From NCBI RefSeq assembly GCF_946481145.1, contig NZ_CAMLMJ010000004.1:124001-188000 (forward strand): a stretch of 64,000 nt of DNA, read 5' to 3'. The DNA comes from an uncultured Sediminibacterium sp. GTDB lineage: Bacteria > Bacteroidota > Bacteroidia > Chitinophagales > Chitinophagaceae. A program made the translations under genes and the position numbers. Below are positions 1-64,000 of the stretch, piece after piece; within the stretch, counting starts at the first letter, position 1; each line of letters begins with the position of its first letter. The notes below the pieces were generated by a model, which searched no databases, was not told the DNA's origin, and saw only the letters and a program-made list of their open reading frames with translations.

Positions 1-129
1 AGGGGTTAGGAGTTAGGTATTAGGTATTAGGTGTTAGGTTTTAGGTACTGGGTATTTTAAATTAATCTTTAAAAAATAACACTAACACCTAACACCTAAT
101 ACCTAACACCTAGTACCCAGCACCCACTA
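1..129. repeat. Tandem-word inverted repeat, ttaggt family (unit 1)
   Basis: The left arm (1-57) is a run of ttaggt(a/g) words. The right arm (about 79-120) carries the complementary words aacaccta/atacctaa, so the stretch can fold into a long hairpin with an AT-rich loop. The right arm runs directly into the TAG stop codon (127-129, minus strand) of the small gene that follows. The same word family recurs at 3508-3610. The unit is truncated by the window start. Confidence 0.85.
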
Positions 130-483
130 CCAAAGCTGAATTAAATCTGCTTCAGTATTTACAGAGGTCGTTGGAACTTCTTCTGCTGGCTCGGGCGATT
201 TCATTTTATCACCTGCTGAAAGCTGAACCATCGACTCCATAACAACCATATTACCTCCAGCTTCCATGGCAGAGAGGTAGTCTTTAATCATTTCCCTGCT
301 TTGTTCAAGCTCGAGCAATCTTTTACTTGATAAAGGATCTGCTTTACCGAAACGTTCCTCTGCGCTGAAGTTCTTCATGCGATGGAAGTTAATTTTGTTG
401 TTGAGTATTGCAAACAATACTTCTTTTGCTTCGGCTGGTGTAAACTCGCCTTTGATTAGCACTATATTTTCTGTGTTTTTCAT
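127..483 (-). CDS. Hypothetical protein, paralogue of the next upstream gene
   Basis: Function not recognised. It encodes a 118-residue soluble protein with no signal peptide or membrane segment. Its first 35 residues (LIKGEF, then AEAKEVL, then KINFH) resemble the start of the neighbouring gene at 493-738 (LIKGSF, SEALELI, KIKYH), so the two look like diverged tandem copies. This copy has an extra C-terminal tail rich in Glu, Pro and Thr. Nine bases separate it from that gene and the pair follows icd closely, so the three are probably co-transcribed. The TAG stop is fused to a hairpin repeat. Confidence 0.7.
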   Translation of the reverse strand: MKNTENIVLIKGEFTPAEAKEVLFAILNNKINFHRMKNFSAEERFGKADPLSSKRLLELEQSREMIKDYLSAMEAGGNMVVMESMVQLSAGDKMKSPEPAEEVPTTSVNTEADLIQLW

Positions 484-492
484 ATTGATTAT

Positions 493-738
493 TTAAGCTA
501 TCCCGATTCCAGATTCGATGTTTATGGTTTGATCCACAGACATCAGTTGTGTCCTGAGTTCATGAAACTCATGTTGCAATTGTTTGATTCTTTTTTCACG
601 CATCTTGATATCTTCTTCCTTCTCGCTTTCTTTGATTTTATTTTCATGGTACTTGATTTTCACATGTACCATCTGCGAGATAAGTTCAAGTGCTTCTGAC
701 TTATCGAAACTGCCTTTGATTAATTGTAATTGTACCAT
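493..738 (-). CDS. Hypothetical small coiled-coil protein downstream of icd
   Basis: Function not recognised. It encodes 81 residues, highly charged, with a predicted helical and probably coiled-coil centre (about residues 28-68, rich in Lys and Glu, with a heptad-like KRIKQLQHEFHELRTQL run). The N-terminus shares the LIKGxF...EAxEL...KIxxH pattern with the gene that follows at 127-483. It starts 14 bases after the icd stop, which suggests translation from the icd mRNA. It has no export signal. It may be an accessory protein of the pair rather than a stand-alone enzyme, but nothing here fixes a role. Confidence 0.7.
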   Translation of the reverse strand: MVQLQLIKGSFDKSEALELISQMVHVKIKYHENKIKESEKEEDIKMREKRIKQLQHEFHELRTQLMSVDQTINIESGIGIA

Positions 739-752
739 ATTATTGATTTTGT

Positions 753-2189
753 TTATTGCCCCTGTCCAAGTGAATAAGCTTGTTTACCATTAAAAGTGTA
801 GAGGTTTTCGGTTTTAATGGTATCGATACCATGCGCTTCTGCTTTTTCCAATAGCTCGATGATTTGCTGCTTAGTTACACCGGCAGCATTAGCTGGTTTA
901 AAGCGGCATCTCCAATGGTCGGTGCAGAATGTTTCATCAAAACCTTCCGGCCATACTTTAATACCCCTGTTTGTAATCATAGATAATTCAACACCGTGTA
1001 CTTCTACCTGCTTAATCTTCGCAGCAAGATCATCGGCTTTGTACCCATCCCAGTGAACGAAGAGGTCTACGCCAACCAGTTCTTTTTTAGAAGGTGTTTT
1101 ACGTGTATACTTTGGCAGGTTTAATACAGCCTGTTCATTGTATTCAACTGCTTTCAGTTGAACAGGTTTCTGACCGAGGTTAGCAATCACAGCCTGTGCA
1201 AATTGCTTTGTACCCACTTGTTGCTTACTTACCCCTTCTTTGAAGATGTCGTAGGTATGAATACCATCTTCTATTGTTTTCAACCAGGCATTCTGAACTT
1301 TTTCAGCGATTGCTGGCTGACCGATATGATTCAACATCATTATCGCACCTTGCAATAAACCTGATGGATTGGCGGCATTCTGTCCTGCTCTCCTGGGTGC
1401 AGAGCCGTGGATTGCCTCAAACATAGCGCATGATTCTCCGATGTTAGCAGAGCCAGCAAGTCCAACAGAACCCGTAATCTGTGCGGCAACATCAGATAGT
1501 ACATCGCCATATAAGTTCGGCATAACAATCACATCGAAATATTCTGGTGTGTCGGCTACTTTTGCAGCACCTATATCGATGATCCAGTGTTCGTTTTCTA
1601 TTTCTGGGTATTCCTTCGCAATTTCATCGAATACCTGGTGAAACAAACCATCTGTTTGTTTCATGATATTGTCTTTGGTAAAACAGGTTACTTTTTTGCG
1701 ACCATACTGTTTTGCATATTCAAAAGCATAACGTACAATTTTCTCACACCCTGGTCTGCTGATCAGTTTTAAACACTGTACTACTTCATCCGTTTGCTGG
1801 TGCTCGATACCGGCGTAAAGGTCCTCTTCATTTTCGCGGATGATCACGATGTCCATTTTTGGATGTTTTGTTTTCACATAGGGGTGAAGACTCATACATG
1901 GACGCACATTTGCATAAAGACCCAGGAACTTACGGGTGGTTACATTCAAACTTTTATACCCGCCTCCCTGTGGCGTAGTAATCGGGGCTTTCAGGAAAAC
2001 TTTATTCCTGCGAATGGTATCCCATGCTTCTTTGGCGATACCAGCATTATTTCCAGCCAGATACACTTTCTCGCCTACTTCAATTTCATCGATTTCAATC
2101 TGTGCACCGGCTGCCATGAGAATTTCCAGCGTAGCGTCCATAATTTCAGGACCAATTCCATCTCCTTTTGCAATTGTGATTCTTGTCAT
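753..2189 (-). CDS. icd: Isocitrate dehydrogenase, long form with C-terminal domain
   Basis: Oxidatively decarboxylates isocitrate to 2-oxoglutarate in the citric acid cycle, in the cytosol. The N-terminal two-thirds (residues 1-335) is an iso/isopropylmalate dehydrogenase fold: GDGIGPEI near the start, the substrate loop IIRENEEDLYAG, the metal site DVIVMPNLYGDVLSD, and the nucleotide-loop region HGSAPRRAGQNAANP. Residues about 345-478 form an extra domain, as in the Thermus-type enzyme; the E. coli enzyme lacks it. Cofactor preference cannot be settled by eye. A LysR gene is divergent, with 94 bases between the start codons. Two small genes follow in the same direction. Confidence 0.93.
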   Translation of the reverse strand: MTRITIAKGDGIGPEIMDATLEILMAAGAQIEIDEIEVGEKVYLAGNNAGIAKEAWDTIRRNKVFLKAPITTPQGGGYKSLNVTTRKFLGLYANVRPCMSLHPYVKTKHPKMDIVIIRENEEDLYAGIEHQQTDEVVQCLKLISRPGCEKIVRYAFEYAKQYGRKKVTCFTKDNIMKQTDGLFHQVFDEIAKEYPEIENEHWIIDIGAAKVADTPEYFDVIVMPNLYGDVLSDVAAQITGSVGLAGSANIGESCAMFEAIHGSAPRRAGQNAANPSGLLQGAIMMLNHIGQPAIAEKVQNAWLKTIEDGIHTYDIFKEGVSKQQVGTKQFAQAVIANLGQKPVQLKAVEYNEQAVLNLPKYTRKTPSKKELVGVDLFVHWDGYKADDLAAKIKQVEVHGVELSMITNRGIKVWPEGFDETFCTDHWRCRFKPANAAGVTKQQIIELLEKAEAHGIDTIKTENLYTFNGKQAYSLGQGQ

Positions 2190-2251
2190 ACTTGATTGGT
2201 TTTTGTGATTGATGACGCAAAAATGAGCGGAACTAATTATATATTATTATT

Positions 2252-2259
2252 TATCTTTA
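2252..2259 (+). promoter_or_regulatory. Possible -7 promoter box for the LysR gene
   Basis: TATCTTTA differs by one base from the Bacteroidota -7 consensus TAnnTTTG and lies 24 bases upstream of the LysR start codon. The surrounding 94-base divergent gap is very AT-rich and must also hold the icd promoter, for which no clean box is visible on the minus strand. Confidence 0.35.
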
Positions 2260-2283
2260 CAATATTATCCATAAATTATTTTT

Positions 2284-3201
2284 ATGAATTATACGCTCAA
2301 CCAATTGCAGATTTTCCTGAAAGTGGCGCAAACACAAAGTGTTACAAAGGCTGCAGAAGAACTATACCTTACACAACCTGCGGTCTCCATTCAGCTAAAA
2401 AATTTTCAGGATCAGTTTGATATACCACTTACCGAAGTAGTAGGCCGGAAATTATACGTAACAGATTTTGGAAAAGAAATTGCCAGTGCCGCCGAAGCTA
2501 TACTTAATGAAGTAAATGCCATCAATTATAAGACACAGGCCTATCAGGGACAGATTTCAGGCAGGCTTAAGATTTCTGTTGTTTCAACAGGCAAATATGT
2601 GATGCCGTATTTCCTGACCGGATTTATGAAACAACATCCAGGCGTAGACCTACTAATGGATGTAACCAATAAAGCAAAAGTGATTGAAAGTCTTGACAGA
2701 AATGAGGTCGACTTTTCACTGGTTTCCATCATCCCCGACACCCTTCAATTAAACAGAATCGAATTATTACCCAATAAACTATATTTAGTCGGCGCCCGTG
2801 GTTCTAAAATAAATGCCAAAGGCCCCGTAAAAAAAATATTCGAAGAACTGCCACTGATTTTCAGGGAAAATGGTTCTGGCACAAGGCAAACCATGGAAAG
2901 ATTTATCGAAAAACACCACCTCATTTTTCGTAAAAAAATGGAACTTACTTCAAATGAAGCTGTAAAGCAGGCAGTGCTCGCTGGACTGGGTTACTCTATA
3001 ATGCCCCTAATCGGTATTAAAAATGAGTTAAAGAATGGAGATATGAAAATCATCCCCGTAAAAGGCCTGCCCATTCAAACGGCCTGGCAACTCATCTGGC
3101 TAAAAGGGAAAAAATTATCACCAGTTGCTACTGCTTTTCTGGCTTATATAAACAAGGAAAAGACTGCCATCACTAAACAATTCTTTCCGCAGGTAGATTA
3201 A
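2284..3201 (+). CDS. LysR-family transcriptional regulator
   Basis: A 305-residue DNA-binding regulator with the LysR layout. The winged helix-turn-helix spans residues 1-60 (LNQLQIFLKVAQTQSVTKAA, then LTQPAVSIQLKNF). A periplasmic-binding-protein-like effector domain follows from about residue 90 to the end (GRLKISVVST; LAGLGYSIMPL). The sequence style is that of the CysB/CbbR branch. Being divergent from icd, it may control that gene or itself, which is inference from position only. Its 3' end overlaps the last four bases of the convergent gene at 3198-3473. Confidence 0.88.
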   Translation: MNYTLNQLQIFLKVAQTQSVTKAAEELYLTQPAVSIQLKNFQDQFDIPLTEVVGRKLYVTDFGKEIASAAEAILNEVNAINYKTQAYQGQISGRLKISVVSTGKYVMPYFLTGFMKQHPGVDLLMDVTNKAKVIESLDRNEVDFSLVSIIPDTLQLNRIELLPNKLYLVGARGSKINAKGPVKKIFEELPLIFRENGSGTRQTMERFIEKHHLIFRKKMELTSNEAVKQAVLAGLGYSIMPLIGIKNELKNGDMKIIPVKGLPIQTAWQLIWLKGKKLSPVATAFLAYINKEKTAITKQFFPQVD

Positions 3202-3473
3202 GCCTCTTTCTTTACCTCACCCCATACAAACTCCTCAATATCATCAAAAAGACTGCGGGTTCTTGTTTTACCCTTAGACACGGCCTCGTACTTATTAGTG
3301 AGGTTAAATGCAAGCTGATACATTTCTTCACTGGCCGTTTGGTCAACCACTTCGGCAAAACTTTTTGGCTGTTCCGCTTCCTCTAAGGAACGGATATAAC
3401 ACAACACTTCTACTACTTCAAAATGCGTTTTTTGCCATGAATCAAATCCATTTGGAAATTCAGGTAGTGACAT
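3198..3473 (-). CDS. Hypothetical 91-residue protein
   Basis: Function not recognised. It is a small acidic soluble protein with no signal peptide or membrane span. The residue pattern (mixed helix, Trp at both ends, FxxVVEVLCYIRSLEEAE) is typical of a real folded protein rather than an antisense shadow. It is convergent with the LysR gene and shares four bases with it at the stop codons. The gap upstream holds a ttaggt-word hairpin and then the divergent O-methyltransferase promoter. Confidence rests on the sequence character and on the clean fit between neighbours. Confidence 0.6.
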   Translation of the reverse strand: MSLPEFPNGFDSWQKTHFEVVEVLCYIRSLEEAEQPKSFAEVVDQTASEEMYQLAFNLTNKYEAVSKGKTRTRSLFDDIEEFVWGEVKKEA

Positions 3474-3507
3474 GTCATTTATATTTTAAATAGATGAATG
3501 TAAATAC

Positions 3508-3610
3508 AGGGGTTAGGGGTTAGGTGTTAGGTATTAGGTGTTAGGTATTAGGGTGCGGTACCAGACGCTGCAATTTCTTCCTAACACCTAACACCTAACC
3601 CCTAACACCT
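3508..3610. repeat. Tandem-word inverted repeat, ttaggt family (unit 2)
   Basis: The left arm at 3508-3553 is built of ggttagg/ttaggtg/ttaggta words and the right arm at 3580-3610 of the complementary cctaacacctaa words, with a 26-base unique loop. It uses the same word as 1-129 but sits between two divergent genes, where neither gene's transcript should end. This argues against a pure terminator role. Confidence 0.88.
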
Positions 3611-3691
3611 TACTCTAAACCTAAACTACACCTTTTCTATGGTAGTAAAAAGCTAAAATCTGCCGCCTTCTACCCTTCAGATGGGTTTTCG

Positions 3692-3699
3692 TATCTTTG
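3692..3699 (+). promoter_or_regulatory. -7 promoter box abutting the O-methyltransferase start
   Basis: TATCTTTG is a perfect match to the Bacteroidota -7 consensus TAnnTTTG. Only four bases separate it from the ATG at 3704, so transcription would begin at or next to the start codon, giving a leaderless or nearly leaderless mRNA. The box and spacing are identical at 10383-10390. Confidence 0.6.
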
Positions 3700-3703
3700 T
3701 AAT

Positions 3704-4357
3704 ATGAATACCCCCCTGATTATTTCCCCCGAAGCAGAGGCTTATGCACAGGCATTTACCACTTCGGAAGAGGGACTCTTACAGGAGATTGCCGGCTTCA
3801 CCCAAAAGGAACATCCGCTGGCCCATATGCTTAGCGGACAGGTACAGGGGAAATTTTTATCCTTTCTGAGCACTATTATGCGCCCAAAGTACGTTTTAGA
3901 GATAGGTACATTTACAGGGTATAGCGCACTTTGTCTGGCAGAAGGACTTACACCAGACGGAGAATTGCATACACTGGAGTGTCGGGAGGAGGATGCCAGC
4001 ACAGCGCGGAATTATTTTAGCAAAAGCAATAGAAACCATCAGATAAATTTGCACATCGGTAATGCGGCGGAAATAATACCCCGTTTACCTTACGAATGGG
4101 ACCTCGTTTTTATCGACGCCGATAAAACAGGGTATATCGGGTACTATGAACAAATAGTTCCGAAACTCAGTAAAAATGGAATCATTTTGGCAGATAATGT
4201 CCTGTTTCATGGACAAGTATTGGAAGACCCCATTAGCGGGAAAAATGCCAAAGCCATTCACGCATTTAATGAACATGTGCGTAATGACGAAAGAACAGAA
4301 CAGGTATTATTAACTATCAGAGACGGTTTGTTAATGATAAAAAAGAAAGAAGCCTGA
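3704..4357 (+). CDS. O-methyltransferase (class I SAM, caffeoyl-CoA O-methyltransferase family)
   Basis: A 217-residue soluble SAM-dependent methyltransferase of the Methyltransf_3 family. Motif I is VLEIGTFTGYSALCLA (residues about 65-80). The acidic motif ECREED follows. The metal and substrate region is DLVFIDADKTGYIGYYE (about 135-151) with ILADNVLFHG (about 160-170). Bacterial members include the tRNA hydroxyuridine methyltransferase TrmR as well as small-molecule catechol methyltransferases, so the substrate is open. The start follows a perfect -7 box by four bases. The peptidoglycan hydrolase gene follows after about 80 bases. Confidence 0.88.
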   Translation: MNTPLIISPEAEAYAQAFTTSEEGLLQEIAGFTQKEHPLAHMLSGQVQGKFLSFLSTIMRPKYVLEIGTFTGYSALCLAEGLTPDGELHTLECREEDASTARNYFSKSNRNHQINLHIGNAAEIIPRLPYEWDLVFIDADKTGYIGYYEQIVPKLSKNGIILADNVLFHGQVLEDPISGKNAKAIHAFNEHVRNDERTEQVLLTIRDGLLMIKKKEA

Positions 4358-4436
4358 AAAAACGCCGAACATTACTTGCTTGAACAGGAAATGTTTGCGG
4401 ACAAATTTGATGCAACAAAAACCAGGGAAAAGAACA

Positions 4437-5639
4437 ATGAAAAAATGGATATTATTGATCACAGTTTATGCTTCTATGCAAACAATGGTTTTTGCACAGG
4501 ATCTAACTGTGAAAGAAAAAACAGAAGCATATATCAATAGCTATAAAGACCTGGCTATCGAAGAAATGCTTCGGACTGGCGTACCCGCTTCTATTAAACT
4601 GGCGCAGGGTATACTTGAGTCTAAATTTGGTGAAAGTCCACTTGCCAAAAATGCCAACAACCATTTTGGTATAAAATGTAAAACTGAATGGACAGGTGAT
4701 AAAACTTACCAGGATGACGATGCAAAAGGAGAATGCTTTAGGGTTTATCCATCAGCTGAACAATCGTATAAAGACCATTCAGATTTTCTTAAAAACAGGC
4801 CTCATTACGCCTTCCTCTTTAAACTGGAACCAACAGATATTACCGGATGGGCCTATGGATTAAAACGCGCTGGTTATGCCACCAGTTCTACCTATCCGGA
4901 GAAACTACTTAGGGTTATTGAGGATTATAAGTTACACCAATACACGATGCTGGCACTGGCCATCAGAGATAACAGGAATGCACCTATTCCACAGCAATCA
5001 ACCACTATAACTGCGGAACCTGCCAAACCTGCCCCTGCTGAGCTGAAGCCTGCAGAAATAAAAGAAAAGGAAGACAAAGCTCCGACAGATAAAGCAAGCG
5101 AAATAAAAACGACGGAAGAAGTTAAAGCAAAAGAACCAGTTAAAGGTACTCCTGCACAAACAGCTAGCGAGGTAACCCCAGAAGCTACTGATGATACCGT
5201 TGTTACAGAGAAAAATACACCTACGGTTGCTGATAAAAAACCATCACCCTATCCGGAAGGCGTATTCACCATTAATCATACCAAAGCCATCTATGCAAAA
5301 GAAGGTACTTCCTTACTGGCACTCGCACATAGGTATGATATCAGTCTAAGCAAATTATTCGACTTTAATGAATTACCAGAAAGCGATATCCTTGAAACGG
5401 ATCAATTGCTTTTCATTGAGAAGAAACAAAAAAGAGGTGCTTCTGATATCCATGAAGTGGCTCCGGGTGAAACCTTACATGCCATAGGACAGAAAGAAGG
5501 TATTCGATTGGAAAGCCTGATGGAGTACAACAAACTCAAAAAAGACAGTCAAATCAGTGCAGGTCAAAAACTATACCTGCGTTCACCTGCTGAGATAAAA
5601 AATGCAGCACCGAAAGCAAAAACAAAAAATACAAAATAA
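4437..5639 (+). CDS. Secreted N-acetylglucosaminidase with LysM repeats
   Basis: A peptidoglycan-cleaving enzyme for the periplasm or cell surface. From the ATG at 4437 it begins with a clear signal peptide (MKKWILLITVYASM, cleavage near VFAQD). The glucosaminidase domain follows (about residues 20-165, including IKLAQGILESKFGESPLAKNANN with the catalytic Glu). A low-complexity Ala/Pro/Glu/Lys linker comes next, then two LysM-like peptidoglycan-binding segments near the C-terminus (LLALAHRYDISLSKLFDFNE; HAIGQKEGIRLESLMEYNKL). An in-frame TTG at 4380 would add 19 residues ahead of the signal peptide and is less likely. hpt follows after six bases. Confidence 0.85.
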   Translation: MKKWILLITVYASMQTMVFAQDLTVKEKTEAYINSYKDLAIEEMLRTGVPASIKLAQGILESKFGESPLAKNANNHFGIKCKTEWTGDKTYQDDDAKGECFRVYPSAEQSYKDHSDFLKNRPHYAFLFKLEPTDITGWAYGLKRAGYATSSTYPEKLLRVIEDYKLHQYTMLALAIRDNRNAPIPQQSTTITAEPAKPAPAELKPAEIKEKEDKAPTDKASEIKTTEEVKAKEPVKGTPAQTASEVTPEATDDTVVTEKNTPTVADKKPSPYPEGVFTINHTKAIYAKEGTSLLALAHRYDISLSKLFDFNELPESDILETDQLLFIEKKQKRGASDIHEVAPGETLHAIGQKEGIRLESLMEYNKLKKDSQISAGQKLYLRSPAEIKNAAPKAKTKNTK

Positions 5640-5645
5640 TTCCGC

Positions 5646-6188
5646 ATGAATGTGATCACTGTTCACGATAAAGAATTTGTTCCCTATTTACCTGAAGATT
5701 TGATCCGTGAAAAAGTTAAGGAGCTGGCTGCTTTACTCGACAAAGACTATGCTGGTAAAAAGCCTTTATTTATTGCTATCCTTAACGGATCATTCATGTT
5801 CGCAGCAGATCTTTTTAAAGAACTGAGCATTGAAGCCGAAATCTGTTTTATTAAACTCGCTTCTTATAAGGGCACTAAATCAACCGGACAAGTTATTACT
5901 GCAATAGGTTTAGATACTGAAATCAATAACCGTCATGTTGTTATCCTTGAAGATATTATCGATACAGGTAAAACCATGAGCGAGTTTCTGCCCCAGCTCT
6001 TCAACCAGCAACCGCTTTCACTTAAAGTAGCTGTACTCTTGCACAAGCCCGATGCAATGAAATACCCTATCAATATCGATTATTGTTGTTTTACCATCCC
6101 TAACAGGTTTGTATTAGGGTATGGACTAGACTATGACGGCCTCGGTAGAAATATCAAAGAAATTTACCAGCTTAAGACCGAAGCATAA
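5646..6188 (+). CDS. hpt: Hypoxanthine phosphoribosyltransferase
   Basis: Purine salvage: transfers the phosphoribosyl group of PRPP to hypoxanthine or guanine, giving IMP or GMP. The 180-residue length is normal for the family. The PRPP-binding signature VVILEDIIDTGKTM (about residues 98-111) is intact, with the flexible-loop region LASYKGTKSTG before it and the base-contacting FVLGYGLDYDGLGRN near the end. It starts six bases after the glucosaminidase stop and is probably co-transcribed with it. Confidence 0.94.
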   Translation: MNVITVHDKEFVPYLPEDLIREKVKELAALLDKDYAGKKPLFIAILNGSFMFAADLFKELSIEAEICFIKLASYKGTKSTGQVITAIGLDTEINNRHVVILEDIIDTGKTMSEFLPQLFNQQPLSLKVAVLLHKPDAMKYPINIDYCCFTIPNRFVLGYGLDYDGLGRNIKEIYQLKTEA

Positions 6189-6262
6189 CAAGGCTTTAAC
6201 GGATTCTATATACAAAGGCCGCCTATTAAGCGTTATATTGTAGTAGAAACCCCTTTTGCCAA

Positions 6263-8026
6263 ATGCGTACCCCCATTTGGATATTATCATGCTGCCTATT
6301 TGCCATTCAGCTACCAGTAGCTGCGCAATACTATTTGCGTGGGGAAGTAAGAAACGAATTTGGAACCTTACTCGATGGTGTAAAAATAAAACTGAAGTCT
6401 AAACCAGGACAAGTATTTACAACAGGGCATAGCGGGGCATTTGGTATTTCCATTAAACAACAGAACGACTCCATTAATCTGTCTTTCGAGGGTTATGAAA
6501 CACTTAATCTTTTTGCTGGGAGTAAGTCGTACCTGCATATAACACTCAAAACAATACCAGGTACACTTAAACTGTATAAAAACAATCGCTCTTCAATTGT
6601 TACCAATGCGGTAAATGGTGATAACACCCCTTATTCATCTCTTGGCGAGAGTTACAGCAACCTGGTTGAAAATGAGTTTATAACTGCCGCCACTTTTCCG
6701 GAAACCGGTTTTTCTCTCAACATCGACAATGCGGCTTACAGCAATGTAAGAAGGTTTATTTCAAACCAAATGTTTGTTCCCAAAGATGCGGTCAGGATTG
6801 AAGAGATGCTTAACTATTTCAGCCTGCCTATTCCAGAACAACAGCACTCTACCGATAAAACACAATTCCGTTTTAATTATAAACATACCAGTTGCCCATG
6901 GAATAAAAACAATCAATTATTATTCCTTCAACTTGAAGCACCGAGTTTACCACTTGATGACATCCCTCCTTCCAATCTCGTTTTCCTGATAGATATTTCC
7001 GGCTCAATGGATAAACCTAACAGGCTTCCATTATTGCAATCGGCATTTAAAATGCTGGTCAATAATTTACGTGATTGCGATACGGTAACCATTGCCACTT
7101 ATGGTGGCGGTGTTGGCATTGTACTCCCTCCTACTGGTGGCGCACATAAAGCGCATATGCGAAATATCATTGATTCTCTTACTGCAGGAGGCGATACCCC
7201 TGGTTCAGGTGCCATTCAGCTTGCTTACAAATTGGCAAAAGATCAGTTTATACCCAATGGTAACAACCGTGTTATCCTTGCTACAGATGGGGATTTCAAC
7301 GTTGGTCAATCGTCGGAAAAAGAATTGGAAGATTTAATCATCCGCTACCAGCAATCAGGCATTTACCTTACTTGTTTGGGTGTTGGAATGGGCAACTATA
7401 AAGACAGTAAACTAGAATCACTCTCCAAAAAAGGCAACGGCAATTTTGCTTATATTGACCAAATAAGGGAAGCAGAAAAAGTATTGGTGAAAGAATTTAC
7501 CAAAACCATTTTTGCGGTAGCGGATGATGCTGCAATAAATGTTCGGTTTAACAATGCAACAGTGCATCAGTACAGACTTATTGGTTTCGATAATAAAAAA
7601 TCGGCCCTTGAAGACAGCAGCAGTATACTGGAAGGTGGAGAAATAGGAAGTGGCCATACGATCACCGCGATCTTCGAATTATGCCCCGCAAAAGATAGTG
7701 CAGCTTCTGCTCAACAACTGATGGCATCGCTAGAGCTCAGGTATAAAAAACCAGGATCGAATGAGCTGATTTACCAAAAATTCTCATGCCAATATCAGCC
7801 TGTTGATATTACACAAACCGACAGCACTTACCGCTTTGCTGCTTCAGTTGCGATGTTTGGCTCAGTCTTACGAGATTCCCACTTTACTAAGGATTATATG
7901 TTGGAAGATGTATTAACGCTTGCCAAATCCGGCATACAAAAAAACAATGTTTTGCAGAACGAATTTGGCAAGCTATTAGAACAGGCGATACAGTTGTATA
8001 ATCCTTCGAAGAAAAAAAGGAAATAG
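6263..8026 (+). CDS. Secreted VWA-domain protein with carboxypeptidase-like N-terminal domain
   Basis: A 587-residue exported protein. A signal peptide (residues 1-21) is followed by a carboxypeptidase-regulatory-like beta domain (about 25-95, LRGEVRNEFGTLLDGVKI). The YfbK-type N-terminal region comes next. A von Willebrand A domain then carries the metal site DISGSM (about residue 245) and a downstream ATDGDFNVG. The C-terminal region is of the DUF3520 type found in YfbK-like proteins. The role is probably adhesion or protein binding at the envelope; the ligand is unknown. The TAG stop runs directly into the hairpin words of the following gap. Confidence 0.85.
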   Translation: MRTPIWILSCCLFAIQLPVAAQYYLRGEVRNEFGTLLDGVKIKLKSKPGQVFTTGHSGAFGISIKQQNDSINLSFEGYETLNLFAGSKSYLHITLKTIPGTLKLYKNNRSSIVTNAVNGDNTPYSSLGESYSNLVENEFITAATFPETGFSLNIDNAAYSNVRRFISNQMFVPKDAVRIEEMLNYFSLPIPEQQHSTDKTQFRFNYKHTSCPWNKNNQLLFLQLEAPSLPLDDIPPSNLVFLIDISGSMDKPNRLPLLQSAFKMLVNNLRDCDTVTIATYGGGVGIVLPPTGGAHKAHMRNIIDSLTAGGDTPGSGAIQLAYKLAKDQFIPNGNNRVILATDGDFNVGQSSEKELEDLIIRYQQSGIYLTCLGVGMGNYKDSKLESLSKKGNGNFAYIDQIREAEKVLVKEFTKTIFAVADDAAINVRFNNATVHQYRLIGFDNKKSALEDSSSILEGGEIGSGHTITAIFELCPAKDSAASAQQLMASLELRYKKPGSNELIYQKFSCQYQPVDITQTDSTYRFAASVAMFGSVLRDSHFTKDYMLEDVLTLAKSGIQKNNVLQNEFGKLLEQAIQLYNPSKKKRK

Positions 8027-8393
8027 CTTTTTGGCTTTTAGCTATTAGCCTTTAGCCATTAGCCATTAGCAGTTGATGATTATTTGTTAAGCATTTATTG
8101 AAAATAGGTGATAATTAAGTAGTCGAGTTAGGGGTTGGAATTAGCTTTAACTGAAAAATCATCAATAGAAGAATCTTTCGAGGTCATTAAGGCAGGCTCT
8201 TACGAAATAATAGCTATAAATCTAATTTGGCTGCTTAGATAGAACACGGATTTATCATGATTTATCATGATAATCATGATAAATCTGCGTTCCATATCTT
8301 TCTCTAATGCAATCTCAACCCTTGATTCGCATTGATAGCTAACGGCTAAAGGCCAATAGCTAATGGCTCATCCAGCACCCACTAGCTAAAAGC
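8024..8393. repeat. Convergent gap with tagctaatggc-word hairpin arms and a nested palindrome
   Basis: The left arm (8024-8072) is a series of tagctttta/tagccattagc words that begins at the stop codon of the VWA gene. The right arm (8330-8393) carries gctaacggcta/gctaatggct words and reaches the dnaJ stop. The about 255-base interior is otherwise unrecognised but holds a second palindrome at 8242-8292. The 13-mer ccagcacccacta at 8372-8384 also occurs at 117-129; in both places it ends in a stop codon. Confidence 0.75.
8242..8292. repeat. Palindrome with atcatgat core
   Basis: The arms gaacacggatttatcatga (8242-8260) and tcatgataaatctgcgttc (8274-8292) pair over 12 consecutive bases and then imperfectly, around a short loop that repeats the tttatcatgat word. 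A related half (atcatgaaaatccgtgttcc) appears near 24252-24272, so this is a dispersed element. Confidence 0.75.
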
Positions 8394-9554
8394 TTCCTTA
8401 ACCCTTTCAAAGAAACTCTTATCGCCTTTGGTTGGATTAGGTTTGAAATTTGAACTCTCCCCTAGTTTTTCAAGTATACGTTTTTCTTCATCGCTTACCT
8501 GCTGAGGAGTCCATACATTCACATAAATTAATTGATCACCTTTATTGTATCCTTGCACTTCAGGAAAACCTTTTCCTTTCAGACGGAAAATTTTGCCACT
8601 TTGCGTGCCGGCTGGTATTTTAATTTTAGCTCTTCCATCAATCGTAGGTACTTCTACCTGGGTGCCGAATACTGCATCAGGAAATGAAAGATGTAATTCA
8701 TAAGCAACATTCAATCCATCGCGTTGTAGTTCAGGATGTGCTTCTTCCTCAATTTGTATAATCAGGTCTCCTGCATATCCACCCCTTTCTCCGGCATTTC
8801 CTTTACCACTCATGCTCAGTTGCATGCCTTCCTGCACACCTGTCGGAATATCAATACTAATGGTCTCCTCACCATAAACCCTTCCTTCACCCTTACAACT
8901 GCCACATTTTGCGGTTACAGTAGATCCTTCACCATTACAGGTTGGACAAGTGCTAACAGTCTGCATTTGACCAAGGAAAGTGTTTGTTACGCGTCTTACC
9001 TGTCCGGTTCCGCCACAGGTTCCGCAGGTCTGCACACTGTTTTTATCTTTTGCGCCATTACCTCCACAGGTATTACAGAGAATGTGTTTTTTTACTTTTA
9101 CGTTCTTGGTAACACCTTTGGCAATTTCTTCAAAGTTTAGTTTGAGTTTGATGCGAAGGTTACTTCCTCTTTGCCCCCTTGCTCTTGAGCTGCCACCGCC
9201 ACTGCTTCTTCTACCTCCACCAAAGAAACTACCGAACATATCATCACCGAAAATATCTCCAAACTGACTGAAGATATCATCCATATTCATTCCTCCACCA
9301 TAACCACCGGCATTACCACCTGTACCAGGTCCAAACGCAGCATGACCATAACGATCATACTTTGCTTTTTTGTCGGCATCACTCAATATTTCATAAGCTT
9401 CCGCCGCTTCCTTGAATTTTTCCTCGGCTTCTTTGTCTCCAGGGTTACGGTCTGGGTGAAATTGCATCGCCACTTTCCGATAAGCTTTCTTAATCTCATC
9501 GGCGGAAGCAGATTTACTCACCCCCAATATTTCGTAAAAGTCTCTTTTAGCCAT
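8382..9554 (-). CDS. dnaJ: Chaperone DnaJ
   Basis: Hsp40 co-chaperone that stimulates DnaK ATPase and delivers unfolded substrates. The full type I layout is visible: the J domain at residues 1-70 with HPD (FHPDRNPGD), a Gly/Phe-rich stretch (about 75-125), and four zinc motifs ([32 protein letters not shown]). The C-terminal substrate-binding beta domains follow ([35 protein letters not shown]). Its 390-residue length is normal. It follows grpE in the same direction with 89 bases between, filled by a gatctttgat-word hairpin. Confidence 0.96.
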
Positions 9555-9646
9555 TTTTGATCTTTGATCTTTGATTTTTTGATCTTTGATTTGCTGATTT
9601 TTAATTCTTCCATCGAAAAATCAAAAAATCAAAGATTCGAAAATTA
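9555..9646. repeat. Tandem-word hairpin (gatctttgat) between grpE and dnaJ
   Basis: Repeats of tgatctttgat and gattttttgat (9556-9605) face complementary aatcaaaaaatcaaag words (9614-9646). It fills the whole grpE-dnaJ gap inside what should be one transcript. Its far end includes the grpE stop codon. Confidence 0.82.
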
Positions 9647-10210
9647 TTTTCCTACTACTACTTTAGCGAAGCGGATAATTTTATCGTTGAGATAATATCC
9701 CTTCATCACTTCATCTATCACTTTCCCTTTCATATCTTCAGAAGGTGCAGGAATTTCTGTGATGGCTTCATGTTTTTCCACGTCGAAATCAGCGTTGATA
9801 CTCTCCATTGCTTTTACACCTTTCGCCTGCAGATTTGAACGAAGTTTATTGAAAACGAGTTGTATTCCCTCTTTCTGAACAGCGATATCATCACTGCTTT
9901 GCAACTGTTTTTCAGCACGGTCACAGTCGTCAAGTACGTCCAACAGAGAAACGATTACGTCTTTCCCCGCAGTTTGAATTAGCTCAATACGCTCTTTTGC
10001 TGTTCTGCGTCTGAAATTGTCAAACTCGGCCATCAGGCGAAGGTATTTATCCTTTTGCTCCTGCAACTCAGCCTGTAATTTTTCCAGTTCGCTGTCGTCA
10101 GCCACCGGTTCATTCAGGTGCGAGGTTCCTGCAGCATTTTCATCCGCATTGATATCGATTTCCTGGTTTGTTGCTTCATTCATATTCGATGTGGTTGCCT
10201 GCTCTTCCAT
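9644..10210 (-). CDS. grpE: Nucleotide exchange factor GrpE
   Basis: Releases ADP from DnaK, completing the DnaK-DnaJ-GrpE cycle. The 188-residue protein has a disordered acidic N-terminus (residues 1-40). A long coiled-coil helix follows (LEKLQAELQEQKDKYLRLMAEFDNFRRRTAKE), then the C-terminal beta domain (FDVEKHEAITEIP, GKVIDEVMKGYYLNDKIIRFAKVVVG). It precedes dnaJ on the same strand. No TAnnTTTG box is visible within the 184-base gap upstream, so its promoter, possibly for an alternative sigma factor, was not identified. Confidence 0.95.
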   Translation of the reverse strand: MEEQATTSNMNEATNQEIDINADENAAGTSHLNEPVADDSELEKLQAELQEQKDKYLRLMAEFDNFRRRTAKERIELIQTAGKDVIVSLLDVLDDCDRAEKQLQSSDDIAVQKEGIQLVFNKLRSNLQAKGVKAMESINADFDVEKHEAITEIPAPSEDMKGKVIDEVMKGYYLNDKIIRFAKVVVGK

Positions 10211-10382
10211 AATTATTTTACTTAATACTTAATGTGGCTAAACCTGTCAAAAATTTTGCCGATGCAAAGAAACGGGAAAATTTGGCAGTTTATGGGGGCA
10301 AATAGCTGGACTTGTCAGTCGAAAACCAATAAACAGCCCCTTTTCCGGTCGCTTTAACAGCATTGAAGATTCTGCTATTAAG

Positions 10383-10390
10383 TATCTTTG
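10383..10390 (+). promoter_or_regulatory. -7 promoter box abutting the rRNA methyltransferase start
   Basis: TATCTTTG, a perfect TAnnTTTG match, ends four bases before the ATG at 10395. A TTG at 10363-10365 lies 17 bases upstream of the box as a possible -33 element. The spacing to the start codon is the same as at 3692-3699 and predicts a leaderless or nearly leaderless mRNA. Confidence 0.6.
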
Positions 10391-10394
10391 CCGG

Positions 10395-11570
10395 ATGATA
10401 AATGTGTTTCTCCGGAAGAAAATTGCCCCCAGAATTGCCAATGGACATCCCTGGATCTTTGGAAATGAAGTTGAAAAACTATCGGGACCTGTGGAAGCAG
10501 GTGATATAGTAGATGTATTTTTTGCAGATGGCAAGTTCGCCGGACGTGGTTATGTGAACCCAAAATCACAGATTATGGTGCGCCTCCTCACCCGTAAACA
10601 GGAGGAAATAAACGACCAGTTCTTTTATAACCGTATTGCCCAGGCATGGTCATACCGCCAAAAAATTGGTTATACCGAAAACTGCCGCCTCATTTTTGGC
10701 GAAGCAGATTATATGCCGGCCTTGATCATCGATAAATTCAATGATTATTTTGTTTTGCAGACCCTGTCGCTGGGTATGGACAAATGGAAATCTGCTATTG
10801 TAGCCGCATTAAATGAGATATTCTCACCCAAAGGTATTTATGAAAGAAATGATGTACCGGTTAGGGAACTGGAAGGACTTTCACAACTAAAAGGTTTTTT
10901 ATCTGCCCCCTTTGATCCAAAGATCATCATCAATGAAAATGGATTAAAGTTCCATGTTGACCTCGAAAACGGACAGAAAACAGGGTATTTCCTCGATCAG
11001 CAGGATAACAGAAGGGCTATTCAACATATTGTAAAAGGAGCAGAAGTATTAGGTGCATTTACCTATACCGGTACTTTTGAAATACACGCTGCACACTACG
11101 GTGCAAAATCTGTACTTGGTTTAGATATTTCTGAAAATGCAGTAGCACAGGCCAACCGAAATGCCGCATTGAACGGACTGGAAAATATTTGCCGGTTTGA
11201 GGCAATGAATGCTTTTGATGTTTTAAAACAATGGGGCAAAGATGGGCGTCAATACGATGTTGTTATGCTTGACCCACCCGCTTTTACAAAAAGCAGGGAG
11301 AATATACAGAAAGCTATCACCGGATATAAAGAAATTAACCTGAGAGGAATGAAACTCATTCGTAATGGTGGTTTCCTGGTTACCTCCAGTTGTACCAACC
11401 TTGTTCAACCAGATTTATTCCTCCAAACCATTGAAATGGCAGCAAAAGATGCCCGCAAAAAAATAAGACAGGTAACTTTTCAAGCCCAGGCAAGTGACCA
11501 CCCTATTATCTGGGGAATGGAAAACACGAATTATTTGAAGTTTCTGATTGTGGAAGTGGCGGATAGATAA
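10395..11570 (+). CDS. rlmI: 23S rRNA (cytosine-C5) methyltransferase, RlmI-like
   Basis: A SAM-dependent m5C methyltransferase of 391 residues with the RlmI/YwbD layout. An N-terminal PUA RNA-binding domain (residues 1-75, GHPWIFGNEVEKL) leads into a central domain and a C-terminal Rossmann methyltransferase. Motif I lies around GAFTYTGTFEIHAA, the catalytic region is DVVMLDPPAFTKS, and the catalytic Cys lies in TSSCTN. The family methylates C1962 of 23S rRNA in E. coli; the exact target here is inferred. It stands alone on the plus strand, with grpE divergent. Confidence 0.88.
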   Translation: MINVFLRKKIAPRIANGHPWIFGNEVEKLSGPVEAGDIVDVFFADGKFAGRGYVNPKSQIMVRLLTRKQEEINDQFFYNRIAQAWSYRQKIGYTENCRLIFGEADYMPALIIDKFNDYFVLQTLSLGMDKWKSAIVAALNEIFSPKGIYERNDVPVRELEGLSQLKGFLSAPFDPKIIINENGLKFHVDLENGQKTGYFLDQQDNRRAIQHIVKGAEVLGAFTYTGTFEIHAAHYGAKSVLGLDISENAVAQANRNAALNGLENICRFEAMNAFDVLKQWGKDGRQYDVVMLDPPAFTKSRENIQKAITGYKEINLRGMKLIRNGGFLVTSSCTNLVQPDLFLQTIEMAAKDARKKIRQVTFQAQASDHPIIWGMENTNYLKFLIVEVADR

Positions 11571-11667
11571 ATTCAAAAATCAAAAATCAAAAGTCAAAAG
11601 TCAAAAAACCGTTATACCAATCAGTATTGATTTTTGAATTTTGACTTTTGACTTTTGACTTTTGAAT
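11571..11667. repeat. Tandem-word hairpin (aaaagtc/aaaaatc) in a convergent gap
   Basis: attcaaaaatc and caaaagtc words (11571-11606) face the exact complementary series gacttttgacttttg (11628-11667) across a 21-base loop. It starts immediately after the methyltransferase TAA and nearly reaches the stop of the convergent BNR gene. It could serve as a bidirectional end structure here. Confidence 0.87.
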
Positions 11668-11676
11668 TCTCGCCCC

Positions 11677-14600
11677 CTACCTCCATTCCGGCCACCTTCC
11701 CGGAGTATATGGGGCTTTATTAAGTTCTAATTGCTTTTCAAGGGCAACGATTTCTTCATCGAGTTTGCGCATGGCTGCGATTACCACGGTTAAGCCTTTT
11801 GATGCAATCGCATAATCATTCCGATAAGTTGTAGTGATGGCCGATGTTGAATTCCATACGCCATTTTCTACGTTACCTACCCTCGCATTGATGGAAGGTG
11901 GTGTTTCAAATTCACGACGGGATTTTGTTGCATCACCGTTTAATTGAATGCCAATTTCATTCAGCTTATTAGTTAGGATATATGCTTTTTCGATGATTGA
12001 TTTTGGAGAAGCCGGAATATCCTGGGCTGCTGCAAGGATATTGCTGATACGCGAACGCATATCACCATATATATCCGTAGCCGCACTTGTAGCTTTACGT
12101 AATGATGATACCTGTTTATAGAATGCTACATTATCTTCCATATTTACAGGCAGACTACTTTGTTGCAATAATTTACAGGTAAAAGAAACTGGTCCGGCTA
12201 TTTCAGTTAGTAATCCATTTTCAAACCTGGACAAGCTAACAGTGTATTCACCCGGCATTGCAAGATGCCCCAATTCTTCTCTGCCAAACAATTCATCAGG
12301 TGCAGGCGTTCTCCGGCCTATTACAGGAGCAGGTGTAGCGTACCTGAAATCCCATACAATCTTTTGCAAGCCTTTTTTAGCTGGCGCTTTGAGATGTCTG
12401 ACAATGTCTCCTGCTTTATCACGAATAGTGAACAATAAGTACGGATCAGGTTGGTTATCTTCTAAACGCAGACTGTCGATATCCGGATAATAAACTTTTT
12501 CCCCTTTTTCGGTTTTTTCCTTTTCCCTGGCGGCGCGAATCTCTTTTAGTTTTTTACTATCCTCTTTAATGTAATAAGTAAAAACTGCCCCTACTTGTGG
12601 GTTAGGTGTACTAAAATAACTACTACCTAAATGACCTTTATCGCGCAGACCCAATGGTAGTCTTTCGATGTACATAAGACTTTCTTTTACCGGAAAAATT
12701 GCTGCATCTTTGGTAAGGCTTTCTTTTTTAAAAGAACGTAATACACTGTAATCATCGAGTATATAGAAACCACGACCAAATGTTGCAAGTACCAGGTCAT
12801 TTTCTCTTCGTTGAATCTCGATATCACGAACTGCTGTAACTGGTAATCCTCCTTTCAATTGAATCCATTCCTGACCGCCATTATTGGAGAAGAAAACGCC
12901 AAATTCGGTACCAACAAACAGGAGCTCTTTATCTATATGATCTTCTGCGATACTATAAACGCTCCCCTTTTGTGGGAGATTAGCCTGAATAGGTTTCCAT
13001 GTTTTACCCGCATCGGTTGTTTTTAAAACATAAGGTTTAAAATCGCCATAGCGATGGTGGTTAAAACAAACGTATGCTGTATTTACATCGTGTAAAGAAG
13101 CAATTATCTGATGCACATAACTCATAGAAGGAACACCTGGAAGGTTATCGAATTTGGTCCAGTTTTTACCGCCATCTGTGGTTAATTGAATTAATCCATC
13201 ATCTGTACCAACCCATAACATATCTGGATTAATTTTTGACTCGGCAACAGAAGTAAGTTGTCCGAAAATATCTGTGCTTCCGTTTTTTGCAATTGCATCA
13301 ACGGACCATACCCTTCCCATTACTTCAATTTTATTCCGATCAATTTGACGGGTTAAATCAGGACTTATTACTTTCCAGCTATTGCCTCTGTCATCTGTTC
13401 TGAATAATTTATTTGCACCTAAATATAAGCGGGCATTATCGTGCTGACTAATCAGCAAGGGCGCATCCCAATTCCATCGATAGGCAGGTTCATTTTCACC
13501 TTCGGATGGTTTGATGTCTAAATACTCGCCGCTTTTTCTATCGAATCGAACAATACCACCATATTGACTCTGCGCATAAATGATATCGGGATTTGATTGA
13601 TCAACCTGAGATTCAAAGCCATCACCGAGAGAAGTAACATACCAGTCTGCATTCACTATTCCATTGGCAGATGTTGTTCTGCTTGGTCCTCCAAGACTTA
13701 AATTATCCTGTGTACCTCCATGTACGCCATAAAACGGATAAGCATTATCAGTGGCTACTTTGTAAAATTGCGTAACGGGTAGATTAGATTTAAAATCCCA
13801 GGTCTTTGCATAATCCCAGGTTTCGTAGACACCGCCATCACAACCAACCAGCAAATGATCTGTGTCTTGGGGGTCGATCCAGATAGCATGATTATCAATA
13901 TGCTTATTAATTTCTCCGAGATTGTAAACAGTTTTACCGCCATCATCACTTACTTTATAATATGTATCGGTAATAAAAATCCGGTTTACATTTTTAGGAT
14001 CGCAAACAATTTCCTGGTAGTAATTACCAGAAGTTGCATAGCCACTTCTTTTTTCCCAACTCAGTCCCTGGTCTTTAGATTGATAGATACCTCCCTTATT
14101 GTCTTTGCCTTCTACTACAGTATATAGAATGTCTGGATTAACAGGACTAATAGCCAAACCAATTCTACCTAATTCACCCCCCGGAAAACCACCTTCCAGT
14201 TTTTTCCATGTTGCGCCCCCATCGGTGGTTTTATACAAAGCGGATTCTGGTCCGCCACCTATATAAGTAAACACTTTACGCATGCGCTGATGAAAAGAAG
14301 CATATAGTACATTAGGATTGCGAGGATCCATTACCAGGTCATTACAACCCGTATAATTGCTTACCGTTTTAATGGCATTCCAGGTTTGACCCCCGTCTAC
14401 AGATTTATATACACCACGCTCTCCCCCTTCGCTCCATACCGGACCATAAGCCGCCACATAAATGATATTTGAATTGGTGGGATCAACAATAACTTCTGCG
14501 ATATGTTCCGAATTTTTCAGACCCATATTCTTCCAGGTCTTGCCTGCGTCTTCTGATTTGTAAACGCCATCACCGTAGGATACTGATCGCTGATTATTAT

Positions 14601-14952
14601 TCTCACCAGACCCTACCCAGATAATATTTGGGTTATTAGGATCAATGGTTACGCATCCAATTGAGTAAGAACCCTGGGCATCGAATATGGGTTGAAAGGT
14701 TACCCCATGATTGGTTGTTTTCCATACACCGCCTGCAGAACTGGCTATATAGTATTCACTTGCATTCTGAGGGTTTACTGCAAAATCGGAAATACGGCCA
14801 GATGTTACCGCCGGACCAATCGAACGAAATTTCAGATTGGAAAAGGTAGTACTATTAAATTCTGAAGCACTGTTGTTTTTGCTTTGAGCAATAGCGGCTA
14901 ATGGTAAAATGTAGACCAATACCTTCCGGGTAATGGATAAAAATTGTTTCAT
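11677..14952 (-). CDS. Secreted BNR/sialidase-fold repeat protein (VPS10/sortilin-like beta-propeller)
   Basis: A 1091-residue exported protein with many BNR-type Asp-box repeats (SEDAGKTW, SVDGGQTW, TTDGGATW, KDQGLSWE, TTDAGKTW), predicting one or two beta-propellers over residues 40-760. A C-terminal region of mixed beta and helical character follows. Such proteins are often named glycosyl hydrolase or photosystem II stability-like, but no catalytic set can be assigned here. The ATG at 14952 starts the signal peptide MKQFLSITRKVLVYIL; an in-frame start at 15048 would put 32 residues before it. It has no sorting domain at its C-terminus. Confidence 0.85.
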   Translation of the reverse strand: MKQFLSITRKVLVYILPLAAIAQSKNNSASEFNSTTFSNLKFRSIGPAVTSGRISDFAVNPQNASEYYIASSAGGVWKTTNHGVTFQPIFDAQGSYSIGCVTIDPNNPNIIWVGSGENNNQRSVSYGDGVYKSEDAGKTWKNMGLKNSEHIAEVIVDPTNSNIIYVAAYGPVWSEGGERGVYKSVDGGQTWNAIKTVSNYTGCNDLVMDPRNPNVLYASFHQRMRKVFTYIGGGPESALYKTTDGGATWKKLEGGFPGGELGRIGLAISPVNPDILYTVVEGKDNKGGIYQSKDQGLSWEKRSGYATSGNYYQEIVCDPKNVNRIFITDTYYKVSDDGGKTVYNLGEINKHIDNHAIWIDPQDTDHLLVGCDGGVYETWDYAKTWDFKSNLPVTQFYKVATDNAYPFYGVHGGTQDNLSLGGPSRTTSANGIVNADWYVTSLGDGFESQVDQSNPDIIYAQSQYGGIVRFDRKSGEYLDIKPSEGENEPAYRWNWDAPLLISQHDNARLYLGANKLFRTDDRGNSWKVISPDLTRQIDRNKIEVMGRVWSVDAIAKNGSTDIFGQLTSVAESKINPDMLWVGTDDGLIQLTTDGGKNWTKFDNLPGVPSMSYVHQIIASLHDVNTAYVCFNHHRYGDFKPYVLKTTDAGKTWKPIQANLPQKGSVYSIAEDHIDKELLFVGTEFGVFFSNNGGQEWIQLKGGLPVTAVRDIEIQRRENDLVLATFGRGFYILDDYSVLRSFKKESLTKDAAIFPVKESLMYIERLPLGLRDKGHLGSSYFSTPNPQVGAVFTYYIKEDSKKLKEIRAAREKEKTEKGEKVYYPDIDSLRLEDNQPDPYLLFTIRDKAGDIVRHLKAPAKKGLQKIVWDFRYATPAPVIGRRTPAPDELFGREELGHLAMPGEYTVSLSRFENGLLTEIAGPVSFTCKLLQQSSLPVNMEDNVAFYKQVSSLRKATSAATDIYGDMRSRISNILAAAQDIPASPKSIIEKAYILTNKLNEIGIQLNGDATKSRREFETPPSINARVGNVENGVWNSTSAITTTYRNDYAIASKGLTVVIAAMRKLDEEIVALEKQLELNKAPYTPGRWPEWR

Positions 14953-15070
14953 ATAAGCAAGATTAGTTTCTATGTCCTGATTATCAGACAGACTTAAATA
15001 TAAAGAATAAAAGGAAGGTTTCTGGCTTAAATTGTATGGGGGTATCAAGGCAGATGGGAAAGTCAGGCTA

Positions 15071-15433
15071 TTATTTAACCACCTGAAACTTGCCGGATTC
15101 TACGATCCGGTTGCGCTGGTCGCGAAGCTGGTAAACATATAAACCACGATAATACTCATCGTCAAGATTGATCACAATTTTCGCTTCGGTGATCCGAACT
15201 TCAGTCATACGTTTACCCAGAAAATTACAGATAACCAGGGTATAGGTTTTATCGACAGTTTTATCAAATTCAAAATTAATAACGGTTGTAGCAGGGTTGG
15301 GATAGAAACGGGAAACTTTTGATTGAAGCTCTGGAAATGAGGTTAGCTTATTGACATTAAATACCGGGTCGGATGCAAAACTGCTTCCAAGTACAAAAAA
15401 TACCAGTAAAAGTATTGTGTACTTTTTTCCCAT
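15071..15433 (-). CDS. Small secreted protein made almost only of a type IX sorting domain
   Basis: A 120-residue protein with a signal peptide (residues 1-20, LLLVFFVLGSSFASD). A short linker leads to a complete type A T9SS C-terminal sorting domain: FYPNPATTVINFEF at its start, a central LVICNFLGKRM strand, and GLYVYQLRDQRNRIVESGKFQVVK at its end. There is no room for a separate cargo domain. It could be a remnant of a larger exported protein, or a small surface peptide. The large BNR gene is immediately downstream in the same direction, with about 118 bases between its start codon and this stop. Confidence 0.8.
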   Translation of the reverse strand: MGKKYTILLLVFFVLGSSFASDPVFNVNKLTSFPELQSKVSRFYPNPATTVINFEFDKTVDKTYTLVICNFLGKRMTEVRITEAKIVINLDDEYYRGLYVYQLRDQRNRIVESGKFQVVK

Positions 15434-15560
15434 GGGTTAAGTATGATACTATAAAGTTAGTTAATTGACTTGATTTTTACAAAAACCAGTGTTAAAACCC
15501 GGGGAATGACAGATAATGAATGTAGAATCAATGAATTGGGAGGGATCTGGTTATGCAGGG

Positions 15561-15608
15561 CTATAGTCCATGGACTATGGGCTATGGTCTATCAACTATG
15601 AACCATGG
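15561..15608. repeat. Tandem-word palindrome (gtccatag/ctatggac)
   Basis: ctatagtccatggactatgg is followed by gctatggtctat and a degenerate half. It belongs to the gtccatag word family also seen at 42023, 44308, 45318 and 50724. Confidence 0.75.
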
Positions 15609-15643
15609 AGCGGCTACAGAGAGGTAGTGAAATGATAAATATC

Positions 15644-15679
15644 GAATATCCAACTTCAAAATTCAAAGTTGGATATTCA
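15644..15679 (-). repeat. Hairpin upstream of the peroxiredoxin 3' end
   Basis: The arms gaatatccaactt (15644-15656) and aagttggatattc (15667-15679) pair perfectly over 13 bases with a 10-base AT-rich loop. It lies 14 bases beyond the peroxiredoxin stop and could act as its 3' end structure, although no long T-tract follows. Confidence 0.7.
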
Positions 15680-15692
15680 ACATTCATTATTC

Positions 15693-16163
15693 TTACAGGC
15701 TACTCAGCGTTTGCTGTATTGCCTCAAAGTTTGGAAGATCACCTGGGGTTGGACAAACTTCTGCATATTTTACTACGCCTTCTTTATCAATAACAAATGC
15801 GGCACGTTTGCTCACACCCTGCATTTCAAAAGCGGGGAAAGTCTCATAAAGTACACCGTATGCTTTTGCTGCTTCCTTGTTGAAATCACTCAATAATTGA
15901 AAATTGAGGTTTTGCTCCTCGCGGAATTTACCCAGAGAAAACAGGGAATCTACAGAAACGCCAAATACTACTGCATTGGTATTGTTATACAGGCCGATAT
16001 TGTCGCGCACATTACACAACTCGGCTGTACAAACACCTGTAAATGCCAACGGAAAAAATAGCACTACTACATTTTTTCCTTTTTGCTCTGCTAAACTTAC
16101 TTTGTTCTTATCTGTATCGAACAGTGAAAAATCCGGTGCCTGAACACCTACTTGAATACTCAT
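15693..16163 (-). CDS. Peroxiredoxin (AhpC/TSA family, BCP/AhpE type)
   Basis: A thiol peroxidase that reduces hydrogen peroxide and organic peroxides in the cytosol. The 156-residue length and the PLAFTGVC motif (PxxxTxxC with the peroxidatic Cys at residue 45) are diagnostic. A second Cys at residue 50 (TAELC) could act in resolution, as in atypical 2-Cys enzymes. It has no signal peptide. It is flanked by codirectional genes, with scoB just upstream by 61 bases. Confidence 0.9.
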   Translation of the reverse strand: MSIQVGVQAPDFSLFDTDKNKVSLAEQKGKNVVVLFFPLAFTGVCTAELCNVRDNIGLYNNTNAVVFGVSVDSLFSLGKFREEQNLNFQLLSDFNKEAAKAYGVLYETFPAFEMQGVSKRAAFVIDKEGVVKYAEVCPTPGDLPNFEAIQQTLSSL

Positions 16164-16224
16164 ATTATTTGTTTTAAAGTTAATTGCTGATTAAACAATA
16201 TTGGTCAAAAAAAGTTGAGGCTGA

Positions 16225-16881
16225 TTACAACTGCATTTCCGGAACATGGTCTGGGATGATTAATTTTCCGGCTGTTTTTGCTTTTATTTCTTCGACCGAA
16301 ACACCAGGGGCTCGTTCCAGTAGTACAAACCCTTCATTGGTTATATCTAGTGCAGCCAGTTCAGTTACTACTTTCTTTACACAGCCAACACCTGTAAGGG
16401 GTAAACTGCATCTGGGCAATAATTTACTTTCCCCTTTGGGATTGGTATGCATCATTGCTACAATGATATTCCTTGCACTGGCAACCAGATCCATGGCACC
16501 ACCCATTCCCTTTACCATTTTCCCTGGGATTTTCCAGTTGGCAATATCCCCGTTTTCACTCACTTCCATGGCCCCTAATACAGTCAGATCAATTTTACCA
16601 GCCCTGATCATACCAAAACTTTCCGCGCTATCAAAAAATGCGCCACCGGGTATAACCGTTACAGTTTCCTTGCCGGCATTAATCAGGTCAGCATCAATTG
16701 CATCTTCTGTTGGATAAGGCCCCATACCCAAAATCCCGTTCTCGCTCTGAAATACAACCGTCATGCCCTCAGGAATAAAATTTGCTACCAACGTAGGTAT
16801 ACCAATTCCGAGATTCACATACATGCCATCCCGTAATTCCTGTGCGATTCTTTTTGCTATACCGAATTTATCTAAAGCCAT
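16225..16881 (-). CDS. scoB: 3-oxoacid CoA-transferase subunit B
   Basis: Beta subunit of a succinyl-CoA:3-ketoacid-type CoA-transferase, which moves CoA between succinyl-CoA and acetoacetate in ketone-body or fatty-acid use. The catalytic Glu sits in [10 protein letters not shown] (about residues 51-60). The family signature [13 protein letters not shown] is near the start. The 218-residue length is normal. Subunit A is encoded upstream on the same strand, but the two are separated by 203 bases filled with two copies of a word hairpin, which is unusual for such tightly paired subunits. Confidence 0.92.
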
Positions 16882-16918
16882 CTGATTGTTTTTTGGTTTT
16901 TTGAAACACTTGTTTGAT

Positions 16919-17088
16919 GTGAATGGTCAATGGTGAATGGTGAATAGGTATTCGTTTTCCAAATTTGACAATTGACCATTCACAATTCACCCCTCAATAC
17001 TCATGTGGCGTGAATTGTCAATGGTGAATGGTGAATGGTGAATAGCTATTCGCTTTCCATATTTGACAATTGACAATTGACCATTCAC
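16919..17088. repeat. Duplicated tandem-word hairpin (gaatggtg) between scoA and scoB
   Basis: There are two consecutive hairpin units, 16919-16990 and 17010-17088. Each has a gaatggtg-word left arm and an attgaccattcac right arm, and a similar loop containing tattcg, tttcca and atttgaca. The unit duplicated as a whole. The TGA stop of scoA (17085-17087, minus strand) is the tga of the word tgaatgg, so the element supplies that stop codon. Confidence 0.88.
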
Positions 17089-17798
17089 GCCCCACTATCG
17101 CTACTCACCAATCTCACCGTCCTACGCTCTATTCTTTTCGCATAATCTTTTCCCTCAAATATGCGATGAACATATACGCCGGCTACATGTATTTCGTCTG
17201 GATCCAGTTCACCCGGTTGTACCAGATGTTCAACTTCTGCGATGGTAATATTACCTGCTTTCGCCATGGAAGTAGAAAAATTACGTGTTGTTTTACGGAA
17301 TACAAGGTTACCCATGGTATCACCTTTCCATGCTTTCACCAGTGAGAAATCAGCATGCAGTGCCATTTCCATTAAGTGAGGCTTGCCGTTGAATTCCCTT
17401 ATTTCTTTTCCTTCTGCTATTTCTGTTCCATAACCAGCAGGTGTAAAGAACGCAGGAATTCCCATACCCGCCATTTGAATACGGGTTGCCAATGTGCCTT
17501 GTGGCACAAGGTCTACTTCCAGTTCTCCGCTTAATAGTTGCCTTTCAAATTCAGCATTCTCACCTACATAACTGCTGATCATTTTTTTTATTTGTCTGGT
17601 CTTAAGCAGTAAGCCTAATCCGAAATCATCCACGCCCGCATTATTAGAAATACAGGTGAGGTTTTTAACGCCGCTGGCAACAAGTGCTGCGATGGCATTT
17701 TCCGGAATACCGTTCAATCCAAATCCACCAAGCATTAATGTATGTCCATCCTGAATACCCTCTATGGCTTCTATTGCGTTCTTATACACTTTGTTCAT
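17085..17798 (-). CDS. scoA: 3-oxoacid CoA-transferase subunit A
   Basis: Alpha subunit of the CoA-transferase whose beta subunit is at 16225-16881. It carries the CoA-binding glycine-rich segment LMLGGFGLNGIPENAI near residue 20 and the family region NNAGVDDFGLGLLL. The 237-residue length is normal. Its start lies seven bases after the DUF4296 gene stop, so it appears to be the distal part of the coaBC-porD-DUF4296 string. Its stop codon coincides with the word repeat in the scoA-scoB gap. Confidence 0.92.
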   Translation of the reverse strand: MNKVYKNAIEAIEGIQDGHTLMLGGFGLNGIPENAIAALVASGVKNLTCISNNAGVDDFGLGLLLKTRQIKKMISSYVGENAEFERQLLSGELEVDLVPQGTLATRIQMAGMGIPAFFTPAGYGTEIAEGKEIREFNGKPHLMEMALHADFSLVKAWKGDTMGNLVFRKTTRNFSTSMAKAGNITIAEVEHLVQPGELDPDEIHVAGVYVHRIFEGKDYAKRIERRTVRLVSSDSGA

Positions 17799-17805
17799 AA
17801 ACTAA

Positions 17806-18186
17806 TTATTTTGTGGGGTTAGCACTACCACCTCTTTCTGTTTCGTATCTCTTTATCCTTTCGCGGTTTGCATATGCTTCCAATGAATCGATCAGGCGTT
17901 TGAATGACACTGGTCTGCCTTCGTAATATCGGTAACTTGAATAGTATCTTTCTTTGGTAATTCCGTAAACTTTAAACACCATTTCATAGAGCTTTACATC
18001 TTCTTTGTTCCTGTTGGCATTTGTATCCTTAATTACCTTACGGCTAAACCATTCATCCGCTTTCATCATATCCCACATGATCAGCTTCATACTATCGATC
18101 GGAATAACTGCTTTTGAAGGTCCATTATTACAACCCATTTGCATGAATAGCAGGAATGATATGCATAAAACCACCGTAACTCTCAT
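17806..18186 (-). CDS. DUF4296 lipoprotein
   Basis: A 126-residue Bacteroidota-specific protein of unknown function. It has a lipoprotein signal (LLFMQMGC, lipidated Cys at residue 19). A DUF4296 helical domain follows (MKLIMWDMMKADEWFSR; YEMVFKVYGITKERYYSSYRYY). It overlaps the preceding porD gene by four bases (ATGA arrangement), which implies coupled translation. It would sit in the outer membrane or periplasm beside the secretion factor encoded before it; a shared role is inference. Confidence 0.82.
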   Translation of the reverse strand: MRVTVVLCISFLLFMQMGCNNGPSKAVIPIDSMKLIMWDMMKADEWFSRKVIKDTNANRNKEDVKLYEMVFKVYGITKERYYSSYRYYEGRPVSFKRLIDSLEAYANRERIKRYETERGGSANPTK

Positions 18187-19103
18187 CGCAATGCTTCTTT
18201 ATATTTTGATGCATTAATTACATCCAGTTCACTTAATAATTCCAGTGCCTTGGTTTTTTCTGCATTATTTGCTTTCTTGAAAATACCCACTAGTTCCTGG
18301 TACTTTCCCTGCATAAAAAACTGTTGTACCATGGTATTCGGATTTTCCTTTCCGAATGACTGTAGTTGAATCAGCGCGTTTAATACCCCTCCTTTTCCTT
18401 CCGCTTCGTTATCGTATAAATTATCCAGCCCCTTTCGGTAATAACCATAAATAATGTCGTGAATGGTATTATACCTGGTTCCCATCAGGTTTTCATTCAA
18501 CCAGTAACGGTTTCTGAGTCCGTCAAAAATCCGCCATCCGGATATTCCTCTCCCCTCCGGTGCATTATTGACAATATTCTGTGCCTTTTTAAAATAAGGC
18601 TCTCCTGCTTTTGGCGCAAAGGAATCATAGTCGAAACCCAGAATTATATAAGCGTAATAAGCAAAGATGGCAGTAAGATTCGCTACCGCAGCATCTGTAC
18701 CCTGAACGCGGTTTTCATTAAACTCAACCGGTTGAAACTCTACATATTTAAAGAGCACATCTGCATCCTGAAAGTTAATGATGGCAGCCTGATAGGTAGA
18801 ATGATACACAGGCCTGGCTGCCTGAATATTTAAAGAAGCTTTATAGACATTTGGTTCCTGAACACTTTCAATATTCAGGATAAAACTGCAAATAATTTTT
18901 TCGTTTTGCTTGTAGGTATCAGATGTCCACTTTCTGTTATTGAGCAGGTTAGTCAGTTGATTCTGCAGTGTTGTAAATATTTTACGATCGATATTTGTAG
19001 TTACCCTGTTCGATAAAACGGTTACCCTAGCCTGAAGTTCCTGGCTGCTGACCTGTTTCACCAAAATACCGAACAATAGTATGGTTACGATTTTTTTATA
19101 CAT
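18183..19103 (-). CDS. porD: DUF4835 protein, type IX secretion-associated PorD
   Basis: A 306-residue exported protein with a signal peptide (residues 1-20). The body matches the DUF4835/PorD family, known from the type IX secretion set of Bacteroidota: the N-terminal ELQARVTVLSNRVTTNIDRKIF strand region, then PVYHSTYQ, then YYAYIILGFDYDSFAPKAG. The exact function of PorD is not settled. It overlaps coaBC at its start (8 bases) and the DUF4296 gene at its stop. The order bamD-rpoZ-coaBC-DUF4835 is a familiar Bacteroidota neighbourhood. Confidence 0.85.
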   Translation of the reverse strand: MYKKIVTILLFGILVKQVSSQELQARVTVLSNRVTTNIDRKIFTTLQNQLTNLLNNRKWTSDTYKQNEKIICSFILNIESVQEPNVYKASLNIQAARPVYHSTYQAAIINFQDADVLFKYVEFQPVEFNENRVQGTDAAVANLTAIFAYYAYIILGFDYDSFAPKAGEPYFKKAQNIVNNAPEGRGISGWRIFDGLRNRYWLNENLMGTRYNTIHDIIYGYYRKGLDNLYDNEAEGKGGVLNALIQLQSFGKENPNTMVQQFFMQGKYQELVGIFKKANNAEKTKALELLSELDVINASKYKEALR

Positions 19104-20292
19104 GCAGGTGCTTTATGATGAATGAAACAATATCTGCAGCTACTTCCTGCTTTGTTTTAAGACCTGTCTTTTCTTCTGTACCCGACTGGTGAAAAATAGT
19201 TACTGAATTCGTATCTACTCCGAAGCCCGCATCTTTATCATTCAGCGAATTCAATACAATTCCATCTGCATTTTTTGCCTGCAGTTTCTGTAACGCATTT
19301 TCTTTTTCATTACTGGTTTCAAGTGCAAATCCAAGTAGAAACTGGTGCTTCTTTTTTTGTTTCCCTAGTTGTAGTAAAATGTCTTTGTTCTTTACCAGTT
19401 CTACAGACCATTCATCCTGCTTCTTTTTAATTTTATCTGTTGCTGCCTGAATTGGTTTATAATCTGCCACCGCTGCTGACATCACAGCAATATCTGCATC
19501 ATCAAATGCATTTACGGCCGCATCATACATTTCGTCTGCAGAAACTACCGATTTAACTTTAATATCCTTGTAATTGGTTCGCTGATTTGTTGGACCGGCA
19601 ATTAATAATACTTCTGCACCTCGCAGGTATAATGCTTCTGCAATGGCAAATCCCATTTTGCCAGATGAGTGGTTACCGATAAAACGAACCGGGTCAATTG
19701 CTTCATAAGTTGGGCCTGCTGTTACAATGGCTTTTTTGCCTGCCAGTTCTTTCGATCTGAAAAATTGTGCGATTAGGAATTCGCAAATCTCTTCTGGCTC
19801 TGCCATTCTCCCTTCACCAAATAAACCGCTTGCAAGTTCTCCATTACCCACACTAATCAGGTGGTTACCGTCTTTTACCAATTGAGCAAGATTTCGTTTG
19901 GTAGAAGGATGATGCCACATATCTTCATCCATTGCGGGAGCAATAACGACGGGACAAGTTGCTGAAAGGTATACTGCCATCAATACATTATCACAAATAC
20001 CATTGGCCATTTTAGCCATGGTATTACAACTAAGCGGTGCAATTACCATAACATCGGCCCATCGGCCCAGCATTACATGGTTTGCCCATGCATCTCCTTC
20101 TACGAGGTCCTGAATAACCGTATTCTTAGATAAAGTAGAGAGTACAACAGGTGAGGCAAATTCTCTGGCCGCAGGTGTCATTACCACTTTTACTTCGGCA
20201 CCAGCTTTAATTAGCAATCTAACCAGCGTTATGGTTTTATAAGCAGCGATGCTTCCTGATATACCGATTAATATTTTTTTACCTTTTAGCAT
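19096..20292 (-). CDS. coaBC: Bifunctional phosphopantothenoylcysteine decarboxylase / phosphopantothenate-cysteine ligase
   Basis: Performs two consecutive steps of coenzyme A synthesis. The N-terminal flavin decarboxylase domain (residues about 1-180) contains SCNTMAKMANGICDNVL and IAPAMDEDMW. The C-terminal CTP-dependent ligase domain contains GPTYEAIDPVRFIGNHSSGKMG and AAVADYKP followed by Lys residues. The ATG at 20292 gives 398 residues; an in-frame TTG three codons earlier is less likely. It overlaps porD by eight bases. A perfect terminator lies upstream between it and rpoZ. Confidence 0.94.
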   Translation of the reverse strand: MLKGKKILIGISGSIAAYKTITLVRLLIKAGAEVKVVMTPAAREFASPVVLSTLSKNTVIQDLVEGDAWANHVMLGRWADVMVIAPLSCNTMAKMANGICDNVLMAVYLSATCPVVIAPAMDEDMWHHPSTKRNLAQLVKDGNHLISVGNGELASGLFGEGRMAEPEEICEFLIAQFFRSKELAGKKAIVTAGPTYEAIDPVRFIGNHSSGKMGFAIAEALYLRGAEVLLIAGPTNQRTNYKDIKVKSVVSADEMYDAAVNAFDDADIAVMSAAVADYKPIQAATDKIKKKQDEWSVELVKNKDILLQLGKQKKKHQFLLGFALETSNEKENALQKLQAKNADGIVLNSLNDKDAGFGVDTNSVTIFHQSGTEEKTGLKTKQEVAADIVSFIIKHLHV

Positions 20293-20296
20293 AATC

Positions 20297-20446
20297 GTCA
20301 ATTGTCAATTGTGAATGGTGAATAAGACTGTTTTACAGATAAAGACGATTCTGGAATCATTTCCTTATCAGCTGCCAGTACTTTTTGCTGTGTCAATGAT
20401 CATAAACAACCATTCACTATTCACCATTGACCATTCACAAATCACA
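20297..20446. repeat. Tandem-word hairpin (gaatggtg/attgtcaa) upstream of coaBC
   Basis: The left arm at 20297-20323 (tcaattgtgaatggtgaat words) and the right arm at 20409-20446 (accattcactattcacc, ttgaccattcac words) are separated by about 85 bases of unique DNA. It belongs to the same word family as 16919-17088, 54476-54549 and 57071-57160. It lies in the gap between rpoZ and coaBC. Confidence 0.78.
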
Positions 20447-20459
20447 ACCAAAGTAACAA

Positions 20460-20488
20460 AAAACGACAGTTATAATAACTGTCGTTTT
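20460..20488 (-). terminator. Intrinsic terminator after rpoZ
   Basis: A perfect 13-base stem aaaacgacagtta / taactgtcgtttt with a three-base loop lies 27 bases past the rpoZ stop. The A and T runs on its flanks make it usable in both directions. It separates bamD-rpoZ from coaBC. Confidence 0.88.
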
Positions 20489-20515
20489 CATAAAATTATT
20501 ATTTATCGATATACC

Positions 20516-20860
20516 TTATCTGAAAAGGTCATTATCGTTGTTGCGTCTGTGGTATACTTTGCCTTCCATGAATTCCTGGGTAGCAAGAATTGCGGGATTA
20601 GGCATTTTTTCATAAGCCCTTGAAATCTCGATTTGCTCCTTGTTCTCATGGATTTCTTCGAGGCTGTCTGTATGACTTGCAAACTCTTCCAGTTTATTGT
20701 GCAACTCTTCTCTGAGAGACACATTAATCTGGTTAGCTCTGCGCGCAATGATAGCGATGGATTCATACAGATTACCTGTTTTCTCTTTAATAGAAATCAG
20801 GCTTTTGGTTTCAACCACACTAGCGGTATTAGCGCTCATTTGCCTTCTTAGCTTGCTCAT
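20516..20860 (-). CDS. rpoZ: DNA-directed RNA polymerase omega subunit
   Basis: Small subunit that stabilises the RNA polymerase beta-prime subunit. The 114-residue protein matches the Bacteroidota form of omega: TGNLYESIAIIARRANQINV corresponds to the conserved helix that contacts beta-prime, and a longer charged C-terminal part follows (residues 55-114). The start chosen overlaps the bamD 3' end by 32 bases. A second Met at residue 8 (20839) would reduce the overlap to 11 bases. A strong terminator follows the stop. Confidence 0.88.
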   Translation of the reverse strand: MSKLRRQMSANTASVVETKSLISIKEKTGNLYESIAIIARRANQINVSLREELHNKLEEFASHTDSLEEIHENKEQIEISRAYEKMPNPAILATQEFMEGKVYHRRNNDNDLFR

Positions 20861-21653
20861 ATTTCTGGTTTTTGATATTATTTGTTGATTGTAATTTATA
20901 CTTATTTACTTCATCCAGGTACTTACTTTCTGCAAAACGATCCTGAAAATCGTTGCATTCTGTAATTACTTTTTCAAAGCGTTCTTTTTGTTTTTCTTCA
21001 TAACTCATTTCTGCATAACGGAAATAAGCTTTGATAACCTGCAGCTTATATTCATCTGATTTCTTCGAATCAGGGAAATTATCAGACACATTACCAAAAG
21101 CGATGGCTGCTGCCTTATAAAAACCAAGGTTATAATACAGTTCTGCGCTTCTATATTCCTTGGCTTCTAGTTTCTCTCTGCACTTATCAATGATTTCGGT
21201 TGCTTCAGCAATTCTTTTTGAACCAGGGTGTGTATTAATAAAAACCTGCATCAACTGCATGGTTTTATTTGTGTTTGTTTGGTCGAGATCAATCTTTGGT
21301 GATTGTTTAAAATAACAATAAGCGCGCATATAATCGCACTCTTCACCTTTGGTACTGTTTGGAAAGTTTTCTACAAAACTTTTAAACAGGTTCTCCGCGT
21401 TCATATAATCCGACTGGTAGTAATAGGAATAAGCGAACTTATAATACATGTCCTCATACCTGGAAGTACCTTTTACATAAGGAAAGATATCTTCAAAGAG
21501 CACCTGAGCCTTTGTATAGTCTTTCTTGGCATAATACTGTTCAGCCATTTTGTATTTGTACTCATAATCCTTGCTCTTTAAAGTTTTGGAAAACTTATTG
21601 GAGCAGGAAGCCAGGGATACAGAAACTAATAAAATGAGTAAAATCCTATTCAT
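20829..21653 (-). CDS. bamD: Outer-membrane assembly lipoprotein BamD
   Basis: Component of the BAM complex that inserts beta-barrel proteins into the outer membrane. From the ATG at 21653 it has a lipoprotein signal (LLVSVSLASC, lipidated Cys at residue 17). TPR-like repeats follow (AEQYYAKKDYTKAQVLFEDI; FAYSYYYQSDYMNAENLFKSF; AELYYNLGFYKAAAIAFGNV), typical of the family. The 274-residue length fits. An in-frame TTG at 21665 is less likely. A -7 box lies nine bases upstream. It is followed by rpoZ in overlap. Confidence 0.92.
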   Translation of the reverse strand: MNRILLILLVSVSLASCSNKFSKTLKSKDYEYKYKMAEQYYAKKDYTKAQVLFEDIFPYVKGTSRYEDMYYKFAYSYYYQSDYMNAENLFKSFVENFPNSTKGEECDYMRAYCYFKQSPKIDLDQTNTNKTMQLMQVFINTHPGSKRIAEATEIIDKCREKLEAKEYRSAELYYNLGFYKAAAIAFGNVSDNFPDSKKSDEYKLQVIKAYFRYAEMSYEEKQKERFEKVITECNDFQDRFAESKYLDEVNKYKLQSTNNIKNQKYEQAKKANER

Positions 21654-21662
21654 ACAAGTTGG

Positions 21663-21670
21663 CAAAATTA
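21663..21670 (-). promoter_or_regulatory. -7 promoter box for bamD
   Basis: On the minus strand the sequence is TAATTTTG, which fits TAnnTTTG. It ends nine bases before the bamD ATG, predicting a very short leader. Confidence 0.5.
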
Positions 21671-21738
21671 GTTAATTACCGGCAATTTAGAAACAAGAAT
21701 TGGGGAATTGATTATCAGGGAGTTAAGAAAAGCATAAA

Positions 21739-21838
21739 AACAGAGGAACAGAGGAATGTCCAATGTCCAATGTCCAATGTCAATGTCCATAGAATACACT
21801 TGGACATTGGACATTGGACATTCCTCTGTTCCTCTGTT
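21739..21838. repeat. Tandem-word hairpin with 38-base perfect arms (cagaggaa + gtccaatg)
   Basis: The left arm 21739-21776 and right arm 21801-21838 are exact reverse complements over 38 bases. Each consists of cagaggaa words followed by three gtccaatg words. The 24-base loop continues the gtcaatgtcc word on one side. It lies between rpsA and bamD, next to a conventional terminator. The cagaggaa and gtcca words recur at 32265-32326. Confidence 0.93.
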
Positions 21839-21840
21839 AA

Positions 21841-21871
21841 AAGAAAAAGCTGCTCTGCGAAGCAGAACAGC
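21841..21871 (-). terminator. Intrinsic terminator after rpsA
   Basis: On the minus strand a 10-base stem (GCTGTTCTGC / GCAGAGCAGC, one G-U pair) with loop TTC is followed by TTTTTCTT. It lies about 30 bases past the rpsA stop. Confidence 0.85.
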
Positions 21872-21901
21872 CTTTTTCTTTACCTATTCAAATGAAGACG
21901 A

Positions 21902-23806
21902 TTATTGATTCTCGCCTTCTCCTTCCTTAAGTTTGGCTTTAATTTCAGCTAAAGCACCCAGGTCGCCGAGGGTAGCTTTTTCAACCTTAGCCTGGATGTT
22001 TTTCACAGCTTTCTTGGTATTGTCAGATTCAGCTTTTGCTTCTTTCTTGGCAATTTCCTTTTCTTCAGCTACTACTTTCTCCCAGATACGGGCATGGCTC
22101 AGAACGATACGCTTTTCATTGCGATCGAATTCGATCACCATGAATTGAGCAGTTTCGTCGGCTTTCACCTGAGTACCATCTTCCTTGTTCAGGTGACGGT
22201 TAGGGGCGAAACCTTCTAAACCATAAGGCAATTGTACAAGGGCACCTTTATCGTCTTTGCGGGTAACGGTACCTTCATGCAGGGTTCCAACAGCGAAAGT
22301 ATCTTCAAGGGCATTCCAAGGATCTTCTTCCAGTTGTTTGTGACCCAGTTGCAGTTTACGGTTTTCTTTATCGATGCTGAGGATGATGATATCGATATTT
22401 TCTCCCACTTTAGTGTAATCACTTGGGTGGTTGAAACGCTTCAGCCAGCTCAGATCGCTGATATGGATCATACCACCGATACCTGGTTCCAGTTCAACGA
22501 ACACGCCATAAGGAGTGATGTTTTTAACCAGACCTTTGTGCTTGCTGTTTTCAGGGAATTTGGTTTCGATAGTGCTCCATGGATCTTCGCTCATTTGCTT
22601 GATGCTCAGGCTCATCTTACGGGCATCTTTATCGAGGGTTACCACTTTAGCAGAATACTCATCACCCAATTTGAAGAATTCCTTCGCATTGATTGGAGTA
22701 TTAGCCCATGTGATTTCAGATACGTGTACCAGACCTTCAACACCAGGCTGAATTTCTAAGAATGCACCGTAATCTTCGATATTTACCACTTTACCTTTTA
22801 CTACTGAACCTTCTGCCAGACCTTCAGGCAGCACATCCCACGGGTGTGGAGTTAACTGCTTCAGACCTAAGCTGATACGTTTTTTGTCGTCGTCGAAGTC
22901 CAGTACCACCACTTGTAATTTCTGGTCCATTTTCACCACTTCGCTTGGGTGAGAGATACGGCCCCATGAAATATCGGTGATATACAACAAACCATCCAAA
23001 CCTCCGAGGTCCATAAATGCACCGAAATCTGTGATGTTTTTCACCACACCTTCCAATACCTGACCTTTTTCGAGTTTGCTCATGATCTCTGCACGTTGTG
23101 CTTCGATATCGCTTTCGATCAGTGCTTTGTGAGATACAACGGCATTCTTGATCGCTTCATTGATCTTAACAACTTTAAATTCCATGGTCTTACCAACGAA
23201 CTGATCGTAATCAGTTACAGGTTTAACATCGATCTGAGAACCTGGTAAGAATGTTTCCATACCAAATACGTCAACGATCAATCCACCTTTGGTTTTGCTG
23301 GTTACAGTACCGGTAATTACTTCACCTGTTTTGTGAACTTCAACGATACGCTCCCAAGCACGGAAGATGCGTGCAGATTTACGGCTGAGGTGCAGATTAC
23401 CATTGCGGTCTTCTTTTTCAACAACCATTACTTCTACTTCGTCTCCGATTTTCAGACCTTGAACATCACGGAATTCGTTCAGTGATACAAGACCATCACT
23501 TTTAAAACCGATGTTTACAACAACATCTGTTTTAGTAAGGGCCACTACACCACCTCTTACGATTTCGCCATCTTCAATTTGTACGAAAGTGTCATCATAC
23601 ACTTTATCGTATTTTACTCTTTCAGACTCAGCATAATGACTCACATTACGTTTGTCGATGCTCCAGTCGAAATCATCGTGCGCTGTCTCAATAACCGGCG
23701 CGGGGGCTACAGGTGCATTTGTTGTCGCAGTAGTAACTTCTGCTGCCTCTGGGACACCAGCGTTCTCCTGAGCATCTGCGTTTAATTGTTTACGGAAAAT
23801 GTTCAT
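21902..23806 (-). CDS. rpsA: 30S ribosomal protein S1
   Basis: mRNA-binding protein of the small subunit, important for translation initiation. The 634-residue product has an acidic N-terminal extension (about residues 1-60) and then six S1 RNA-binding repeats, for example LEGVVKNITDFGAFMDLGGLDG, VKGKVVNIEDYGAFLEI and HKGLVKNITPYGVFVELEPG. A Lys/Glu-rich tail ends the protein. The ATG at 23806 (MNIFRKQLNAD) is chosen; the in-frame extension to 23935 crosses the promoter box and is unlikely to be translated. Confidence 0.95.
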   Translation of the reverse strand: MNIFRKQLNADAQENAGVPEAAEVTTATTNAPVAPAPVIETAHDDFDWSIDKRNVSHYAESERVKYDKVYDDTFVQIEDGEIVRGGVVALTKTDVVVNIGFKSDGLVSLNEFRDVQGLKIGDEVEVMVVEKEDRNGNLHLSRKSARIFRAWERIVEVHKTGEVITGTVTSKTKGGLIVDVFGMETFLPGSQIDVKPVTDYDQFVGKTMEFKVVKINEAIKNAVVSHKALIESDIEAQRAEIMSKLEKGQVLEGVVKNITDFGAFMDLGGLDGLLYITDISWGRISHPSEVVKMDQKLQVVVLDFDDDKKRISLGLKQLTPHPWDVLPEGLAEGSVVKGKVVNIEDYGAFLEIQPGVEGLVHVSEITWANTPINAKEFFKLGDEYSAKVVTLDKDARKMSLSIKQMSEDPWSTIETKFPENSKHKGLVKNITPYGVFVELEPGIGGMIHISDLSWLKRFNHPSDYTKVGENIDIIILSIDKENRKLQLGHKQLEEDPWNALEDTFAVGTLHEGTVTRKDDKGALVQLPYGLEGFAPNRHLNKEDGTQVKADETAQFMVIEFDRNEKRIVLSHARIWEKVVAEEKEIAKKEAKAESDNTKKAVKNIQAKVEKATLGDLGALAEIKAKLKEGEGENQ

Positions 23807-23840
23807 AAAATGATCCCGATGGTTTAATAAATCGGGGGTG

Positions 23841-23848
23841 CAAAAGTA
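23841..23848 (-). promoter_or_regulatory. -7 promoter box for rpsA
   Basis: The minus-strand sequence TACTTTTG is a perfect TAnnTTTG match, 34 bases upstream of the rpsA ATG. This supports the start at 23806 rather than the longer reading frame. Confidence 0.6.
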
Positions 23849-24123
23849 GGGAAAAAGTCCGAATGTCCGGTAGTCGGGGAGACCGAAAGTTGGGGTTTTG
23901 AGGCTGAAAATGGGCAGTTTCCCGTTATTAAACAAAAAAAGGGGGACATATATAATTATTTAAGCATAAATTATTCCGTTTTTATTTAGCTCATAGCTAA
24001 ATGACACATTCCTTACCCTTTAGCTAGGGACCCTTTCAGCACTAGTTTATATTTACTTCTACAGAACGTATTCGTCACAGATGTTTCTCGTAAAGGACTC
24101 CGTGCTAGTTACACAGCTATGCT

Positions 24124-24176
24124 ATAACATTTGGTTTTGATGCTACCCTGTTCATTTGCCAAACGCTACTTCTCAG
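24124..24176 (+). repeat. Degenerate direct repeat, copy A, left of the Abi gene
   Basis: ataacattt, then a variable stretch, then tgccaaacgctacttctcag. Copy B at 25260-25307 reads ataacattt and then tgccaaatgctacttcacag (18 of 20 positions equal in the last block). The two copies flank the gene at 24625-25263. Confidence 0.6.
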
Positions 24177-24529
24177 GATTTAGTAGCATAGAAAAATCCT
24201 ATAACAAAACTTCAATAATGATGATGATGTATCATAATAGATCATTATAATCATGAAAATCCGTGTTCCATTCCCTCCTCATCAGTCTCTCAAACTTCCT
24301 GAATAGTTTAGCAATTCGGCTGAGACGAATTCAAAATACCAACTATAAAATTTGCGGGAAATACTATTCAATTCTTTCTGATTTTGGAGGGATGAATAAC
24401 CACTTTTATCTCATTAAGTTTTCATTTTAATTATAGCGAAAATGCCATAAATAAATGTTGTAAAGGATACAGTAAATGATAGTTTATACAAAAGAAGAAA
24501 CGCTACGAAGTGATGCTGATTCCCTAAAA

Positions 24530-24581
24530 AGAAAAAGCCAGTTTCATCACCGGCAAAAAGACCGGGAGAGGAGTAACTGGC
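24530..24581 (-). terminator. Orphan terminator-like nested hairpin
   Basis: On the minus strand the outer arms GCCAGTT / AACTGGC enclose an inner CCGG / CCGG stem and are followed by TTTTTCTTTTT. This is the shape of an intrinsic terminator, but no minus-strand gene precedes it. It may end a small RNA or be a relic of a lost gene. Confidence 0.5.
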
Positions 24582-24624
24582 ATCATGACACAAATGTAAG
24601 AAGTTTTTATCCAAAAAAAATAAA

Positions 24625-25263
24625 ATGATTACAGAACAGGAAATTCATTTTTTTATTTCATACCCCAGATTCAACGAGTACCTACACCAAAAGAATCATA
24701 ATGTAAAAGACGCATACCAATTATACCTGACAAACATCGAGCTATCCGAAGCACTCTATCCGGTTTTATCTGTGCTGGAAATTTCATTACGTAATGCCAT
24801 ACACAGACAACTCAGCAGTTATTTCAATGACCCTTATTGGTTCAAAAATAAATTACCTATTGAGTTTCAAAAAGCAGTTAAGAAAGCAGAACAAAATATT
24901 CGTTTTCAACAAAAAATAATAACGCCTGACAGAATTGTTTCGGAGCTAAGTTTTGGTTTCTGGAACCGCTTATTTAACAGGCACTATGCGAAATTATTAT
25001 GGAAACCCCTTCGTACTATTTTTATACACTTACCCAAAAAACAAAGACGAAGAGATACAATCGATGATTCTTTATATCGCATCAGAACATTACGCAACCG
25101 CGTGTATCATTATGAGCCCATTTTTCGGAACCTCCATTATCTTGAATTAGTATACAAAGAAATCTATTCATTTCTTTCCTGGTTGCACCACAACCTACCA
25201 GATGTATTAAAAAAGACAGATCGCTTTGAGGATGTAATTTTATTTGCAAAGGGGATAGCATAA
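24625..25263 (+). CDS. Abi-family (Abi_2, AbiD/AbiF-like) HEPN protein
   Basis: A 212-residue soluble all-helical protein resembling the abortive-infection Abi_2 family. The N-terminal half carries YLTNIELSEALYPVLSVLEISLRNAIHRQL. The C-terminal half carries RTLRNRVYHYEP (residues 154-165), where R157-x4-H162 matches the HEPN RNase motif Rx4-6H. This suggests an RNA-cleaving toxin that acts on phage infection; activity is inferred. It is a solo gene, has no visible antitoxin beside it, and is flanked by degenerate direct repeats, which hints at an accessory insertion. Confidence 0.8.
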   Translation: MITEQEIHFFISYPRFNEYLHQKNHNVKDAYQLYLTNIELSEALYPVLSVLEISLRNAIHRQLSSYFNDPYWFKNKLPIEFQKAVKKAEQNIRFQQKIITPDRIVSELSFGFWNRLFNRHYAKLLWKPLRTIFIHLPKKQRRRDTIDDSLYRIRTLRNRVYHYEPIFRNLHYLELVYKEIYSFLSWLHHNLPDVLKKTDRFEDVILFAKGIA

Positions 25264-25307
25264 CATTTTACTTCTCCCCTTTTAATCTGCCAAATGCTAC
25301 TTCACAG
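25260..25307 (+). repeat. Degenerate direct repeat, copy B, right of the Abi gene
   Basis: It begins within the last codons of the Abi gene (ataacattt) and ends with tgccaaatgctacttcacag. It matches copy A at 24124-24176 with a shorter variable middle. Confidence 0.6.
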
Positions 25308-25617
25308 CTTACAGCAAAATAGAAAATTTGTTAGTGCATTGGGGTCAAAAAAAGAGGATTGAGAACAATACAAACAGATCCTTCGTCGCAGATGATAACC
25401 TGCGGTTTTCAATGCGCCTCAGGATGACTGCTCACTGGTGAGGTATCCAGCCCCAGATCTCCCCAAAACATAACAAACTCTTTATCTCCTGAAAAAACCG
25501 GGCAATAAAAATCATCCCGTATCATTCCAATTGAACTAACAGACAAGCTATTCTCTACTTAATATCCTACTTTTACAGCAACCAGTAAGCAAAACCAATG
25601 CTGGCAACAATCATAAA
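25308..25617. other. Gap of about 310 bases with an imperfect inverted repeat
   Basis: No gene is seen. At 25377-25427, atccttcgtcgca faces tgcgcctcaggat, with an inner cgcag/ctgcg stem. This resembles the atccttcg...caggatgac intergenic element that I recall from other Bacteroidota genomes, which I cannot check here. The rest is unrecognised, and no clear -7 box for the Crp-type gene was found. Confidence 0.45.
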
Positions 25618-26199
25618 ATGGAGACTATACTTTTCGACTTTATATCAAAATATATTACCCTTACTGATGAGGAGAAAAATGCACTCATTTCTTTAGATCT
25701 TTTTCATTCCTTTAAAAAAGGAAGCATTTTACTCAAAGAAGGTCAACATTCGAAGAGTAGCTATTTTGTTCTCAAAGGCTGTATCCGAACTTATTATATT
25801 ATAGATAGCGAAGAGAAAACGACTGCTTTCTACACTGAAATGGAAGCTTTGACACCTGCCTGCGTAATCAACAAAACACCGTCCGATTATTACATTAGTT
25901 GCTTGGAAGACTGTATACTACTAGTTTCAACCGAGGATATGGAAGCAGAAGTTAACAGTAAGTTTCCAAAGTTTGAATTGATGTGCAGGAAATTTTCAGA
26001 AGAATTACTGGTCAAGGAACGCATCGAATTCGATGAATTTAAAACTTCCTCCCCCGAACAACGATACCAAAACTTACTTCAAAAACGTCCCGACCTTATT
26101 CAACGTGTGCCTCAACATCAGCTAGCAAGTTATTTAGGCATTAAACCCCAATCACTAAGCAGACTAAGAGCTAGAATTGTTGAAAAAAGCAAGAGCTAA
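25618..26199 (+). CDS. Crp/Fnr-family transcriptional regulator
   Basis: A 193-residue regulator with an N-terminal cyclic-nucleotide-binding-type beta-barrel (residues about 15-115, FHSFKKGSILLKEGQHSKSS then YFVLKGCIRTYYI). A C-terminal helix-turn-helix follows (QHQLASYLGIKPQSLSRLRARI, about residues 165-186). The canonical cAMP-contact residues are not obvious, as in many Bacteroidota members, so the ligand is unknown. The next two genes downstream (26290, 26920) run in the same direction and may be targets, by position only. Confidence 0.87.
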   Translation: METILFDFISKYITLTDEEKNALISLDLFHSFKKGSILLKEGQHSKSSYFVLKGCIRTYYIIDSEEKTTAFYTEMEALTPACVINKTPSDYYISCLEDCILLVSTEDMEAEVNSKFPKFELMCRKFSEELLVKERIEFDEFKTSSPEQRYQNLLQKRPDLIQRVPQHQLASYLGIKPQSLSRLRARIVEKSKS

Positions 26200-26246
26200 G
26201 TTTCATTTCTTCACTTAAGTGAACGTTTGCTGGCTACTTCTCCATC

Positions 26247-26254
26247 TACTTTTG
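26247..26254 (+). promoter_or_regulatory. -7 promoter box for the beta-barrel gene
   Basis: TACTTTTG is a perfect TAnnTTTG match, with TTTG at 26226-26229 located 17 bases upstream as a possible -33 element. The ATG at 26290 lies 35 bases downstream. Confidence 0.6.
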
Positions 26255-26289
26255 CATTATCGTTTAACGCTAATTGAATTAGTACAGAA

Positions 26290-26910
26290 ATGCAAAAGAA
26301 AAATTTATGGCTCGGACTTGCCTTTATATTGGCAAGTGGTTTAAAGGTAAATGCACAAGATGTAAAACAAGACAGTAGTTTTAAAAAATGGTTTGTCGGA
26401 AGTTCATTGCTGATGTTGGGCAATTTCGACAAAGTAAACAATCCAGAGTATATACAATTAAATGTTGGTTACAGGATAACACCCAAAGATGTTGTTTCTT
26501 TCAGATTCAAAAGATCCATTTATGCATGGCCATTAGGAATTCCATTTGGTTCTTCTTCATTTGATGCCCAGGGAGAAAACTATCCTGGACACGCCCGCAT
26601 ACTGGAACCAACCTTAGGATACCAGCGCTTTTGGTGGAAAGGCGCCTACTCATCCGTTTATGCATTAAATGCTTTTGAAAAATATTTCGATTCAAATAAG
26701 CAGAAGATTGGAAATGGGTACACTTTATACCTGGACTTCTACCTTGGTTACCAGTTCAAATTTTTCAAAAACCGTTTCTTTTTCGAACCCTCTATCGGAA
26801 TTAGTTACTGGCCCATAAGATCTAATGTACCTGCATCATTCAAATCAGTAGAAAAAAAATGGAACAATTATTTTGTTCAACCCGGACTTGACTTTGGATT
26901 TAATTTTTAG
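26290..26910 (+). CDS. Putative small outer-membrane beta-barrel protein
   Basis: No named family recognised. The 206-residue product has a signal peptide (residues 1-22, ending VNAQD). It then has alternating aromatic and polar strands such as YIQLNVGYRITPKDVVSFRFKR, YTLYLDFYLGYQFKF and NRFFFEPSIGISYWP, and it ends in a terminal Phe (GLDFGFNF). These traits are typical of eight-stranded outer-membrane barrels recognised by the BAM complex. It is followed after nine bases by a membrane-protein gene and is preceded by a good promoter. Confidence 0.72.
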   Translation: MQKKNLWLGLAFILASGLKVNAQDVKQDSSFKKWFVGSSLLMLGNFDKVNNPEYIQLNVGYRITPKDVVSFRFKRSIYAWPLGIPFGSSSFDAQGENYPGHARILEPTLGYQRFWWKGAYSSVYALNAFEKYFDSNKQKIGNGYTLYLDFYLGYQFKFFKNRFFFEPSIGISYWPIRSNVPASFKSVEKKWNNYFVQPGLDFGFNF

Positions 26911-26919
26911 ACGACTAGT

Positions 26920-27360
26920 ATGAGTACAGAAAAAATACTGCAAAGACAATTGCAAGACTTCACGATAAGTGTTAAACTGAAACTTTGCGCACTATGGGCA
27001 AGCTTTATGTTCCTCTATATTTATGTAGACTATTTTCACTTGTATATGCCGAGTAAAATAGAGGACATCCAGAAAGGAAAGGTATATGTATTTGATATTA
27101 CGCAAGGATTCATTTTTACAGCAATTTTTCTGGCCACCATTCCAATATTGATGATTTTTTTATCGGTTACCCTTGCTGCCAAGGCAAACCGATTAACCAA
27201 TATCATTGTGGCCATTTTGTTAATTCCTTATATGCTCTTTAACCTGGCTGGAGAGGCCTGGTTACACATGATCTTCGCTGCTGCAGTGGAAGTAGTGTTG
27301 CTTTGCCTGATCATCTACCATGCCTGGAAATGGTCAGAAACAGTCCCCACAAAATCTTAA
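26920..27360 (+). CDS. DUF6326-like four-helix membrane protein
   Basis: A 146-residue inner-membrane protein with four predicted spans: LCALWASFMFLYIYVDYF, the region GFIFTAIFLATIPILMIFLSV, IIVAILLIPYMLFNLAG, and AAAVEVVLLCLIIYHAW. The layout resembles the DUF6326 family, whose function is unknown. It starts nine bases after the beta-barrel gene and is likely in the same transcript. The following 287 bases contain no recognisable gene or strong terminator. Confidence 0.72.
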   Translation: MSTEKILQRQLQDFTISVKLKLCALWASFMFLYIYVDYFHLYMPSKIEDIQKGKVYVFDITQGFIFTAIFLATIPILMIFLSVTLAAKANRLTNIIVAILLIPYMLFNLAGEAWLHMIFAAAVEVVLLCLIIYHAWKWSETVPTKS

Positions 27361-27647
27361 TTGATCATTCAAGGCTAATGCATAATCCGGTAAAATTTGT
27401 AGCCTAAAAATTACCTGACAGAAGCTGGGTTCAATGCGGCACATAAACCTGACCAATACATCACCCTTGAGAACCTCGTTTCTATATGATCCTGGTAAAA
27501 AAACACCGTTCCTTACCACTATCCTATGGCCCCTAACTAAATCAGTTCTCAAAATAGAAAATTACGAAAGTCGCATAAAACCATTCATCCGCATTTCAAT
27601 ATTTAAATAAGTCAAGAGAAAAAGCATTTACCTAAGTAAGACAAAAT

Positions 27648-29978
27648 ATGAAACCAAGAAAAGCAATCACTTCGCTGTTACTACTACTATTTTTCAGTTC
27701 GGGTTTAAAAGCCTTTGGACAAAAGAACTATACGATTAGCGGCAGTATTAAAAGTAAAACCACAGGCGAATACATAATTGGCGCAAGTGTTAAAGTGTTG
27801 AATAGTAATTCAGGTACAACTTCAAATGAATATGGCTTTTACAGCCTTTCATTGTCCCCGAAAACTTACCAAATTGTGTTTAGCGCAATAGGCAAAACTC
27901 CCGACACCCTAAGTATTACTTTAGAAAGTAACACCGAAAAAAACATCGGTCTATCTGAAGCCACCAACGAATTAGCAAATGTAACCGTTACCGGCAGCAG
28001 GTCTTCCGGCAGATCGGTAACTGGCTCTCAAATGGGCATTGAAAAACTATCAGTACAGGATGCAAAAAACATTCCGGTAATTTTTGGCGAAAAGGATCTT
28101 TTAAAAACCATTCAATTGCTACCTGGTATTAAAACTGCCGGTGATGGAAATAGTGGAATTTTTGTAAGAGGTGGAAGTACCGACCAAAACCAAATAATAT
28201 TAGACGAAGCAAATATTTACAATGCAGCGCATTTGTTTGGCTTCTTCTCTACTTTTAACAGCGATGCCATTAAAGACATCTCCGTTTATAAAGGAGGAAT
28301 GCCTGCACAATACGGAGGACGCTTAAGCAGCGTATTGGATGTAAGGATGAACGAGGGCAATAATCAAACCACCAGCGTAAATGGTAGTTTAGGACTAATT
28401 AGTGCTAAACTGAATGTGGAAGGGCCGATTCAAAAAGATAAGTCATCCTTTTTAATTACAGGCAGAAGAACGTATGCAGATGTATTTCTAAAATTGGATG
28501 AAGAATTTAAAAACAACCAGTTATATTTTTATGACCTAAACGCTAAGCTTAACTATGAATTAGGCAAAAAAGACAAACTGTACTTAAGCGGCTATTTTGG
28601 TAAAGATGTGCTCGGATTTAACAATCAGTTTGCCACCAACTGGGGCAATGGAACAGGTACTTTACGCTGGAATCATATTTTCAACAGTCGTTTATTTTTA
28701 AACACTTCAGCCATTTTCAGCAATTACAATTATGCATTTAAAGTAAAAAACGGCACTAACGATATACGCATATTTTCACAGATCAGAGATTGGAATCTAA
28801 AGCAGGACTACCAGTATAGCATCAATAATCAAAACAATTTACGTTTTGGTTGGTCAAGCATTTATCACATTATTCGCCCGGGAGAAATTACTAGCAATGC
28901 TACATCCAGCATCAATGATAAAATTCAGGATAAAAGATACTCATTTGAAAACGCCATTTATGTAAGCAATGTACTTAAGACAAGTAAGAACCTGAATATA
29001 ACACTTGGGGCAAGACTTAGTGCTTTTAGCGTATTAGGTGGCGGAAAGTTTTATAATATAGATGGGAATGGGAATATCACCGATACCATCCGATATGCAA
29101 AAGGGGAAGTGATAAAAACTTATTACAACCTTGAGCCACGGATTTCTATTGGTTACATGCTGAGCGCTAATAAATCGATCAAAGCTGCTTATACCCGTAA
29201 TGCACAGTATATGCATCAAATCACTAATTCAAATGGTTCTAATCCATTAGACAAATGGGCAAGTACCAGCAATATCATTAAACCCCAAATAAGTAACCAA
29301 TATAGCCTGGGTTATTACGCTAATGTCTTACAAAATAAATATGAATTAACGGTTGAAACATATTACAAGGAAATGGATAATGTGTTAGACTATAGAAATG
29401 GCGCCGACCTTTTCTTAAACGAAACTGTAGAATCCCAATTACTTTTTGGTAAAGGGAGAGCTTATGGTATAGAGTTTATGTTTAAGAAAAAAACAGGGCG
29501 GCTAACTGGGTGGGTTAGTTATACCTTAAGTAAAACCGAAAGAAAAATAACTGGTATTAATAATGACAAATGGTACAATGCAACACAAGACAGAACCCAC
29601 GACATATCTATTGTTGGGATATATCAGTTGAACAAGAAATGGACATTAAGCGGGAATTTTGTTTTTTACACAGGCAGTGCCGTTACATTTCCTGCCGGTA
29701 AATACCAGGTGAACGGACAAACCACCTATTACTACAATAGCAGAAACGCTGACAGGATGCCGAATTACCATCGCCTGGATTTTGGTGCAACCATGCAATT
29801 GAAGAAAACAAAAAAATGGACTAAAGAACTAGTATTCAGTTTATACAATGTTTATGGCAGAGAGAATGCCTTTTCAATTGATTTTAAAGACAACAAAGAC
29901 AATCCAAACATTACGGAAATAAGACAAACCAGTTTATTTCGTTGGGTTCCATCCATTTCCTACAATTTCAAATTTTAA
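27648..29978 (+). CDS. TonB-dependent outer-membrane receptor
   Basis: A 776-residue outer-membrane transporter, energised by TonB, for an unknown substrate. A signal peptide (1-24) is followed by a carboxypeptidase-like regulatory domain (about 28-105, YTISGSIKSKTTGEYIIGAS). The plug domain comes next (about 125-230, ending VYKGGMPAQYGGRLSSVLDV). A beta-barrel runs to a terminal Phe (SISYNFKF). It has no SusD partner. Instead a DUF4249 lipoprotein follows after three bases, a pairing known in Bacteroidota, which argues against a classical glycan SusCD system. Confidence 0.9.
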   Translation: MKPRKAITSLLLLLFFSSGLKAFGQKNYTISGSIKSKTTGEYIIGASVKVLNSNSGTTSNEYGFYSLSLSPKTYQIVFSAIGKTPDTLSITLESNTEKNIGLSEATNELANVTVTGSRSSGRSVTGSQMGIEKLSVQDAKNIPVIFGEKDLLKTIQLLPGIKTAGDGNSGIFVRGGSTDQNQIILDEANIYNAAHLFGFFSTFNSDAIKDISVYKGGMPAQYGGRLSSVLDVRMNEGNNQTTSVNGSLGLISAKLNVEGPIQKDKSSFLITGRRTYADVFLKLDEEFKNNQLYFYDLNAKLNYELGKKDKLYLSGYFGKDVLGFNNQFATNWGNGTGTLRWNHIFNSRLFLNTSAIFSNYNYAFKVKNGTNDIRIFSQIRDWNLKQDYQYSINNQNNLRFGWSSIYHIIRPGEITSNATSSINDKIQDKRYSFENAIYVSNVLKTSKNLNITLGARLSAFSVLGGGKFYNIDGNGNITDTIRYAKGEVIKTYYNLEPRISIGYMLSANKSIKAAYTRNAQYMHQITNSNGSNPLDKWASTSNIIKPQISNQYSLGYYANVLQNKYELTVETYYKEMDNVLDYRNGADLFLNETVESQLLFGKGRAYGIEFMFKKKTGRLTGWVSYTLSKTERKITGINNDKWYNATQDRTHDISIVGIYQLNKKWTLSGNFVFYTGSAVTFPAGKYQVNGQTTYYYNSRNADRMPNYHRLDFGATMQLKKTKKWTKELVFSLYNVYGRENAFSIDFKDNKDNPNITEIRQTSLFRWVPSISYNFKF

Positions 29979-29981
29979 GCC

Positions 29982-30779
29982 ATGAAAAAAATATATTCTC
30001 TTTTATACATCACATTACTCGTATGCTTATTAACAAGTTGCGAAAAGGTAATAAATCTCGATTTAGATACCACTGCTCCCATCATAATAGTGGATGGAAA
30101 GGTAACCAACAGTGCATCCATCGGCAGCATAGTTAAACTGTCATTTACCAAAAGGGTGCAATCTGATAATAGCATTGTACCATTAACTGGCGCTACTGTA
30201 ACTATACAGGAAGATAATGGCCAGATTTATTCTTTACCCGAAACAACCAGTGGTGTTTATACAAATACAGGCTTAGTGGGTATTACGGGTAAATCATACC
30301 ATCTAAAGGTAGTAGCAAATGGCAGCATACTTACAGCTAGTTCCAAGATGCCGGTAATGGTAAATCTCGACTCATTGGTAATCGAAGACTTTCCCAATTT
30401 TGGCAAAACAGTTAAGGTAGTAACACCTTTTTACAATGACCCAATCGGCTTGGGTAATAACTATAATTTTTCTTTGTTTAAAAATGGCAGGCTAATAAAA
30501 GATGCTTTTGCCTATGATGATTTATTTATAGATGGTAAAAAAATTACTTTTCCCCTGATCTATTCAAGGGAAAACGATGAATTTAAAAAAGCGGATATTA
30601 TTGATGTAGAAATGAATTGTGTAGATCTTGCCAATTACAAATATTGGTTTAGTTTTTCGCAATCATCCACAGGCAGTCCACTAGCTGCTCCGGATAATCC
30701 TATAACGAATATTAAGGGGAATGCAATTGGTGTATTTGGTGCAAATACTTATCAAAAAAGAACTATCGTAATCCCATAA
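29982..30779 (+). CDS. DUF4249 lipoprotein paired with the TonB receptor
   Basis: A 265-residue lipoprotein (signal LLVCLLTSC, Cys at residue 20) of the DUF4249 family. The N-terminal beta domain carries PIIIVDGKVTNSASIG then VKLSFTKRVQ, and the family C-terminus contains NAIGVFGANT. It likely lies on the outer membrane as the partner of the receptor encoded three bases upstream, perhaps as a substrate-binding lid by analogy with SusD; this is inference. A good terminator follows. Confidence 0.85.
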   Translation: MKKIYSLLYITLLVCLLTSCEKVINLDLDTTAPIIIVDGKVTNSASIGSIVKLSFTKRVQSDNSIVPLTGATVTIQEDNGQIYSLPETTSGVYTNTGLVGITGKSYHLKVVANGSILTASSKMPVMVNLDSLVIEDFPNFGKTVKVVTPFYNDPIGLGNNYNFSLFKNGRLIKDAFAYDDLFIDGKKITFPLIYSRENDEFKKADIIDVEMNCVDLANYKYWFSFSQSSTGSPLAAPDNPITNIKGNAIGVFGANTYQKRTIVIP

Positions 30780-30805
30780 AAAAACTCCTCTAAAATGAGC
30801 TGCCA

Positions 30806-30862
30806 TGATGCTCTACTGTTGAGAAATTCCTGAATTTCCCTTCAGTAGAGCATCACATTTTT
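30806..30862 (+). terminator. Intrinsic terminator after the DUF4249 gene
   Basis: A perfect 13-base stem tgatgctctactg / cagtagagcatca (30806-30818 and 30843-30855) encloses a 24-base loop and is followed by catttttaat. It ends the receptor-lipoprotein transcript. Confidence 0.85.
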
Positions 30863-31025
30863 AATCATCTGTCTTGCATATTAGCATCTCCATTTTAATA
30901 GTTCAACATCCCCCTAACTAGTTGCCTGCTATACTCATCCAAAACATATTGTTTCTTTTCGCTTAATTTTTCTACTGTTTGTAAACTATTTTGTACGACA
31001 TTGTCGGGCATTATCATATTACCCA

Positions 31026-31589
31026 ATGAGTAACAAAAAGAATATCCTTATTATCAATGGAAGCGCCAGTGAAAACTCATCGAATGAGCGGCTGATTGAT
31101 AACTTACTAAATCTTTCCGAAGACTATTTTAACTTCACCATCTTCAATCAACTGAAGCTACTCCCCCATTTCGACCCTTTTGCTTCTTCTACTAAGACAC
31201 CGAAAATAATTATTGAATTTCGGAATCAGATACAACAGGCAGACGGCATTATCATCTGCACACCAGAATATATTTTTAGTGTTCCCAGTGGATTAAAAAA
31301 TGCTATTGAATGGTGTGTATCTACAACCGTATTCTCTGACAAGCCTCTGGGCATTATTACTGCTTCTGCAGATGGAAGAAAAGGGCATGAATCACTTCAA
31401 TTAATCATGAAAACAGTAATGGCTGTATTTACAGAAGAAACTACCCTACTGATCCAGGGTATACGAGGGAAAATAACTGATAAAGGAATTATAACTGATG
31501 AAAAAACGAAGGAAGACCTGTATAATTTCACCAGAGCCTTTCAGTTGCTGGTAGAGACAACTGATTTTAATACTGAGCTTAAAAATTAA
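31026..31589 (+). CDS. NAD(P)H-dependent FMN reductase-type flavoprotein
   Basis: A 187-residue flavodoxin-like oxidoreductase that would transfer electrons from NAD(P)H to FMN and then to quinones, metals or azo compounds. The FMN phosphate loop NGSASENSSNERL (about residues 11-23), the region GIIICTPEYIFSVPSGLKNAIEW (about 75-97) and ITASADGRKGHESL are family signatures. It has no signal peptide. It stands alone between two gaps. The 172 bases downstream hold nothing recognised. Confidence 0.87.
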   Translation: MSNKKNILIINGSASENSSNERLIDNLLNLSEDYFNFTIFNQLKLLPHFDPFASSTKTPKIIIEFRNQIQQADGIIICTPEYIFSVPSGLKNAIEWCVSTTVFSDKPLGIITASADGRKGHESLQLIMKTVMAVFTEETTLLIQGIRGKITDKGIITDEKTKEDLYNFTRAFQLLVETTDFNTELKN

Positions 31590-31761
31590 CCGTTACCAGA
31601 TTATACTTTACTCAATTTCGCTGCAGAAAAAATTACCGTAAACAGAACAAACTAGGAAAAGACACTCTTGACATTTATCACCATCGCCTTATCAGTCTTC
31701 TGTCATATTGGGATTTAAAAGTGATTTGAAGTTATATCCTTTTATAGTTTATTTAGGCATA

Positions 31762-32190
31762 CTACGATTGAATATAACTCTGCAATTGATTAATCGTCTC
31801 CGCCTGGGTAAGAATAGTTTCTGTTACCAGATCATTAATAGAAATGATACCCACTAATTGTTCATCTTCTATTACAGGTAAGTACCGAAGTCGGTGTGAA
31901 GTCATCAGTTGCATACAGGAATCTACCCCATCATTTATTCCTACATAGGGAAAATCAGTGGTCATAATATCACCAACCGGTGTATCACTGGAGTGTCTCC
32001 CTTTCAAAATTACTTTCCGTGAATAATCTCTTTCGGTCATAATGCCGGCAAAACGATCACCTTTCATAACAACTACAGAGCCGATATTTTGCTCTGCCAT
32101 AATTCGGAGGGCATCAATAACAGACATTTCAGGGGTAACAATTGTTACACGGTTCCCTTTTCTTTCAAGAACATTACTAACTTTTCGCAT
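31762..32190 (-). CDS. CBS-domain pair protein
   Basis: A 142-residue soluble protein made of two CBS domains (about residues 10-65 and 75-135; VIDALRIMAEQNIGSVVVMKGDRFAGIMTERDY and LRYLPVIEDEQLVGIISINDL). Such Bateman modules bind adenosine nucleotides and usually act as sensors. No effector domain is fused. Its partner is unknown. The metalloprotease upstream on the same strand is separated from it by a word hairpin. Confidence 0.88.
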   Translation of the reverse strand: MRKVSNVLERKGNRVTIVTPEMSVIDALRIMAEQNIGSVVVMKGDRFAGIMTERDYSRKVILKGRHSSDTPVGDIMTTDFPYVGINDGVDSCMQLMTSHRLRYLPVIEDEQLVGIISINDLVTETILTQAETINQLQSYIQS

Positions 32191-32264
32191 GGCAGGCTTT
32201 TTAGACCCTTAATATAGCAAGTAGAATTGGAAAATCCAAGTCTGGAAAAGGTATAATAACAGAA

Positions 32265-32326
32265 GAACAGAGGAATGTCCAACTTCCAAGTAGATGCTTA
32301 ACTGGAAGTTGGACATTCCTCTGTTC
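32265..32326. repeat. Tandem-word hairpin with 24-base perfect arms (cagaggaa + gtccaact)
   Basis: Arms 32265-32288 and 32303-32326 are exact reverse complements over 24 bases, with a 14-base loop. Extra ctctgtt words follow to 32342, directly at the metalloprotease stop. It shares cagaggaatgtcca with the unit at 21739-21838, more than 10 kb away, while the inner part differs. Confidence 0.92.
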
Positions 32327-32342
32327 CTCTGTTTCTCTGTTC

Positions 32343-34925
32343 TTAATCGACTTTCAGCGCTTTGTCAATCAGGAACACCAGATTGGCTCTATGCGCTTTG
32401 GTTTCTTCATTGGTTGAAACCGCTGCAGCCAGTTTGGTACGCAGCTTACGTAAAGTGTATAAAGTAGCTGCTTTAGAAACGTCATCAATTGGTGCCTGTG
32501 GGTTCAGGAAATTACTTGCACCTTTTACAAAAGAGGTCTGCAGGTACTGACGATACAGGTTAACATTTCCATTGATATCAGCATCAAAAATACCTTTTAC
32601 CAGGTCGTTCATTACATCTGCCACACTGTACTGGTTGCCATACAAACGTGTATTGTTGATACGCTGTAAAGTAGCCGGATTCAGGATATGGGCCAATGTA
32701 CCACCTACCTGGATGGCGGTGATATTATTTACGATTTTATAGTCTTCCCCATTATTAGGTTGGTTAAACCCACGACGCTGCATTTGCAGATAAGGGAATA
32801 CCTGGGCATCAGCATCAAAAGCATTTGGTGCAAATACATATTTTGTAAGCACTTCCATGGCTTTTTTCTGTGTCGCTAAAGGAGTTGGGGTGTACGGTTT
32901 ATTAGGTGAGTTTTGCTCAGGGAAACTTCTGTCAATATATACACCACCTACATAACGACTCACCGCATTGATCATACTATTGCGTTGTCCAAGTAATGTT
33001 CCATAACGTGAGCGCAATTCTGCGTAAGACTGCCCTGGCTTGCTGTATTTCTGAACCAGTTTGCCCATCAGGTTATTTACCAGTTTGAAACGTTCTTCAG
33101 CATATGCAATAGCATCACTTGTAAGATCATTCACATTTACACGTGGGTCCATGGCTTTACCTGGTGCACGCATATCATCACCATCATTACCAAATGCCAG
33201 TTTAGGATCAGTACTGCGCGATAAGATTTTAGTGATCCCCGCTTCTTCTGCAGACTCCGAGAATGGTGTATAACCAAATTCTATTGCCCACAAGTCATAA
33301 GGACCTGCTTTAGTTGTATAGTAGTCACCCTGTTTGCTTCTGTCTAAAGAAACGTTGATGGCTGGATAATCCATTACAGAACCAATCAGACCAATCTGAC
33401 GGGTAATAGATGTATTATTGATCTCAGCAGGTGATAACATCTGGCTGGCTTTCATGTTATGGTTCAGACCCAGTGTATGTCCCATTTCATGCATGATCAG
33501 GTAAGTGAGGAATTGCTTATGCATTTCTTTAATCTCAGCTTCAGGAGCATCAATAGCCTGTAAGGTAGTTTGGCCAGTCATGAACTGTGCCTTAAGTTCA
33601 CCAGCCAGTGTACAAGCTGTATGATTGGCCATATTCAACCCTGCTTGTTTTGCAAATGACTCCATTGATGGTCCATTATACAATTCATCTGAGATAGGAG
33701 TTGCACTTCCTGAGAACCACTCAACCGTTATATCTGCTCCGAGTATTTGACCAGTACGTGGGTTAACAAAGCTTGGTCCAATAGCTCCATAAGGAGGCTG
33801 TGCCGACGATACCCAACGGATTACATTGTAACGGATATCAGCAGGGTCCCATGTAGCATCATCGGGCATGATTTTCATTTGTACTGCATTTTTAAATCCT
33901 GCTTTTTCAAATGCCTCGTTCCATTTATGTCCTGCGTCCATTATGGTTTGACGGTACTCAATAGGAGTGGTATTCTCAATCCAGTAAACCAGTGGTTCTA
34001 CCGGCTCACTAAGTGCTGCAGATGGATCTTTCTTCACTAATCCCCAACGGTTGATTAAATCTTTGTATGGGGTTGGACTAATACTTGTCTGATCGTTTCG
34101 CTGTTGGGTGAAATATCCTACCCTTGGGTCATCTCTCCTGCCACGAAAATCATTCTTTGGCATTTCAATAAAACTATGTTGCATACGCACTCGCACATAA
34201 CGTGCATCGGTGATATCCGGCCCGGTAGCAGCTATCGTGCTAGGATTATCATAAGAAAGATCAACTACAATATCCGTATTGTTTGGGAACGAACGGATAT
34301 TCGCATATTTAGATTTAGTAGGGTTTAATCCACCAAGGTTAAAGGTAAATGGTGTAGCCTGTCCTGGAGCAAAAATGGGCTTAACGGGGTCCATCTTCTC
34401 GCTAAGGAAAAGCTGATCAACATTAATCAAATAACCTAAAGAATCTTCAATACTGAACTTGTCGTTGTAAAAAACCGCCTCGGGTTTATCTACATCTTCG
34501 GTTTTGCTTACTGGATTTGATTTGTCATAAAAGAAACCAGTATTTACCACCTGGAATTCAATCTTATCGTATGCCCGCTTCATCGTAAACACACCCGTAT
34601 TTCTATGCATACTCTGGTGAAGGAACAAAGAAGTTGGTCCATTAATGGAAAAACTCTGGTAAATGAATTCCTTGTTTAACTGGTCCTTACGCACATACAT
34701 CTGAATACTACCTGTTGTAGTATCCTGATAAAGGGTAAATAAACCATCAATCTTTTTCTGACCTTTTGTTTTGTCTGCTACAGTAGGTTTTTTTGGTGCT
34801 GCCGGAGCTTTGGAAGTGTCGCCGGCTGGTTTTGTACCGGGAGGGGTACCTGGAGGCTGTTGCGCATAAACGCCTGTACCCAATATACCTGCACATAATA
34901 ATGTGGCTATCAAAGGTTTTCTCAT
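32343..34925 (-). CDS. Secreted zinc metalloprotease (DUF5117/DUF5118 type)
   Basis: An 860-residue exported peptidase. The signal peptide (1-21) precedes a Pro/Lys-rich stretch. DUF5118- and DUF5117-like regions follow (KKIDGLFTLYQDTTTGSIQM; SIEDSLGYLINVDQLFLSEK). The catalytic zinc motif HEMGHTLGLNH (around residue 480) is of the metzincin kind, HExxHxxGxxH. A long C-terminal part completes the family layout. It acts in the periplasm or outside the cell; substrates are unknown. Codirectional with the CBS gene downstream; a thioredoxin-fold gene is divergent upstream. Confidence 0.9.
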   Translation of the reverse strand: MRKPLIATLLCAGILGTGVYAQQPPGTPPGTKPAGDTSKAPAAPKKPTVADKTKGQKKIDGLFTLYQDTTTGSIQMYVRKDQLNKEFIYQSFSINGPTSLFLHQSMHRNTGVFTMKRAYDKIEFQVVNTGFFYDKSNPVSKTEDVDKPEAVFYNDKFSIEDSLGYLINVDQLFLSEKMDPVKPIFAPGQATPFTFNLGGLNPTKSKYANIRSFPNNTDIVVDLSYDNPSTIAATGPDITDARYVRVRMQHSFIEMPKNDFRGRRDDPRVGYFTQQRNDQTSISPTPYKDLINRWGLVKKDPSAALSEPVEPLVYWIENTTPIEYRQTIMDAGHKWNEAFEKAGFKNAVQMKIMPDDATWDPADIRYNVIRWVSSAQPPYGAIGPSFVNPRTGQILGADITVEWFSGSATPISDELYNGPSMESFAKQAGLNMANHTACTLAGELKAQFMTGQTTLQAIDAPEAEIKEMHKQFLTYLIMHEMGHTLGLNHNMKASQMLSPAEINNTSITRQIGLIGSVMDYPAINVSLDRSKQGDYYTTKAGPYDLWAIEFGYTPFSESAEEAGITKILSRSTDPKLAFGNDGDDMRAPGKAMDPRVNVNDLTSDAIAYAEERFKLVNNLMGKLVQKYSKPGQSYAELRSRYGTLLGQRNSMINAVSRYVGGVYIDRSFPEQNSPNKPYTPTPLATQKKAMEVLTKYVFAPNAFDADAQVFPYLQMQRRGFNQPNNGEDYKIVNNITAIQVGGTLAHILNPATLQRINNTRLYGNQYSVADVMNDLVKGIFDADINGNVNLYRQYLQTSFVKGASNFLNPQAPIDDVSKAATLYTLRKLRTKLAAAVSTNEETKAHRANLVFLIDKALKVD

Positions 34926-35105
34926 AGCGAGTGTTTTAGTTTGAATTCAAAATAATCAAAGCTGTTCAATTATTACTATTGGTTTGGATAAGTGGTAAAA
35001 TTTAACAATAAGTGTTATAAAAAGACATCCCATAAACAGATAAAGTTAAATTTTAGCTTCAAAGGGGTTAGTCCTGAGAAAAAACATATATTAGAGTAAC
35101 ACAAT

Positions 35106-36359
35106 ATGAAAATCCGTAAATTCATTTCGCTAACCTGCCTCCTATTTGCACTGTCTGTAAACTGTATTCCTGCGCAGGAATCCATCCGGTTCGAGCACTT
35201 GAAGTATGAGGAAATAATCGAAAAATCAAAACGGGAAAAGAAACCTGTACTGATTTATTTTACCGGTACAGGTTGTTTTTTATGTGTAAAGATGGAAAAG
35301 AATGTTTTTCCAAAACCAGAGATCAGTCAGTTTTACAATACCAATTTTATCAATGTCGAATCATTTGATGACTTCAAAAAACCTGATTCTGCTACCAAAC
35401 AATTAAGACGCAGATATGGAATTATCTCCAACCCTACTTTTATTTTCACAGACAGTACGGGTACCATCATACATAAATCAGGATATAAGGAAACCGAACA
35501 GTTTCTTCTTACTGGCAAACAGGCCATCAGTAATGATAATTACAAAGTTTGGAAGGAAAAAATAGATGCAGGATATGCGGATGCATCTTTAATGCTTAAC
35601 TATTTATCTGCCGAGCAGAAGCCGGCATTGTATGCTAATGACAACTACAATTGTATGGCCCAAATTGCCTTAGATAGGTATTTCGATATGATTCCAGAGA
35701 AAGACTATGTTTTACCTCAAAACTGGCTTATCATCGAAAATTATGTAGCCAATCCATTTTCGAAAATATTTACTTATCTCCTAGAACACCAACCTTTATT
35801 TGACCAACAAAACGGACATGAGCGTGTCAATAAAGCTATTTATACTATTCTTAGAGAAGGGTTGATGATTAATGAAGATGAAGCACATCGCAAACGTGCA
35901 GAATTACTGGTTAATTCCTCTAACCATCCAATGGCGGCATTAGTTCAAAAGATCAGAACTTTAAACAATACCGATTTGAATAAAGCCATTAATGACAAAA
36001 AACAAATAGCGTATATGACCTTGCAATATGATAGTCTCATGAATCACTATAGCTATCTATTACCGGCATTACAGGTAAACAATTTTGTAAGAAACTTATG
36101 CGAATCTGCTGCTAAAATAAATACAGATATCCTGAATAAGTGCAACAAATGGATGAGTCTTATTATTAGCAAACCAGAAAATCAGGATTATGATTTTTAT
36201 GACACGTATGCACTAAGTTGTTTTCTGACCAATAATTTCAAGGAAGCTGTTCAGGCTCAGGAAAATTCAATAGCGCTGGCCGTTCAGGATAAATTAGATA
36301 GCGAGGAGCTACTCCCTTATAAAAAGGCACTTGAAAAGTATAAAAAAGCATTACAATAA
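35106..36359 (+). CDS. Secreted thioredoxin-fold protein with a CFLC active site
   Basis: A 417-residue exported protein with a signal peptide (1-23). A thioredoxin-like domain follows (about 25-145, VLIYFTGTGCFLCVKMEKNVF), with the redox pair C57-F-L-C60 in place of CGPC. The cis-Pro region is NPTFIFTDSTG. The remaining 270 residues are helical and TPR-like. It resembles DUF255-type or thioredoxin-fold proteins working in the periplasm; whether it reduces or oxidises disulfides cannot be judged. Convergent with the M61 peptidase gene. Confidence 0.8.
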   Translation: MKIRKFISLTCLLFALSVNCIPAQESIRFEHLKYEEIIEKSKREKKPVLIYFTGTGCFLCVKMEKNVFPKPEISQFYNTNFINVESFDDFKKPDSATKQLRRRYGIISNPTFIFTDSTGTIIHKSGYKETEQFLLTGKQAISNDNYKVWKEKIDAGYADASLMLNYLSAEQKPALYANDNYNCMAQIALDRYFDMIPEKDYVLPQNWLIIENYVANPFSKIFTYLLEHQPLFDQQNGHERVNKAIYTILREGLMINEDEAHRKRAELLVNSSNHPMAALVQKIRTLNNTDLNKAINDKKQIAYMTLQYDSLMNHYSYLLPALQVNNFVRNLCESAAKINTDILNKCNKWMSLIISKPENQDYDFYDTYALSCFLTNNFKEAVQAQENSIALAVQDKLDSEELLPYKKALEKYKKALQ

Positions 36360-36431
36360 ATCAGTAGAAAGATTATTAACTATTTTGTCAACTCTTCCCT
36401 ATTCTATTAAGTCTCTACAGATTTTTAGGCT

Positions 36432-38261
36432 CTATTTTTGCACTTCGCCTTTCAACCATCCATTTCTAACTTTTATAGCAGTTGCATTTGCCGATGGATC
36501 AATAGTTAAAGCATAAGACCTTTCTTCCTTTTCGCCTAGCTTAAATTTCAGCACAATACTTTCATTTCCGGTAATAACATGCAACCTCAGTTCATCACCT
36601 GTTTTCATTCCGGCTACCACTTTATTATAGTCTGCTACTTTTTTTACAGGCTGGTCATTTACTGAGAGAATCTTTACCTGTCTCCTTATACCTGCGTTCC
36701 ATGCCGGCGACTGCCAGTCTACCCCATTCACCATAACTGTATCACGTCGTTCAGACAATACTAAACCTGAGTAAGCCGGTACCATTATTGGAGTTTGATC
36801 AACCAGTAAACCTGCATAAGCAAAATATCGTGTGTAATCGAGTGGCTTTAGCGTATAAATGTATTCAAAGAAATCGTCCATATTCTCACCCGCTACTGCT
36901 GTAATTTCCTTTTTGAGTTCATCCTCTGTAAATCCTCTTCCTTTCTTTTTATAATATTCATAGTACAGCTTACGCATTACATCATCAAGCGATCTTTTGT
37001 TGTTAGTTGCATACCTGATTCTAAAATCAAGCATCACCCCTACAACAGGCCCTTTATCATAATAGGAAATTGTTTTATTTACTTCATCCCCGGTTCTACC
37101 GAATGGTCCGTCTGACCATGTTTCATAACTCGACTGAGCAAGGGTCTGAAATAACCTTCCTGGTTTGGCCTCATATGCCGCTACCTGCTGTTGAACAGTT
37201 GCTAAAGCTTCTTCATCCGTTTTTAATCCAGCTCTCCTAAGGATCAGGTTTTCATAATAAACATTTAACCCTTCTGATACCCACAATGAATTGGTGCGAC
37301 TTCCTTTATTATAATCAAATGGTCCCAGTTCAATCGGCCGTATTCTTTTTACATTGAAATGATGGAAGTATTCATGCGCCAGAAAGTGATACATTCTTAT
37401 ACGTGCAGATTTATTGGTCGACAATCCCTGCCCGCTAAATGCAACAGATGTTGAATTCAGGTGTTCAATACCTCCACTACCCGGACCAATTGCTAAAAAA
37501 CTATAATGCTGGTAGGGTATATCACCAATGATTCCTGAAGCAGTGTTTATTATTTTCTGCAGATCATTCATAAAAGCAGCTTTATCGAATTCCCCTGCTT
37601 TATAGGCGATAAAATAATGGGGTTTATTATTTACCATAAAAGACGGCAACTCTTCCAGCTTACTGCCCAATAAAAAAGGGCTATCGTATAAAATATCAAA
37701 ATCAGGTGCTTTATAGGTAAAAATCTTATCTTTTACGAGATCCAGTCCGGTTGCAACTTTATTCCATTCTTTATATGGCTGGATTTCAATGGTTGATGAA
37801 TAAGCTATACCGTTAACAGGATATATAAAAATGCCTGCAGGAGACAAATAAGCAACCTCTTCATCAATATAGTTTGAAGCTACGAATCGCCTGTTACCAA
37901 AAATGCGGTATCGTACTACAAATGGCTTACCATCACCGGAAACCTTCCAGCCATTTGCTTTAGTTTGCTTCCATTCAACCGTATCTCCCATTATATTCCG
38001 GACAGAAAAATCTTTCAAATCCTTAGAGAAATTCATCAATTGATAATATCCTGTTGTCCAGTTAGGCAGTTCAAAATCAATTGTTTTTTTCCCTTTTGGA
38101 TCATAGTTCATTTCAACATCCAACAAATGTTCCTTTGCCTCAGGAAATGATACTTTAAAATATATGGTGGGAGTTTGTGCTGTTATCAGTAGAAAGGAGA
38201 AAAGACCCATGAAAAACAAACCTGTCTTTTTAACAGAGAAGCCCGTATCAAGTGATTGCAT
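36432..38261 (-). CDS. M61-family aminopeptidase with PDZ domain
   Basis: A 609-residue exported metallopeptidase of the glycyl-aminopeptidase family. Signal or anchor segment at residues about 12-28. A beta-rich N-terminal domain precedes the zinc motif HEYFHHFNVKRIRP (HExxH around residue 295), with SEGLNVYYENL following as the Glu-containing region. A C-terminal PDZ domain covers about residues 490-575 (GIRRQVKILSVNDQPVKKV). It is the last gene of a minus-strand run map, M20, BaiN, M61. Confidence 0.88.
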   Translation of the reverse strand: MQSLDTGFSVKKTGLFFMGLFSFLLITAQTPTIYFKVSFPEAKEHLLDVEMNYDPKGKKTIDFELPNWTTGYYQLMNFSKDLKDFSVRNIMGDTVEWKQTKANGWKVSGDGKPFVVRYRIFGNRRFVASNYIDEEVAYLSPAGIFIYPVNGIAYSSTIEIQPYKEWNKVATGLDLVKDKIFTYKAPDFDILYDSPFLLGSKLEELPSFMVNNKPHYFIAYKAGEFDKAAFMNDLQKIINTASGIIGDIPYQHYSFLAIGPGSGGIEHLNSTSVAFSGQGLSTNKSARIRMYHFLAHEYFHHFNVKRIRPIELGPFDYNKGSRTNSLWVSEGLNVYYENLILRRAGLKTDEEALATVQQQVAAYEAKPGRLFQTLAQSSYETWSDGPFGRTGDEVNKTISYYDKGPVVGVMLDFRIRYATNNKRSLDDVMRKLYYEYYKKKGRGFTEDELKKEITAVAGENMDDFFEYIYTLKPLDYTRYFAYAGLLVDQTPIMVPAYSGLVLSERRDTVMVNGVDWQSPAWNAGIRRQVKILSVNDQPVKKVADYNKVVAGMKTGDELRLHVITGNESIVLKFKLGEKEERSYALTIDPSANATAIKVRNGWLKGEVQK

Positions 38262-38338
38262 AGAAGGGGTTTTAAAGCCTAAGTTATCGACTTAGGATTA
38301 AAAGAACCTCTTTCCGATTAACTCAAACTTCCTGTATT

Positions 38339-39568
38339 TTAGCTCTGAGCCTGTTTTGCAATTGTATTTGCAGCCAGAAAGCCACTGGTCCATGCATTTT
38401 GAAAATTAAATCCTCCTGTAATTCCATCAACATCCATTACCTCTCCGGCAAAAAATAACCCAGGTAGTTTTTTACTCTGCATGGTACTTGGATCAATATC
38501 TGCCAATTCTATTCCACCACAGGTTACAAACTCTTCTTTAAAAGTAGTTTTACCTTTTACAGATAATTCCAGACCGGTTAAGTTTTGGATAAGTTTATGC
38601 TGCATTTTTGAAGTTAGCTCTGCCCAACGTGTTTCCGCTGATATATTTGAGGATTCCAATAAATAGTTCCATAAACGCGAGGGCAATTGAAATGGGTTTT
38701 TATTACCCATTTTTTGAGAAGAATACTCGTCTCTTATTTGCGACCAACGATCTCTTAATGTTGTCTCCGTTTCCTCACCAAGCCAGTTAACAAATACAGT
38801 AAATGTATATTGCTTTTCTGCAAGTATCCTTGCGCCCCATGCAGAAAGTCGTAGTATAACAGGTCCGCTTAATCCCCAATGAGTAATTAATAAAGGTCCT
38901 TTTTCTGCAAGCTTGGTTGAAGCAATTTTAACGGCAGCATTTGGCACACTTACACCCATCAAATTTGTTATTGGATGTCCGGGTATATTGAATGTAAACA
39001 AGGATGGAACTGGTTCAGCAATTTTATGTCCGGTAACCCTTAGCCATTCGAACATTGCCGACTTAGGATAACCTCCTGTAGCTACGCAAATAAAATCTGC
39101 CAGCATTGTTCCTTGCTGAAGTGCAATTTCAAAGCCTGATTCTTTTTTTTGAATCCCAATTACTTCTTTATGAAGTTGCACTGCTACATGATATGCATCT
39201 GCTTCACGTAATAAGCAATCAATAATTGTTTGTGAATTATCTGTTTCAGGAAACATTCTTCCATCTTCTTCTGTTTTCAGCATAACTCCTCGCTCTGCAA
39301 ACCATGTAATGGTATCATTTGTATTAAACCAATGAAAGGATTTTTTTAGAAAATTTTGTCCCCGTGGATATCGTTTTGCCAATTCCGGAATTTCGAAACA
39401 GGCATGTGTGGTATTGCATCTTCCTCCTCCGCTCACTTTCACTTTTGAAAGCAGTTTGCCGGTTTTCTCCAACAAAACTACCTTGAGTCGAGGATTCATT
39501 CTCGCAGCATTTACGGCACAGAAAAAACCTGCTGCGCCCCCTCCTATCACTACAAGTGTCTGTTGCAT
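38339..39568 (-). CDS. BaiN/HI0933-family flavoprotein
   Basis: A 409-residue FAD-dependent oxidoreductase of the BaiN/RdsA family. The Rossmann FAD motif GGGAAGFFCAVNAA is at the N-terminus. The family signature KVSGGGRCNTTH (about residues 43-54) follows, and the C-terminal FAD-contact GEVMDVDGITGGFNFQNAW ends it. Substrates are unknown for most members. It starts four bases past the M20 gene and is very probably co-translated with it. Confidence 0.9.
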   Translation of the reverse strand: MQQTLVVIGGGAAGFFCAVNAARMNPRLKVVLLEKTGKLLSKVKVSGGGRCNTTHACFEIPELAKRYPRGQNFLKKSFHWFNTNDTITWFAERGVMLKTEEDGRMFPETDNSQTIIDCLLREADAYHVAVQLHKEVIGIQKKESGFEIALQQGTMLADFICVATGGYPKSAMFEWLRVTGHKIAEPVPSLFTFNIPGHPITNLMGVSVPNAAVKIASTKLAEKGPLLITHWGLSGPVILRLSAWGARILAEKQYTFTVFVNWLGEETETTLRDRWSQIRDEYSSQKMGNKNPFQLPSRLWNYLLESSNISAETRWAELTSKMQHKLIQNLTGLELSVKGKTTFKEEFVTCGGIELADIDPSTMQSKKLPGLFFAGEVMDVDGITGGFNFQNAWTSGFLAANTIAKQAQS

Positions 39569-39572
39569 GTAT

Positions 39573-41108
39573 TTATTTCATTAGCATAATTGCAGCCATG
39601 GTTTCTATACCATCCCATAAGTTACGGATACGGATATTTTCATTTTCAGCATGCTGGTTATTATCATGATTGGCGATAGGAACAGATATGGTATTTGCTT
39701 TCAGGTATTTTTCAAACTTATACAAAGGCAGGCTTCCTCCTAATGAAGGAACAATCACAACGGGTTCTTTAGTTGTTGTTCTCACAGCTTCAACAATTTC
39801 TTTTGCGATAGGTAATTCCATGGAAGTGCGTTGTGCATTATATCCATCGTGTTTTATAACCCGGGCAATTTTGGGATATTTTTTTCTTTCATCAACTGTA
39901 GGTTCTTTGTCTGTAACAAAATAACCCTGTGCTTTAATATGATCTACCACATGCTGTTGCTGTACCTGGTAATCATTACCTTTTACCAGCCTGAGATCCA
40001 GTGTTGCATGCGCTGTTGAGGGAATAACATTCGCCGCTAGTTTACCTGCATTAGCACTTTGTATGCCGTTAATATTTAAAGAAGGCAGCATCAGTGATTC
40101 CTGTAAGGAAACCCCTTCCATTTCAGGCATAATAAAGCCTAATTCTTTTTTCATTTGTTCATCAGCCTGTGGCATTCGTGCTATGGCTTCTTTCTCAGCA
40201 GAAGATAAAGCAACAACATCATCATAAAAACCTTTAATCGTTACTTTCCCTTTTTCATCTTTCATGGAAGCAAGCAATTTTACCAGCATCATTGCCGGAT
40301 TTGGCACCCAGTTGCCGTAATGTCCACTATGCAGGGGCCGTGTAGGACCATAAACGGTAATATCCATGTTCGCATCGCCCCGTACGCCAAAGCAGATGAG
40401 CTTCTTGCCAGACTGGTGTACTGGTCCGTCAGAAATTACCCAAATATCCGACAGAAGCTCCTTTGGATATTTCTGCAAAATTTCCTGCAGGTGGCCAGAT
40501 CCTTGCTCTTCCTCTCCTTCAAAAAAGAATTTAATATTGCAGTTTGGTAACTGGCCGGATTTGATGATTGCTTCATAAGCCCAAAGTATAGACATTACTC
40601 CTCCCTTATCATCAGATGCACTTCTCGCAAAAATGCGCCATTCCTCATCGATAAAATTTCCTTTAGCTGGAAGAGAAATCACTTTTTCAATATCCGGGTT
40701 TGTTCCTTTTACCAATACAGGTGTAAATGGCTGAAACCCTTTTGCCCATTTGGATGGGTCCGTCGGTTGTCCATCGTAATGCGCATAAAAAATAATGGTC
40801 TTAACTGCGCCCGGCACTTTTATTTCTCCATATACTGCTGGTGCTGCGTCTTTTGTATCAGGTAATAATAGTTTTACATCCTGGATATTACGTTTACGCA
40901 TCATATCCATAATAGATGATGCATTGCGCTGAATATTGTAGGAATCAGCAGCTAAATTGGGAATAGCAAGAAATTGCATGAATTCACTAAGCCATTCATG
41001 CTCATTTGACTGCCTGAATTTCCTGACTTTTTCAATAGAAGGTGATTGTGCGTTAAGCATTAAACACTGCACAGAGAAAGTGAAAAGAAACAATAGTGTT
41101 TTCATCAT
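39573..41108 (-). CDS. Secreted M20-family metallopeptidase (dipeptidase)
   Basis: An exported zinc peptidase of about 510 residues. Signal peptide in MMKTLLFLFTFSVQC. The M20 metal and catalytic residues are visible: FYAHYDGQP (His and Asp), SASDDKGG (Asp), FFEGEEEQGS (catalytic and metal Glu), SDGP (Asp), and ANHDNNQHAEN (His) near the end. The ATG at 41108 is chosen (41105 is an immediate alternative; an upstream TTG at 41126 is less likely). It lies 29 bases after map and four before the BaiN gene. Confidence 0.9.
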   Translation of the reverse strand: MMKTLLFLFTFSVQCLMLNAQSPSIEKVRKFRQSNEHEWLSEFMQFLAIPNLAADSYNIQRNASSIMDMMRKRNIQDVKLLLPDTKDAAPAVYGEIKVPGAVKTIIFYAHYDGQPTDPSKWAKGFQPFTPVLVKGTNPDIEKVISLPAKGNFIDEEWRIFARSASDDKGGVMSILWAYEAIIKSGQLPNCNIKFFFEGEEEQGSGHLQEILQKYPKELLSDIWVISDGPVHQSGKKLICFGVRGDANMDITVYGPTRPLHSGHYGNWVPNPAMMLVKLLASMKDEKGKVTIKGFYDDVVALSSAEKEAIARMPQADEQMKKELGFIMPEMEGVSLQESLMLPSLNINGIQSANAGKLAANVIPSTAHATLDLRLVKGNDYQVQQQHVVDHIKAQGYFVTDKEPTVDERKKYPKIARVIKHDGYNAQRTSMELPIAKEIVEAVRTTTKEPVVIVPSLGGSLPLYKFEKYLKANTISVPIANHDNNQHAENENIRIRNLWDGIETMAAIMLMK

Positions 41109-41137
41109 TGAGCAGTTTTTATGCAAGACTTTAATGT

Positions 41138-41941
41138 CTAGTAATAGGCTGCATTAAGGTTTGCATTAGCTTTTTCAGCAGCTTCGATAATACTATAATC
41201 TGAAAGAATTAATGCTTTTCCACGCTTCACACATACATCGTGTTCAAAATGACAGGCTACTTTACCATCCTGTGTTCTTATAGTCCACCCATCATCATCT
41301 GTATAAACATCTTTGGTGCCCATATTGATCATAGGTTCAATTGCCAGCACCAGGTTTTCTTTCATTTTAGGCCCATTGCCTCTTTTACCATAGTTAGGTA
41401 CCTGTGGATCTTCGTGAAGGCTTTTTCCCAAACCATGTCCAACAAGTTCGCGTACAACACCATAGCCATGCTTTTTTTCTGCATGTTCCTGGATGGCATA
41501 AGAAATATCTCCTACGCGGTTGTTTACAATAGCCTGCTCGATACCCTTGTATAATGATTCCTTGGTTACTTTAACCAGTTGCAGAACAGATGCATCTACT
41601 TCTCCTAGTATAAAAGTATAAGCATGGTCTCCATGCCATCCGTTCAAAATAACACCCATGTCTATGCTAACCAGATCTCCCTCTTTTAATGGCACTTCAT
41701 TTGGGAACCCATGTACCACCACATCATTTACTGATGCGCAAACATTATGCGGGTAGCCTCTGTAATTATAAAAAGAAGGTATGGCCTTATGATCCTTAAC
41801 GTAATCATGACAGAGCTTATCAATCTGTAAGGTAGTCATGCCAGGCTTCAATACTTTAGCCACTTCTGTGAGTGTTTTACTAACCAGCATTGCAGCTTCC
41901 TTCATCAATACCAGTTCCGCTTCTGTTTTATAGATAATCAT
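41138..41941 (-). CDS. map: Type I methionine aminopeptidase
   Basis: Removes the initiator Met from nascent proteins. Metal ligands are visible: IDMGVILNGWHGDHAYTF (Asp and Asp), ELVGHGLGKSLHE (His), EPMINMG (Glu) and FEHDVCV (Glu). The start at 41941 (MIIYKTEAE) fits the family; an in-frame ATG six codons upstream (41959) lies three bases from the T-tract of a terminator. It follows secY, as in many bacteria, but infA and the S13-S11-S4 genes that usually come next are not here. Confidence 0.94.
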   Translation of the reverse strand: MIIYKTEAELVLMKEAAMLVSKTLTEVAKVLKPGMTTLQIDKLCHDYVKDHKAIPSFYNYRGYPHNVCASVNDVVVHGFPNEVPLKEGDLVSIDMGVILNGWHGDHAYTFILGEVDASVLQLVKVTKESLYKGIEQAIVNNRVGDISYAIQEHAEKKHGYGVVRELVGHGLGKSLHEDPQVPNYGKRGNGPKMKENLVLAIEPMINMGTKDVYTDDDGWTIRTQDGKVACHFEHDVCVKRGKALILSDYSIIEAAEKANANLNAAYY

Positions 41942-41962
41942 ATTGTTTCGTCTCGTCATGAT

Positions 41963-42006
41963 AAAAAAAGAAACCTGCCGTTCCGCTTAATGGGAAAGAC
42001 AGGTTT
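41963..42006 (-). terminator. Terminator-like hairpin between secY and map
   Basis: On the minus strand AAACCTG (42006-42000) pairs with CAGGTTT (41977-41971) around a partly paired 22-base interior, followed closely by seven T residues at 41969-41963. It sits just ahead of the map start and could attenuate or separate map transcription from secY. Confidence 0.75.
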
Positions 42007-42022
42007 GCAAATATCGTATTTT

Positions 42023-42050
42023 CTACCCATAGTCCATGGACCATGGGTAG
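42023..42050. repeat. Tandem-word palindrome (gtccatag family) after secY
   Basis: A 28-base near-perfect palindrome (ctacccat ... atgggtag) with one mismatched pair and a gtccatggac core. It lies between the secY stop and the terminator at 41963-42006. Confidence 0.85.
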
Positions 42051-42063
42051 ATACTAATTTATA

Positions 42064-43413
42064 TTAGATGGTTGTTGTTGAAACAGTTTGTCTGCCTTGA
42101 ACACGACCGCTTTTCATCAAACCGTCGTATTGGCGCATTAACAGGTATGTTTCAATCTGTTGTAATGTATCGAGAACAACACCAACCATAATCAGCAGTG
42201 AGGTACCACCGAAGAAAGTACTAAAACCTTGGGTAACACCCAGACGCTGGGCAAAACCTGGCATAATACCAACCAATGCAAGGAAGATAGCACCAGGTAA
42301 TGTGATTTTATCCATCACAGAACCTATGTAATCAGCTGTTGGTTGACCTGGTTTAACTCCGGGAATAAACCCATTGTTACGCTTAAGGTCTTCTGCTATT
42401 TGTTTCGGATTAAAGATCAATGCTGTATACAGGAAGGTAAAACCAATTACCATTACCGAATAGATCAGCATGTACCATGCATTACTATGGTCGTTGAAGA
42501 TCTTTACGATACCTTGAGCCGAATCGAGATTAGTAAATGATACAAGTGTAGGCAGGAACATGATAGCCTGCGCAAAGATGATTGGCATTACACCAGCACT
42601 GTTCACTTTGATCGGCAGGAACTGACGTGCACCACCGAATTGACGGTTTCCGATGATTTGCTTAGCGTAGTTTACAGGTATTTTACGAACACCTTGAACC
42701 AATACAATCAAACCAAGGATAACTGTAATCAGGATAGCTATTTCAATCAGGAAGATCAATAAACCACCACCGGCTCTTTCACCTTTGGCGCTGAATTCCT
42801 GAATTAAAGATTGCGGCAAACGTGCAAGGATACCAACCATGATGATAATAGATGTACCATTACCAAGTCCTTTATCCTGTATTTTTTCGCCCAGCCACAT
42901 TACAAACATGGTACCCGCTGTTAAAGTGATAACAGTAGAGAACCAGAAGTATGGTGCATAAGCAGGTATAATAGCTTCTGCATATCCAGGGCTATTTAAA
43001 TAGGCTACATAAGCTCCAGCCTGGAAAGCCGTAACGATTACGGTGAGGTAACGTGTCCACTGGTTAATTTTCTTACGGCCGCTATCTCCTTCTTTCTGAA
43101 TTTTCTGCAATTGAGGAACGAGGATCGTCATCAGTTGCATAAAGATGGAAGCAGAGATATAGGGCATAATACCCAGGGCCAGAATAGACGCCTGTGAGAA
43201 GGCTCCACCTGCGAACATATCAAAAATACCTAAGAGACCACCACCTTTCTGAGCAGTAGCTTGTGCTGCTTCGATTCTGGCAGGATCCAATCCAGGTAAT
43301 ACAATCTGGGTACCGATACGGTATGTAAGAACAAGCGCAAGTGTTACGATTATTTTATTACGAAGCTCCTCTATCGTCCAAATGTTCCTTAATGTCTGAA
43401 CTAATTTTTTCAC
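42064..43413 (-). CDS. secY: Protein translocase subunit SecY
   Basis: Channel-forming subunit of the Sec translocon in the inner membrane. The 449-residue protein shows about ten hydrophobic spans and the family signatures GIMPYISASIFMQLMTIL and the loop region GNRQFGGARQFLPIKVNSAGVMPIIFA. A normal N-terminus (LRNIWTIEELRNKI) is present. It occupies the usual place after rplO, but an intrinsic terminator lies in the 83-base gap and another follows, so secY may be expressed partly as its own unit. Confidence 0.96.
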   Translation of the reverse strand: MKKLVQTLRNIWTIEELRNKIIVTLALVLTYRIGTQIVLPGLDPARIEAAQATAQKGGGLLGIFDMFAGGAFSQASILALGIMPYISASIFMQLMTILVPQLQKIQKEGDSGRKKINQWTRYLTVIVTAFQAGAYVAYLNSPGYAEAIIPAYAPYFWFSTVITLTAGTMFVMWLGEKIQDKGLGNGTSIIIMVGILARLPQSLIQEFSAKGERAGGGLLIFLIEIAILITVILGLIVLVQGVRKIPVNYAKQIIGNRQFGGARQFLPIKVNSAGVMPIIFAQAIMFLPTLVSFTNLDSAQGIVKIFNDHSNAWYMLIYSVMVIGFTFLYTALIFNPKQIAEDLKRNNGFIPGVKPGQPTADYIGSVMDKITLPGAIFLALVGIMPGFAQRLGVTQGFSTFFGGTSLLIMVGVVLDTLQQIETYLLMRQYDGLMKSGRVQGRQTVSTTTI

Positions 43414-43448
43414 TTGAATGCAATTGTAAGCGTTAATAGTCTTAAACC

Positions 43449-43479
43449 AAAAAAAGACGCACTTTGTCGATGTGCGTCT
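43449..43479 (-). terminator. Intrinsic terminator between rplO and secY
   Basis: On the minus strand an 8-base stem AGACGCAC / GTGCGTCT with a 9-base loop is followed by six more T residues. It lies 17 bases beyond the rplO stop, inside the ribosomal operon. Confidence 0.85.
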
Positions 43480-43496
43480 GGCAAGTTACGATAAAA

Positions 43497-43946
43497 TTAT
43501 TTTATAATTTCAACGCTACCACCTGCAGCTTCGATAGCAGTTTTTGCTTTTTCGCTGGCCGCATTCACTTTGAAGCTTACTTTAGCTTTTAACTCGCCAT
43601 TTGCCAGTACTTTAACTTTATCAGTACGGCTGATTAAACCATTTATATAGAGGTTTTCAAGGCTAAATTCAGTGAAACCGTATTTTTCAACCAGTTGGTC
43701 GATCTGACCCAGGTTAAATACTACAAACTCGATGCGGTTATTGTTTTTGAAACCACGTTTAGGAACACGACGCTGGATTGGCATCTGACCACCTTCATGG
43801 GCCATTTTGCTTTTATAACCGGCGCGGCTCTGACCACCTTTATTACCTTTTGTAGATGTACCACCTTTACCAGATGCTTCACCACGACCTAAACGTTTTT
43901 CTTTGTGCGTTGAACCTGCAGCAGGTTTGAGATTGTGTAATTTCAT
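43497..43946 (-). CDS. rplO: 50S ribosomal protein L15 (uL15)
   Basis: Large-subunit protein involved in late assembly. The 149-residue chain has the basic, glycine-rich N-terminus typical of L15 (KRLGRGEASGKGGTSTKGNKG, residues about 18-38) and a globular C-terminal half (FNLGQIDQLVEKYGF). It is followed by an intrinsic terminator before secY. The 162-base gap on its upstream side to rpmD holds an aatttgaaa-word hairpin. Confidence 0.96.
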   Translation of the reverse strand: MKLHNLKPAAGSTHKEKRLGRGEASGKGGTSTKGNKGGQSRAGYKSKMAHEGGQMPIQRRVPKRGFKNNNRIEFVVFNLGQIDQLVEKYGFTEFSLENLYINGLISRTDKVKVLANGELKAKVSFKVNAASEKAKTAIEAAGGSVEIIK

Positions 43947-43990
43947 ACTTATGTGATTTTGAACTTTCGGGGAATCACCCCTCGCGTGTT

Positions 43991-44111
43991 AATTTGAAAA
44001 TTTGAAAATGTACTAATTTGAAAATGAAGAAATCTGAAATTTTATAAATAGAAAATGAATCAAGTGTAATGACTCATTTTCAAATTTTCAAATTCAATAA
44101 TTTTCAAATTA
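43991..44111. repeat. Tandem-word hairpin (aatttgaaa) between rpmD and rplO
   Basis: The left arm at 43991-44010 is exactly complementary to 44075-44094 over 20 bases (aatttgaaa words against cattttcaaatt words). A further tttcaaatta word at 44102-44111 includes the rpmD stop codon, reading TAATTTGAAAA on the minus strand. Confidence 0.9.
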
Positions 44112-44291
44112 ATTAAGCTCTTCTACTTTCACCAGGTGGCTAACTTTATTCACCATACCCAGGATTTGAGGAGTAGCTTCTACTTCTTTTGAAGCATGCA
44201 GTTTCTTCAGGCCTAATGCGATCAGGGTTTGTTTCTGACGCTCGGGTCTGTCGATACCACTTTTAATCTGTGTGATCTTAATTTTTTTCAT
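44109..44291 (-). CDS. rpmD: 50S ribosomal protein L30 (uL30)
   Basis: A 60-residue small large-subunit protein with the usual IKITQIKSGIDRPERQKQTLIALGL motif. Present between rpsE and rplO as in the classical spc order. Its TAA stop is the first three bases of a TAATTTGAAAA word repeat. Confidence 0.95.
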   Translation of the reverse strand: MKKIKITQIKSGIDRPERQKQTLIALGLKKLHASKEVEATPQILGMVNKVSHLVKVEELN

Positions 44292-44307
44292 AACGAGTTA
44301 TTGAGTC

Positions 44308-44349
44308 AGTCCATAGTCCATAGCCCATGGACCATGGACTATGGACTAT
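44308..44349. repeat. Tandem-word palindrome (gtccatag) between rpsE and rpmD
   Basis: agtccatagtccat (from 44308) pairs with atggactatggact (44334-44347) around a cccatgg centre. The whole unit sits in the 68-base gap between two ribosomal genes. Confidence 0.88.
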
Positions 44350-44359
44350 CTACCAATGA

Positions 44360-44881
44360 TTATCCATTAAATACTTTACTCAGCTTCACTGTACGTGTTT
44401 TAGCAACCTGTACAGGCTCACGCAACAGGCTAAGGGCCTTAATAGTTGCTTTCACCACGTTATGTGGGTTTGCAGAACCTAGGCTTTTTGCCAGTACGTC
44501 TGTTACACCTGCACTTTCCAGTACTGCACGCATGCTACCTCCTGCGATTACACCGGCTCCATGAGCAGCAGGTTTAATCAACACTTTAGCAGCACCTTCT
44601 TTCGCCCACTGATCGTGAGGAATGGTTCCGTGCATTACAGGAACTTTAACCAGGTTCTTTTTGGCATCTTCGATACCTTTAGTAATAGCTTCCTGAACCT
44701 CTTTTGCTTTACCCAGACCTTGTCCAACCACACCACTTTCATTACCCACTACTACCAGTGCTGAGAAGCTGAAGGTACGACCACCTTTAGTGGTTTTCAC
44801 CACACGGTTAATGGCAACTACTTTTTCTTTCAGTTCCATGTCGCCACCAGCTTTTACCTTATTTACGTTTACTTTAGACAT
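44360..44881 (-). CDS. rpsE: 30S ribosomal protein S5 (uS5)
   Basis: Small-subunit protein at the mRNA entry channel, important for decoding accuracy. The 173-residue chain has the N-terminal double-stranded-RNA-binding-like domain ([31 protein letters not shown]) and the C-terminal domain ([19 protein letters not shown]). Normal length. It follows rplR in the same direction after 29 bases. Confidence 0.97.
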
Positions 44882-44910
44882 TTATCTAACGATTAATTGT
44901 TGTTAGCAGA

Positions 44911-45261
44911 TTAGAATTGAAGACCACCTTCTCTAGCACCATCAGCAACGGATTTAACGCGGCCATGGTACAGATTACCACCACGATCAAATACAACAGT
45001 ATTCAATCCCAGCTCAGTAGCTTTACGTGCGATTGCAGCACCCACCAGTTTCGATTTTTCGATTTTGGTTACTTTCTGTGCAGCGATGTCTTTATCGCGA
45101 GATGAAGCTGCTGCCAGTGTAAGACCATTCACGTCATCGATCAGTTGAGCATAAATATCAGCGTTGCTTCTGAATACAGATAAGCGGGGCTTTGCAGCCG
45201 TACCTGCCACTTTCTTACGAATGCGGTACCTGATCTTTTGCCTTTGAATTAATTTACCCAT
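44911..45261 (-). CDS. rplR: 50S ribosomal protein L18 (uL18)
   Basis: Binds 5S rRNA in the central protuberance together with L5. The 116-residue length is normal; the signature [19 protein letters not shown] and the terminal [26 protein letters not shown] are clear. The gap on its upstream side to rplF holds a short gtccatag-word hairpin. Confidence 0.97.
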
Positions 45262-45317
45262 TTTGTTTTATTTGTCACTCCCGATTCGGCCGGAAGTTTG
45301 TTTTACATTTTATTTAA

Positions 45318-45341
45318 GTCCATAGACCGAAGTCTATGGAC
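45318..45341. repeat. Perfect gtccatagac hairpin between rplF and rplR
   Basis: A 10-base perfect stem gtccatagac / gtctatggac with the four-base loop cgaa, followed by a degenerate accataaacta word. Minimal member of the gtccatag family. Confidence 0.88.
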
Positions 45342-45354
45342 CATAAACTATTTA

Positions 45355-45909
45355 CTATTTACCGGCTGCTTTACCTGCTTTTCTTCTCAGGATTTCACCA
45401 GCGTATTTCACACCTTTACCTTTGTATGGTTCTGGTTTACGTAAGCTTCTCAATTTAGCAGCAACCTGACCGATCAATTGTTTGTCAATACCTTCCAGCA
45501 TAATCTTTGGGTTCTGACCTTTTTCAGTTACGGTGCTTACTTTTAGTTCTTTAGGAACTTCGAAAATGATATTGTGAGAATAACCTAAAGCAAGATCCAA
45601 CAGGTTACCGGTATTTGCGGCTTTAAAACCCACACCCACCAGTTCCAGTTCTCTTTTAATTCCTTCAGTTACACCTTTAACCATGTTGCTAACCAGCGCA
45701 CGGTATAAACCATGCATAGCGCGGTGGCGAATCTGGTCGGTTGGACGAGAGAAAATAACTTCATTGTCTTTGATCTCAACGATGATATCTCTGTCGATCA
45801 GTTGTTTTAATTCACCTTTAGGTCCTTTTACAGTAACCTCGTTCTCCTTACTAACGGTGATGGTAACACCAGCAGGAATTGTAACAGGTTTTTTTCCAAT
45901 ACGTGACAT
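45355..45909 (-). CDS. rplF: 50S ribosomal protein L6 (uL6)
   Basis: Large-subunit protein near the factor-binding site. From the ATG at 45909 (MSRIGKKPVTIPAGV) it has 184 residues, with two homologous L6 domains and the terminal PEPYKGKGVKYAGEILRRKAGK signature. An in-frame TTG at 45933 would add eight poorly conserved residues. rpsH precedes it by 86 bases. Confidence 0.97.
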   Translation of the reverse strand: MSRIGKKPVTIPAGVTITVSKENEVTVKGPKGELKQLIDRDIIVEIKDNEVIFSRPTDQIRHRAMHGLYRALVSNMVKGVTEGIKRELELVGVGFKAANTGNLLDLALGYSHNIIFEVPKELKVSTVTEKGQNPKIMLEGIDKQLIGQVAAKLRSLRKPEPYKGKGVKYAGEILRRKAGKAAGK

Positions 45910-45995
45910 AGTCGTTTCATTTTTATTGTTCAACTAAAATCCTGACCGTGTTCAGCTCCGACTAAAAGCTTAATTGTCAGACAGGACAATTTCAA

Positions 45996-46394
45996 TTAAG
46001 AGATGTAGCAAAGTACTTCACCACCTACATTTTGCGCTTTTGCTTGTTTATCGGTTAATACACCTTTAGATGTACTTAAGATAGCAACACCCAGACCGTT
46101 GATTACTCTTTTGATTTCAGCGGGTTTAGCGTACTGGCGCAGACCTGGACGGCTTACTCTTTCGAGTGAGCGGATTGCAGGTTGTTTAGTAGAAGGATCG
46201 TATTTAAGCGCGATCTTGATAAGACCTTGCTTGTTATCATCTTCAAATTTGTATTTCAGGATATAACCCTGTTCATACAGGATCTCTGTCATACGTTTTT
46301 TCAGATTAGAAGCAGGAATTTCTACCAGTCTGTGACCAGCCATCTGTGCATTACGGATTCTGGTTAAGAAGTCTGCTATTGGATCAGTTACCAT
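45996..46394 (-). CDS. rpsH: 30S ribosomal protein S8 (uS8)
   Basis: Primary 16S rRNA binder of the platform. The 132-residue chain shows the normal start MVTDPIADFLTRIRNAQMAGH and the C-terminal signature GVAILSTSKGVLTDKQAKAQNVGGEVLCYIS. In E. coli S8 represses the spc operon; whether that holds here is not shown by the sequence. Confidence 0.97.
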   Translation of the reverse strand: MVTDPIADFLTRIRNAQMAGHRLVEIPASNLKKRMTEILYEQGYILKYKFEDDNKQGLIKIALKYDPSTKQPAIRSLERVSRPGLRQYAKPAEIKRVINGLGVAILSTSKGVLTDKQAKAQNVGGEVLCYIS

Positions 46395-46463
46395 TTTTAT
46401 TAGAATTAATTCGTGTTCAAATTGTTTTGTTCATCTCCCCGATTTCAAACCGGGAAAAAGTGT

Positions 46464-46733
46464 TTACCAGCTTGCTTTTTTAACACCTGGAATTTTACCA
46501 TTCAGTGCCATATCACGGAAGATTACCCTTGAGAGACCGAAGTATCTCATATAACCTTTCGGACGTCCTGTAAGCTGACAACGGTTCTTTAAACGAACAG
46601 GTGACGCATTTTTAGGTAGTTTGTCCAATGCTGCGTAATCGCCTGCTGCTTTTAAGGCTGCACGTTTTTCAGCATACTGGGCAACTAATGCCTCGCGCTT
46701 TCTTTGTCTGGCTTTAACTGATTCTTTTGCCAT
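46464..46733 (-). CDS. rpsN: 30S ribosomal protein S14 (uS14), zinc-free type
   Basis: An 89-residue small-subunit head protein. The C-terminal [25 protein letters not shown] signature is intact. There is only one Cys, so this is the longer, zinc-independent form. It keeps the classical place between rplE and rpsH. Confidence 0.96.
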
Positions 46734-46801
46734 TTTTTTATGTTTAGATTTGAGTAGGTTCCGGATTTGCTTATTACAAACCGGCTGCTACCAGTTACTT
46801 T

Positions 46802-47377
46802 TTAGTTATTGTCTTTTTTAGCTCCTTTGAAAGGCATTCCCAGTTCTTTCAGTAACTCATAAGCTTCTTCGTTAGTTTGGGCTGTGGTTACAAAAGTGAT
46901 ATCCATACCAGTAATTTTATTTACTTTATCGATATCGATTTCAGGGAAAATGATTTGTTCAGTAACACCTAAAGTGTAGTTACCACGACCATCAAATGCC
47001 TTATCGCTGATACCTTTGAAGTCACGTACACGTGGTAATGCCACAGATACCAAACGGTCAAGAAATTCATACATCTTCTCTCCTCTCAGCGTAACACGTG
47101 CGCCTATTGGCATGCCTTTACGCAATTTGAAGTTTGAGATATCTTTCTTAGACATCGTAGGAACTGCTTTCTGACCAGTGATCATGTTCAGTTCATCTAC
47201 AGCGATATCAACCAGTTTTTTATCTGTTACCGCACCATTAACGCCACGGTTGATACAGATTTTTTCCAGTTTAGGTGCCTGCATTACAGTTTTGTAAGCA
47301 AACTTTTTCATTAAAGCAGGTACAACTTCTTTGCTGTACTTATCTGCTAATCTCGGAGTGTATTTTGTAGTACTCAT
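46802..47377 (-). CDS. rplE: 50S ribosomal protein L5 (uL5)
   Basis: Binds 5S rRNA and contacts P-site tRNA. The 191-residue chain has the signature [25 protein letters not shown] and [18 protein letters not shown]. The C-terminus is Lys/Asp/Asn rich. Its ATG overlaps the rplX stop by one base (TAATG), implying coupled translation. Confidence 0.97.
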
Positions 47378-47715
47378 TACTTGATTACCTCCCCTGATTT
47401 TTTAGATATACGAACTAATTTTCCTTCTACGCGTGTACGCTTAGCTTTGGTAGCTGCGCTAGCTTTAGCATCCCATAACATAACATTGCTGATATTGATA
47501 GGAGCTTCAACTTTCACGATACCACCCTTGGTATTTTGTGCCGAAGGCTTGGTATGTTTTGTTACGATATTTACGCCTTCTACTACAACACGTCCTTTAT
47601 CCACAATTACTTCCAACACCTTACGAGGCTTTTTCAAGTCCTTGTCATCACCGGCAATTACCACTACGGTATCGCCTTTTTTGATGTTGAATTTGGGTTT
47701 GAATCTTGTACTCAT
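47377..47715 (-). CDS. rplX: 50S ribosomal protein L24 (uL24)
   Basis: Assembly-initiating large-subunit protein with an N-terminal KOW motif ([20 protein letters not shown]). The 112-residue length is normal. Its stop overlaps the rplE start (TAATG). A tagcta-word element fills the gap on its upstream side to rplN. Confidence 0.96.
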
Positions 47716-47720
47716 TTTTT

Positions 47721-47807
47721 GAGCTTTTAGCTTTTAGGGGCTGGCAAATGCCAACCATGATTTATTATGTCGATCGCTAATAGCTGATGGCTAATAGCTA
47801 ATGGCTT
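47721..47807. repeat. Tagcta-word element between rplN and rplX
   Basis: agcttttagcttttag (47722-47737) faces gctaatagctgatggctaatagctaatgg (47776-47804), with an inner ggctggcaaatgccaacc hairpin at 47739-47756. Arm pairing is imperfect. It shares words with the unit at 8024-8393. Confidence 0.7.
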
Positions 47808-47813
47808 ATTTTC

Positions 47814-48182
47814 TTAAAGAACCTCAGGAGCCAATGAAATAATTTTCATGTATCCTTTATCACGCAATTCTCTCGCTACTGGCCCGAAAATACGTGTACC
47901 ACGAGGCTCGTCTGAGTTGTTCAATAACACTACTGCGTTATCATCAAAACGGATATAAGAACCATCCTTACGACGCAGTTTATTTTTGGTACGAACGATT
48001 ACCGCTTTTGATACAGTACCTTTTTTGATACCGCCGGCAGGGATAGCGTCTTTAACAGTAACTACGATCTTATCTCCGATCTTAGCATAGTCTTGTCCGC
48101 TGTTACCAAGTACCTTGATACAAAGTACTTCTTTGGCACCACTGTTATCAGCTACATTCAATCTACTTTCTTGCTGAATCAT
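47814..48182 (-). CDS. rplN: 50S ribosomal protein L14 (uL14)
   Basis: Large-subunit interface protein that contacts 16S rRNA. The 122-residue length is standard; [19 protein letters not shown] at the start and the [28 protein letters not shown] end are typical. It lies between rpsQ and rplX in the classical order. Confidence 0.97.
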
Positions 48183-48187
48183 TGTTT

Positions 48188-48299
48188 TAGCTTTTTAGCT
48201 TCCGGCTTCGTTTTCCTCGGCCGAACTTTTTATCAATTTGTCAGAGGCTACAGCTCAAATTCTTGCAGCTTGCAGCTTGAATCCGCCTGAGGCGGAAGA
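48188..48299. repeat. Agctt/gcagctt-word element with CCTGAGG palindrome between rpsQ and rplN
   Basis: tagctttttagctt (48189-48202) and gcagcttgcagcttga words (about 48266-48280) bracket the gap. The palindrome tccgcctgaggcgga (48282-48296; 7-base arms around one base) ends it next to the rpsQ stop. Confidence 0.65.
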
Positions 48300-48560
48300 T
48301 TATTTTGCTTTCTCAACTATTTCAACCAGTCTCCAACGCTTTGTTTTGCTCAGGGGACGAGTTTCCATAATTTTCACTACGTCGCCAATTCCGCATTCGC
48401 TTTTCTCATCGTGCGCATGGAACTTAGTGGTTTTCTTTACGAACTTTCCGTAGATAGGGTGTTTTACTTTTCTTTCAACCGCAACAGTAATGGTTTTATC
48501 CATTTTATCGCTGGTAACTACCCCGATCCTTGTTTTACGTAAATTTCTTACTTCAGCCAT
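48300..48560 (-). CDS. rpsQ: 30S ribosomal protein S17 (uS17)
   Basis: Primary 16S rRNA binder. The 86-residue chain has the signature [27 protein letters not shown] and [25 protein letters not shown]. Normal place after rpmC. Confidence 0.96.
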
Positions 48561-48588
48561 TGTTATGTTTTTTTAGCTATGAGGTCTG

Positions 48589-48660
48589 ATCAGCCTAAGG
48601 CTGATTCGAGCATTTTGGTTTAGTACAAGCTCGCAGCTCCTGGCTCGCAGCTCGTAGCTG
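48589..48660. repeat. CCTAAGG palindrome and gcagctcgtagct words between rpmC and rpsQ
   Basis: atcagcctaaggctgat (48589-48605) is a perfect palindrome with 8-base arms around one base. It is followed at 48628-48660 by agctcgcagctcctggctcgcagctcgtagctg-type words, cut here to their start: agctcgcagctc. Confidence 0.7.
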
Positions 48661-48662
48661 TA

Positions 48663-48875
48663 TTATATGCCTAATTCTTTTTTCTTCAGTTCTGTTTTCA
48701 GACGTGCAATATCTCTGCGAAGTCCACGAATATTCATTGGATTTTCCAGGGGTGAAATTGCATGTGCGAATTCCAATTTTTTCAGACGGAGCTGATCTTC
48801 CTGGATTCTCGCTTTAAGATCTGCAACATTCATGTCTTTCAGATCTTTATTGAATTCAACTTTTTTATTTGCCAT
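48663..48875 (-). CDS. rpmC: 50S ribosomal protein L29 (uL29)
   Basis: Two-helix protein near the peptide exit tunnel. The ATG at 48875 (MANKKVEFNKDL) gives 70 residues; a TTG three codons earlier is unlikely. The family motif NPMNIRGLRRDIARLKTEL is clear. Confidence 0.93.
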   Translation of the reverse strand: MANKKVEFNKDLKDMNVADLKARIQEDQLRLKKLEFAHAISPLENPMNIRGLRRDIARLKTELKKKELGI

Positions 48876-48882
48876 TATCTTC

Positions 48883-48991
48883 AATTTGAAAATTTGAAAA
48901 TTTGAAAATTGGGAAATCGCTTTCCGGGTTTAGCAATCTGAAAACATTTTCATCTGCCTTAGGCAGATCAAATTGCCTCATTTTCAAATTA
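48883..48991. repeat. Tandem-word hairpin (aatttgaaa) between rplP and rpmC
   Basis: Three aatttgaaa words (48883-48910) face cattttcaaatt (48979-48990). The latter includes the rplP stop, reading TAATTTGAAAATG on the minus strand. Inside is a CCTTAGG palindrome atctgccttaggcagat (48952-48968). Confidence 0.87.
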
Positions 48992-49408
48992 TGCTTGCAA
49001 GTCTCTTCTTACAATGAATTTGGTTTTGATCGGTAGCTTCTGAGCAGCCAGTTCCATGGCTTCCTGAGCAACTTGCTGTGATACACCATCGCATTCAAAA
49101 ATGATACGTCCTGGTTCAACCACTGCAGCCCAGAATTCAGGGTTACCTTTACCTTTACCCATCCTTACCTCAAGAGGCTTACGGGTAATGATCTTATCAG
49201 GAAATACACGGATCCAAACATTCCCTTCACGTTTCATAGCACGCGTCATAGCCTGACGGGCAGATTCGATCTGGCGGTTTGTTAACCAAATTGGCTCCAG
49301 CGCTTTAAGAGCGAATGAACCAAATGAAATGGAAGTACCACGCTTAGCCACTTCACGAATGCGGCCCTTCTGTTGTTTCCTGTGTTTACTTCTTTTAGGC
49401 TGTAACAT
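48989..49408 (-). CDS. rplP: 50S ribosomal protein L16 (uL16)
   Basis: Large-subunit protein next to the A-site tRNA. The 139-residue chain begins [16 protein letters not shown] and contains the signature [20 protein letters not shown] and [15 protein letters not shown]. Its TAA is part of a TAATTTGAAA word. Confidence 0.97.
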
Positions 49409-49415
49409 TTATTAC

Positions 49416-49530
49416 AATTTGAAAATTTGAAAATTTGAGAATTTGAAAATGATTGGAATTTTACCGGGCTTTCTGATCATTTGAATCTGTTTTCATTTTC
49501 AAATTTTCAAATTGCCCCATTTTCAAATTA
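49416..49530. repeat. Tandem-word hairpin (aatttgaaa) between rpsC and rplP
   Basis: Four aatttgaaa-type words (49416-49451) face cattttcaaattttcaaatt (49494-49513), with a further tttcaaatta word reaching the rpsC stop (49528-49530). The stop again reads TAATTTGAAAATG. Confidence 0.9.
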
Positions 49531-50322
49531 ACGTCTGTCTCTTCCGCCTCCACGGTTATCTCTTCTATCACCGCCGCGACCACCACGATCATCTCTTCTG
49601 TCTCCACGTCCGCCACCGCTTCTTTCTTCACCACCTCTTCTCTCGCTCATATCATTTTTACCGCCAACGAAATTGGGGTTGAGTTCGCGTTTACCCAGAA
49701 CTTCACCTTTACAGATCCATACTTTGATACCGATTTTACCATATACAGTTTGAGCGTATACGTTAGCGTAGTCGATATCCATACGGAATGTATGCAAAGG
49801 CACACGACCTTGTTTAAATTCTTCGCTACGAGCGATCTCCGCGCCACCCAAACGACCACTCAACTTAATTTTGATACCTTCTGCGCCCATTCTCAGGGTA
49901 GAAGCAATCGCCATTTTAGTTGCACGTTTGAAGTTGATACGGTTTTCGATCTGACGAGCGATGGTATCACCAACGATATTTGCATCCAGTTCCGGACGAC
50001 GGATCTCAAGGATATTGATCTGCACGTCATCTTTACCGGTTAATTTCTTCAACTCTTCTTTGATACGGTCTACTTCCCCACCGCCTTTACCGATAATGAT
50101 ACCTGGTTTAGACGTGTGAATAGTAACGATCAGCTTACCCAGGGTACGCTCTATTACAATTTTGGCAATACCGCCCTTGTTGATACGGGCGTTCAGGTAA
50201 GTACGGATTTTATGATCCTCAATTAACTTAGTAGCATAGTCTTTCTTACTACCATACCAGTTACTTTCCCATCCGCGGATGATACCTAACCTGTTACCAA
50301 TTGGATTTGCTTTCTGACCCAT
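49528..50322 (-). CDS. rpsC: 30S ribosomal protein S3 (uS3) with RGG-like tail
   Basis: Small-subunit protein at the mRNA entry channel, with a KH RNA-binding domain (about residues 38-110, [18 protein letters not shown]) and the S3 C-terminal domain ([20 protein letters not shown]). It has 264 residues, about 30 more than the E. coli protein. Residues from about 220 onward form an Arg/Gly/Asp-rich disordered tail of GGRGDRR and DRGGRGG type. Such RGG-like tails bind RNA in other proteins; the function here is not known. Confidence 0.96.
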
Positions 50323-50337
50323 ATAGTGGTTTTACAA

Positions 50338-50721
50338 TTAGTTTTTAGAATCTACGATTAATGTTACATGGTTACTGCGTTTGCGAACCCGGTAGCCACG
50401 GCCCTGGGGTGCTGGACGCATACGCTTAAGTACACGACCTCCGTCAACAAATACAGTTTTTACCACCAGGCTGCTGTCTGCGGCACTGGCGCCATTGTTT
50501 TTCTGCTCCCAGTTGCTGATAGCACTCTTCAGCAGTTTTGCCAGGGGCACAGCATTGTGCTGTGGGTGGTGCTCGAGAATAGCCAACGCCTTCTCTACTT
50601 CCATTCCACGGATCACATCAGCCAGCAAACGCATTTTGCGCGGCCCTGTAGGATAATTGTTCAGTTTAGCTACTGCTTCCATTTCTTTATTTGTTTCTGG
50701 TGTAATCTGTTCCTTAACCAT
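50338..50721 (-). CDS. rplV: 50S ribosomal protein L22 (uL22)
   Basis: Large-subunit protein with a long hairpin lining the exit tunnel. The 127-residue chain contains the signature [37 protein letters not shown]. It starts 38 bases past the rpsS stop; that gap contains a gtccatag-word palindrome. Confidence 0.96.
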
Positions 50722-50723
50722 TA

Positions 50724-50748
50724 ACTATGGACTATGGACCATGGACTA
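50724..50748. repeat. Tandem-word palindrome (ctatggac) between rpsS and rplV
   Basis: actatggactatgg runs into accatggactac; the words ctatggac and the ccatgg centre identify the gtccatag family. Small unit filling most of the gap. Confidence 0.75.
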
Positions 50749-50759
50749 CAACCTAATGA

Positions 50760-51029
50760 TTACTTTTTAGTTCCTGCGTGTCCTCTGAAGTTACGTGTAG
50801 GAGCAAATTCACCTAATTTATGTCCAACCATGAACTCGGTTACATAAACAGGGATAAACTTGTTACCATTGTGTACCGCAAATGTGTGACCAACAAAATC
50901 AGGGGTAATAGTGCTACGACGGCTCCAGGTTTTAATAACACCTTTCTTTGATTTACCATCGTTCATTGCCACTACTTTACCTTCTAGGTTGGCATCTACA
51001 TAAGGACCTTTTTTAATCGAACGACCCAT
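50760..51029 (-). CDS. rpsS: 30S ribosomal protein S19 (uS19)
   Basis: Head protein that pairs with S13. The 89-residue chain has [19 protein letters not shown] and the [26 protein letters not shown] signature. Normal position between rplB and rplV. Confidence 0.97.
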
Positions 51030-51040
51030 AGTAATGAGTT

Positions 51041-51144
51041 AATTTGAAAATTTGAAAATTTGAAAATTGAGAGTGTTTGTTTTGACACTTTGAGAATTTG
51101 AGGTTTTCATTTTCAAATTTTCAAATTGCCACACTTTCAAATTA
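51041..51144. repeat. Tandem-word hairpin (aatttgaaa) between rplB and rpsS
   Basis: Three aatttgaaa words at 51041-51068 face cattttcaaattttcaaatt at 51108-51127, with a closing tttcaaatta word that includes the rplB stop (51142-51144). Confidence 0.9.
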
Positions 51145-51981
51145 TTTTGCTAATTTTTTTCCGTCTCTTCTCTGGATAATCAGTTTATCACTTGATTTTC
51201 CTTTGGTACGGGTTTTTTCACCTTTTGCATACTTACCAGTTCTGCTACGTGGGTGACCACCTGAAGCTTTACCTTCACCACCACCCATCGGGTGATCTAC
51301 CGGGTTCATAGCTACACCACGAACGCGAGGGCGGATACCTTTCCAACGGTTCTTACCAGCTTTACCTGCAGTTTCCAGGTTATGGTCGCTGTTTGATACC
51401 ACACCAACTGTTGCATAACAATTGATCAATACTTTACGCAGTTCGCCAGAAGGCATTTTTAATACTGCATATTTCTCTTCTTTGTTCGCAAGTTGTGCAG
51501 ATGCACCAGCACTTCTTACCATTTTACCACCCTGACCAGGCTGTAATTCAATATTATGAATCATGGTACCAAGTGGCATGTTTTTCATGGTGAGTGCATT
51601 TCCAATTTCAGGAGCTACTTCATCACCAGCGATAACTGTTGCACCTACCTGTAAACCTTGTGGTGCAATGATGTATCTTTTCTCACCATCTGTATATTGC
51701 AACAATGCAATAAACGCAGTACGGTTTGGATCGTATTCGATTGATACTACTGTAGCAGCAATATCTCTTTTGTTTCTTTTGAAATCAATGATACGGTAGT
51801 GTTGTTTGCTACCACCGCCCATATAACGCATTGCGCGGCGACCCTGGAAGTTACGTCCAGCAGTCTTTTTCTGAGGCTCCAATAAGCTCTTTTCAGGCTT
51901 GTTGGTGGTGATCTCAGCATAAGCGTTTCCGATTCTCCAGCGTGTGCCGGCTGTCATCGGTTTGTACTTCTTAAGTGCCAT
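51142..51981 (-). CDS. rplB: 50S ribosomal protein L2 (uL2)
   Basis: Essential for subunit joining and peptidyl transfer. The 279-residue chain includes [18 protein letters not shown] with the conserved His near the active centre, and the N-terminal OB-like region [22 protein letters not shown]. Length and order are normal. Its TAA belongs to a TAATTTGAAA word. Confidence 0.97.
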
Positions 51982-52027
51982 TTTCTATTTGTTTAATTGC
52001 GGAATTCTCAGCTCCGCGTACTATAAA

Positions 52028-52327
52028 TTAAATGTTTGCGTACAGATCAATTGCTTCTCCTTCGGCTACAGTTACGAAAGCTTTTTTATAAGCCGGTTTC
52101 GCACCTTGAATAAAACCAGCTTTTGTGTAGCGGGTTTTGTTTTTACCTGGAGCAACTGCAGTATTCACATCAATCACACTAACACCATAAAATTCTTCTA
52201 CTGCTTTTTTGATCTCGAGTTTGTTTGCCTTACGGTTTACTTTAAAAGCATATCTTCTCAGCTTTTCTTGCTGGGCATTTGCTTTTTCAGTTAAAATAGG
52301 CTTTACTAATACTTCACTCAGTTTCAT
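52028..52327 (-). CDS. rplW: 50S ribosomal protein L23 (uL23)
   Basis: Exit-tunnel protein and docking site for trigger factor and SRP. The 99-residue chain shows VLVKPILTEKANAQQEKLRRYAFKV and the central KANKLEIKKAVEEFYGVSV signature. It follows rplD after 29 bases. Confidence 0.96.
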   Translation of the reverse strand: MKLSEVLVKPILTEKANAQQEKLRRYAFKVNRKANKLEIKKAVEEFYGVSVIDVNTAVAPGKNKTRYTKAGFIQGAKPAYKKAFVTVAEGEAIDLYANI

Positions 52328-52356
52328 TGTATTTCGGTTGAAACGTTTCTAATTGG

Positions 52357-52989
52357 TTAAGCTACTGCCTCTTCTTCTGCGAAGATTTTGGCGGTATTTT
52401 CTGTAATTACCAGTACATCTGCATTCATGATTTCATAAGTGTTGATGTCGGCCAATAAAGTGCTGGCAACATTTGGCACGTTACGAGTGCTCAGGTACAG
52501 GTTATCATTGTACTCAGGTAATACTACCAGTGTTTTCTTGTCGGCAATATTCAGGCTCTTCATCACTTCAACCAATTGCTTGGTTTTAGGTGCATCCATC
52601 TGAATATCTTCAACAACTACAATGGCACTTTCTTTAGCTTTATAGCTCAGTGCAGAAATCTTCGCCAGATCCTTCACCTTACGATTCAATTTGAAATCAT
52701 AAGCGTGTGGTTTTGGTCCAAAGATGGTACCACCACCCTTATATAAAGGGTTACGGATATTACCTTTACGTGAGCCACCAGTACCTTTTTGCTTATGCAG
52801 CTTACGGCTGGCACCCTGCACTTCAGCACGGGTTTTAACTTTGTGCGTACCTTGACGGCCTGCAGCCAGGTACTGTTTTACAGCCAGATAGATCACATGA
52901 TCATTTGGCTCGATACCGAAAACCTCAGCAGGTAATTCTACCGTTCTGCCGGTTTTCTGTCCTTTTATATTTAATACATCTACTTGCAT
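52357..52989 (-). CDS. rplD: 50S ribosomal protein L4 (uL4)
   Basis: Large-subunit protein whose loop reaches the exit tunnel. The ATG at 52989 gives 210 residues; a TTG two codons earlier is less likely. The loop signature KLHKQKGTGGSRKGNIRNPLYKGGGTIFGP is present. In E. coli L4 represses the S10 operon through its leader; conservation of that control in this phylum is not known to me. Confidence 0.96.
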   Translation of the reverse strand: MQVDVLNIKGQKTGRTVELPAEVFGIEPNDHVIYLAVKQYLAAGRQGTHKVKTRAEVQGASRKLHKQKGTGGSRKGNIRNPLYKGGGTIFGPKPHAYDFKLNRKVKDLAKISALSYKAKESAIVVVEDIQMDAPKTKQLVEVMKSLNIADKKTLVVLPEYNDNLYLSTRNVPNVASTLLADINTYEIMNADVLVITENTAKIFAEEEAVA

Positions 52990-53011
52990 GGTCAATTCAA
53001 TTAAGTTGTGA

Positions 53012-53629
53012 TTACTTCTGGATTAAAACGATAGAACCGTTATGACCAGGAACAGATCCGCTGATCAGGATATAATTCTTTTCAGGGAAGATCTTCACTA
53101 CTTTCAGACCTTTCATTTTAACCCTGTCGCCACCCATACGGCCGGCCATTCTCATACCTTTAAATACACGTGAAGGGTATGAAGAACCACCAATAGAACC
53201 AGGTGCACGCTGACGATCGTGTTGACCGTGAGACTGTTCACCCACACCAGAGAAGCCATGGCGCTTTACAACACCCTGGAAACCCTTACCCTTGGTAGTA
53301 CCAACTACTTCAACGCTCTCGCCTTCAGCGAAAATGTCTACAGTAACAGTTTCTCCCAATGCTTTTTCTATGGAATAATTACGGAATTCTTTTACGAATT
53401 TTTTGGCGGCGGTTTGAGCTTTTGCGTAGTGATTAAGCTCGGCTTTAGTGGAGTGTTTTTCTTTTTTGTCGCCAAATGCCAGTTGAAGTGCGGTGTAACC
53501 GTCAGTATCCTGGGTTTTCACCTGAGTTACGGTACATGGACCAGCTTCAATGATGGTACAAGCTGTTTGCTTACCATCTGCCGAGAAGATGCTGGTCATC
53601 CCGATTTTTTTACCAATAATACCTTTCAT
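53012..53629 (-). CDS. rplC: 50S ribosomal protein L3 (uL3)
   Basis: Assembly-initiating large-subunit protein near the peptidyl transferase centre. The ATG at 53629 ([15 protein letters not shown]) gives 205 residues. The signature loop [19 protein letters not shown] and GRMGG are intact. A hairpin ends four bases before this ATG, and 389 unassigned bases separate it from rpsJ, far more than usual. Confidence 0.96.
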
Positions 53630-54018
53630 CGTTTTGCGGTTTATGCCCCGCAAGGTTAAAGAGGACATCCCACCGATGAAGCGGGATTCAATCCTTGTTT
53701 GCTGCCGACCTTTTCCCTTTACCCGCCGTAGCTTTACCGAAGGAGGGTTGCCTTGTAGCTAACCACCTTCGCTAAAGCTTCGGTGGTCGTTGGAAGTACC
53801 GGAAGTAAACAAACCTCGAAGGGCCTGTTTATATGTATGATCGCGGATGGCGGATGTCTGATTTGAGGCAGAATCTGCTGTCTTTGACCGTTTATTTATT
53901 CAGAGCTGCTTTCTTCTCCACCTGAGGCGGAGAGTTGGCAGATGATTAATTCATTTGTAAGAACTAGTGTTTCAAACCCAACTTGTAGCCTGTAGCTTGA
54001 AACTTGCAGCCTATTTTA
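53630..54018. other. Long structured gap between rpsJ and rplC
   Basis: No gene was found. On the plus strand it holds a ttgcgg/ccgcaa hairpin (53634-53653) next to the rplC start. Farther on are an accacc/ggtggt hairpin with a cttcgctaaagcttcgg core (about 53760-53787) preceded by a related gtagctttaccgaagg copy (about 53728-53743), and a ctccacctgaggcggag palindrome (53917-53933). cttgtagcctgtagcttg and cttgcagcc words lie at about 53981-54010. No TAnnTTTG box was seen on the minus strand. Confidence 0.6.
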
Positions 54019-54324
54019 TCAGGCTTTAATCTCAACCTCAACACCTGAAGGCAGGTCTAACTTACTCAGCGCATCTACCGTTCTTGAAGAAGAAGTATAG
54101 ATATCCAATAAACGCTTATGAGTAGCCAGTTGAAACTGCTCACGGCTCTTCTTATTTACGTGTGGTGAACGCAGAACAGTGAAAATTCTCTTGTGTGTAG
54201 GCAAGGGAATTGGACCAGTTACTACGGCACCTGTACTGCGTACAGTTTTTACGATTTTCTCAGCAGATTTATCTACCAGATTATGATCGTAAGATTGTAA
54301 TTTGATTCTGATTCGTTGAGACAT
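54019..54324 (-). CDS. rpsJ: 30S ribosomal protein S10 (uS10, NusE)
   Basis: Head protein of the small subunit that also pairs with NusB in antitermination. The ATG at 54324 ([14 protein letters not shown]) gives 101 residues; the extension to 54357 runs over the leader hairpin. The signature [34 protein letters not shown] is present. It is the first gene of the ribosomal block and has its own promoter box and leader hairpin. Confidence 0.96.
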
Positions 54325-54332
54325 AGTCGAAA

Positions 54333-54350
54333 CCCAATTTTCGTATTGGG
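54333..54350 (-). promoter_or_regulatory. Leader hairpin between the rpsJ promoter and start codon
   Basis: cccaat (54333-54338) pairs with attggg (54345-54350) around a six-base loop. It falls within the short 5' leader, after the -7 box and eight bases ahead of the ATG. It may influence initiation or be a target for regulation; no homology was recognised. Confidence 0.55.
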
Positions 54351-54354
54351 GTTG

Positions 54355-54362
54355 CAAAGGTA
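54355..54362 (-). promoter_or_regulatory. -7 promoter box for rpsJ
   Basis: Minus strand TACCTTTG, a perfect TAnnTTTG match, 30 bases upstream of the rpsJ ATG, with TTGAC 20 bases further upstream as a candidate -33 element (complement of 54381-54385). Confidence 0.65.
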
Positions 54363-54475
54363 GGGGTCTATATTGGAATGGTCAAGAATTTTGGAAATAT
54401 TTTTAAGAAAAAAGCCCCTTTTTTCATTTAATTCGCCGAAAATAAGGCAAATCGAAGCTTTGTTGATCAGTATAA

Positions 54476-54549
54476 GTGAGTTGTGAATGGTGAATTGTGA
54501 ATAGACCTCTTGACTACTCCCTATTCACAATTCACAATTCACAACTCAC
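54476..54549. repeat. Tandem-word hairpin (gaatggtg/gaattgtg) between divergent genes
   Basis: The left arm at 54476-54504 and right arm at 54521-54549 pair over 28 of 29 bases, with a 16-base loop. It lies between the divergent rpsJ and O-antigen-ligase genes, upstream of both promoters. Confidence 0.9.
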
Positions 54550-54593
54550 ATTACTTCCTAAATTCATTAATTTCACGGCATTCAATTGAACTT

Positions 54594-57062
54594 ATGGCCC
54601 GAAAAAAAACTGTCTCCCCTACCATCACCCAGCAAATAGCTGAAAAAAAGCCATTTACACATCTTGAAAATAACACTAAGACAGCCTGGTTGCCATTTCT
54701 GATACTTGTTCTTTATATGGCCGTTCATTTCATACCAACCATGAACGCTATTGATGTAATGGGACCGCAGTGGCTGTACCTTTCTATCCTCGATATAGTT
54801 GTAAGTGCGTATATATTGGCACGAAAAGACCTCTATTTCGATACGGTTCAACTGATTATAAAACAATTGTTCTCTAAAATATACCTTTCTCTTTTCGTAC
54901 TTGCCGGCTTTTCGATCTTCTTTGCTATAAATCAGGTTGAAGCCTGGGTTTGTTATGTTCGATTCATTGTAACCCTCGTTGCCTTCTTTAATATATCGGT
55001 GATTTTCTTCGGAAACAAAAACCTTTTCAAATTAGTTGCCCAACTATTATCAGTTGTGCTTTTCGTTGAATCTGTACAATACTTTGGCAAATTCTTAAAT
55101 GGGATAGCAGAAACCCCCATGGGAACCCTGATCAACAACCTTAATGGTAATACAGGTAATAAAAACATTTTTGCAGCAAGTCTTGCTATTAAAATTCCGT
55201 TTGTGCTTTATGCATTGTACTATTCGAAACTCGCCGAAAGAATTTTTCACCTTGTAGCATTAAGCATTGGCATTGCTACCCTTTTCATGGCCAGTGCCCG
55301 TGCTTCCTATGTGAGCCTTATATTAGTTAGCATCTGTTATACCATATTTCTAGTAATACAATATTTCCAATCCAAAAAAACGGAAACGCTTTTATTTCGG
55401 TTGGCTTATCTGTTTATTCCAATTATAGCGGCTGTTTTTATCTCCCAGATATCTTATACCCAGGCTACCACTTTTCAGGACAACAATGCAGGCAGGTATG
55501 GAAATGTGGTTGGCAATCTTAGTTCGATAGCTCTTACTAATGATGCCTCCAGTTATCGTTTTAAATTATGGGAGCATGCCATTGACTATATCAGTAAAAA
55601 CCCTATTATGGGAGCAGGGTATGGTAACTGGAAACTCGCTTCTATTCCATATGAAAAAGAATACATCAATGACCTTAACGTACCCGCACATGCCCATAAT
55701 GATTTTCTGGAGCATACTGCTGAACTTGGTTTATTAGGTGGACTCTTATACCTATCGCTATACTTTAGTCTCTTCATATGTACCTTAAAAACCTGGCGAT
55801 CTGCTGTTTCCGAAGAAATCAAGCTAATGTCTCTTTTTTCCTTTTTTGCGCTATTGGTATATGCAGTTGATGCCTTCTTTAACTTTCCAATTGAAAGGGC
55901 TATCATGCAGGTGTTCTTCGCGGTAGTTTGTGCATTTAACCTCGGTGCTTTTATAATGGGTAGAAAAGAACTGAAAAGTGAAGACACACAAACCACGAAA
56001 CCGCTTGCACATCCACTTTTTGGCCTTTTTGCTATTCTTATACTGCTACCTGCAACCTACATTACCTATCTAACATACGTTTCCTTAAAGGCTCAGTTGA
56101 AAGTGGTTCCTGATCTGAAAAATGAACCCATGACTTTGCCATTGGCCGAAGTAAAGAGTCTCTTCCCTCCTATTCCAAACCTTACTTCTTCGTCTCAACC
56201 TATTGAGGCCATTATAGGCAGGTATTACTCTGAAAATAAACAATATGATGAGGCATTGAAATTATTGCGCAAAGCCATGCCTTATAATCCCTATGTTTAT
56301 TACAGCCATTTTTTAATTGCAAATGTTTACTTCTTAACAGAAAAATACGACAGTGCAAAGCACTACGCCGATTTAGCCTACTATAATCGCCCCCGGGCCA
56401 ATACCTATTACCAGACATTAATAGCAGTTGAAGCAAAGAGAAGAGATACTGCTGCTATTGGTAAAGCTTTCAGAACCTATACCCATTATAGAAATGAAAT
56501 TTTCCCATGGCAATTATACTTGCTTGGTATGTTGAACGCTCAACAAAAAGGCAGTCCGGAATTATTAAAAATGGCCGATAGCGCCCTAAACTATTTCAAG
56601 CCAGCTCCTAATACACAACCGAGTGCAGATTACCAGTTACTGGTTAAACGAAGAGAGGAAATTCAGAATAATATGAATGCAAGGGTAGCCGGTGCATCTT
56701 CGCAGGAAGACATTAACCGGGCAACGGCCGTATATAATGAAGCGGTGGCCGCATTTGGCAAAGGTGATTATGCCAATGCTGCCAAAAAATTTGTAGCTGC
56801 TCTTACGATTAGTCCATTCAGCTATAGCATGTTTGAAAATGCCGGCATCTGTTATTATAACCTGAAAGAATATAAAAAAGCAATTTACTATTTCGACAAA
56901 GTAATTGCCATGAAAGTAACCACAGATGGCAAATCAGAATTTTTTAAAGGCGCCAGTCTGATTAATTCCGGCGATAAAGCAAATGGATGCAGTGCTATGC
57001 AAATAGCGGTAGCAAAAAAATATCCTGGAGCGGCCGATATACTTGCGCAGTTTTGCAAATAG
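54594..57062 (+). CDS. O-antigen-ligase/polymerase-like membrane protein with TPR domain
   Basis: An 822-residue inner-membrane protein with about ten spans in its first 500 residues and a Wzy_C/O-antigen-ligase segment (YRFKLWEHAIDYISKNP, then GAGYGNWK, then the HAHNDFLEHTAELGLLGGLLYLSL loop with conserved His). It then has soluble TPR repeats (YDEALKLLRKAMPYNPYVYY; YKKAIYYFDKVIAMK). The ATG at 54594 (MARKKTVSP) is preferred; an upstream in-frame start would lie inside the word hairpin. It probably works on surface glycans. It separates fusA from rpsJ, on the opposite strand. Confidence 0.85.
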   Translation: MARKKTVSPTITQQIAEKKPFTHLENNTKTAWLPFLILVLYMAVHFIPTMNAIDVMGPQWLYLSILDIVVSAYILARKDLYFDTVQLIIKQLFSKIYLSLFVLAGFSIFFAINQVEAWVCYVRFIVTLVAFFNISVIFFGNKNLFKLVAQLLSVVLFVESVQYFGKFLNGIAETPMGTLINNLNGNTGNKNIFAASLAIKIPFVLYALYYSKLAERIFHLVALSIGIATLFMASARASYVSLILVSICYTIFLVIQYFQSKKTETLLFRLAYLFIPIIAAVFISQISYTQATTFQDNNAGRYGNVVGNLSSIALTNDASSYRFKLWEHAIDYISKNPIMGAGYGNWKLASIPYEKEYINDLNVPAHAHNDFLEHTAELGLLGGLLYLSLYFSLFICTLKTWRSAVSEEIKLMSLFSFFALLVYAVDAFFNFPIERAIMQVFFAVVCAFNLGAFIMGRKELKSEDTQTTKPLAHPLFGLFAILILLPATYITYLTYVSLKAQLKVVPDLKNEPMTLPLAEVKSLFPPIPNLTSSSQPIEAIIGRYYSENKQYDEALKLLRKAMPYNPYVYYSHFLIANVYFLTEKYDSAKHYADLAYYNRPRANTYYQTLIAVEAKRRDTAAIGKAFRTYTHYRNEIFPWQLYLLGMLNAQQKGSPELLKMADSALNYFKPAPNTQPSADYQLLVKRREEIQNNMNARVAGASSQEDINRATAVYNEAVAAFGKGDYANAAKKFVAALTISPFSYSMFENAGICYYNLKEYKKAIYYFDKVIAMKVTTDGKSEFFKGASLINSGDKANGCSAMQIAVAKKYPGAADILAQFCK

Positions 57063-57070
57063 ACGTGAGA

Positions 57071-57160
57071 TGTGAATGGTGAATAGTGAATGGTGAATAG
57101 CAAGTATAGAATTGACCTACAGACTACTGACTACTCAATATTGACAATTCACCATTCACA
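57071..57160. repeat. Tandem-word hairpin (gaatggtg) in the convergent gap before fusA
   Basis: gtgaatggtgaatag words (57071-57098) face ttgacaattcaccattcaca (57141-57160), with an actactgactact stretch in the loop. It is directly followed by a conventional terminator, so the word hairpin is not needed for termination here. Confidence 0.82.
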
Positions 57161-57197
57161 AAAAAAGCCCCGACAAAAATTTGCCGGGGCTTTTTAT
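57161..57197. terminator. Bidirectional terminator between fusA and the O-antigen-ligase gene
   Basis: aaaaaagccccg (57161-57172) pairs with cggggcttttt (57185-57195) around a 12-base loop. A and T runs on both sides allow use in both directions. It lies 16 bases from the fusA stop. Confidence 0.92.
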
Positions 57198-57212
57198 TAT
57201 GTTCAACGAGGC

Positions 57213-59363
<2,151 letters not shown>

Positions 59364-59421
59364 AAAAGTGCTTGTTTAAATATTTTTTTAACGGGAACAC
59401 AAGCTCCCATTTTCAAGGCGG

Positions 59422-59429
59422 CAAAGGTA
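59422..59429 (-). promoter_or_regulatory. -7 promoter box for fusA
   Basis: Minus strand TACCTTTG, a perfect TAnnTTTG match and identical to the rpsJ box, 58 bases upstream of the fusA ATG. Confidence 0.62.
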
Positions 59430-59480
59430 ATCATAATACCAATTCACTGAATAGCTTGGACAGATTTAATTATCCCCGAA

Positions 59481-59516
59481 AAAAAAGCCCTGGCGTGAAT
59501 TCCAGGGCTTTTTAAT
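59481..59516 (-). terminator. Intrinsic terminator after the FKBP gene
   Basis: aagccctgg (59485-59493) pairs with ccagggctt (59502-59510) around an 8-base loop, with an A run on the left and ttttt on the right. It could work in both directions; on the minus strand it ends the FKBP transcript. Confidence 0.9.
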
Positions 59517-59589
59517 TGCTTGCAAATCAACCTATTATGAGTATCGAATTATAATATTCACAAAAAGCTGATAATAAAACGTTTATGAA

Positions 59590-60276
59590 CTATTTTTTGG
59601 CCGGGCGTACAGATACCAAAGCGATATCATACACTAATGGAGTGTTTGGCGGAACAGTTGTACCATTACCTTTCTCCCCAAAACCAAGTTTAGCAGGGAT
59701 AAATACTCGCCAGCTAGACCCTTCTTTCATTCTTAATACTGCATCTTGCAGACCAAGTACAAACCAGCTAACGGGTAATAAGAAAGACTCTTGTTTCTCT
59801 TGTGAATTAATAAAAACGGTTCCATCTGGAGTAGTTCCTCTAACGTTAACCACTACAGAATCTTCAGGTTCAGGAATGGCGCCGGTACCTCTGGCAATTA
59901 CTGCATAACGAACGCCACTTGGCATCGTAATTACATCATTTCTTTTAGCTAACTCAGTAAAAAGTGCCTGTTCCATCATTTTACCTTTCACTCCCGCTAC
60001 ATCGGCATCAAGTATATTTACCATGCTTTCTGACTTAGCTTCACTGATCATCAACTTCTTTTTAGTCAGCACATCATCTATTGCTTTCTGAAACATGGTA
60101 CCTTTGAAAATCACTCCTTTCTTCTCAAGTGATTTGATCATATAAACACCAAGTGCATATTGCAATGAATCTTCAGTAGCTTTTTCTTTGGCAATTTGTG
60201 CTGCGGTTTTATTCTGAGCAGTTGCAGAACCTGCAACAAATGCACCTAATAAAAGAATCAATCCTGCTTTTTTCAT
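59590..60276 (-). CDS. Secreted FKBP-type peptidyl-prolyl isomerase (first of two)
   Basis: A periplasmic proline isomerase or chaperone of 228 residues. Signal peptide 1-20 (LILLLGAFVAGSATAQN). A helical N-terminal region (about 25-115) of FkpA/Mip type is followed by the FKBP domain (about 130-225; VVNVRGTTPDGTVFINS, VPPNTPLVYDIALVSVRP). It has the same overall plan as its neighbour at 60345, so the two are tandem paralogues. Confidence 0.9.
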   Translation of the reverse strand: MKKAGLILLLGAFVAGSATAQNKTAAQIAKEKATEDSLQYALGVYMIKSLEKKGVIFKGTMFQKAIDDVLTKKKLMISEAKSESMVNILDADVAGVKGKMMEQALFTELAKRNDVITMPSGVRYAVIARGTGAIPEPEDSVVVNVRGTTPDGTVFINSQEKQESFLLPVSWFVLGLQDAVLRMKEGSSWRVFIPAKLGFGEKGNGTTVPPNTPLVYDIALVSVRPAKK

Positions 60277-60344
60277 TTTGTATAGTTTAGTTCGAAAATA
60301 TAAAGAATTTAGTAGATATTACTGGAATATAGCTTAAAATTTGC

Positions 60345-61070
60345 TTATTTCTTTACAGGACGTATTTCCAGCAGTTCCACTTCATAAGTAAGTGCACTAC
60401 CTGGTGGTATCAGATAAACACCATTACTACCGGGCACCCCCTTCTCACCATGTGCAAGTACTGATGGAATATACAATTGCCATTTTGAACCTACAGACAT
60501 TTGCTGAATAGCATCTGATAAACCGGGGATCAAGTCTGACAGAAGTATGGATTGAGGTATTTTATTATTGTATGTGTCTTCAAAAATAGTTCCGTCTGCC
60601 AATGCGCCTTTCAAATTTATCACCACTGAATCCCCGGCAGTTGGCCTTGCCCCCTGTCCGGTTTTTAAAATAAAATAGTGAACCCCATTGGGAAATATGC
60701 CCAGTCCGGGGCGTTGCTTGATATTGGTAAACAACTGCTGTTCCAGCTTATACGCACGATCTTTTTGTGTAACCTGCTGATAGGCTGTAATTAAGGGACT
60801 TATTATTGAGTCAGGAATTAATCGTGGGTTATTTCGAAAAATATCATCCATCCCTTTGATGAAAAGTGTTGGATTATTAATAAGAAAACCCTGATTGTTG
60901 ACCCACTGAGCCAGAAAAGACCCTATTGCATACTGAAGCGTGTCTGCCATATTATTAAGCTGAACTGCTGCAGTGGTATTGGCTGGCTTTTTTTGTGCCG
61001 GAGCCTTCTGAGCAATAGCATTTGCTAAAATCAACATACAAATAAGGGATGTTGTTATTTTTTTTTGCAT
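60345..61070 (-). CDS. Secreted FKBP-type peptidyl-prolyl isomerase (second of two)
   Basis: Tandem paralogue of the gene at 59590. From the ATG at 61070 it has 241 residues with signal peptide MQKKITTSLICMLILANAIA, a helical region, and the FKBP domain (VVINLKGALADGTIFEDTY; IPPGSALTYEVELLEIRPVKK). An upstream in-frame start at 61151 would place 27 residues before the signal. A TATCTTTA box (61078-61085, minus strand) lies seven bases before the ATG, one base off the -7 consensus. Confidence 0.88.
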   Translation of the reverse strand: MQKKITTSLICMLILANAIAQKAPAQKKPANTTAAVQLNNMADTLQYAIGSFLAQWVNNQGFLINNPTLFIKGMDDIFRNNPRLIPDSIISPLITAYQQVTQKDRAYKLEQQLFTNIKQRPGLGIFPNGVHYFILKTGQGARPTAGDSVVINLKGALADGTIFEDTYNNKIPQSILLSDLIPGLSDAIQQMSVGSKWQLYIPSVLAHGEKGVPGSNGVYLIPPGSALTYEVELLEIRPVKK

Positions 61071-61158
61071 ACTTCCATAAAGATATAAATAAAAGCAGGT
61101 CACGGAATAGCCCCTGCTAAAAATATTAACATGTATTAACATGACCTGCACCCATTCG

Positions 61159-63585
61159 TTACAGGAAATTCAATTCGGCTGTTCCTTCGATATTTAACTG
61201 AATATCTGTTTGTATATCAAGGCCGGAGCAATTTACAACCACACCCGTGGGTATTGTTTTGTCGCCATTTCCACTAACGAGGAGGGTATTATAAGTAAAC
61301 CCGGTAATTGTTTGCGCGATATCTCCGTTATAGTTAAATGTATTATTCGCAACCACATAAGTTGTGTTAACATTATCCGGCGTAAAAGTATTTGCCACTC
61401 CAATCGTTTCATTGGCAATCAGGGTAACCGTACGTGTTCCATTATCAGCTATAACCAATGTGCCATAATTTTCTCCGGTTACCGTTTGGTCACCTGCTCC
61501 GTCATAAATAGTTGTTAGCTGCAATAAATTATTATTGAGGGTGTATTGCCCTGAAAATCCTGCAACATCAGTTATCCGCGTTACATAAATTGTACCAGAG
61601 CCACTAATGGTTCCACCTCCCCCAATTACAGTTGTTGCATCCGGGTTAAAACTGCCAGCAACTACCATTGTACTACCAATATTCATATTACCGGAAGTGC
61701 CGATGGTACCGGTGATATTCAATCCATCAAAAGTTAAACTACCCCCCGAGTTGGTAATTTGTCCAGAAGAACCTGTCATGGTAACAGTTCCACCATTTGG
61801 GGCAAAACTTACTGCTGATGCAACTTCAAATGAACCATTTACTTCAAAGCTGGTATTGTACTGCGATTGACTTAAAGGAGTTGCCGCGATTAATAAATTA
61901 TTGAATGATAAATCACCATTATTACTGATAGCAGATGCAGAGTTGTTCATGGTAATCAGTCCGGAAGTTGCTGTAAATGATCCATTAACCAGCATTTCAC
62001 CGGAAACGGAAAAATCATTTGTTGTGTTAACGCCTGTTCCACTGATTACCAAATTTCCATAAGACTGGCTACTATTTAAAGCCGCTACGACTGAATTGTT
62101 TCCACGGTATTCAACTGTGCTTGTAATACCGATTATGTGGGTAGTATAATTCGCGGGCAGCGTATTTGCGCCACCTATTATCAGCGTGCTACCATTGTTA
62201 ATTTCCAATGTTCCTCCGGATGATGTTCTGTCGGCAGTATAAATATCCAGGTCGAATACACCATCTGATATTGTTAATACATTATTGACGGTAATATTTG
62301 TCTCCAGTGTTACGGTATTGTTTCCAGGCACACCTGCATTTGCAATTGTAAGTCCACCGTTAAATAGCGGCGAACTTGTTCCGGTAATTAGTTGGTCTGC
62401 ATCGCCTTCAAAACTGCACATACTAGTGCCGGAAGTGAATGTACCGTTATTCTCAAAATCGCCTTTTAGTATTATCAATGGATCATTCGCATTACCGTTA
62501 AAAGTAACGCCTGCATCAATAGTTAACTTATTTCTTACCGTTAATGTGCCTCCTAAAATATTTTTAGAGCCTCCTCCACTTAACCTTAAATTGGCATACG
62601 TTGGATCTGTGGAAACAGTTTGATTCACTGTTTCACAAACATAATGCATCAATGTTCCTTCCTCAATATTGAACGTACTGAATGCAGGAAAAGTTGAATT
62701 ATCTCCCGCACGGCCAAGTCTGAAAGTACTGCCATTTAATAAATTGAGTGTACCTGTTGACACAAGATTGAATCCATCGTCACAAAAAACACTGTTTGCT
62801 GTTTCGTCGCCGATAGTAAGTGTTAGAACAGTTGTATTTCTTTTCAGGTAAACTCCTGAAGTATTATTGGATTTAAGGATGCCATAGGTTATATTATTAC
62901 CAGGAAAAAAAAACTGATCTGCTGAACCATTAAAATTAATAACAGCATCTGAAGGTGGTGCGGTAAAACCTCCGCCGCCGGTTGTAGCACTTGCATCTGA
63001 ACCTACATTACCTCCAATATTCAGTATGGCCCCGCTACTTAAATCAATGTGATTTCTGGCAAAATTACCTGGCATAATCAGGTTACCCTGTATGTTTGCA
63101 ATTCCACCAGTTGCTATATCCAAAATAATGTCGTGCCCATTACCATTTGTGGTTGACATAATAAAGTCGTTACAAAAGAGCGTTCCTTCTACGATAACCA
63201 TTCTGTTTCTGTTATTAGCATCAGGTGCCCCTAATTCTATATTTCCTGTTATGGTTAAAGTAACTCCCGGATCAATAGTAAGTCTTCTTGTTGCACCAAT
63301 TGCACCTGTCCAGGTAAGACTAGCACATGAAGCATCTGCAGTTACGGTAATACGGGCATTTGCATTTAATATTACATCATCACCACTTCCAGGAATATTT
63401 CCACCAATCCATGTTGCAGGGTTGTTCCAGTCGCCCGCTACATTATTCGATGTAATGGTAGCAGCCATCATTTCTTTACTGATAATGCACACTAAAAGCA
63501 TGAATATCCAGAAACGCCTGGCCTTATTGTTAAGTAGTCTGGTTTTATAGTTATACTCCAAATCTGTTATGAACTTTTTTTTCAT
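61159..63585 (-). CDS. Large secreted beta-solenoid repeat protein
   Basis: Function not recognised beyond fold. The 808-residue protein has a signal peptide with a long charged lead (LLVCIISKEMMAAT). An N-terminal GDWNNPATWIGGNIPGSGDDV region follows, known from Bacteroidota surface proteins. Then there are many irregular Asn/Thr/Gly-rich repeats with FxGxxDQxxTG and GTLTxxNxxTxxxG patterns, which predict a right-handed beta-solenoid. It has no T9SS sorting domain and ends ...AELNFL. The next gene upstream encodes a paralogue. Confidence 0.75.
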   Translation of the reverse strand: MKKKFITDLEYNYKTRLLNNKARRFWIFMLLVCIISKEMMAATITSNNVAGDWNNPATWIGGNIPGSGDDVILNANARITVTADASCASLTWTGAIGATRRLTIDPGVTLTITGNIELGAPDANNRNRMVIVEGTLFCNDFIMSTTNGNGHDIILDIATGGIANIQGNLIMPGNFARNHIDLSSGAILNIGGNVGSDASATTGGGGFTAPPSDAVINFNGSADQFFFPGNNITYGILKSNNTSGVYLKRNTTVLTLTIGDETANSVFCDDGFNLVSTGTLNLLNGSTFRLGRAGDNSTFPAFSTFNIEEGTLMHYVCETVNQTVSTDPTYANLRLSGGGSKNILGGTLTVRNKLTIDAGVTFNGNANDPLIILKGDFENNGTFTSGTSMCSFEGDADQLITGTSSPLFNGGLTIANAGVPGNNTVTLETNITVNNVLTISDGVFDLDIYTADRTSSGGTLEINNGSTLIIGGANTLPANYTTHIIGITSTVEYRGNNSVVAALNSSQSYGNLVISGTGVNTTNDFSVSGEMLVNGSFTATSGLITMNNSASAISNNGDLSFNNLLIAATPLSQSQYNTSFEVNGSFEVASAVSFAPNGGTVTMTGSSGQITNSGGSLTFDGLNITGTIGTSGNMNIGSTMVVAGSFNPDATTVIGGGGTISGSGTIYVTRITDVAGFSGQYTLNNNLLQLTTIYDGAGDQTVTGENYGTLVIADNGTRTVTLIANETIGVANTFTPDNVNTTYVVANNTFNYNGDIAQTITGFTYNTLLVSGNGDKTIPTGVVVNCSGLDIQTDIQLNIEGTAELNFL

Positions 63586-63842
63586 ACAGTAAAACGAATG
63601 TCATCCGGTTATTGAAAACTATGGGGCTATGGCATTTTAGATTTCTCTAGCCAACTTAAACGCACCAATTAATAAATGTGTAAGGATATTGGTAATGCTG
63701 CTATTAAAATTACTTGAGCGCATCTGCAATACTTGCCGGAATTATAATTCCTACTGATGGGAAATTTCTTTTATAAAGTTACACCACCTCTTCCGATAAC
63801 CAATAACATCACATTAAATTGGCATTAGATTTAAGTTAGAAT

Positions 63843-64000
63843 TCACTCAGTGACATTAAACACCGATGTGTCTGGAAGTTCAAGAATGGCATTATCATTC
63901 ATAACAATATTAAAACAGTTAACTATTGATCCAGGTAAAACTGTTTTATCACCTGTATTGCTAATCACTAAAACATTGTAGGTAAATGCAGTAATAGTTT
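63843..64000 (-). CDS. Partial paralogue of the beta-solenoid protein (C-terminal end)
   Basis: The last 51 codons of a minus-strand gene that begins beyond the window. The reading TITAFTYNVLVISNTGDKTV followed by LPGSIVNCFNIVM parallels the end of the neighbouring protein (TITGFTYNTLLVSGNGDKTI followed by VVVNCSGLDI), and both end shortly after without a sorting domain. It is therefore a tandem duplicate. The stop is TGA at 63843-63845. The 257 bases between the two genes hold no other recognised feature. Confidence 0.72.
   Translation of the reverse strand, partial: TITAFTYNVLVISNTGDKTVLPGSIVNCFNIVMNDNAILELPDTSVFNVTE

Follow-up and report, generated by a model that had tools for sequence, protein, structure and literature searches.

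Described Systems

The 23S rRNA genes of Leptospira, Coxiella, and other bacteria can contain intervening sequences (IVSs). These are described as carrying a gene for an S23 or intervening-sequence protein (IVP), a member of PF05635, the same family as the IVP discussed below, with an inverted-repeat stem around the gene. In Coxiella, tandem GACAGAT heptamers, variable in number, are located before the gene (PMC4990558). The S23 proteins are described there as having no known function. A structure of a PF05635 protein, XCC0516, is available (PDB 2gsc) and contains five chains. The REP/RAYT systems (REPtrons) and the TIRtrons are described as extragenic hairpins with protein-specific repeat families, a cognate gene between inverted copies, and gene-free copies (PMC3733652). 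Intergenic tandem heptamers are also described for cyanobacteria, including P6b of the Nostoc trnL intron, for Beggiatoaceae (TAACTGA), and for Xanthomonas (GGGAATC) (PMC3488679, PMC4679880, PMC4692102). The P6b hairpin of Nostoc is formed by pairing of degenerate heptads, and for the TAACTGA repeats of Beggiatoaceae 169 direct sets are reported versus a single indirect one. These accounts of the three groups offer no agreed explanation of the heptamer repeats.

Word Hairpins of the Window

The window is the whole 64-kb stretch of DNA that was analyzed, and it belongs to the Chitinophagaceae. The initial annotation had claimed real intergenic hairpins of repeated short words, and this was confirmed. 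An ungapped inverted-repeat scan (+1/-3, loop of at most 70, cut-off score 13) identified 17 repeats scoring at least 13, 10 of them at least 16, versus a total of one at 13 or above and none at 16 in ten dinucleotide shuffles. The repeats are located at 14-112, 3512-3606, 8249-8285, 9567-9636, 11570-11668, 15644-15678, 16918-16984, 20460-20488, 21739-21838, 30806-30855, 32258-32333, 43991-44094, 44313-44349, 49415-49514, 51049-51127, 54476-54549, and 57071-57160. Fifteen are fully intergenic, one is 99% intergenic, and the one at 54476 overlaps an ORF whose TTG start is doubtful. The arms are runs of one word, the better of lag-7 and lag-8 identity being 0.52-1.0 in 16 hairpins, and the longest mismatch-free arm is 39 nt (21739-21777/21800-21838). 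The repeats at 15644, 20460, and 30806 resemble ordinary stem-loops rather than words. A looser scan (score 10, loop of at most 650) also placed word hairpins in the gaps 8027-8381, 20302-20515, and 45262-45354. Of 21 hairpin starts that had been listed, 16 hold a word hairpin in either scan, while 15561, 42023, 47721, 48883, and 50724 do not at the thresholds used. The 15561 gap has another repeat at 15644, and the 50724 gap is too short for the looser scan.

That one word occurs in several unlinked gaps, as had been proposed, was borne out for five words. GTGAATG was found at 16918, 17010, 20297, 54476, and 57071; AATTTGAA, an octad with lag-8 identity of 0.92-1.0, at 43991, 48883, 49415, and 51041; TTAGGTG in gaps 1 and 3508; AACAGAGG+AATGTCC in gaps 21739 and 32258; and GTCCAT(A/G)G at 42023, 44313, and 45318. 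The word ATGTCCAATGTCCAATG was found in none of 10 relatives. The arrays of the window are of the STRR type in consisting of tandem 7-nt units between genes. No Rfam family reached its gathering score in the window, and the hairpin gaps are located between protein genes and not in 23S rRNA.

The individual hairpins were compared with the orthologous gaps of a second species (G377) and with arms that enclose IVP genes in other genomes (IVP loci, L numbers, match scores in parentheses). The first two are gene-free heptad hairpins, TTAGGTG/TTAGGTA at 14..112 (score 23, lag-7 identity 0.88) and TTAGGTG at 3508..3621 (score 23, lag-7 identity 0.92). Gene-free (solo) hairpins of G377 at 822 and 853 kb carry GGTGCTAGGTACT, a word similar to that of 14..112. 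A TTAGCCA heptad hairpin with a long loop (8032..8366, score 20 in the looser scan) is absent from G377, contains a second hairpin, GATTTATCATGATT, within its loop (8249-8285), and has a word that matches the arms of L194 and L258. The gene-free TTTGATC/TTTGATT hairpin at 9556..9644 (score 17) has the same word in the orthologous gap of G377 and matches L232 and L206 (21/19). The gene-free TCAAAAG heptad hairpin in the convergent gap at 11570..11668 (score 26) is absent from G377 and matches L240 and L201 at 26, with shuffles reaching 23. Two adjacent hairpins of GTGAATG/GTCAATG heptads (16918..17094) match L197 and L198 (23-30), and G377 has GTCCATGG words there instead. A GTCAATT/GTGAATG heptad hairpin (20293..20445, score 15) adjoins the ordinary stem-loop at 20460-20488, and GTGAGTA-type words are present in the orthologous gap of G377.

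The hairpin at 21739..21838 is a composite of AACAGAGG (8 nt) and AATGTCC (7 nt). It lies directly past the terminator of the rpsA (S1) gene, a separate and ordinary terminator-like stem on the minus strand (21840..21881). In 23 of 30 relatives examined, a stem-loop was found within 260 nt after the S1 gene, and by eye none had word arms. In the gap of G377 orthologous to 21739..21838, AATAAGG arms enclose a broken IVP gene in place of the window's solo hairpin. The same composite of words forms the hairpin at 32258..32333, where the orthologous G377 gap again has AATAAGG arms.

A GTCCATGG palindrome at 42023..42045 is under the scan thresholds. Several hairpins are found among ribosomal-protein genes. 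The AATTTGAA hairpin between the L15 and S5 genes (43991..44112) matches the arms of L221 (20), and the AGTCCATAG/CCATGG hairpin adjoining the S5 gene (44308..44349) matches those of L203 (15). A GTCCATAGAC hairpin (45316..45341, score 10 in the looser scan) lies between the L18 gene and the one after it; its match to IVP arms is no better than that of shuffles, and the orthologous G377 gap has GTCCATAGACCATGG. AATTTGAA occurs just past the L16 stop codon as an array only, with no hairpin at the thresholds used (48883..48917), and as hairpins in the L16/S3 gap (49415..49529) and the S19/L2 gap (51041..51144). The last two are GTGAATG hairpins. One has 29-nt arms with one mismatch (54476..54549, score 25) and matches L197 (21). 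The other is in a convergent gap (57071..57160), has the same word in the orthologous G377 gap, and adjoins a separate GC-rich terminator-like stem (by eye).

IVP Genes within Word Hairpins

In relatives, such hairpins enclose a gene. The IVP, annotated as a 23S rRNA intervening-sequence protein, is a four-helix bundle of PF05635, and its gene was found between inverted arms of 7-nt words. Among Chitinophagaceae, 58 of 71 IVP loci have inverted word arms at a score of at least 12 and 36 of 71 at 18 or above, versus 7 of 501 and none of 501 pairs in swapped-flank controls. The remaining 13 of the 71 loci are without arms at score 12. Direct repeats scoring at least 12 flank the gene at 10 of 71 loci. 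There were 96 IVP matches in all; 72 loci were examined, 12 of the 14 in one genome (G139) being left out, and 71 were counted after leaving out a tandem duplicate (L220b). The identity of the IVP arms is 0.64 at lag 7 versus 0.20-0.41 at lags 3-6 and 8-13. In a wider sample of Bacteroidota, consisting of the 30 best-scoring matches, 11 loci have arms and 19 do not at score 12. Of 148 Bacteroidota genomes that were sampled, 116 have an IVP gene. Twenty-nine plasmid records contain an IVP; 18 were read (17 of Cyanobacteria and one of Gemmatimonadota), and arms scoring at least 14 were found in 11 of these. One IVP, searched against 50,697 phage records, matched none.

The converse was also examined. 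Four genomes together gave 802 ORFs of 75-260 aa; word arms scoring at least 12 flank 9 of 797 non-IVP ORFs versus 4 of 5 IVP ORFs. Word arms are also present at 13 of 30 PDDEXK_3 genes, and the IVP is thus not the sole protein in such hairpins. The window itself is without an IVP gene, as a six-frame search gave no matches at E<=1. That these words and hairpins belong to elements enclosing an IVP gene in other genomes was omitted from the initial annotation, whose interpretation is partly supported. No paper linking these hairpins to the IVP was found in the literature.

Word Spelling and Protein Phylogeny

The spelling of the word follows the protein. Across genomes, the mean arm similarity of close IVP pairs is 6.58 versus 5.08 in permutations (maximum 5.79 in 1000), and within Chitinophagaceae it is 8.27 versus 5.13 (maximum 6.30 in 2000). 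For 26 of 58 Chitinophagaceae loci, the arm of the nearest foreign IVP ranks in the top 10%, versus 5.8 expected. When all IVP pairs are taken together, the rank correlation is weak (Spearman rho -0.064, null sd 0.041); the signal resides in close pairs. IVP arms also share words with the solo hairpins of their own genome. Matches were found in 40 of 563 own-genome pairs versus 50 of 2323 foreign pairs, which 4 of 2000 permutations reach, and 15 of 26 IVP arms are without a matching solo hairpin in their genome. For the window, 20 of 21 word stretches beat all 40 shuffles in matching IVP arms, 19 of 21 in the same polarity; since shuffles also destroy the period, part of this margin is due to periodicity alone. 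AATGTCC, the inner word of the two longest perfect hairpins, matched no IVP arm, and AACAGAGG matched weakly (13).

The words are patchy in distribution, 81 of 294 genomes of the family having GTGAAT arrays. One genome (G006) has 121 direct GTGAAT matches and no hairpin of that word at loops of 5-35; such hairpins were found in 0 of 13 genomes of its genus, and direct arrays can therefore occur without them. G013 has 235 GTGAAT matches versus one in its genus mate G113, which indicates that arrays come and go within one genus.

Arm Changes and Placement

Six gaps have a repeat in both the window and G377 (score 10, loop of at most 650). One of these (43947-44359) was left out of the arm comparison, its best repeats being at different places in the two species. 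The earlier suggestion that the arms drift together holds for two of the five comparable gaps, where both arms were respelled (within-species scores 39/21 and 28/20, cross-species hybrids 6/6 and 6/6). It does not hold generally: three gaps kept their word, and in two close pairs of relatives (L268 vs L266 and L348 vs L350) only one arm changed, by exactly two heptads. Such one-arm changes would be expected if the hairpins were neutral by-products of DNA synthesis, arising without any protein from heptad slippage and fold-back template switching at quasi-palindromes. Polymerase slippage is indeed among the proposals made for 7-nt repeats (PMC4692102, PMC4679880), and arms match within hairpins while the loops are unrelated. 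Such an origin would not lead one to expect IVP genes in the loops, a spelling that follows IVP phylogeny, or units present or absent with a duplicated target, and it is considered highly improbable. Solo hairpins have words and not loops in common, so simple internal deletion of an element does not explain them.

Solo hairpins number 68 in 960 kb of G377, and the whole genome of G377 has 8 IVP matches. The density of the solos is highest in convergent gaps (2.22 per intergenic kb) and lower in tandem (0.63) and divergent ones (0.33). For solos in tandem gaps, the median distance is 5 nt to the upstream stop and 30 nt to the start that follows, with 24 of 30 closer to the stop. This placement would fit host-encoded RNA hairpins at 3' ends (terminators, mRNA stabilizers, or RNase III sites) that the IVP merely exploits. 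Only one of the 68 solos has another inverted repeat scoring at least 12 within 60 bp, and RNase III is described as cutting the IVS stems of 23S rRNA (PMC4990558), both of which are in keeping with such a role. However, G-U mismatches are no more common than A-C mismatches in the arms, on the coding or transcribed strand (49 and 49 at IVP loci; 14 and 11 in the window/G377 comparison), which argues against pure RNA selection. The initial annotation had suggested active selection for hairpins, and its RNA-level version finds no support in these mismatch types. In addition, four AATTTGAA sites are among co-directional ribosomal-protein genes, where a terminator would be harmful; separate terminator-like stems are already present at S1 and at 57071; and the words are patchily distributed. 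Terminators were rejected as the main reading on these four points, and host-encoded RNA hairpins in general are regarded as unlikely. A terminator scan (3000-22500 and 41500-58000) flagged no heptad hairpin; it is limited to loops of 3-8, shorter than most of those found here.

Mobility and the Proposed Element

Among near-identical cyanobacterial plasmids, the whole unit, arms and IVP gene, is either present or absent at one site. Five bp are duplicated at two plasmid sites (GTAAT and TTCTA), and one site has three allele states: empty, filled, and gene-free. At site A in L350, the element is ~409 bp plus the duplication. Target duplication was seen in cyanobacterial plasmids only, and not in Bacteroidota. 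In sister species the element is at the same site in 5 of 6 IVP pairs compared, and movement thus appears to be infrequent. Whole units that come and go with 5-bp duplications, and an element of the size found at site A, would also be expected of ordinary small transposons (MITEs) moved by some other transposase, with the IVP as a passenger. Against this, the arms differ by IVP clade with no fixed terminal sequence across word families, and of the 13 flanked ORFs among the 802 above, the only transposase-like one is RAYT-like with GC-rich arms (by eye). Ordinary MITEs are regarded as very unlikely.

Comparison of sequences establishes the association of IVP genes with word arms, the co-variation of word and protein, the sharing of words between IVP arms and solos within a genome, and the presence or absence of units on plasmids. 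Because word hairpins enclose IVP genes in relatives, the word follows the protein, and the unit comes and goes in cyanobacteria, the word hairpins of the window are probably gene-free copies of a mobile IVP hairpin element, scattered between its genes. A complete element would consist of the IVP gene, preceded on its 5' side by an array of a C-poor heptamer word and followed by an inverted array of that word. Each IVP clade may recognize a heptamer of its own, plausibly with one heptad per subunit, as the family member of known structure is a five-chain ring. By analogy with RAYT and REP, the IVP could serve its own element in cis and the solo hairpins in trans. Insertion would follow stop codons and duplicate ~5 bp, heptad slippage would lengthen or shorten the arms, and fold-back copying or a need for a DNA hairpin may keep the arms matched. 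PF05635 is not known to have a nuclease or transposase domain.

More tentatively, and with slightly less than even confidence, IVP/S23 proteins across Bacteroidota and Cyanobacteria may be sequence-specific partners of heptamer hairpins, acting as five-subunit rings with a heptad per subunit and an own word per clade, in a mobile system that litters intergenic space with gene-free hairpins. If true, the heptamer repeats left unexplained in several phyla would share a single origin, and the orphan IVP genes would have a function. That protein phylogeny predicts repeat spelling offers one testable answer to both questions. It also suggests a new way of tying a small protein without a recognized catalytic domain to mobile DNA.

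Comparison with Known Systems

No known terminator or mobile family had been recognized in the hairpins at the outset, and that assessment stands: they do not appear to be ordinary terminators and fit no single known mobile family. MITEs have a terminal repeat common to their copies, whereas here the word varies by family and can be respelled at one site. The Avd protein of diversity-generating retroelements resembles PF05635 and is described as working with a reverse transcriptase (PMC10053308).

The window shares with the IVSs terminal inverted repeats that form a stem. An IVP ORF in the loop is found not in the window but at the word-sharing loci of relatives, and the elements are located between protein genes, in contrast to the 23S rRNA location of the IVSs. 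They also differ in having heptad arms on both sides and in gene-free copies that far outnumber gene-bearing ones. As in REP/RAYT systems, gene-free copies are found at the 3' ends of genes and the cognate repeat surrounds a protein gene. However, the IVP is an unrelated four-helix bundle and not an HUH tyrosine transposase, and on reading the hairpins no GTAG tag is present by a 20-40 nt palindrome, the arms being heptad or octad arrays of variable number. One genome (G174) contains a RAYT-like gene (by eye), and its GC-rich arms are unrelated to the words. As for the heptamer repeats, the descriptions in PMC3488679, PMC4679880, and PMC4692102 make no link to an IVP. The cyanobacterial IVPs found here bear heptad arms.

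Hairpins of Repeated Words in the Window

The ungapped scan of the window (+1/-3, loops of up to 70) identified 17 inverted repeats with a score of at least 13, and 10 of these score at least 16. Ten dinucleotide shuffles of the window gave a score of at least 13 once and none of at least 16. Fifteen of the 17 are wholly intergenic and one more is 99% intergenic. Each arm is one short word repeated with a period of 7 nt, in some cases 8 nt, and the same words reappear across unlinked gaps. The sites with AATTTGAA lie beside or between the genes for L15, L16, S3, S19, and L2. The initial annotation had placed such hairpins at 21 positions, and inverted-repeat scans confirmed 16 of them. A GATTTATCATGATT hairpin (8249-8285) is nested within the loop of a TTAGCCA hairpin (8032-8366). 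The hairpins at 21739 and 32258 also look nested, with an outer 8-nt AACAGAGG and an inner 7-nt AATGTCC.

Repeats scoring at least 16 have a density of 0.16 per kb in the window versus about 0.023 per kb in the surroundings of the S1 gene in relatives (30 repeats in 80 loci, 1.29 Mb), where many are by eye ordinary stem-loops. By its conserved genes, the window belongs to Chitinophagaceae, close to Sediminibacterium. The whole genomes compared below were taken as Chitinophagaceae because the named members Flavihumibacter and Sediminibacterium group with them. A stem-loop occurs within 260 nt beyond the S1 gene in 23 of the 30 relatives examined out of the 80 loci, and by eye none of these stem-loops has word arms. 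The window also has this stem, and its 39-bp word hairpin is an additional piece adjoining it. GTGAAT heptad arrays are patchy. They were found in 81 of 294 family genomes, with a maximum of 235 matches, and two genomes of one genus have 235 versus 1. The reversed control pattern was found in 8 of the 294. In three genomes (G038, G084, and G289) this backward pattern, TAAGTG heptads, is itself abundant and represents another word family.

IVP Genes and Their Flanks

Word arms are associated with genes for the 23S rRNA intervening-sequence protein (IVP, PF05635). Of 15 chosen genomes, 14 carry PF05635, with 96 matches in all, and none of 14 controls does. In a sample of 148 Bacteroidota genomes, 116 carry it. 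For 101 IVP genes, 71 from Chitinophagaceae and 30 best-scoring matches from the wider phylum, the flanks were compared with swapped flanks of different loci. Inverted arms scoring at least 12 surround 58/71 and 11/30 genes, respectively (swapped, 7/501); at a score of at least 18 the numbers are 36/71 and 5/30 (swapped, 0/501). In four genomes, 802 ORFs of 75-260 aa were taken without regard to protein family; word-arm flanks were found for 4 of the 5 IVPs among them and for 9 of the remaining 797. Arms scoring at least 14 have a median length of 28 nt and a strong heptad period (lag-7 identity 0.64), and their 5' side is poor in C (8.5% C, 26% G). Loci L255 and L272, from two related Bacteroidota genomes, have an IVP element between two genes with ends that by eye resemble nuoC and nuoD; its arms look better preserved than the 73% identical surroundings.

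The spelling of the word co-varies with the protein in a code-like manner. In a tree of 100 IVPs, proteins of different genomes with a common word cluster together (GTGAAT, TCAAAAG, TTTGATC, AATTAG, AGTCC, AGC, and AATTTGA/AATGTGC), with words grouped by eye and many forks unresolved from few columns. When only pairs between different genomes are compared, arm similarity of close IVP pairs exceeds all 1000 permutations. With the comparison restricted to Chitinophagaceae, close pairs average 8.27 versus 5.13 under permutation (highest of 2000, 6.30). For 26 of 58 elements, the arm of the nearest foreign IVP ranks in the top 10% (5.8 expected). Some close pairs (L184/L202 and L203/L184) are exceptions, and the rank correlation across all IVP pairs is weak.

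Solo Hairpins and Orthologous Gaps

Word-armed hairpins without an IVP gene (solo hairpins) share words with IVP arms of their own genome. The relative G377, a single 3.14-Mb contig, has 68 intergenic ones apart from its known IVP gene in the 960 kb scanned; G013, G065, and G174 have 14, 21, and 8 per 400-kb stretch. Matches between IVP arms and solo hairpins number 40/563 pairs within a genome and 50/2323 with foreign arms, an excess equalled by 4 of 2000 label permutations. Of 26 arms tested, 11 have an own-genome match and 15 do not. Examples are TTTGATC and AATAAGG in G377, ACGTTAT in G065, and TCAAAAG in G013. Window stretches also match IVP arms, with scores reaching 30; all but one (45318) of 21 beat every one of 40 shuffles, which also lose the period. 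The best match has the same polarity for 19 of 21 (not 15558 or 47721). The inner word AATGTCC of the window had no match among IVP arms. In G377, 5' arms of solo hairpins have more G than C in 52/68 and less in 13/68. These hairpins favor the 3' ends of genes (2.22 per intergenic kb in convergent gaps, 0.63 in tandem, and 0.33 in divergent), and in tandem gaps they lie a median of 5 nt past the stop codon.

G377 shares synteny with most of the window, with a DNA identity of about 70-90%. Side by side, the hairpin and its word are kept at gaps 9555, 49409, and 57063, and other window hairpins are absent (e.g., gaps 8027, 11571, and 54358). At gaps 21666 and 32191 both arms are respelled. Within a species these arms score 39/21 and 28/20; hybrids of the left arm of one species and the right arm of the other score 6 at each gap. 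These two loci are unlinked yet differ alike, with AATGTCC in the window and AATAAGG in G377. Gap 43947 has repeats in both species and was excluded, as the best repeats do not occupy the same place. Thus, the joint change of arms proposed earlier holds at two of five comparable gaps (21666 and 32191), the word being kept at the other three.

Selection for RNA pairing should make G-U commoner than A-C among arm mismatches on the transcribed strand. The counts were 49 G-U and 49 A-C in IVP elements, and 14 and 11 in tandem-gap solo hairpins. Without a clear G-U excess, these counts favor a cause at the DNA level, although they are modest.

Presence and Absence of Whole Units

Whole units are present or absent on near-identical plasmids. 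One IVP matched 29 plasmid records by tblastn, 27 of them cyanobacterial, and 11 of 18 loci read have arms scoring at least 14, with words that include GGGAACA, AAAAGGG, AGGGTGT, AGGTGAC, and TTAGCTT. The swapped-flank null here, 16/173 at a score of at least 12, is raised because words recur among loci. Site A, beside a VirB10 gene, has three filled records (two read), six without the gene (three read; 96.9-97.3% identity), and one truncated copy. Its filled form L350 has an extra 409-nt unit and a second GTAAT. At site D, the unit is bracketed by TTCTA, and of the two empty plasmids read, the one that matches better has a single TTCTA. Site B is filled in two records and empty in two that were read; in Nostoc sp. 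ATCC 53789 it carries a heptad hairpin with no IVP. Site C has two filled and two empty forms read, with divergence too great for a duplication to be assigned. L348 and L350 differ in the length of a single arm, by two heptads. Of six Bacteroidota IVP pairs compared, five occupy the same site in the two genomes, and one of them shows a two-heptad change of this kind.

Possible Mechanism and Known Systems

In the best-ranked explanation, IVP hairpin elements come with solo copies, on which the IVP would act in trans. The IVP would bind its own heptad. Insertion in Bacteroidota would possibly occur with a 5-bp stagger, and fold-back may keep the arms matching.

A second protein family, PDDEXK_3 (PF13366, GxxExxY), is also found in word hairpins. 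Inverted words flank 13 of 30 of its loci (L364-L393; e.g., L364, L374, L377, and L388; swapped, 8/292 pairs), with a period of 8-10 nt (CACAGAGG, CGCAAAGG, and CGCAGATT); therefore, there seems to be a sister class with a nuclease, judging from these flanks. The window word AACAGAGG resembles the words of these loci.

In Coxiella, the 23S intervening sequence has a 28-bp terminal stem with variable tandem heptamers ahead of the IVP gene, and RNase III cuts it out (PMC4990558). In CPR bacteria, IVP genes also occur within insertions in rRNA (PMC11270868), and the Avd protein of diversity-generating retroelements is similar to IVP (PMC10053308). IVP genes were earlier seen in cas loci (PMC3936711), and the same is true of three plasmid loci here (L335, L344, and L346, of Pseudanabaena, Anabaena sp. 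90, and Picosynechococcus), with the order cas6-IVP-cas4 twice and cas10-IVP-cmr3 once. A link between intergenic heptamer hairpins and IVP was not found in the literature searched, whose coverage leaves out most subscription journals. In G174, an ORF (G174:C15:371490-371942, in L333) resembles by eye a REP-associated tyrosine transposase. Its inverted flanks are GC-rich, and thus that genome may contain a true REP/RAYT element as well as word hairpins. IVP elements are like REP/RAYT in their arrangement and unlike it in their protein.
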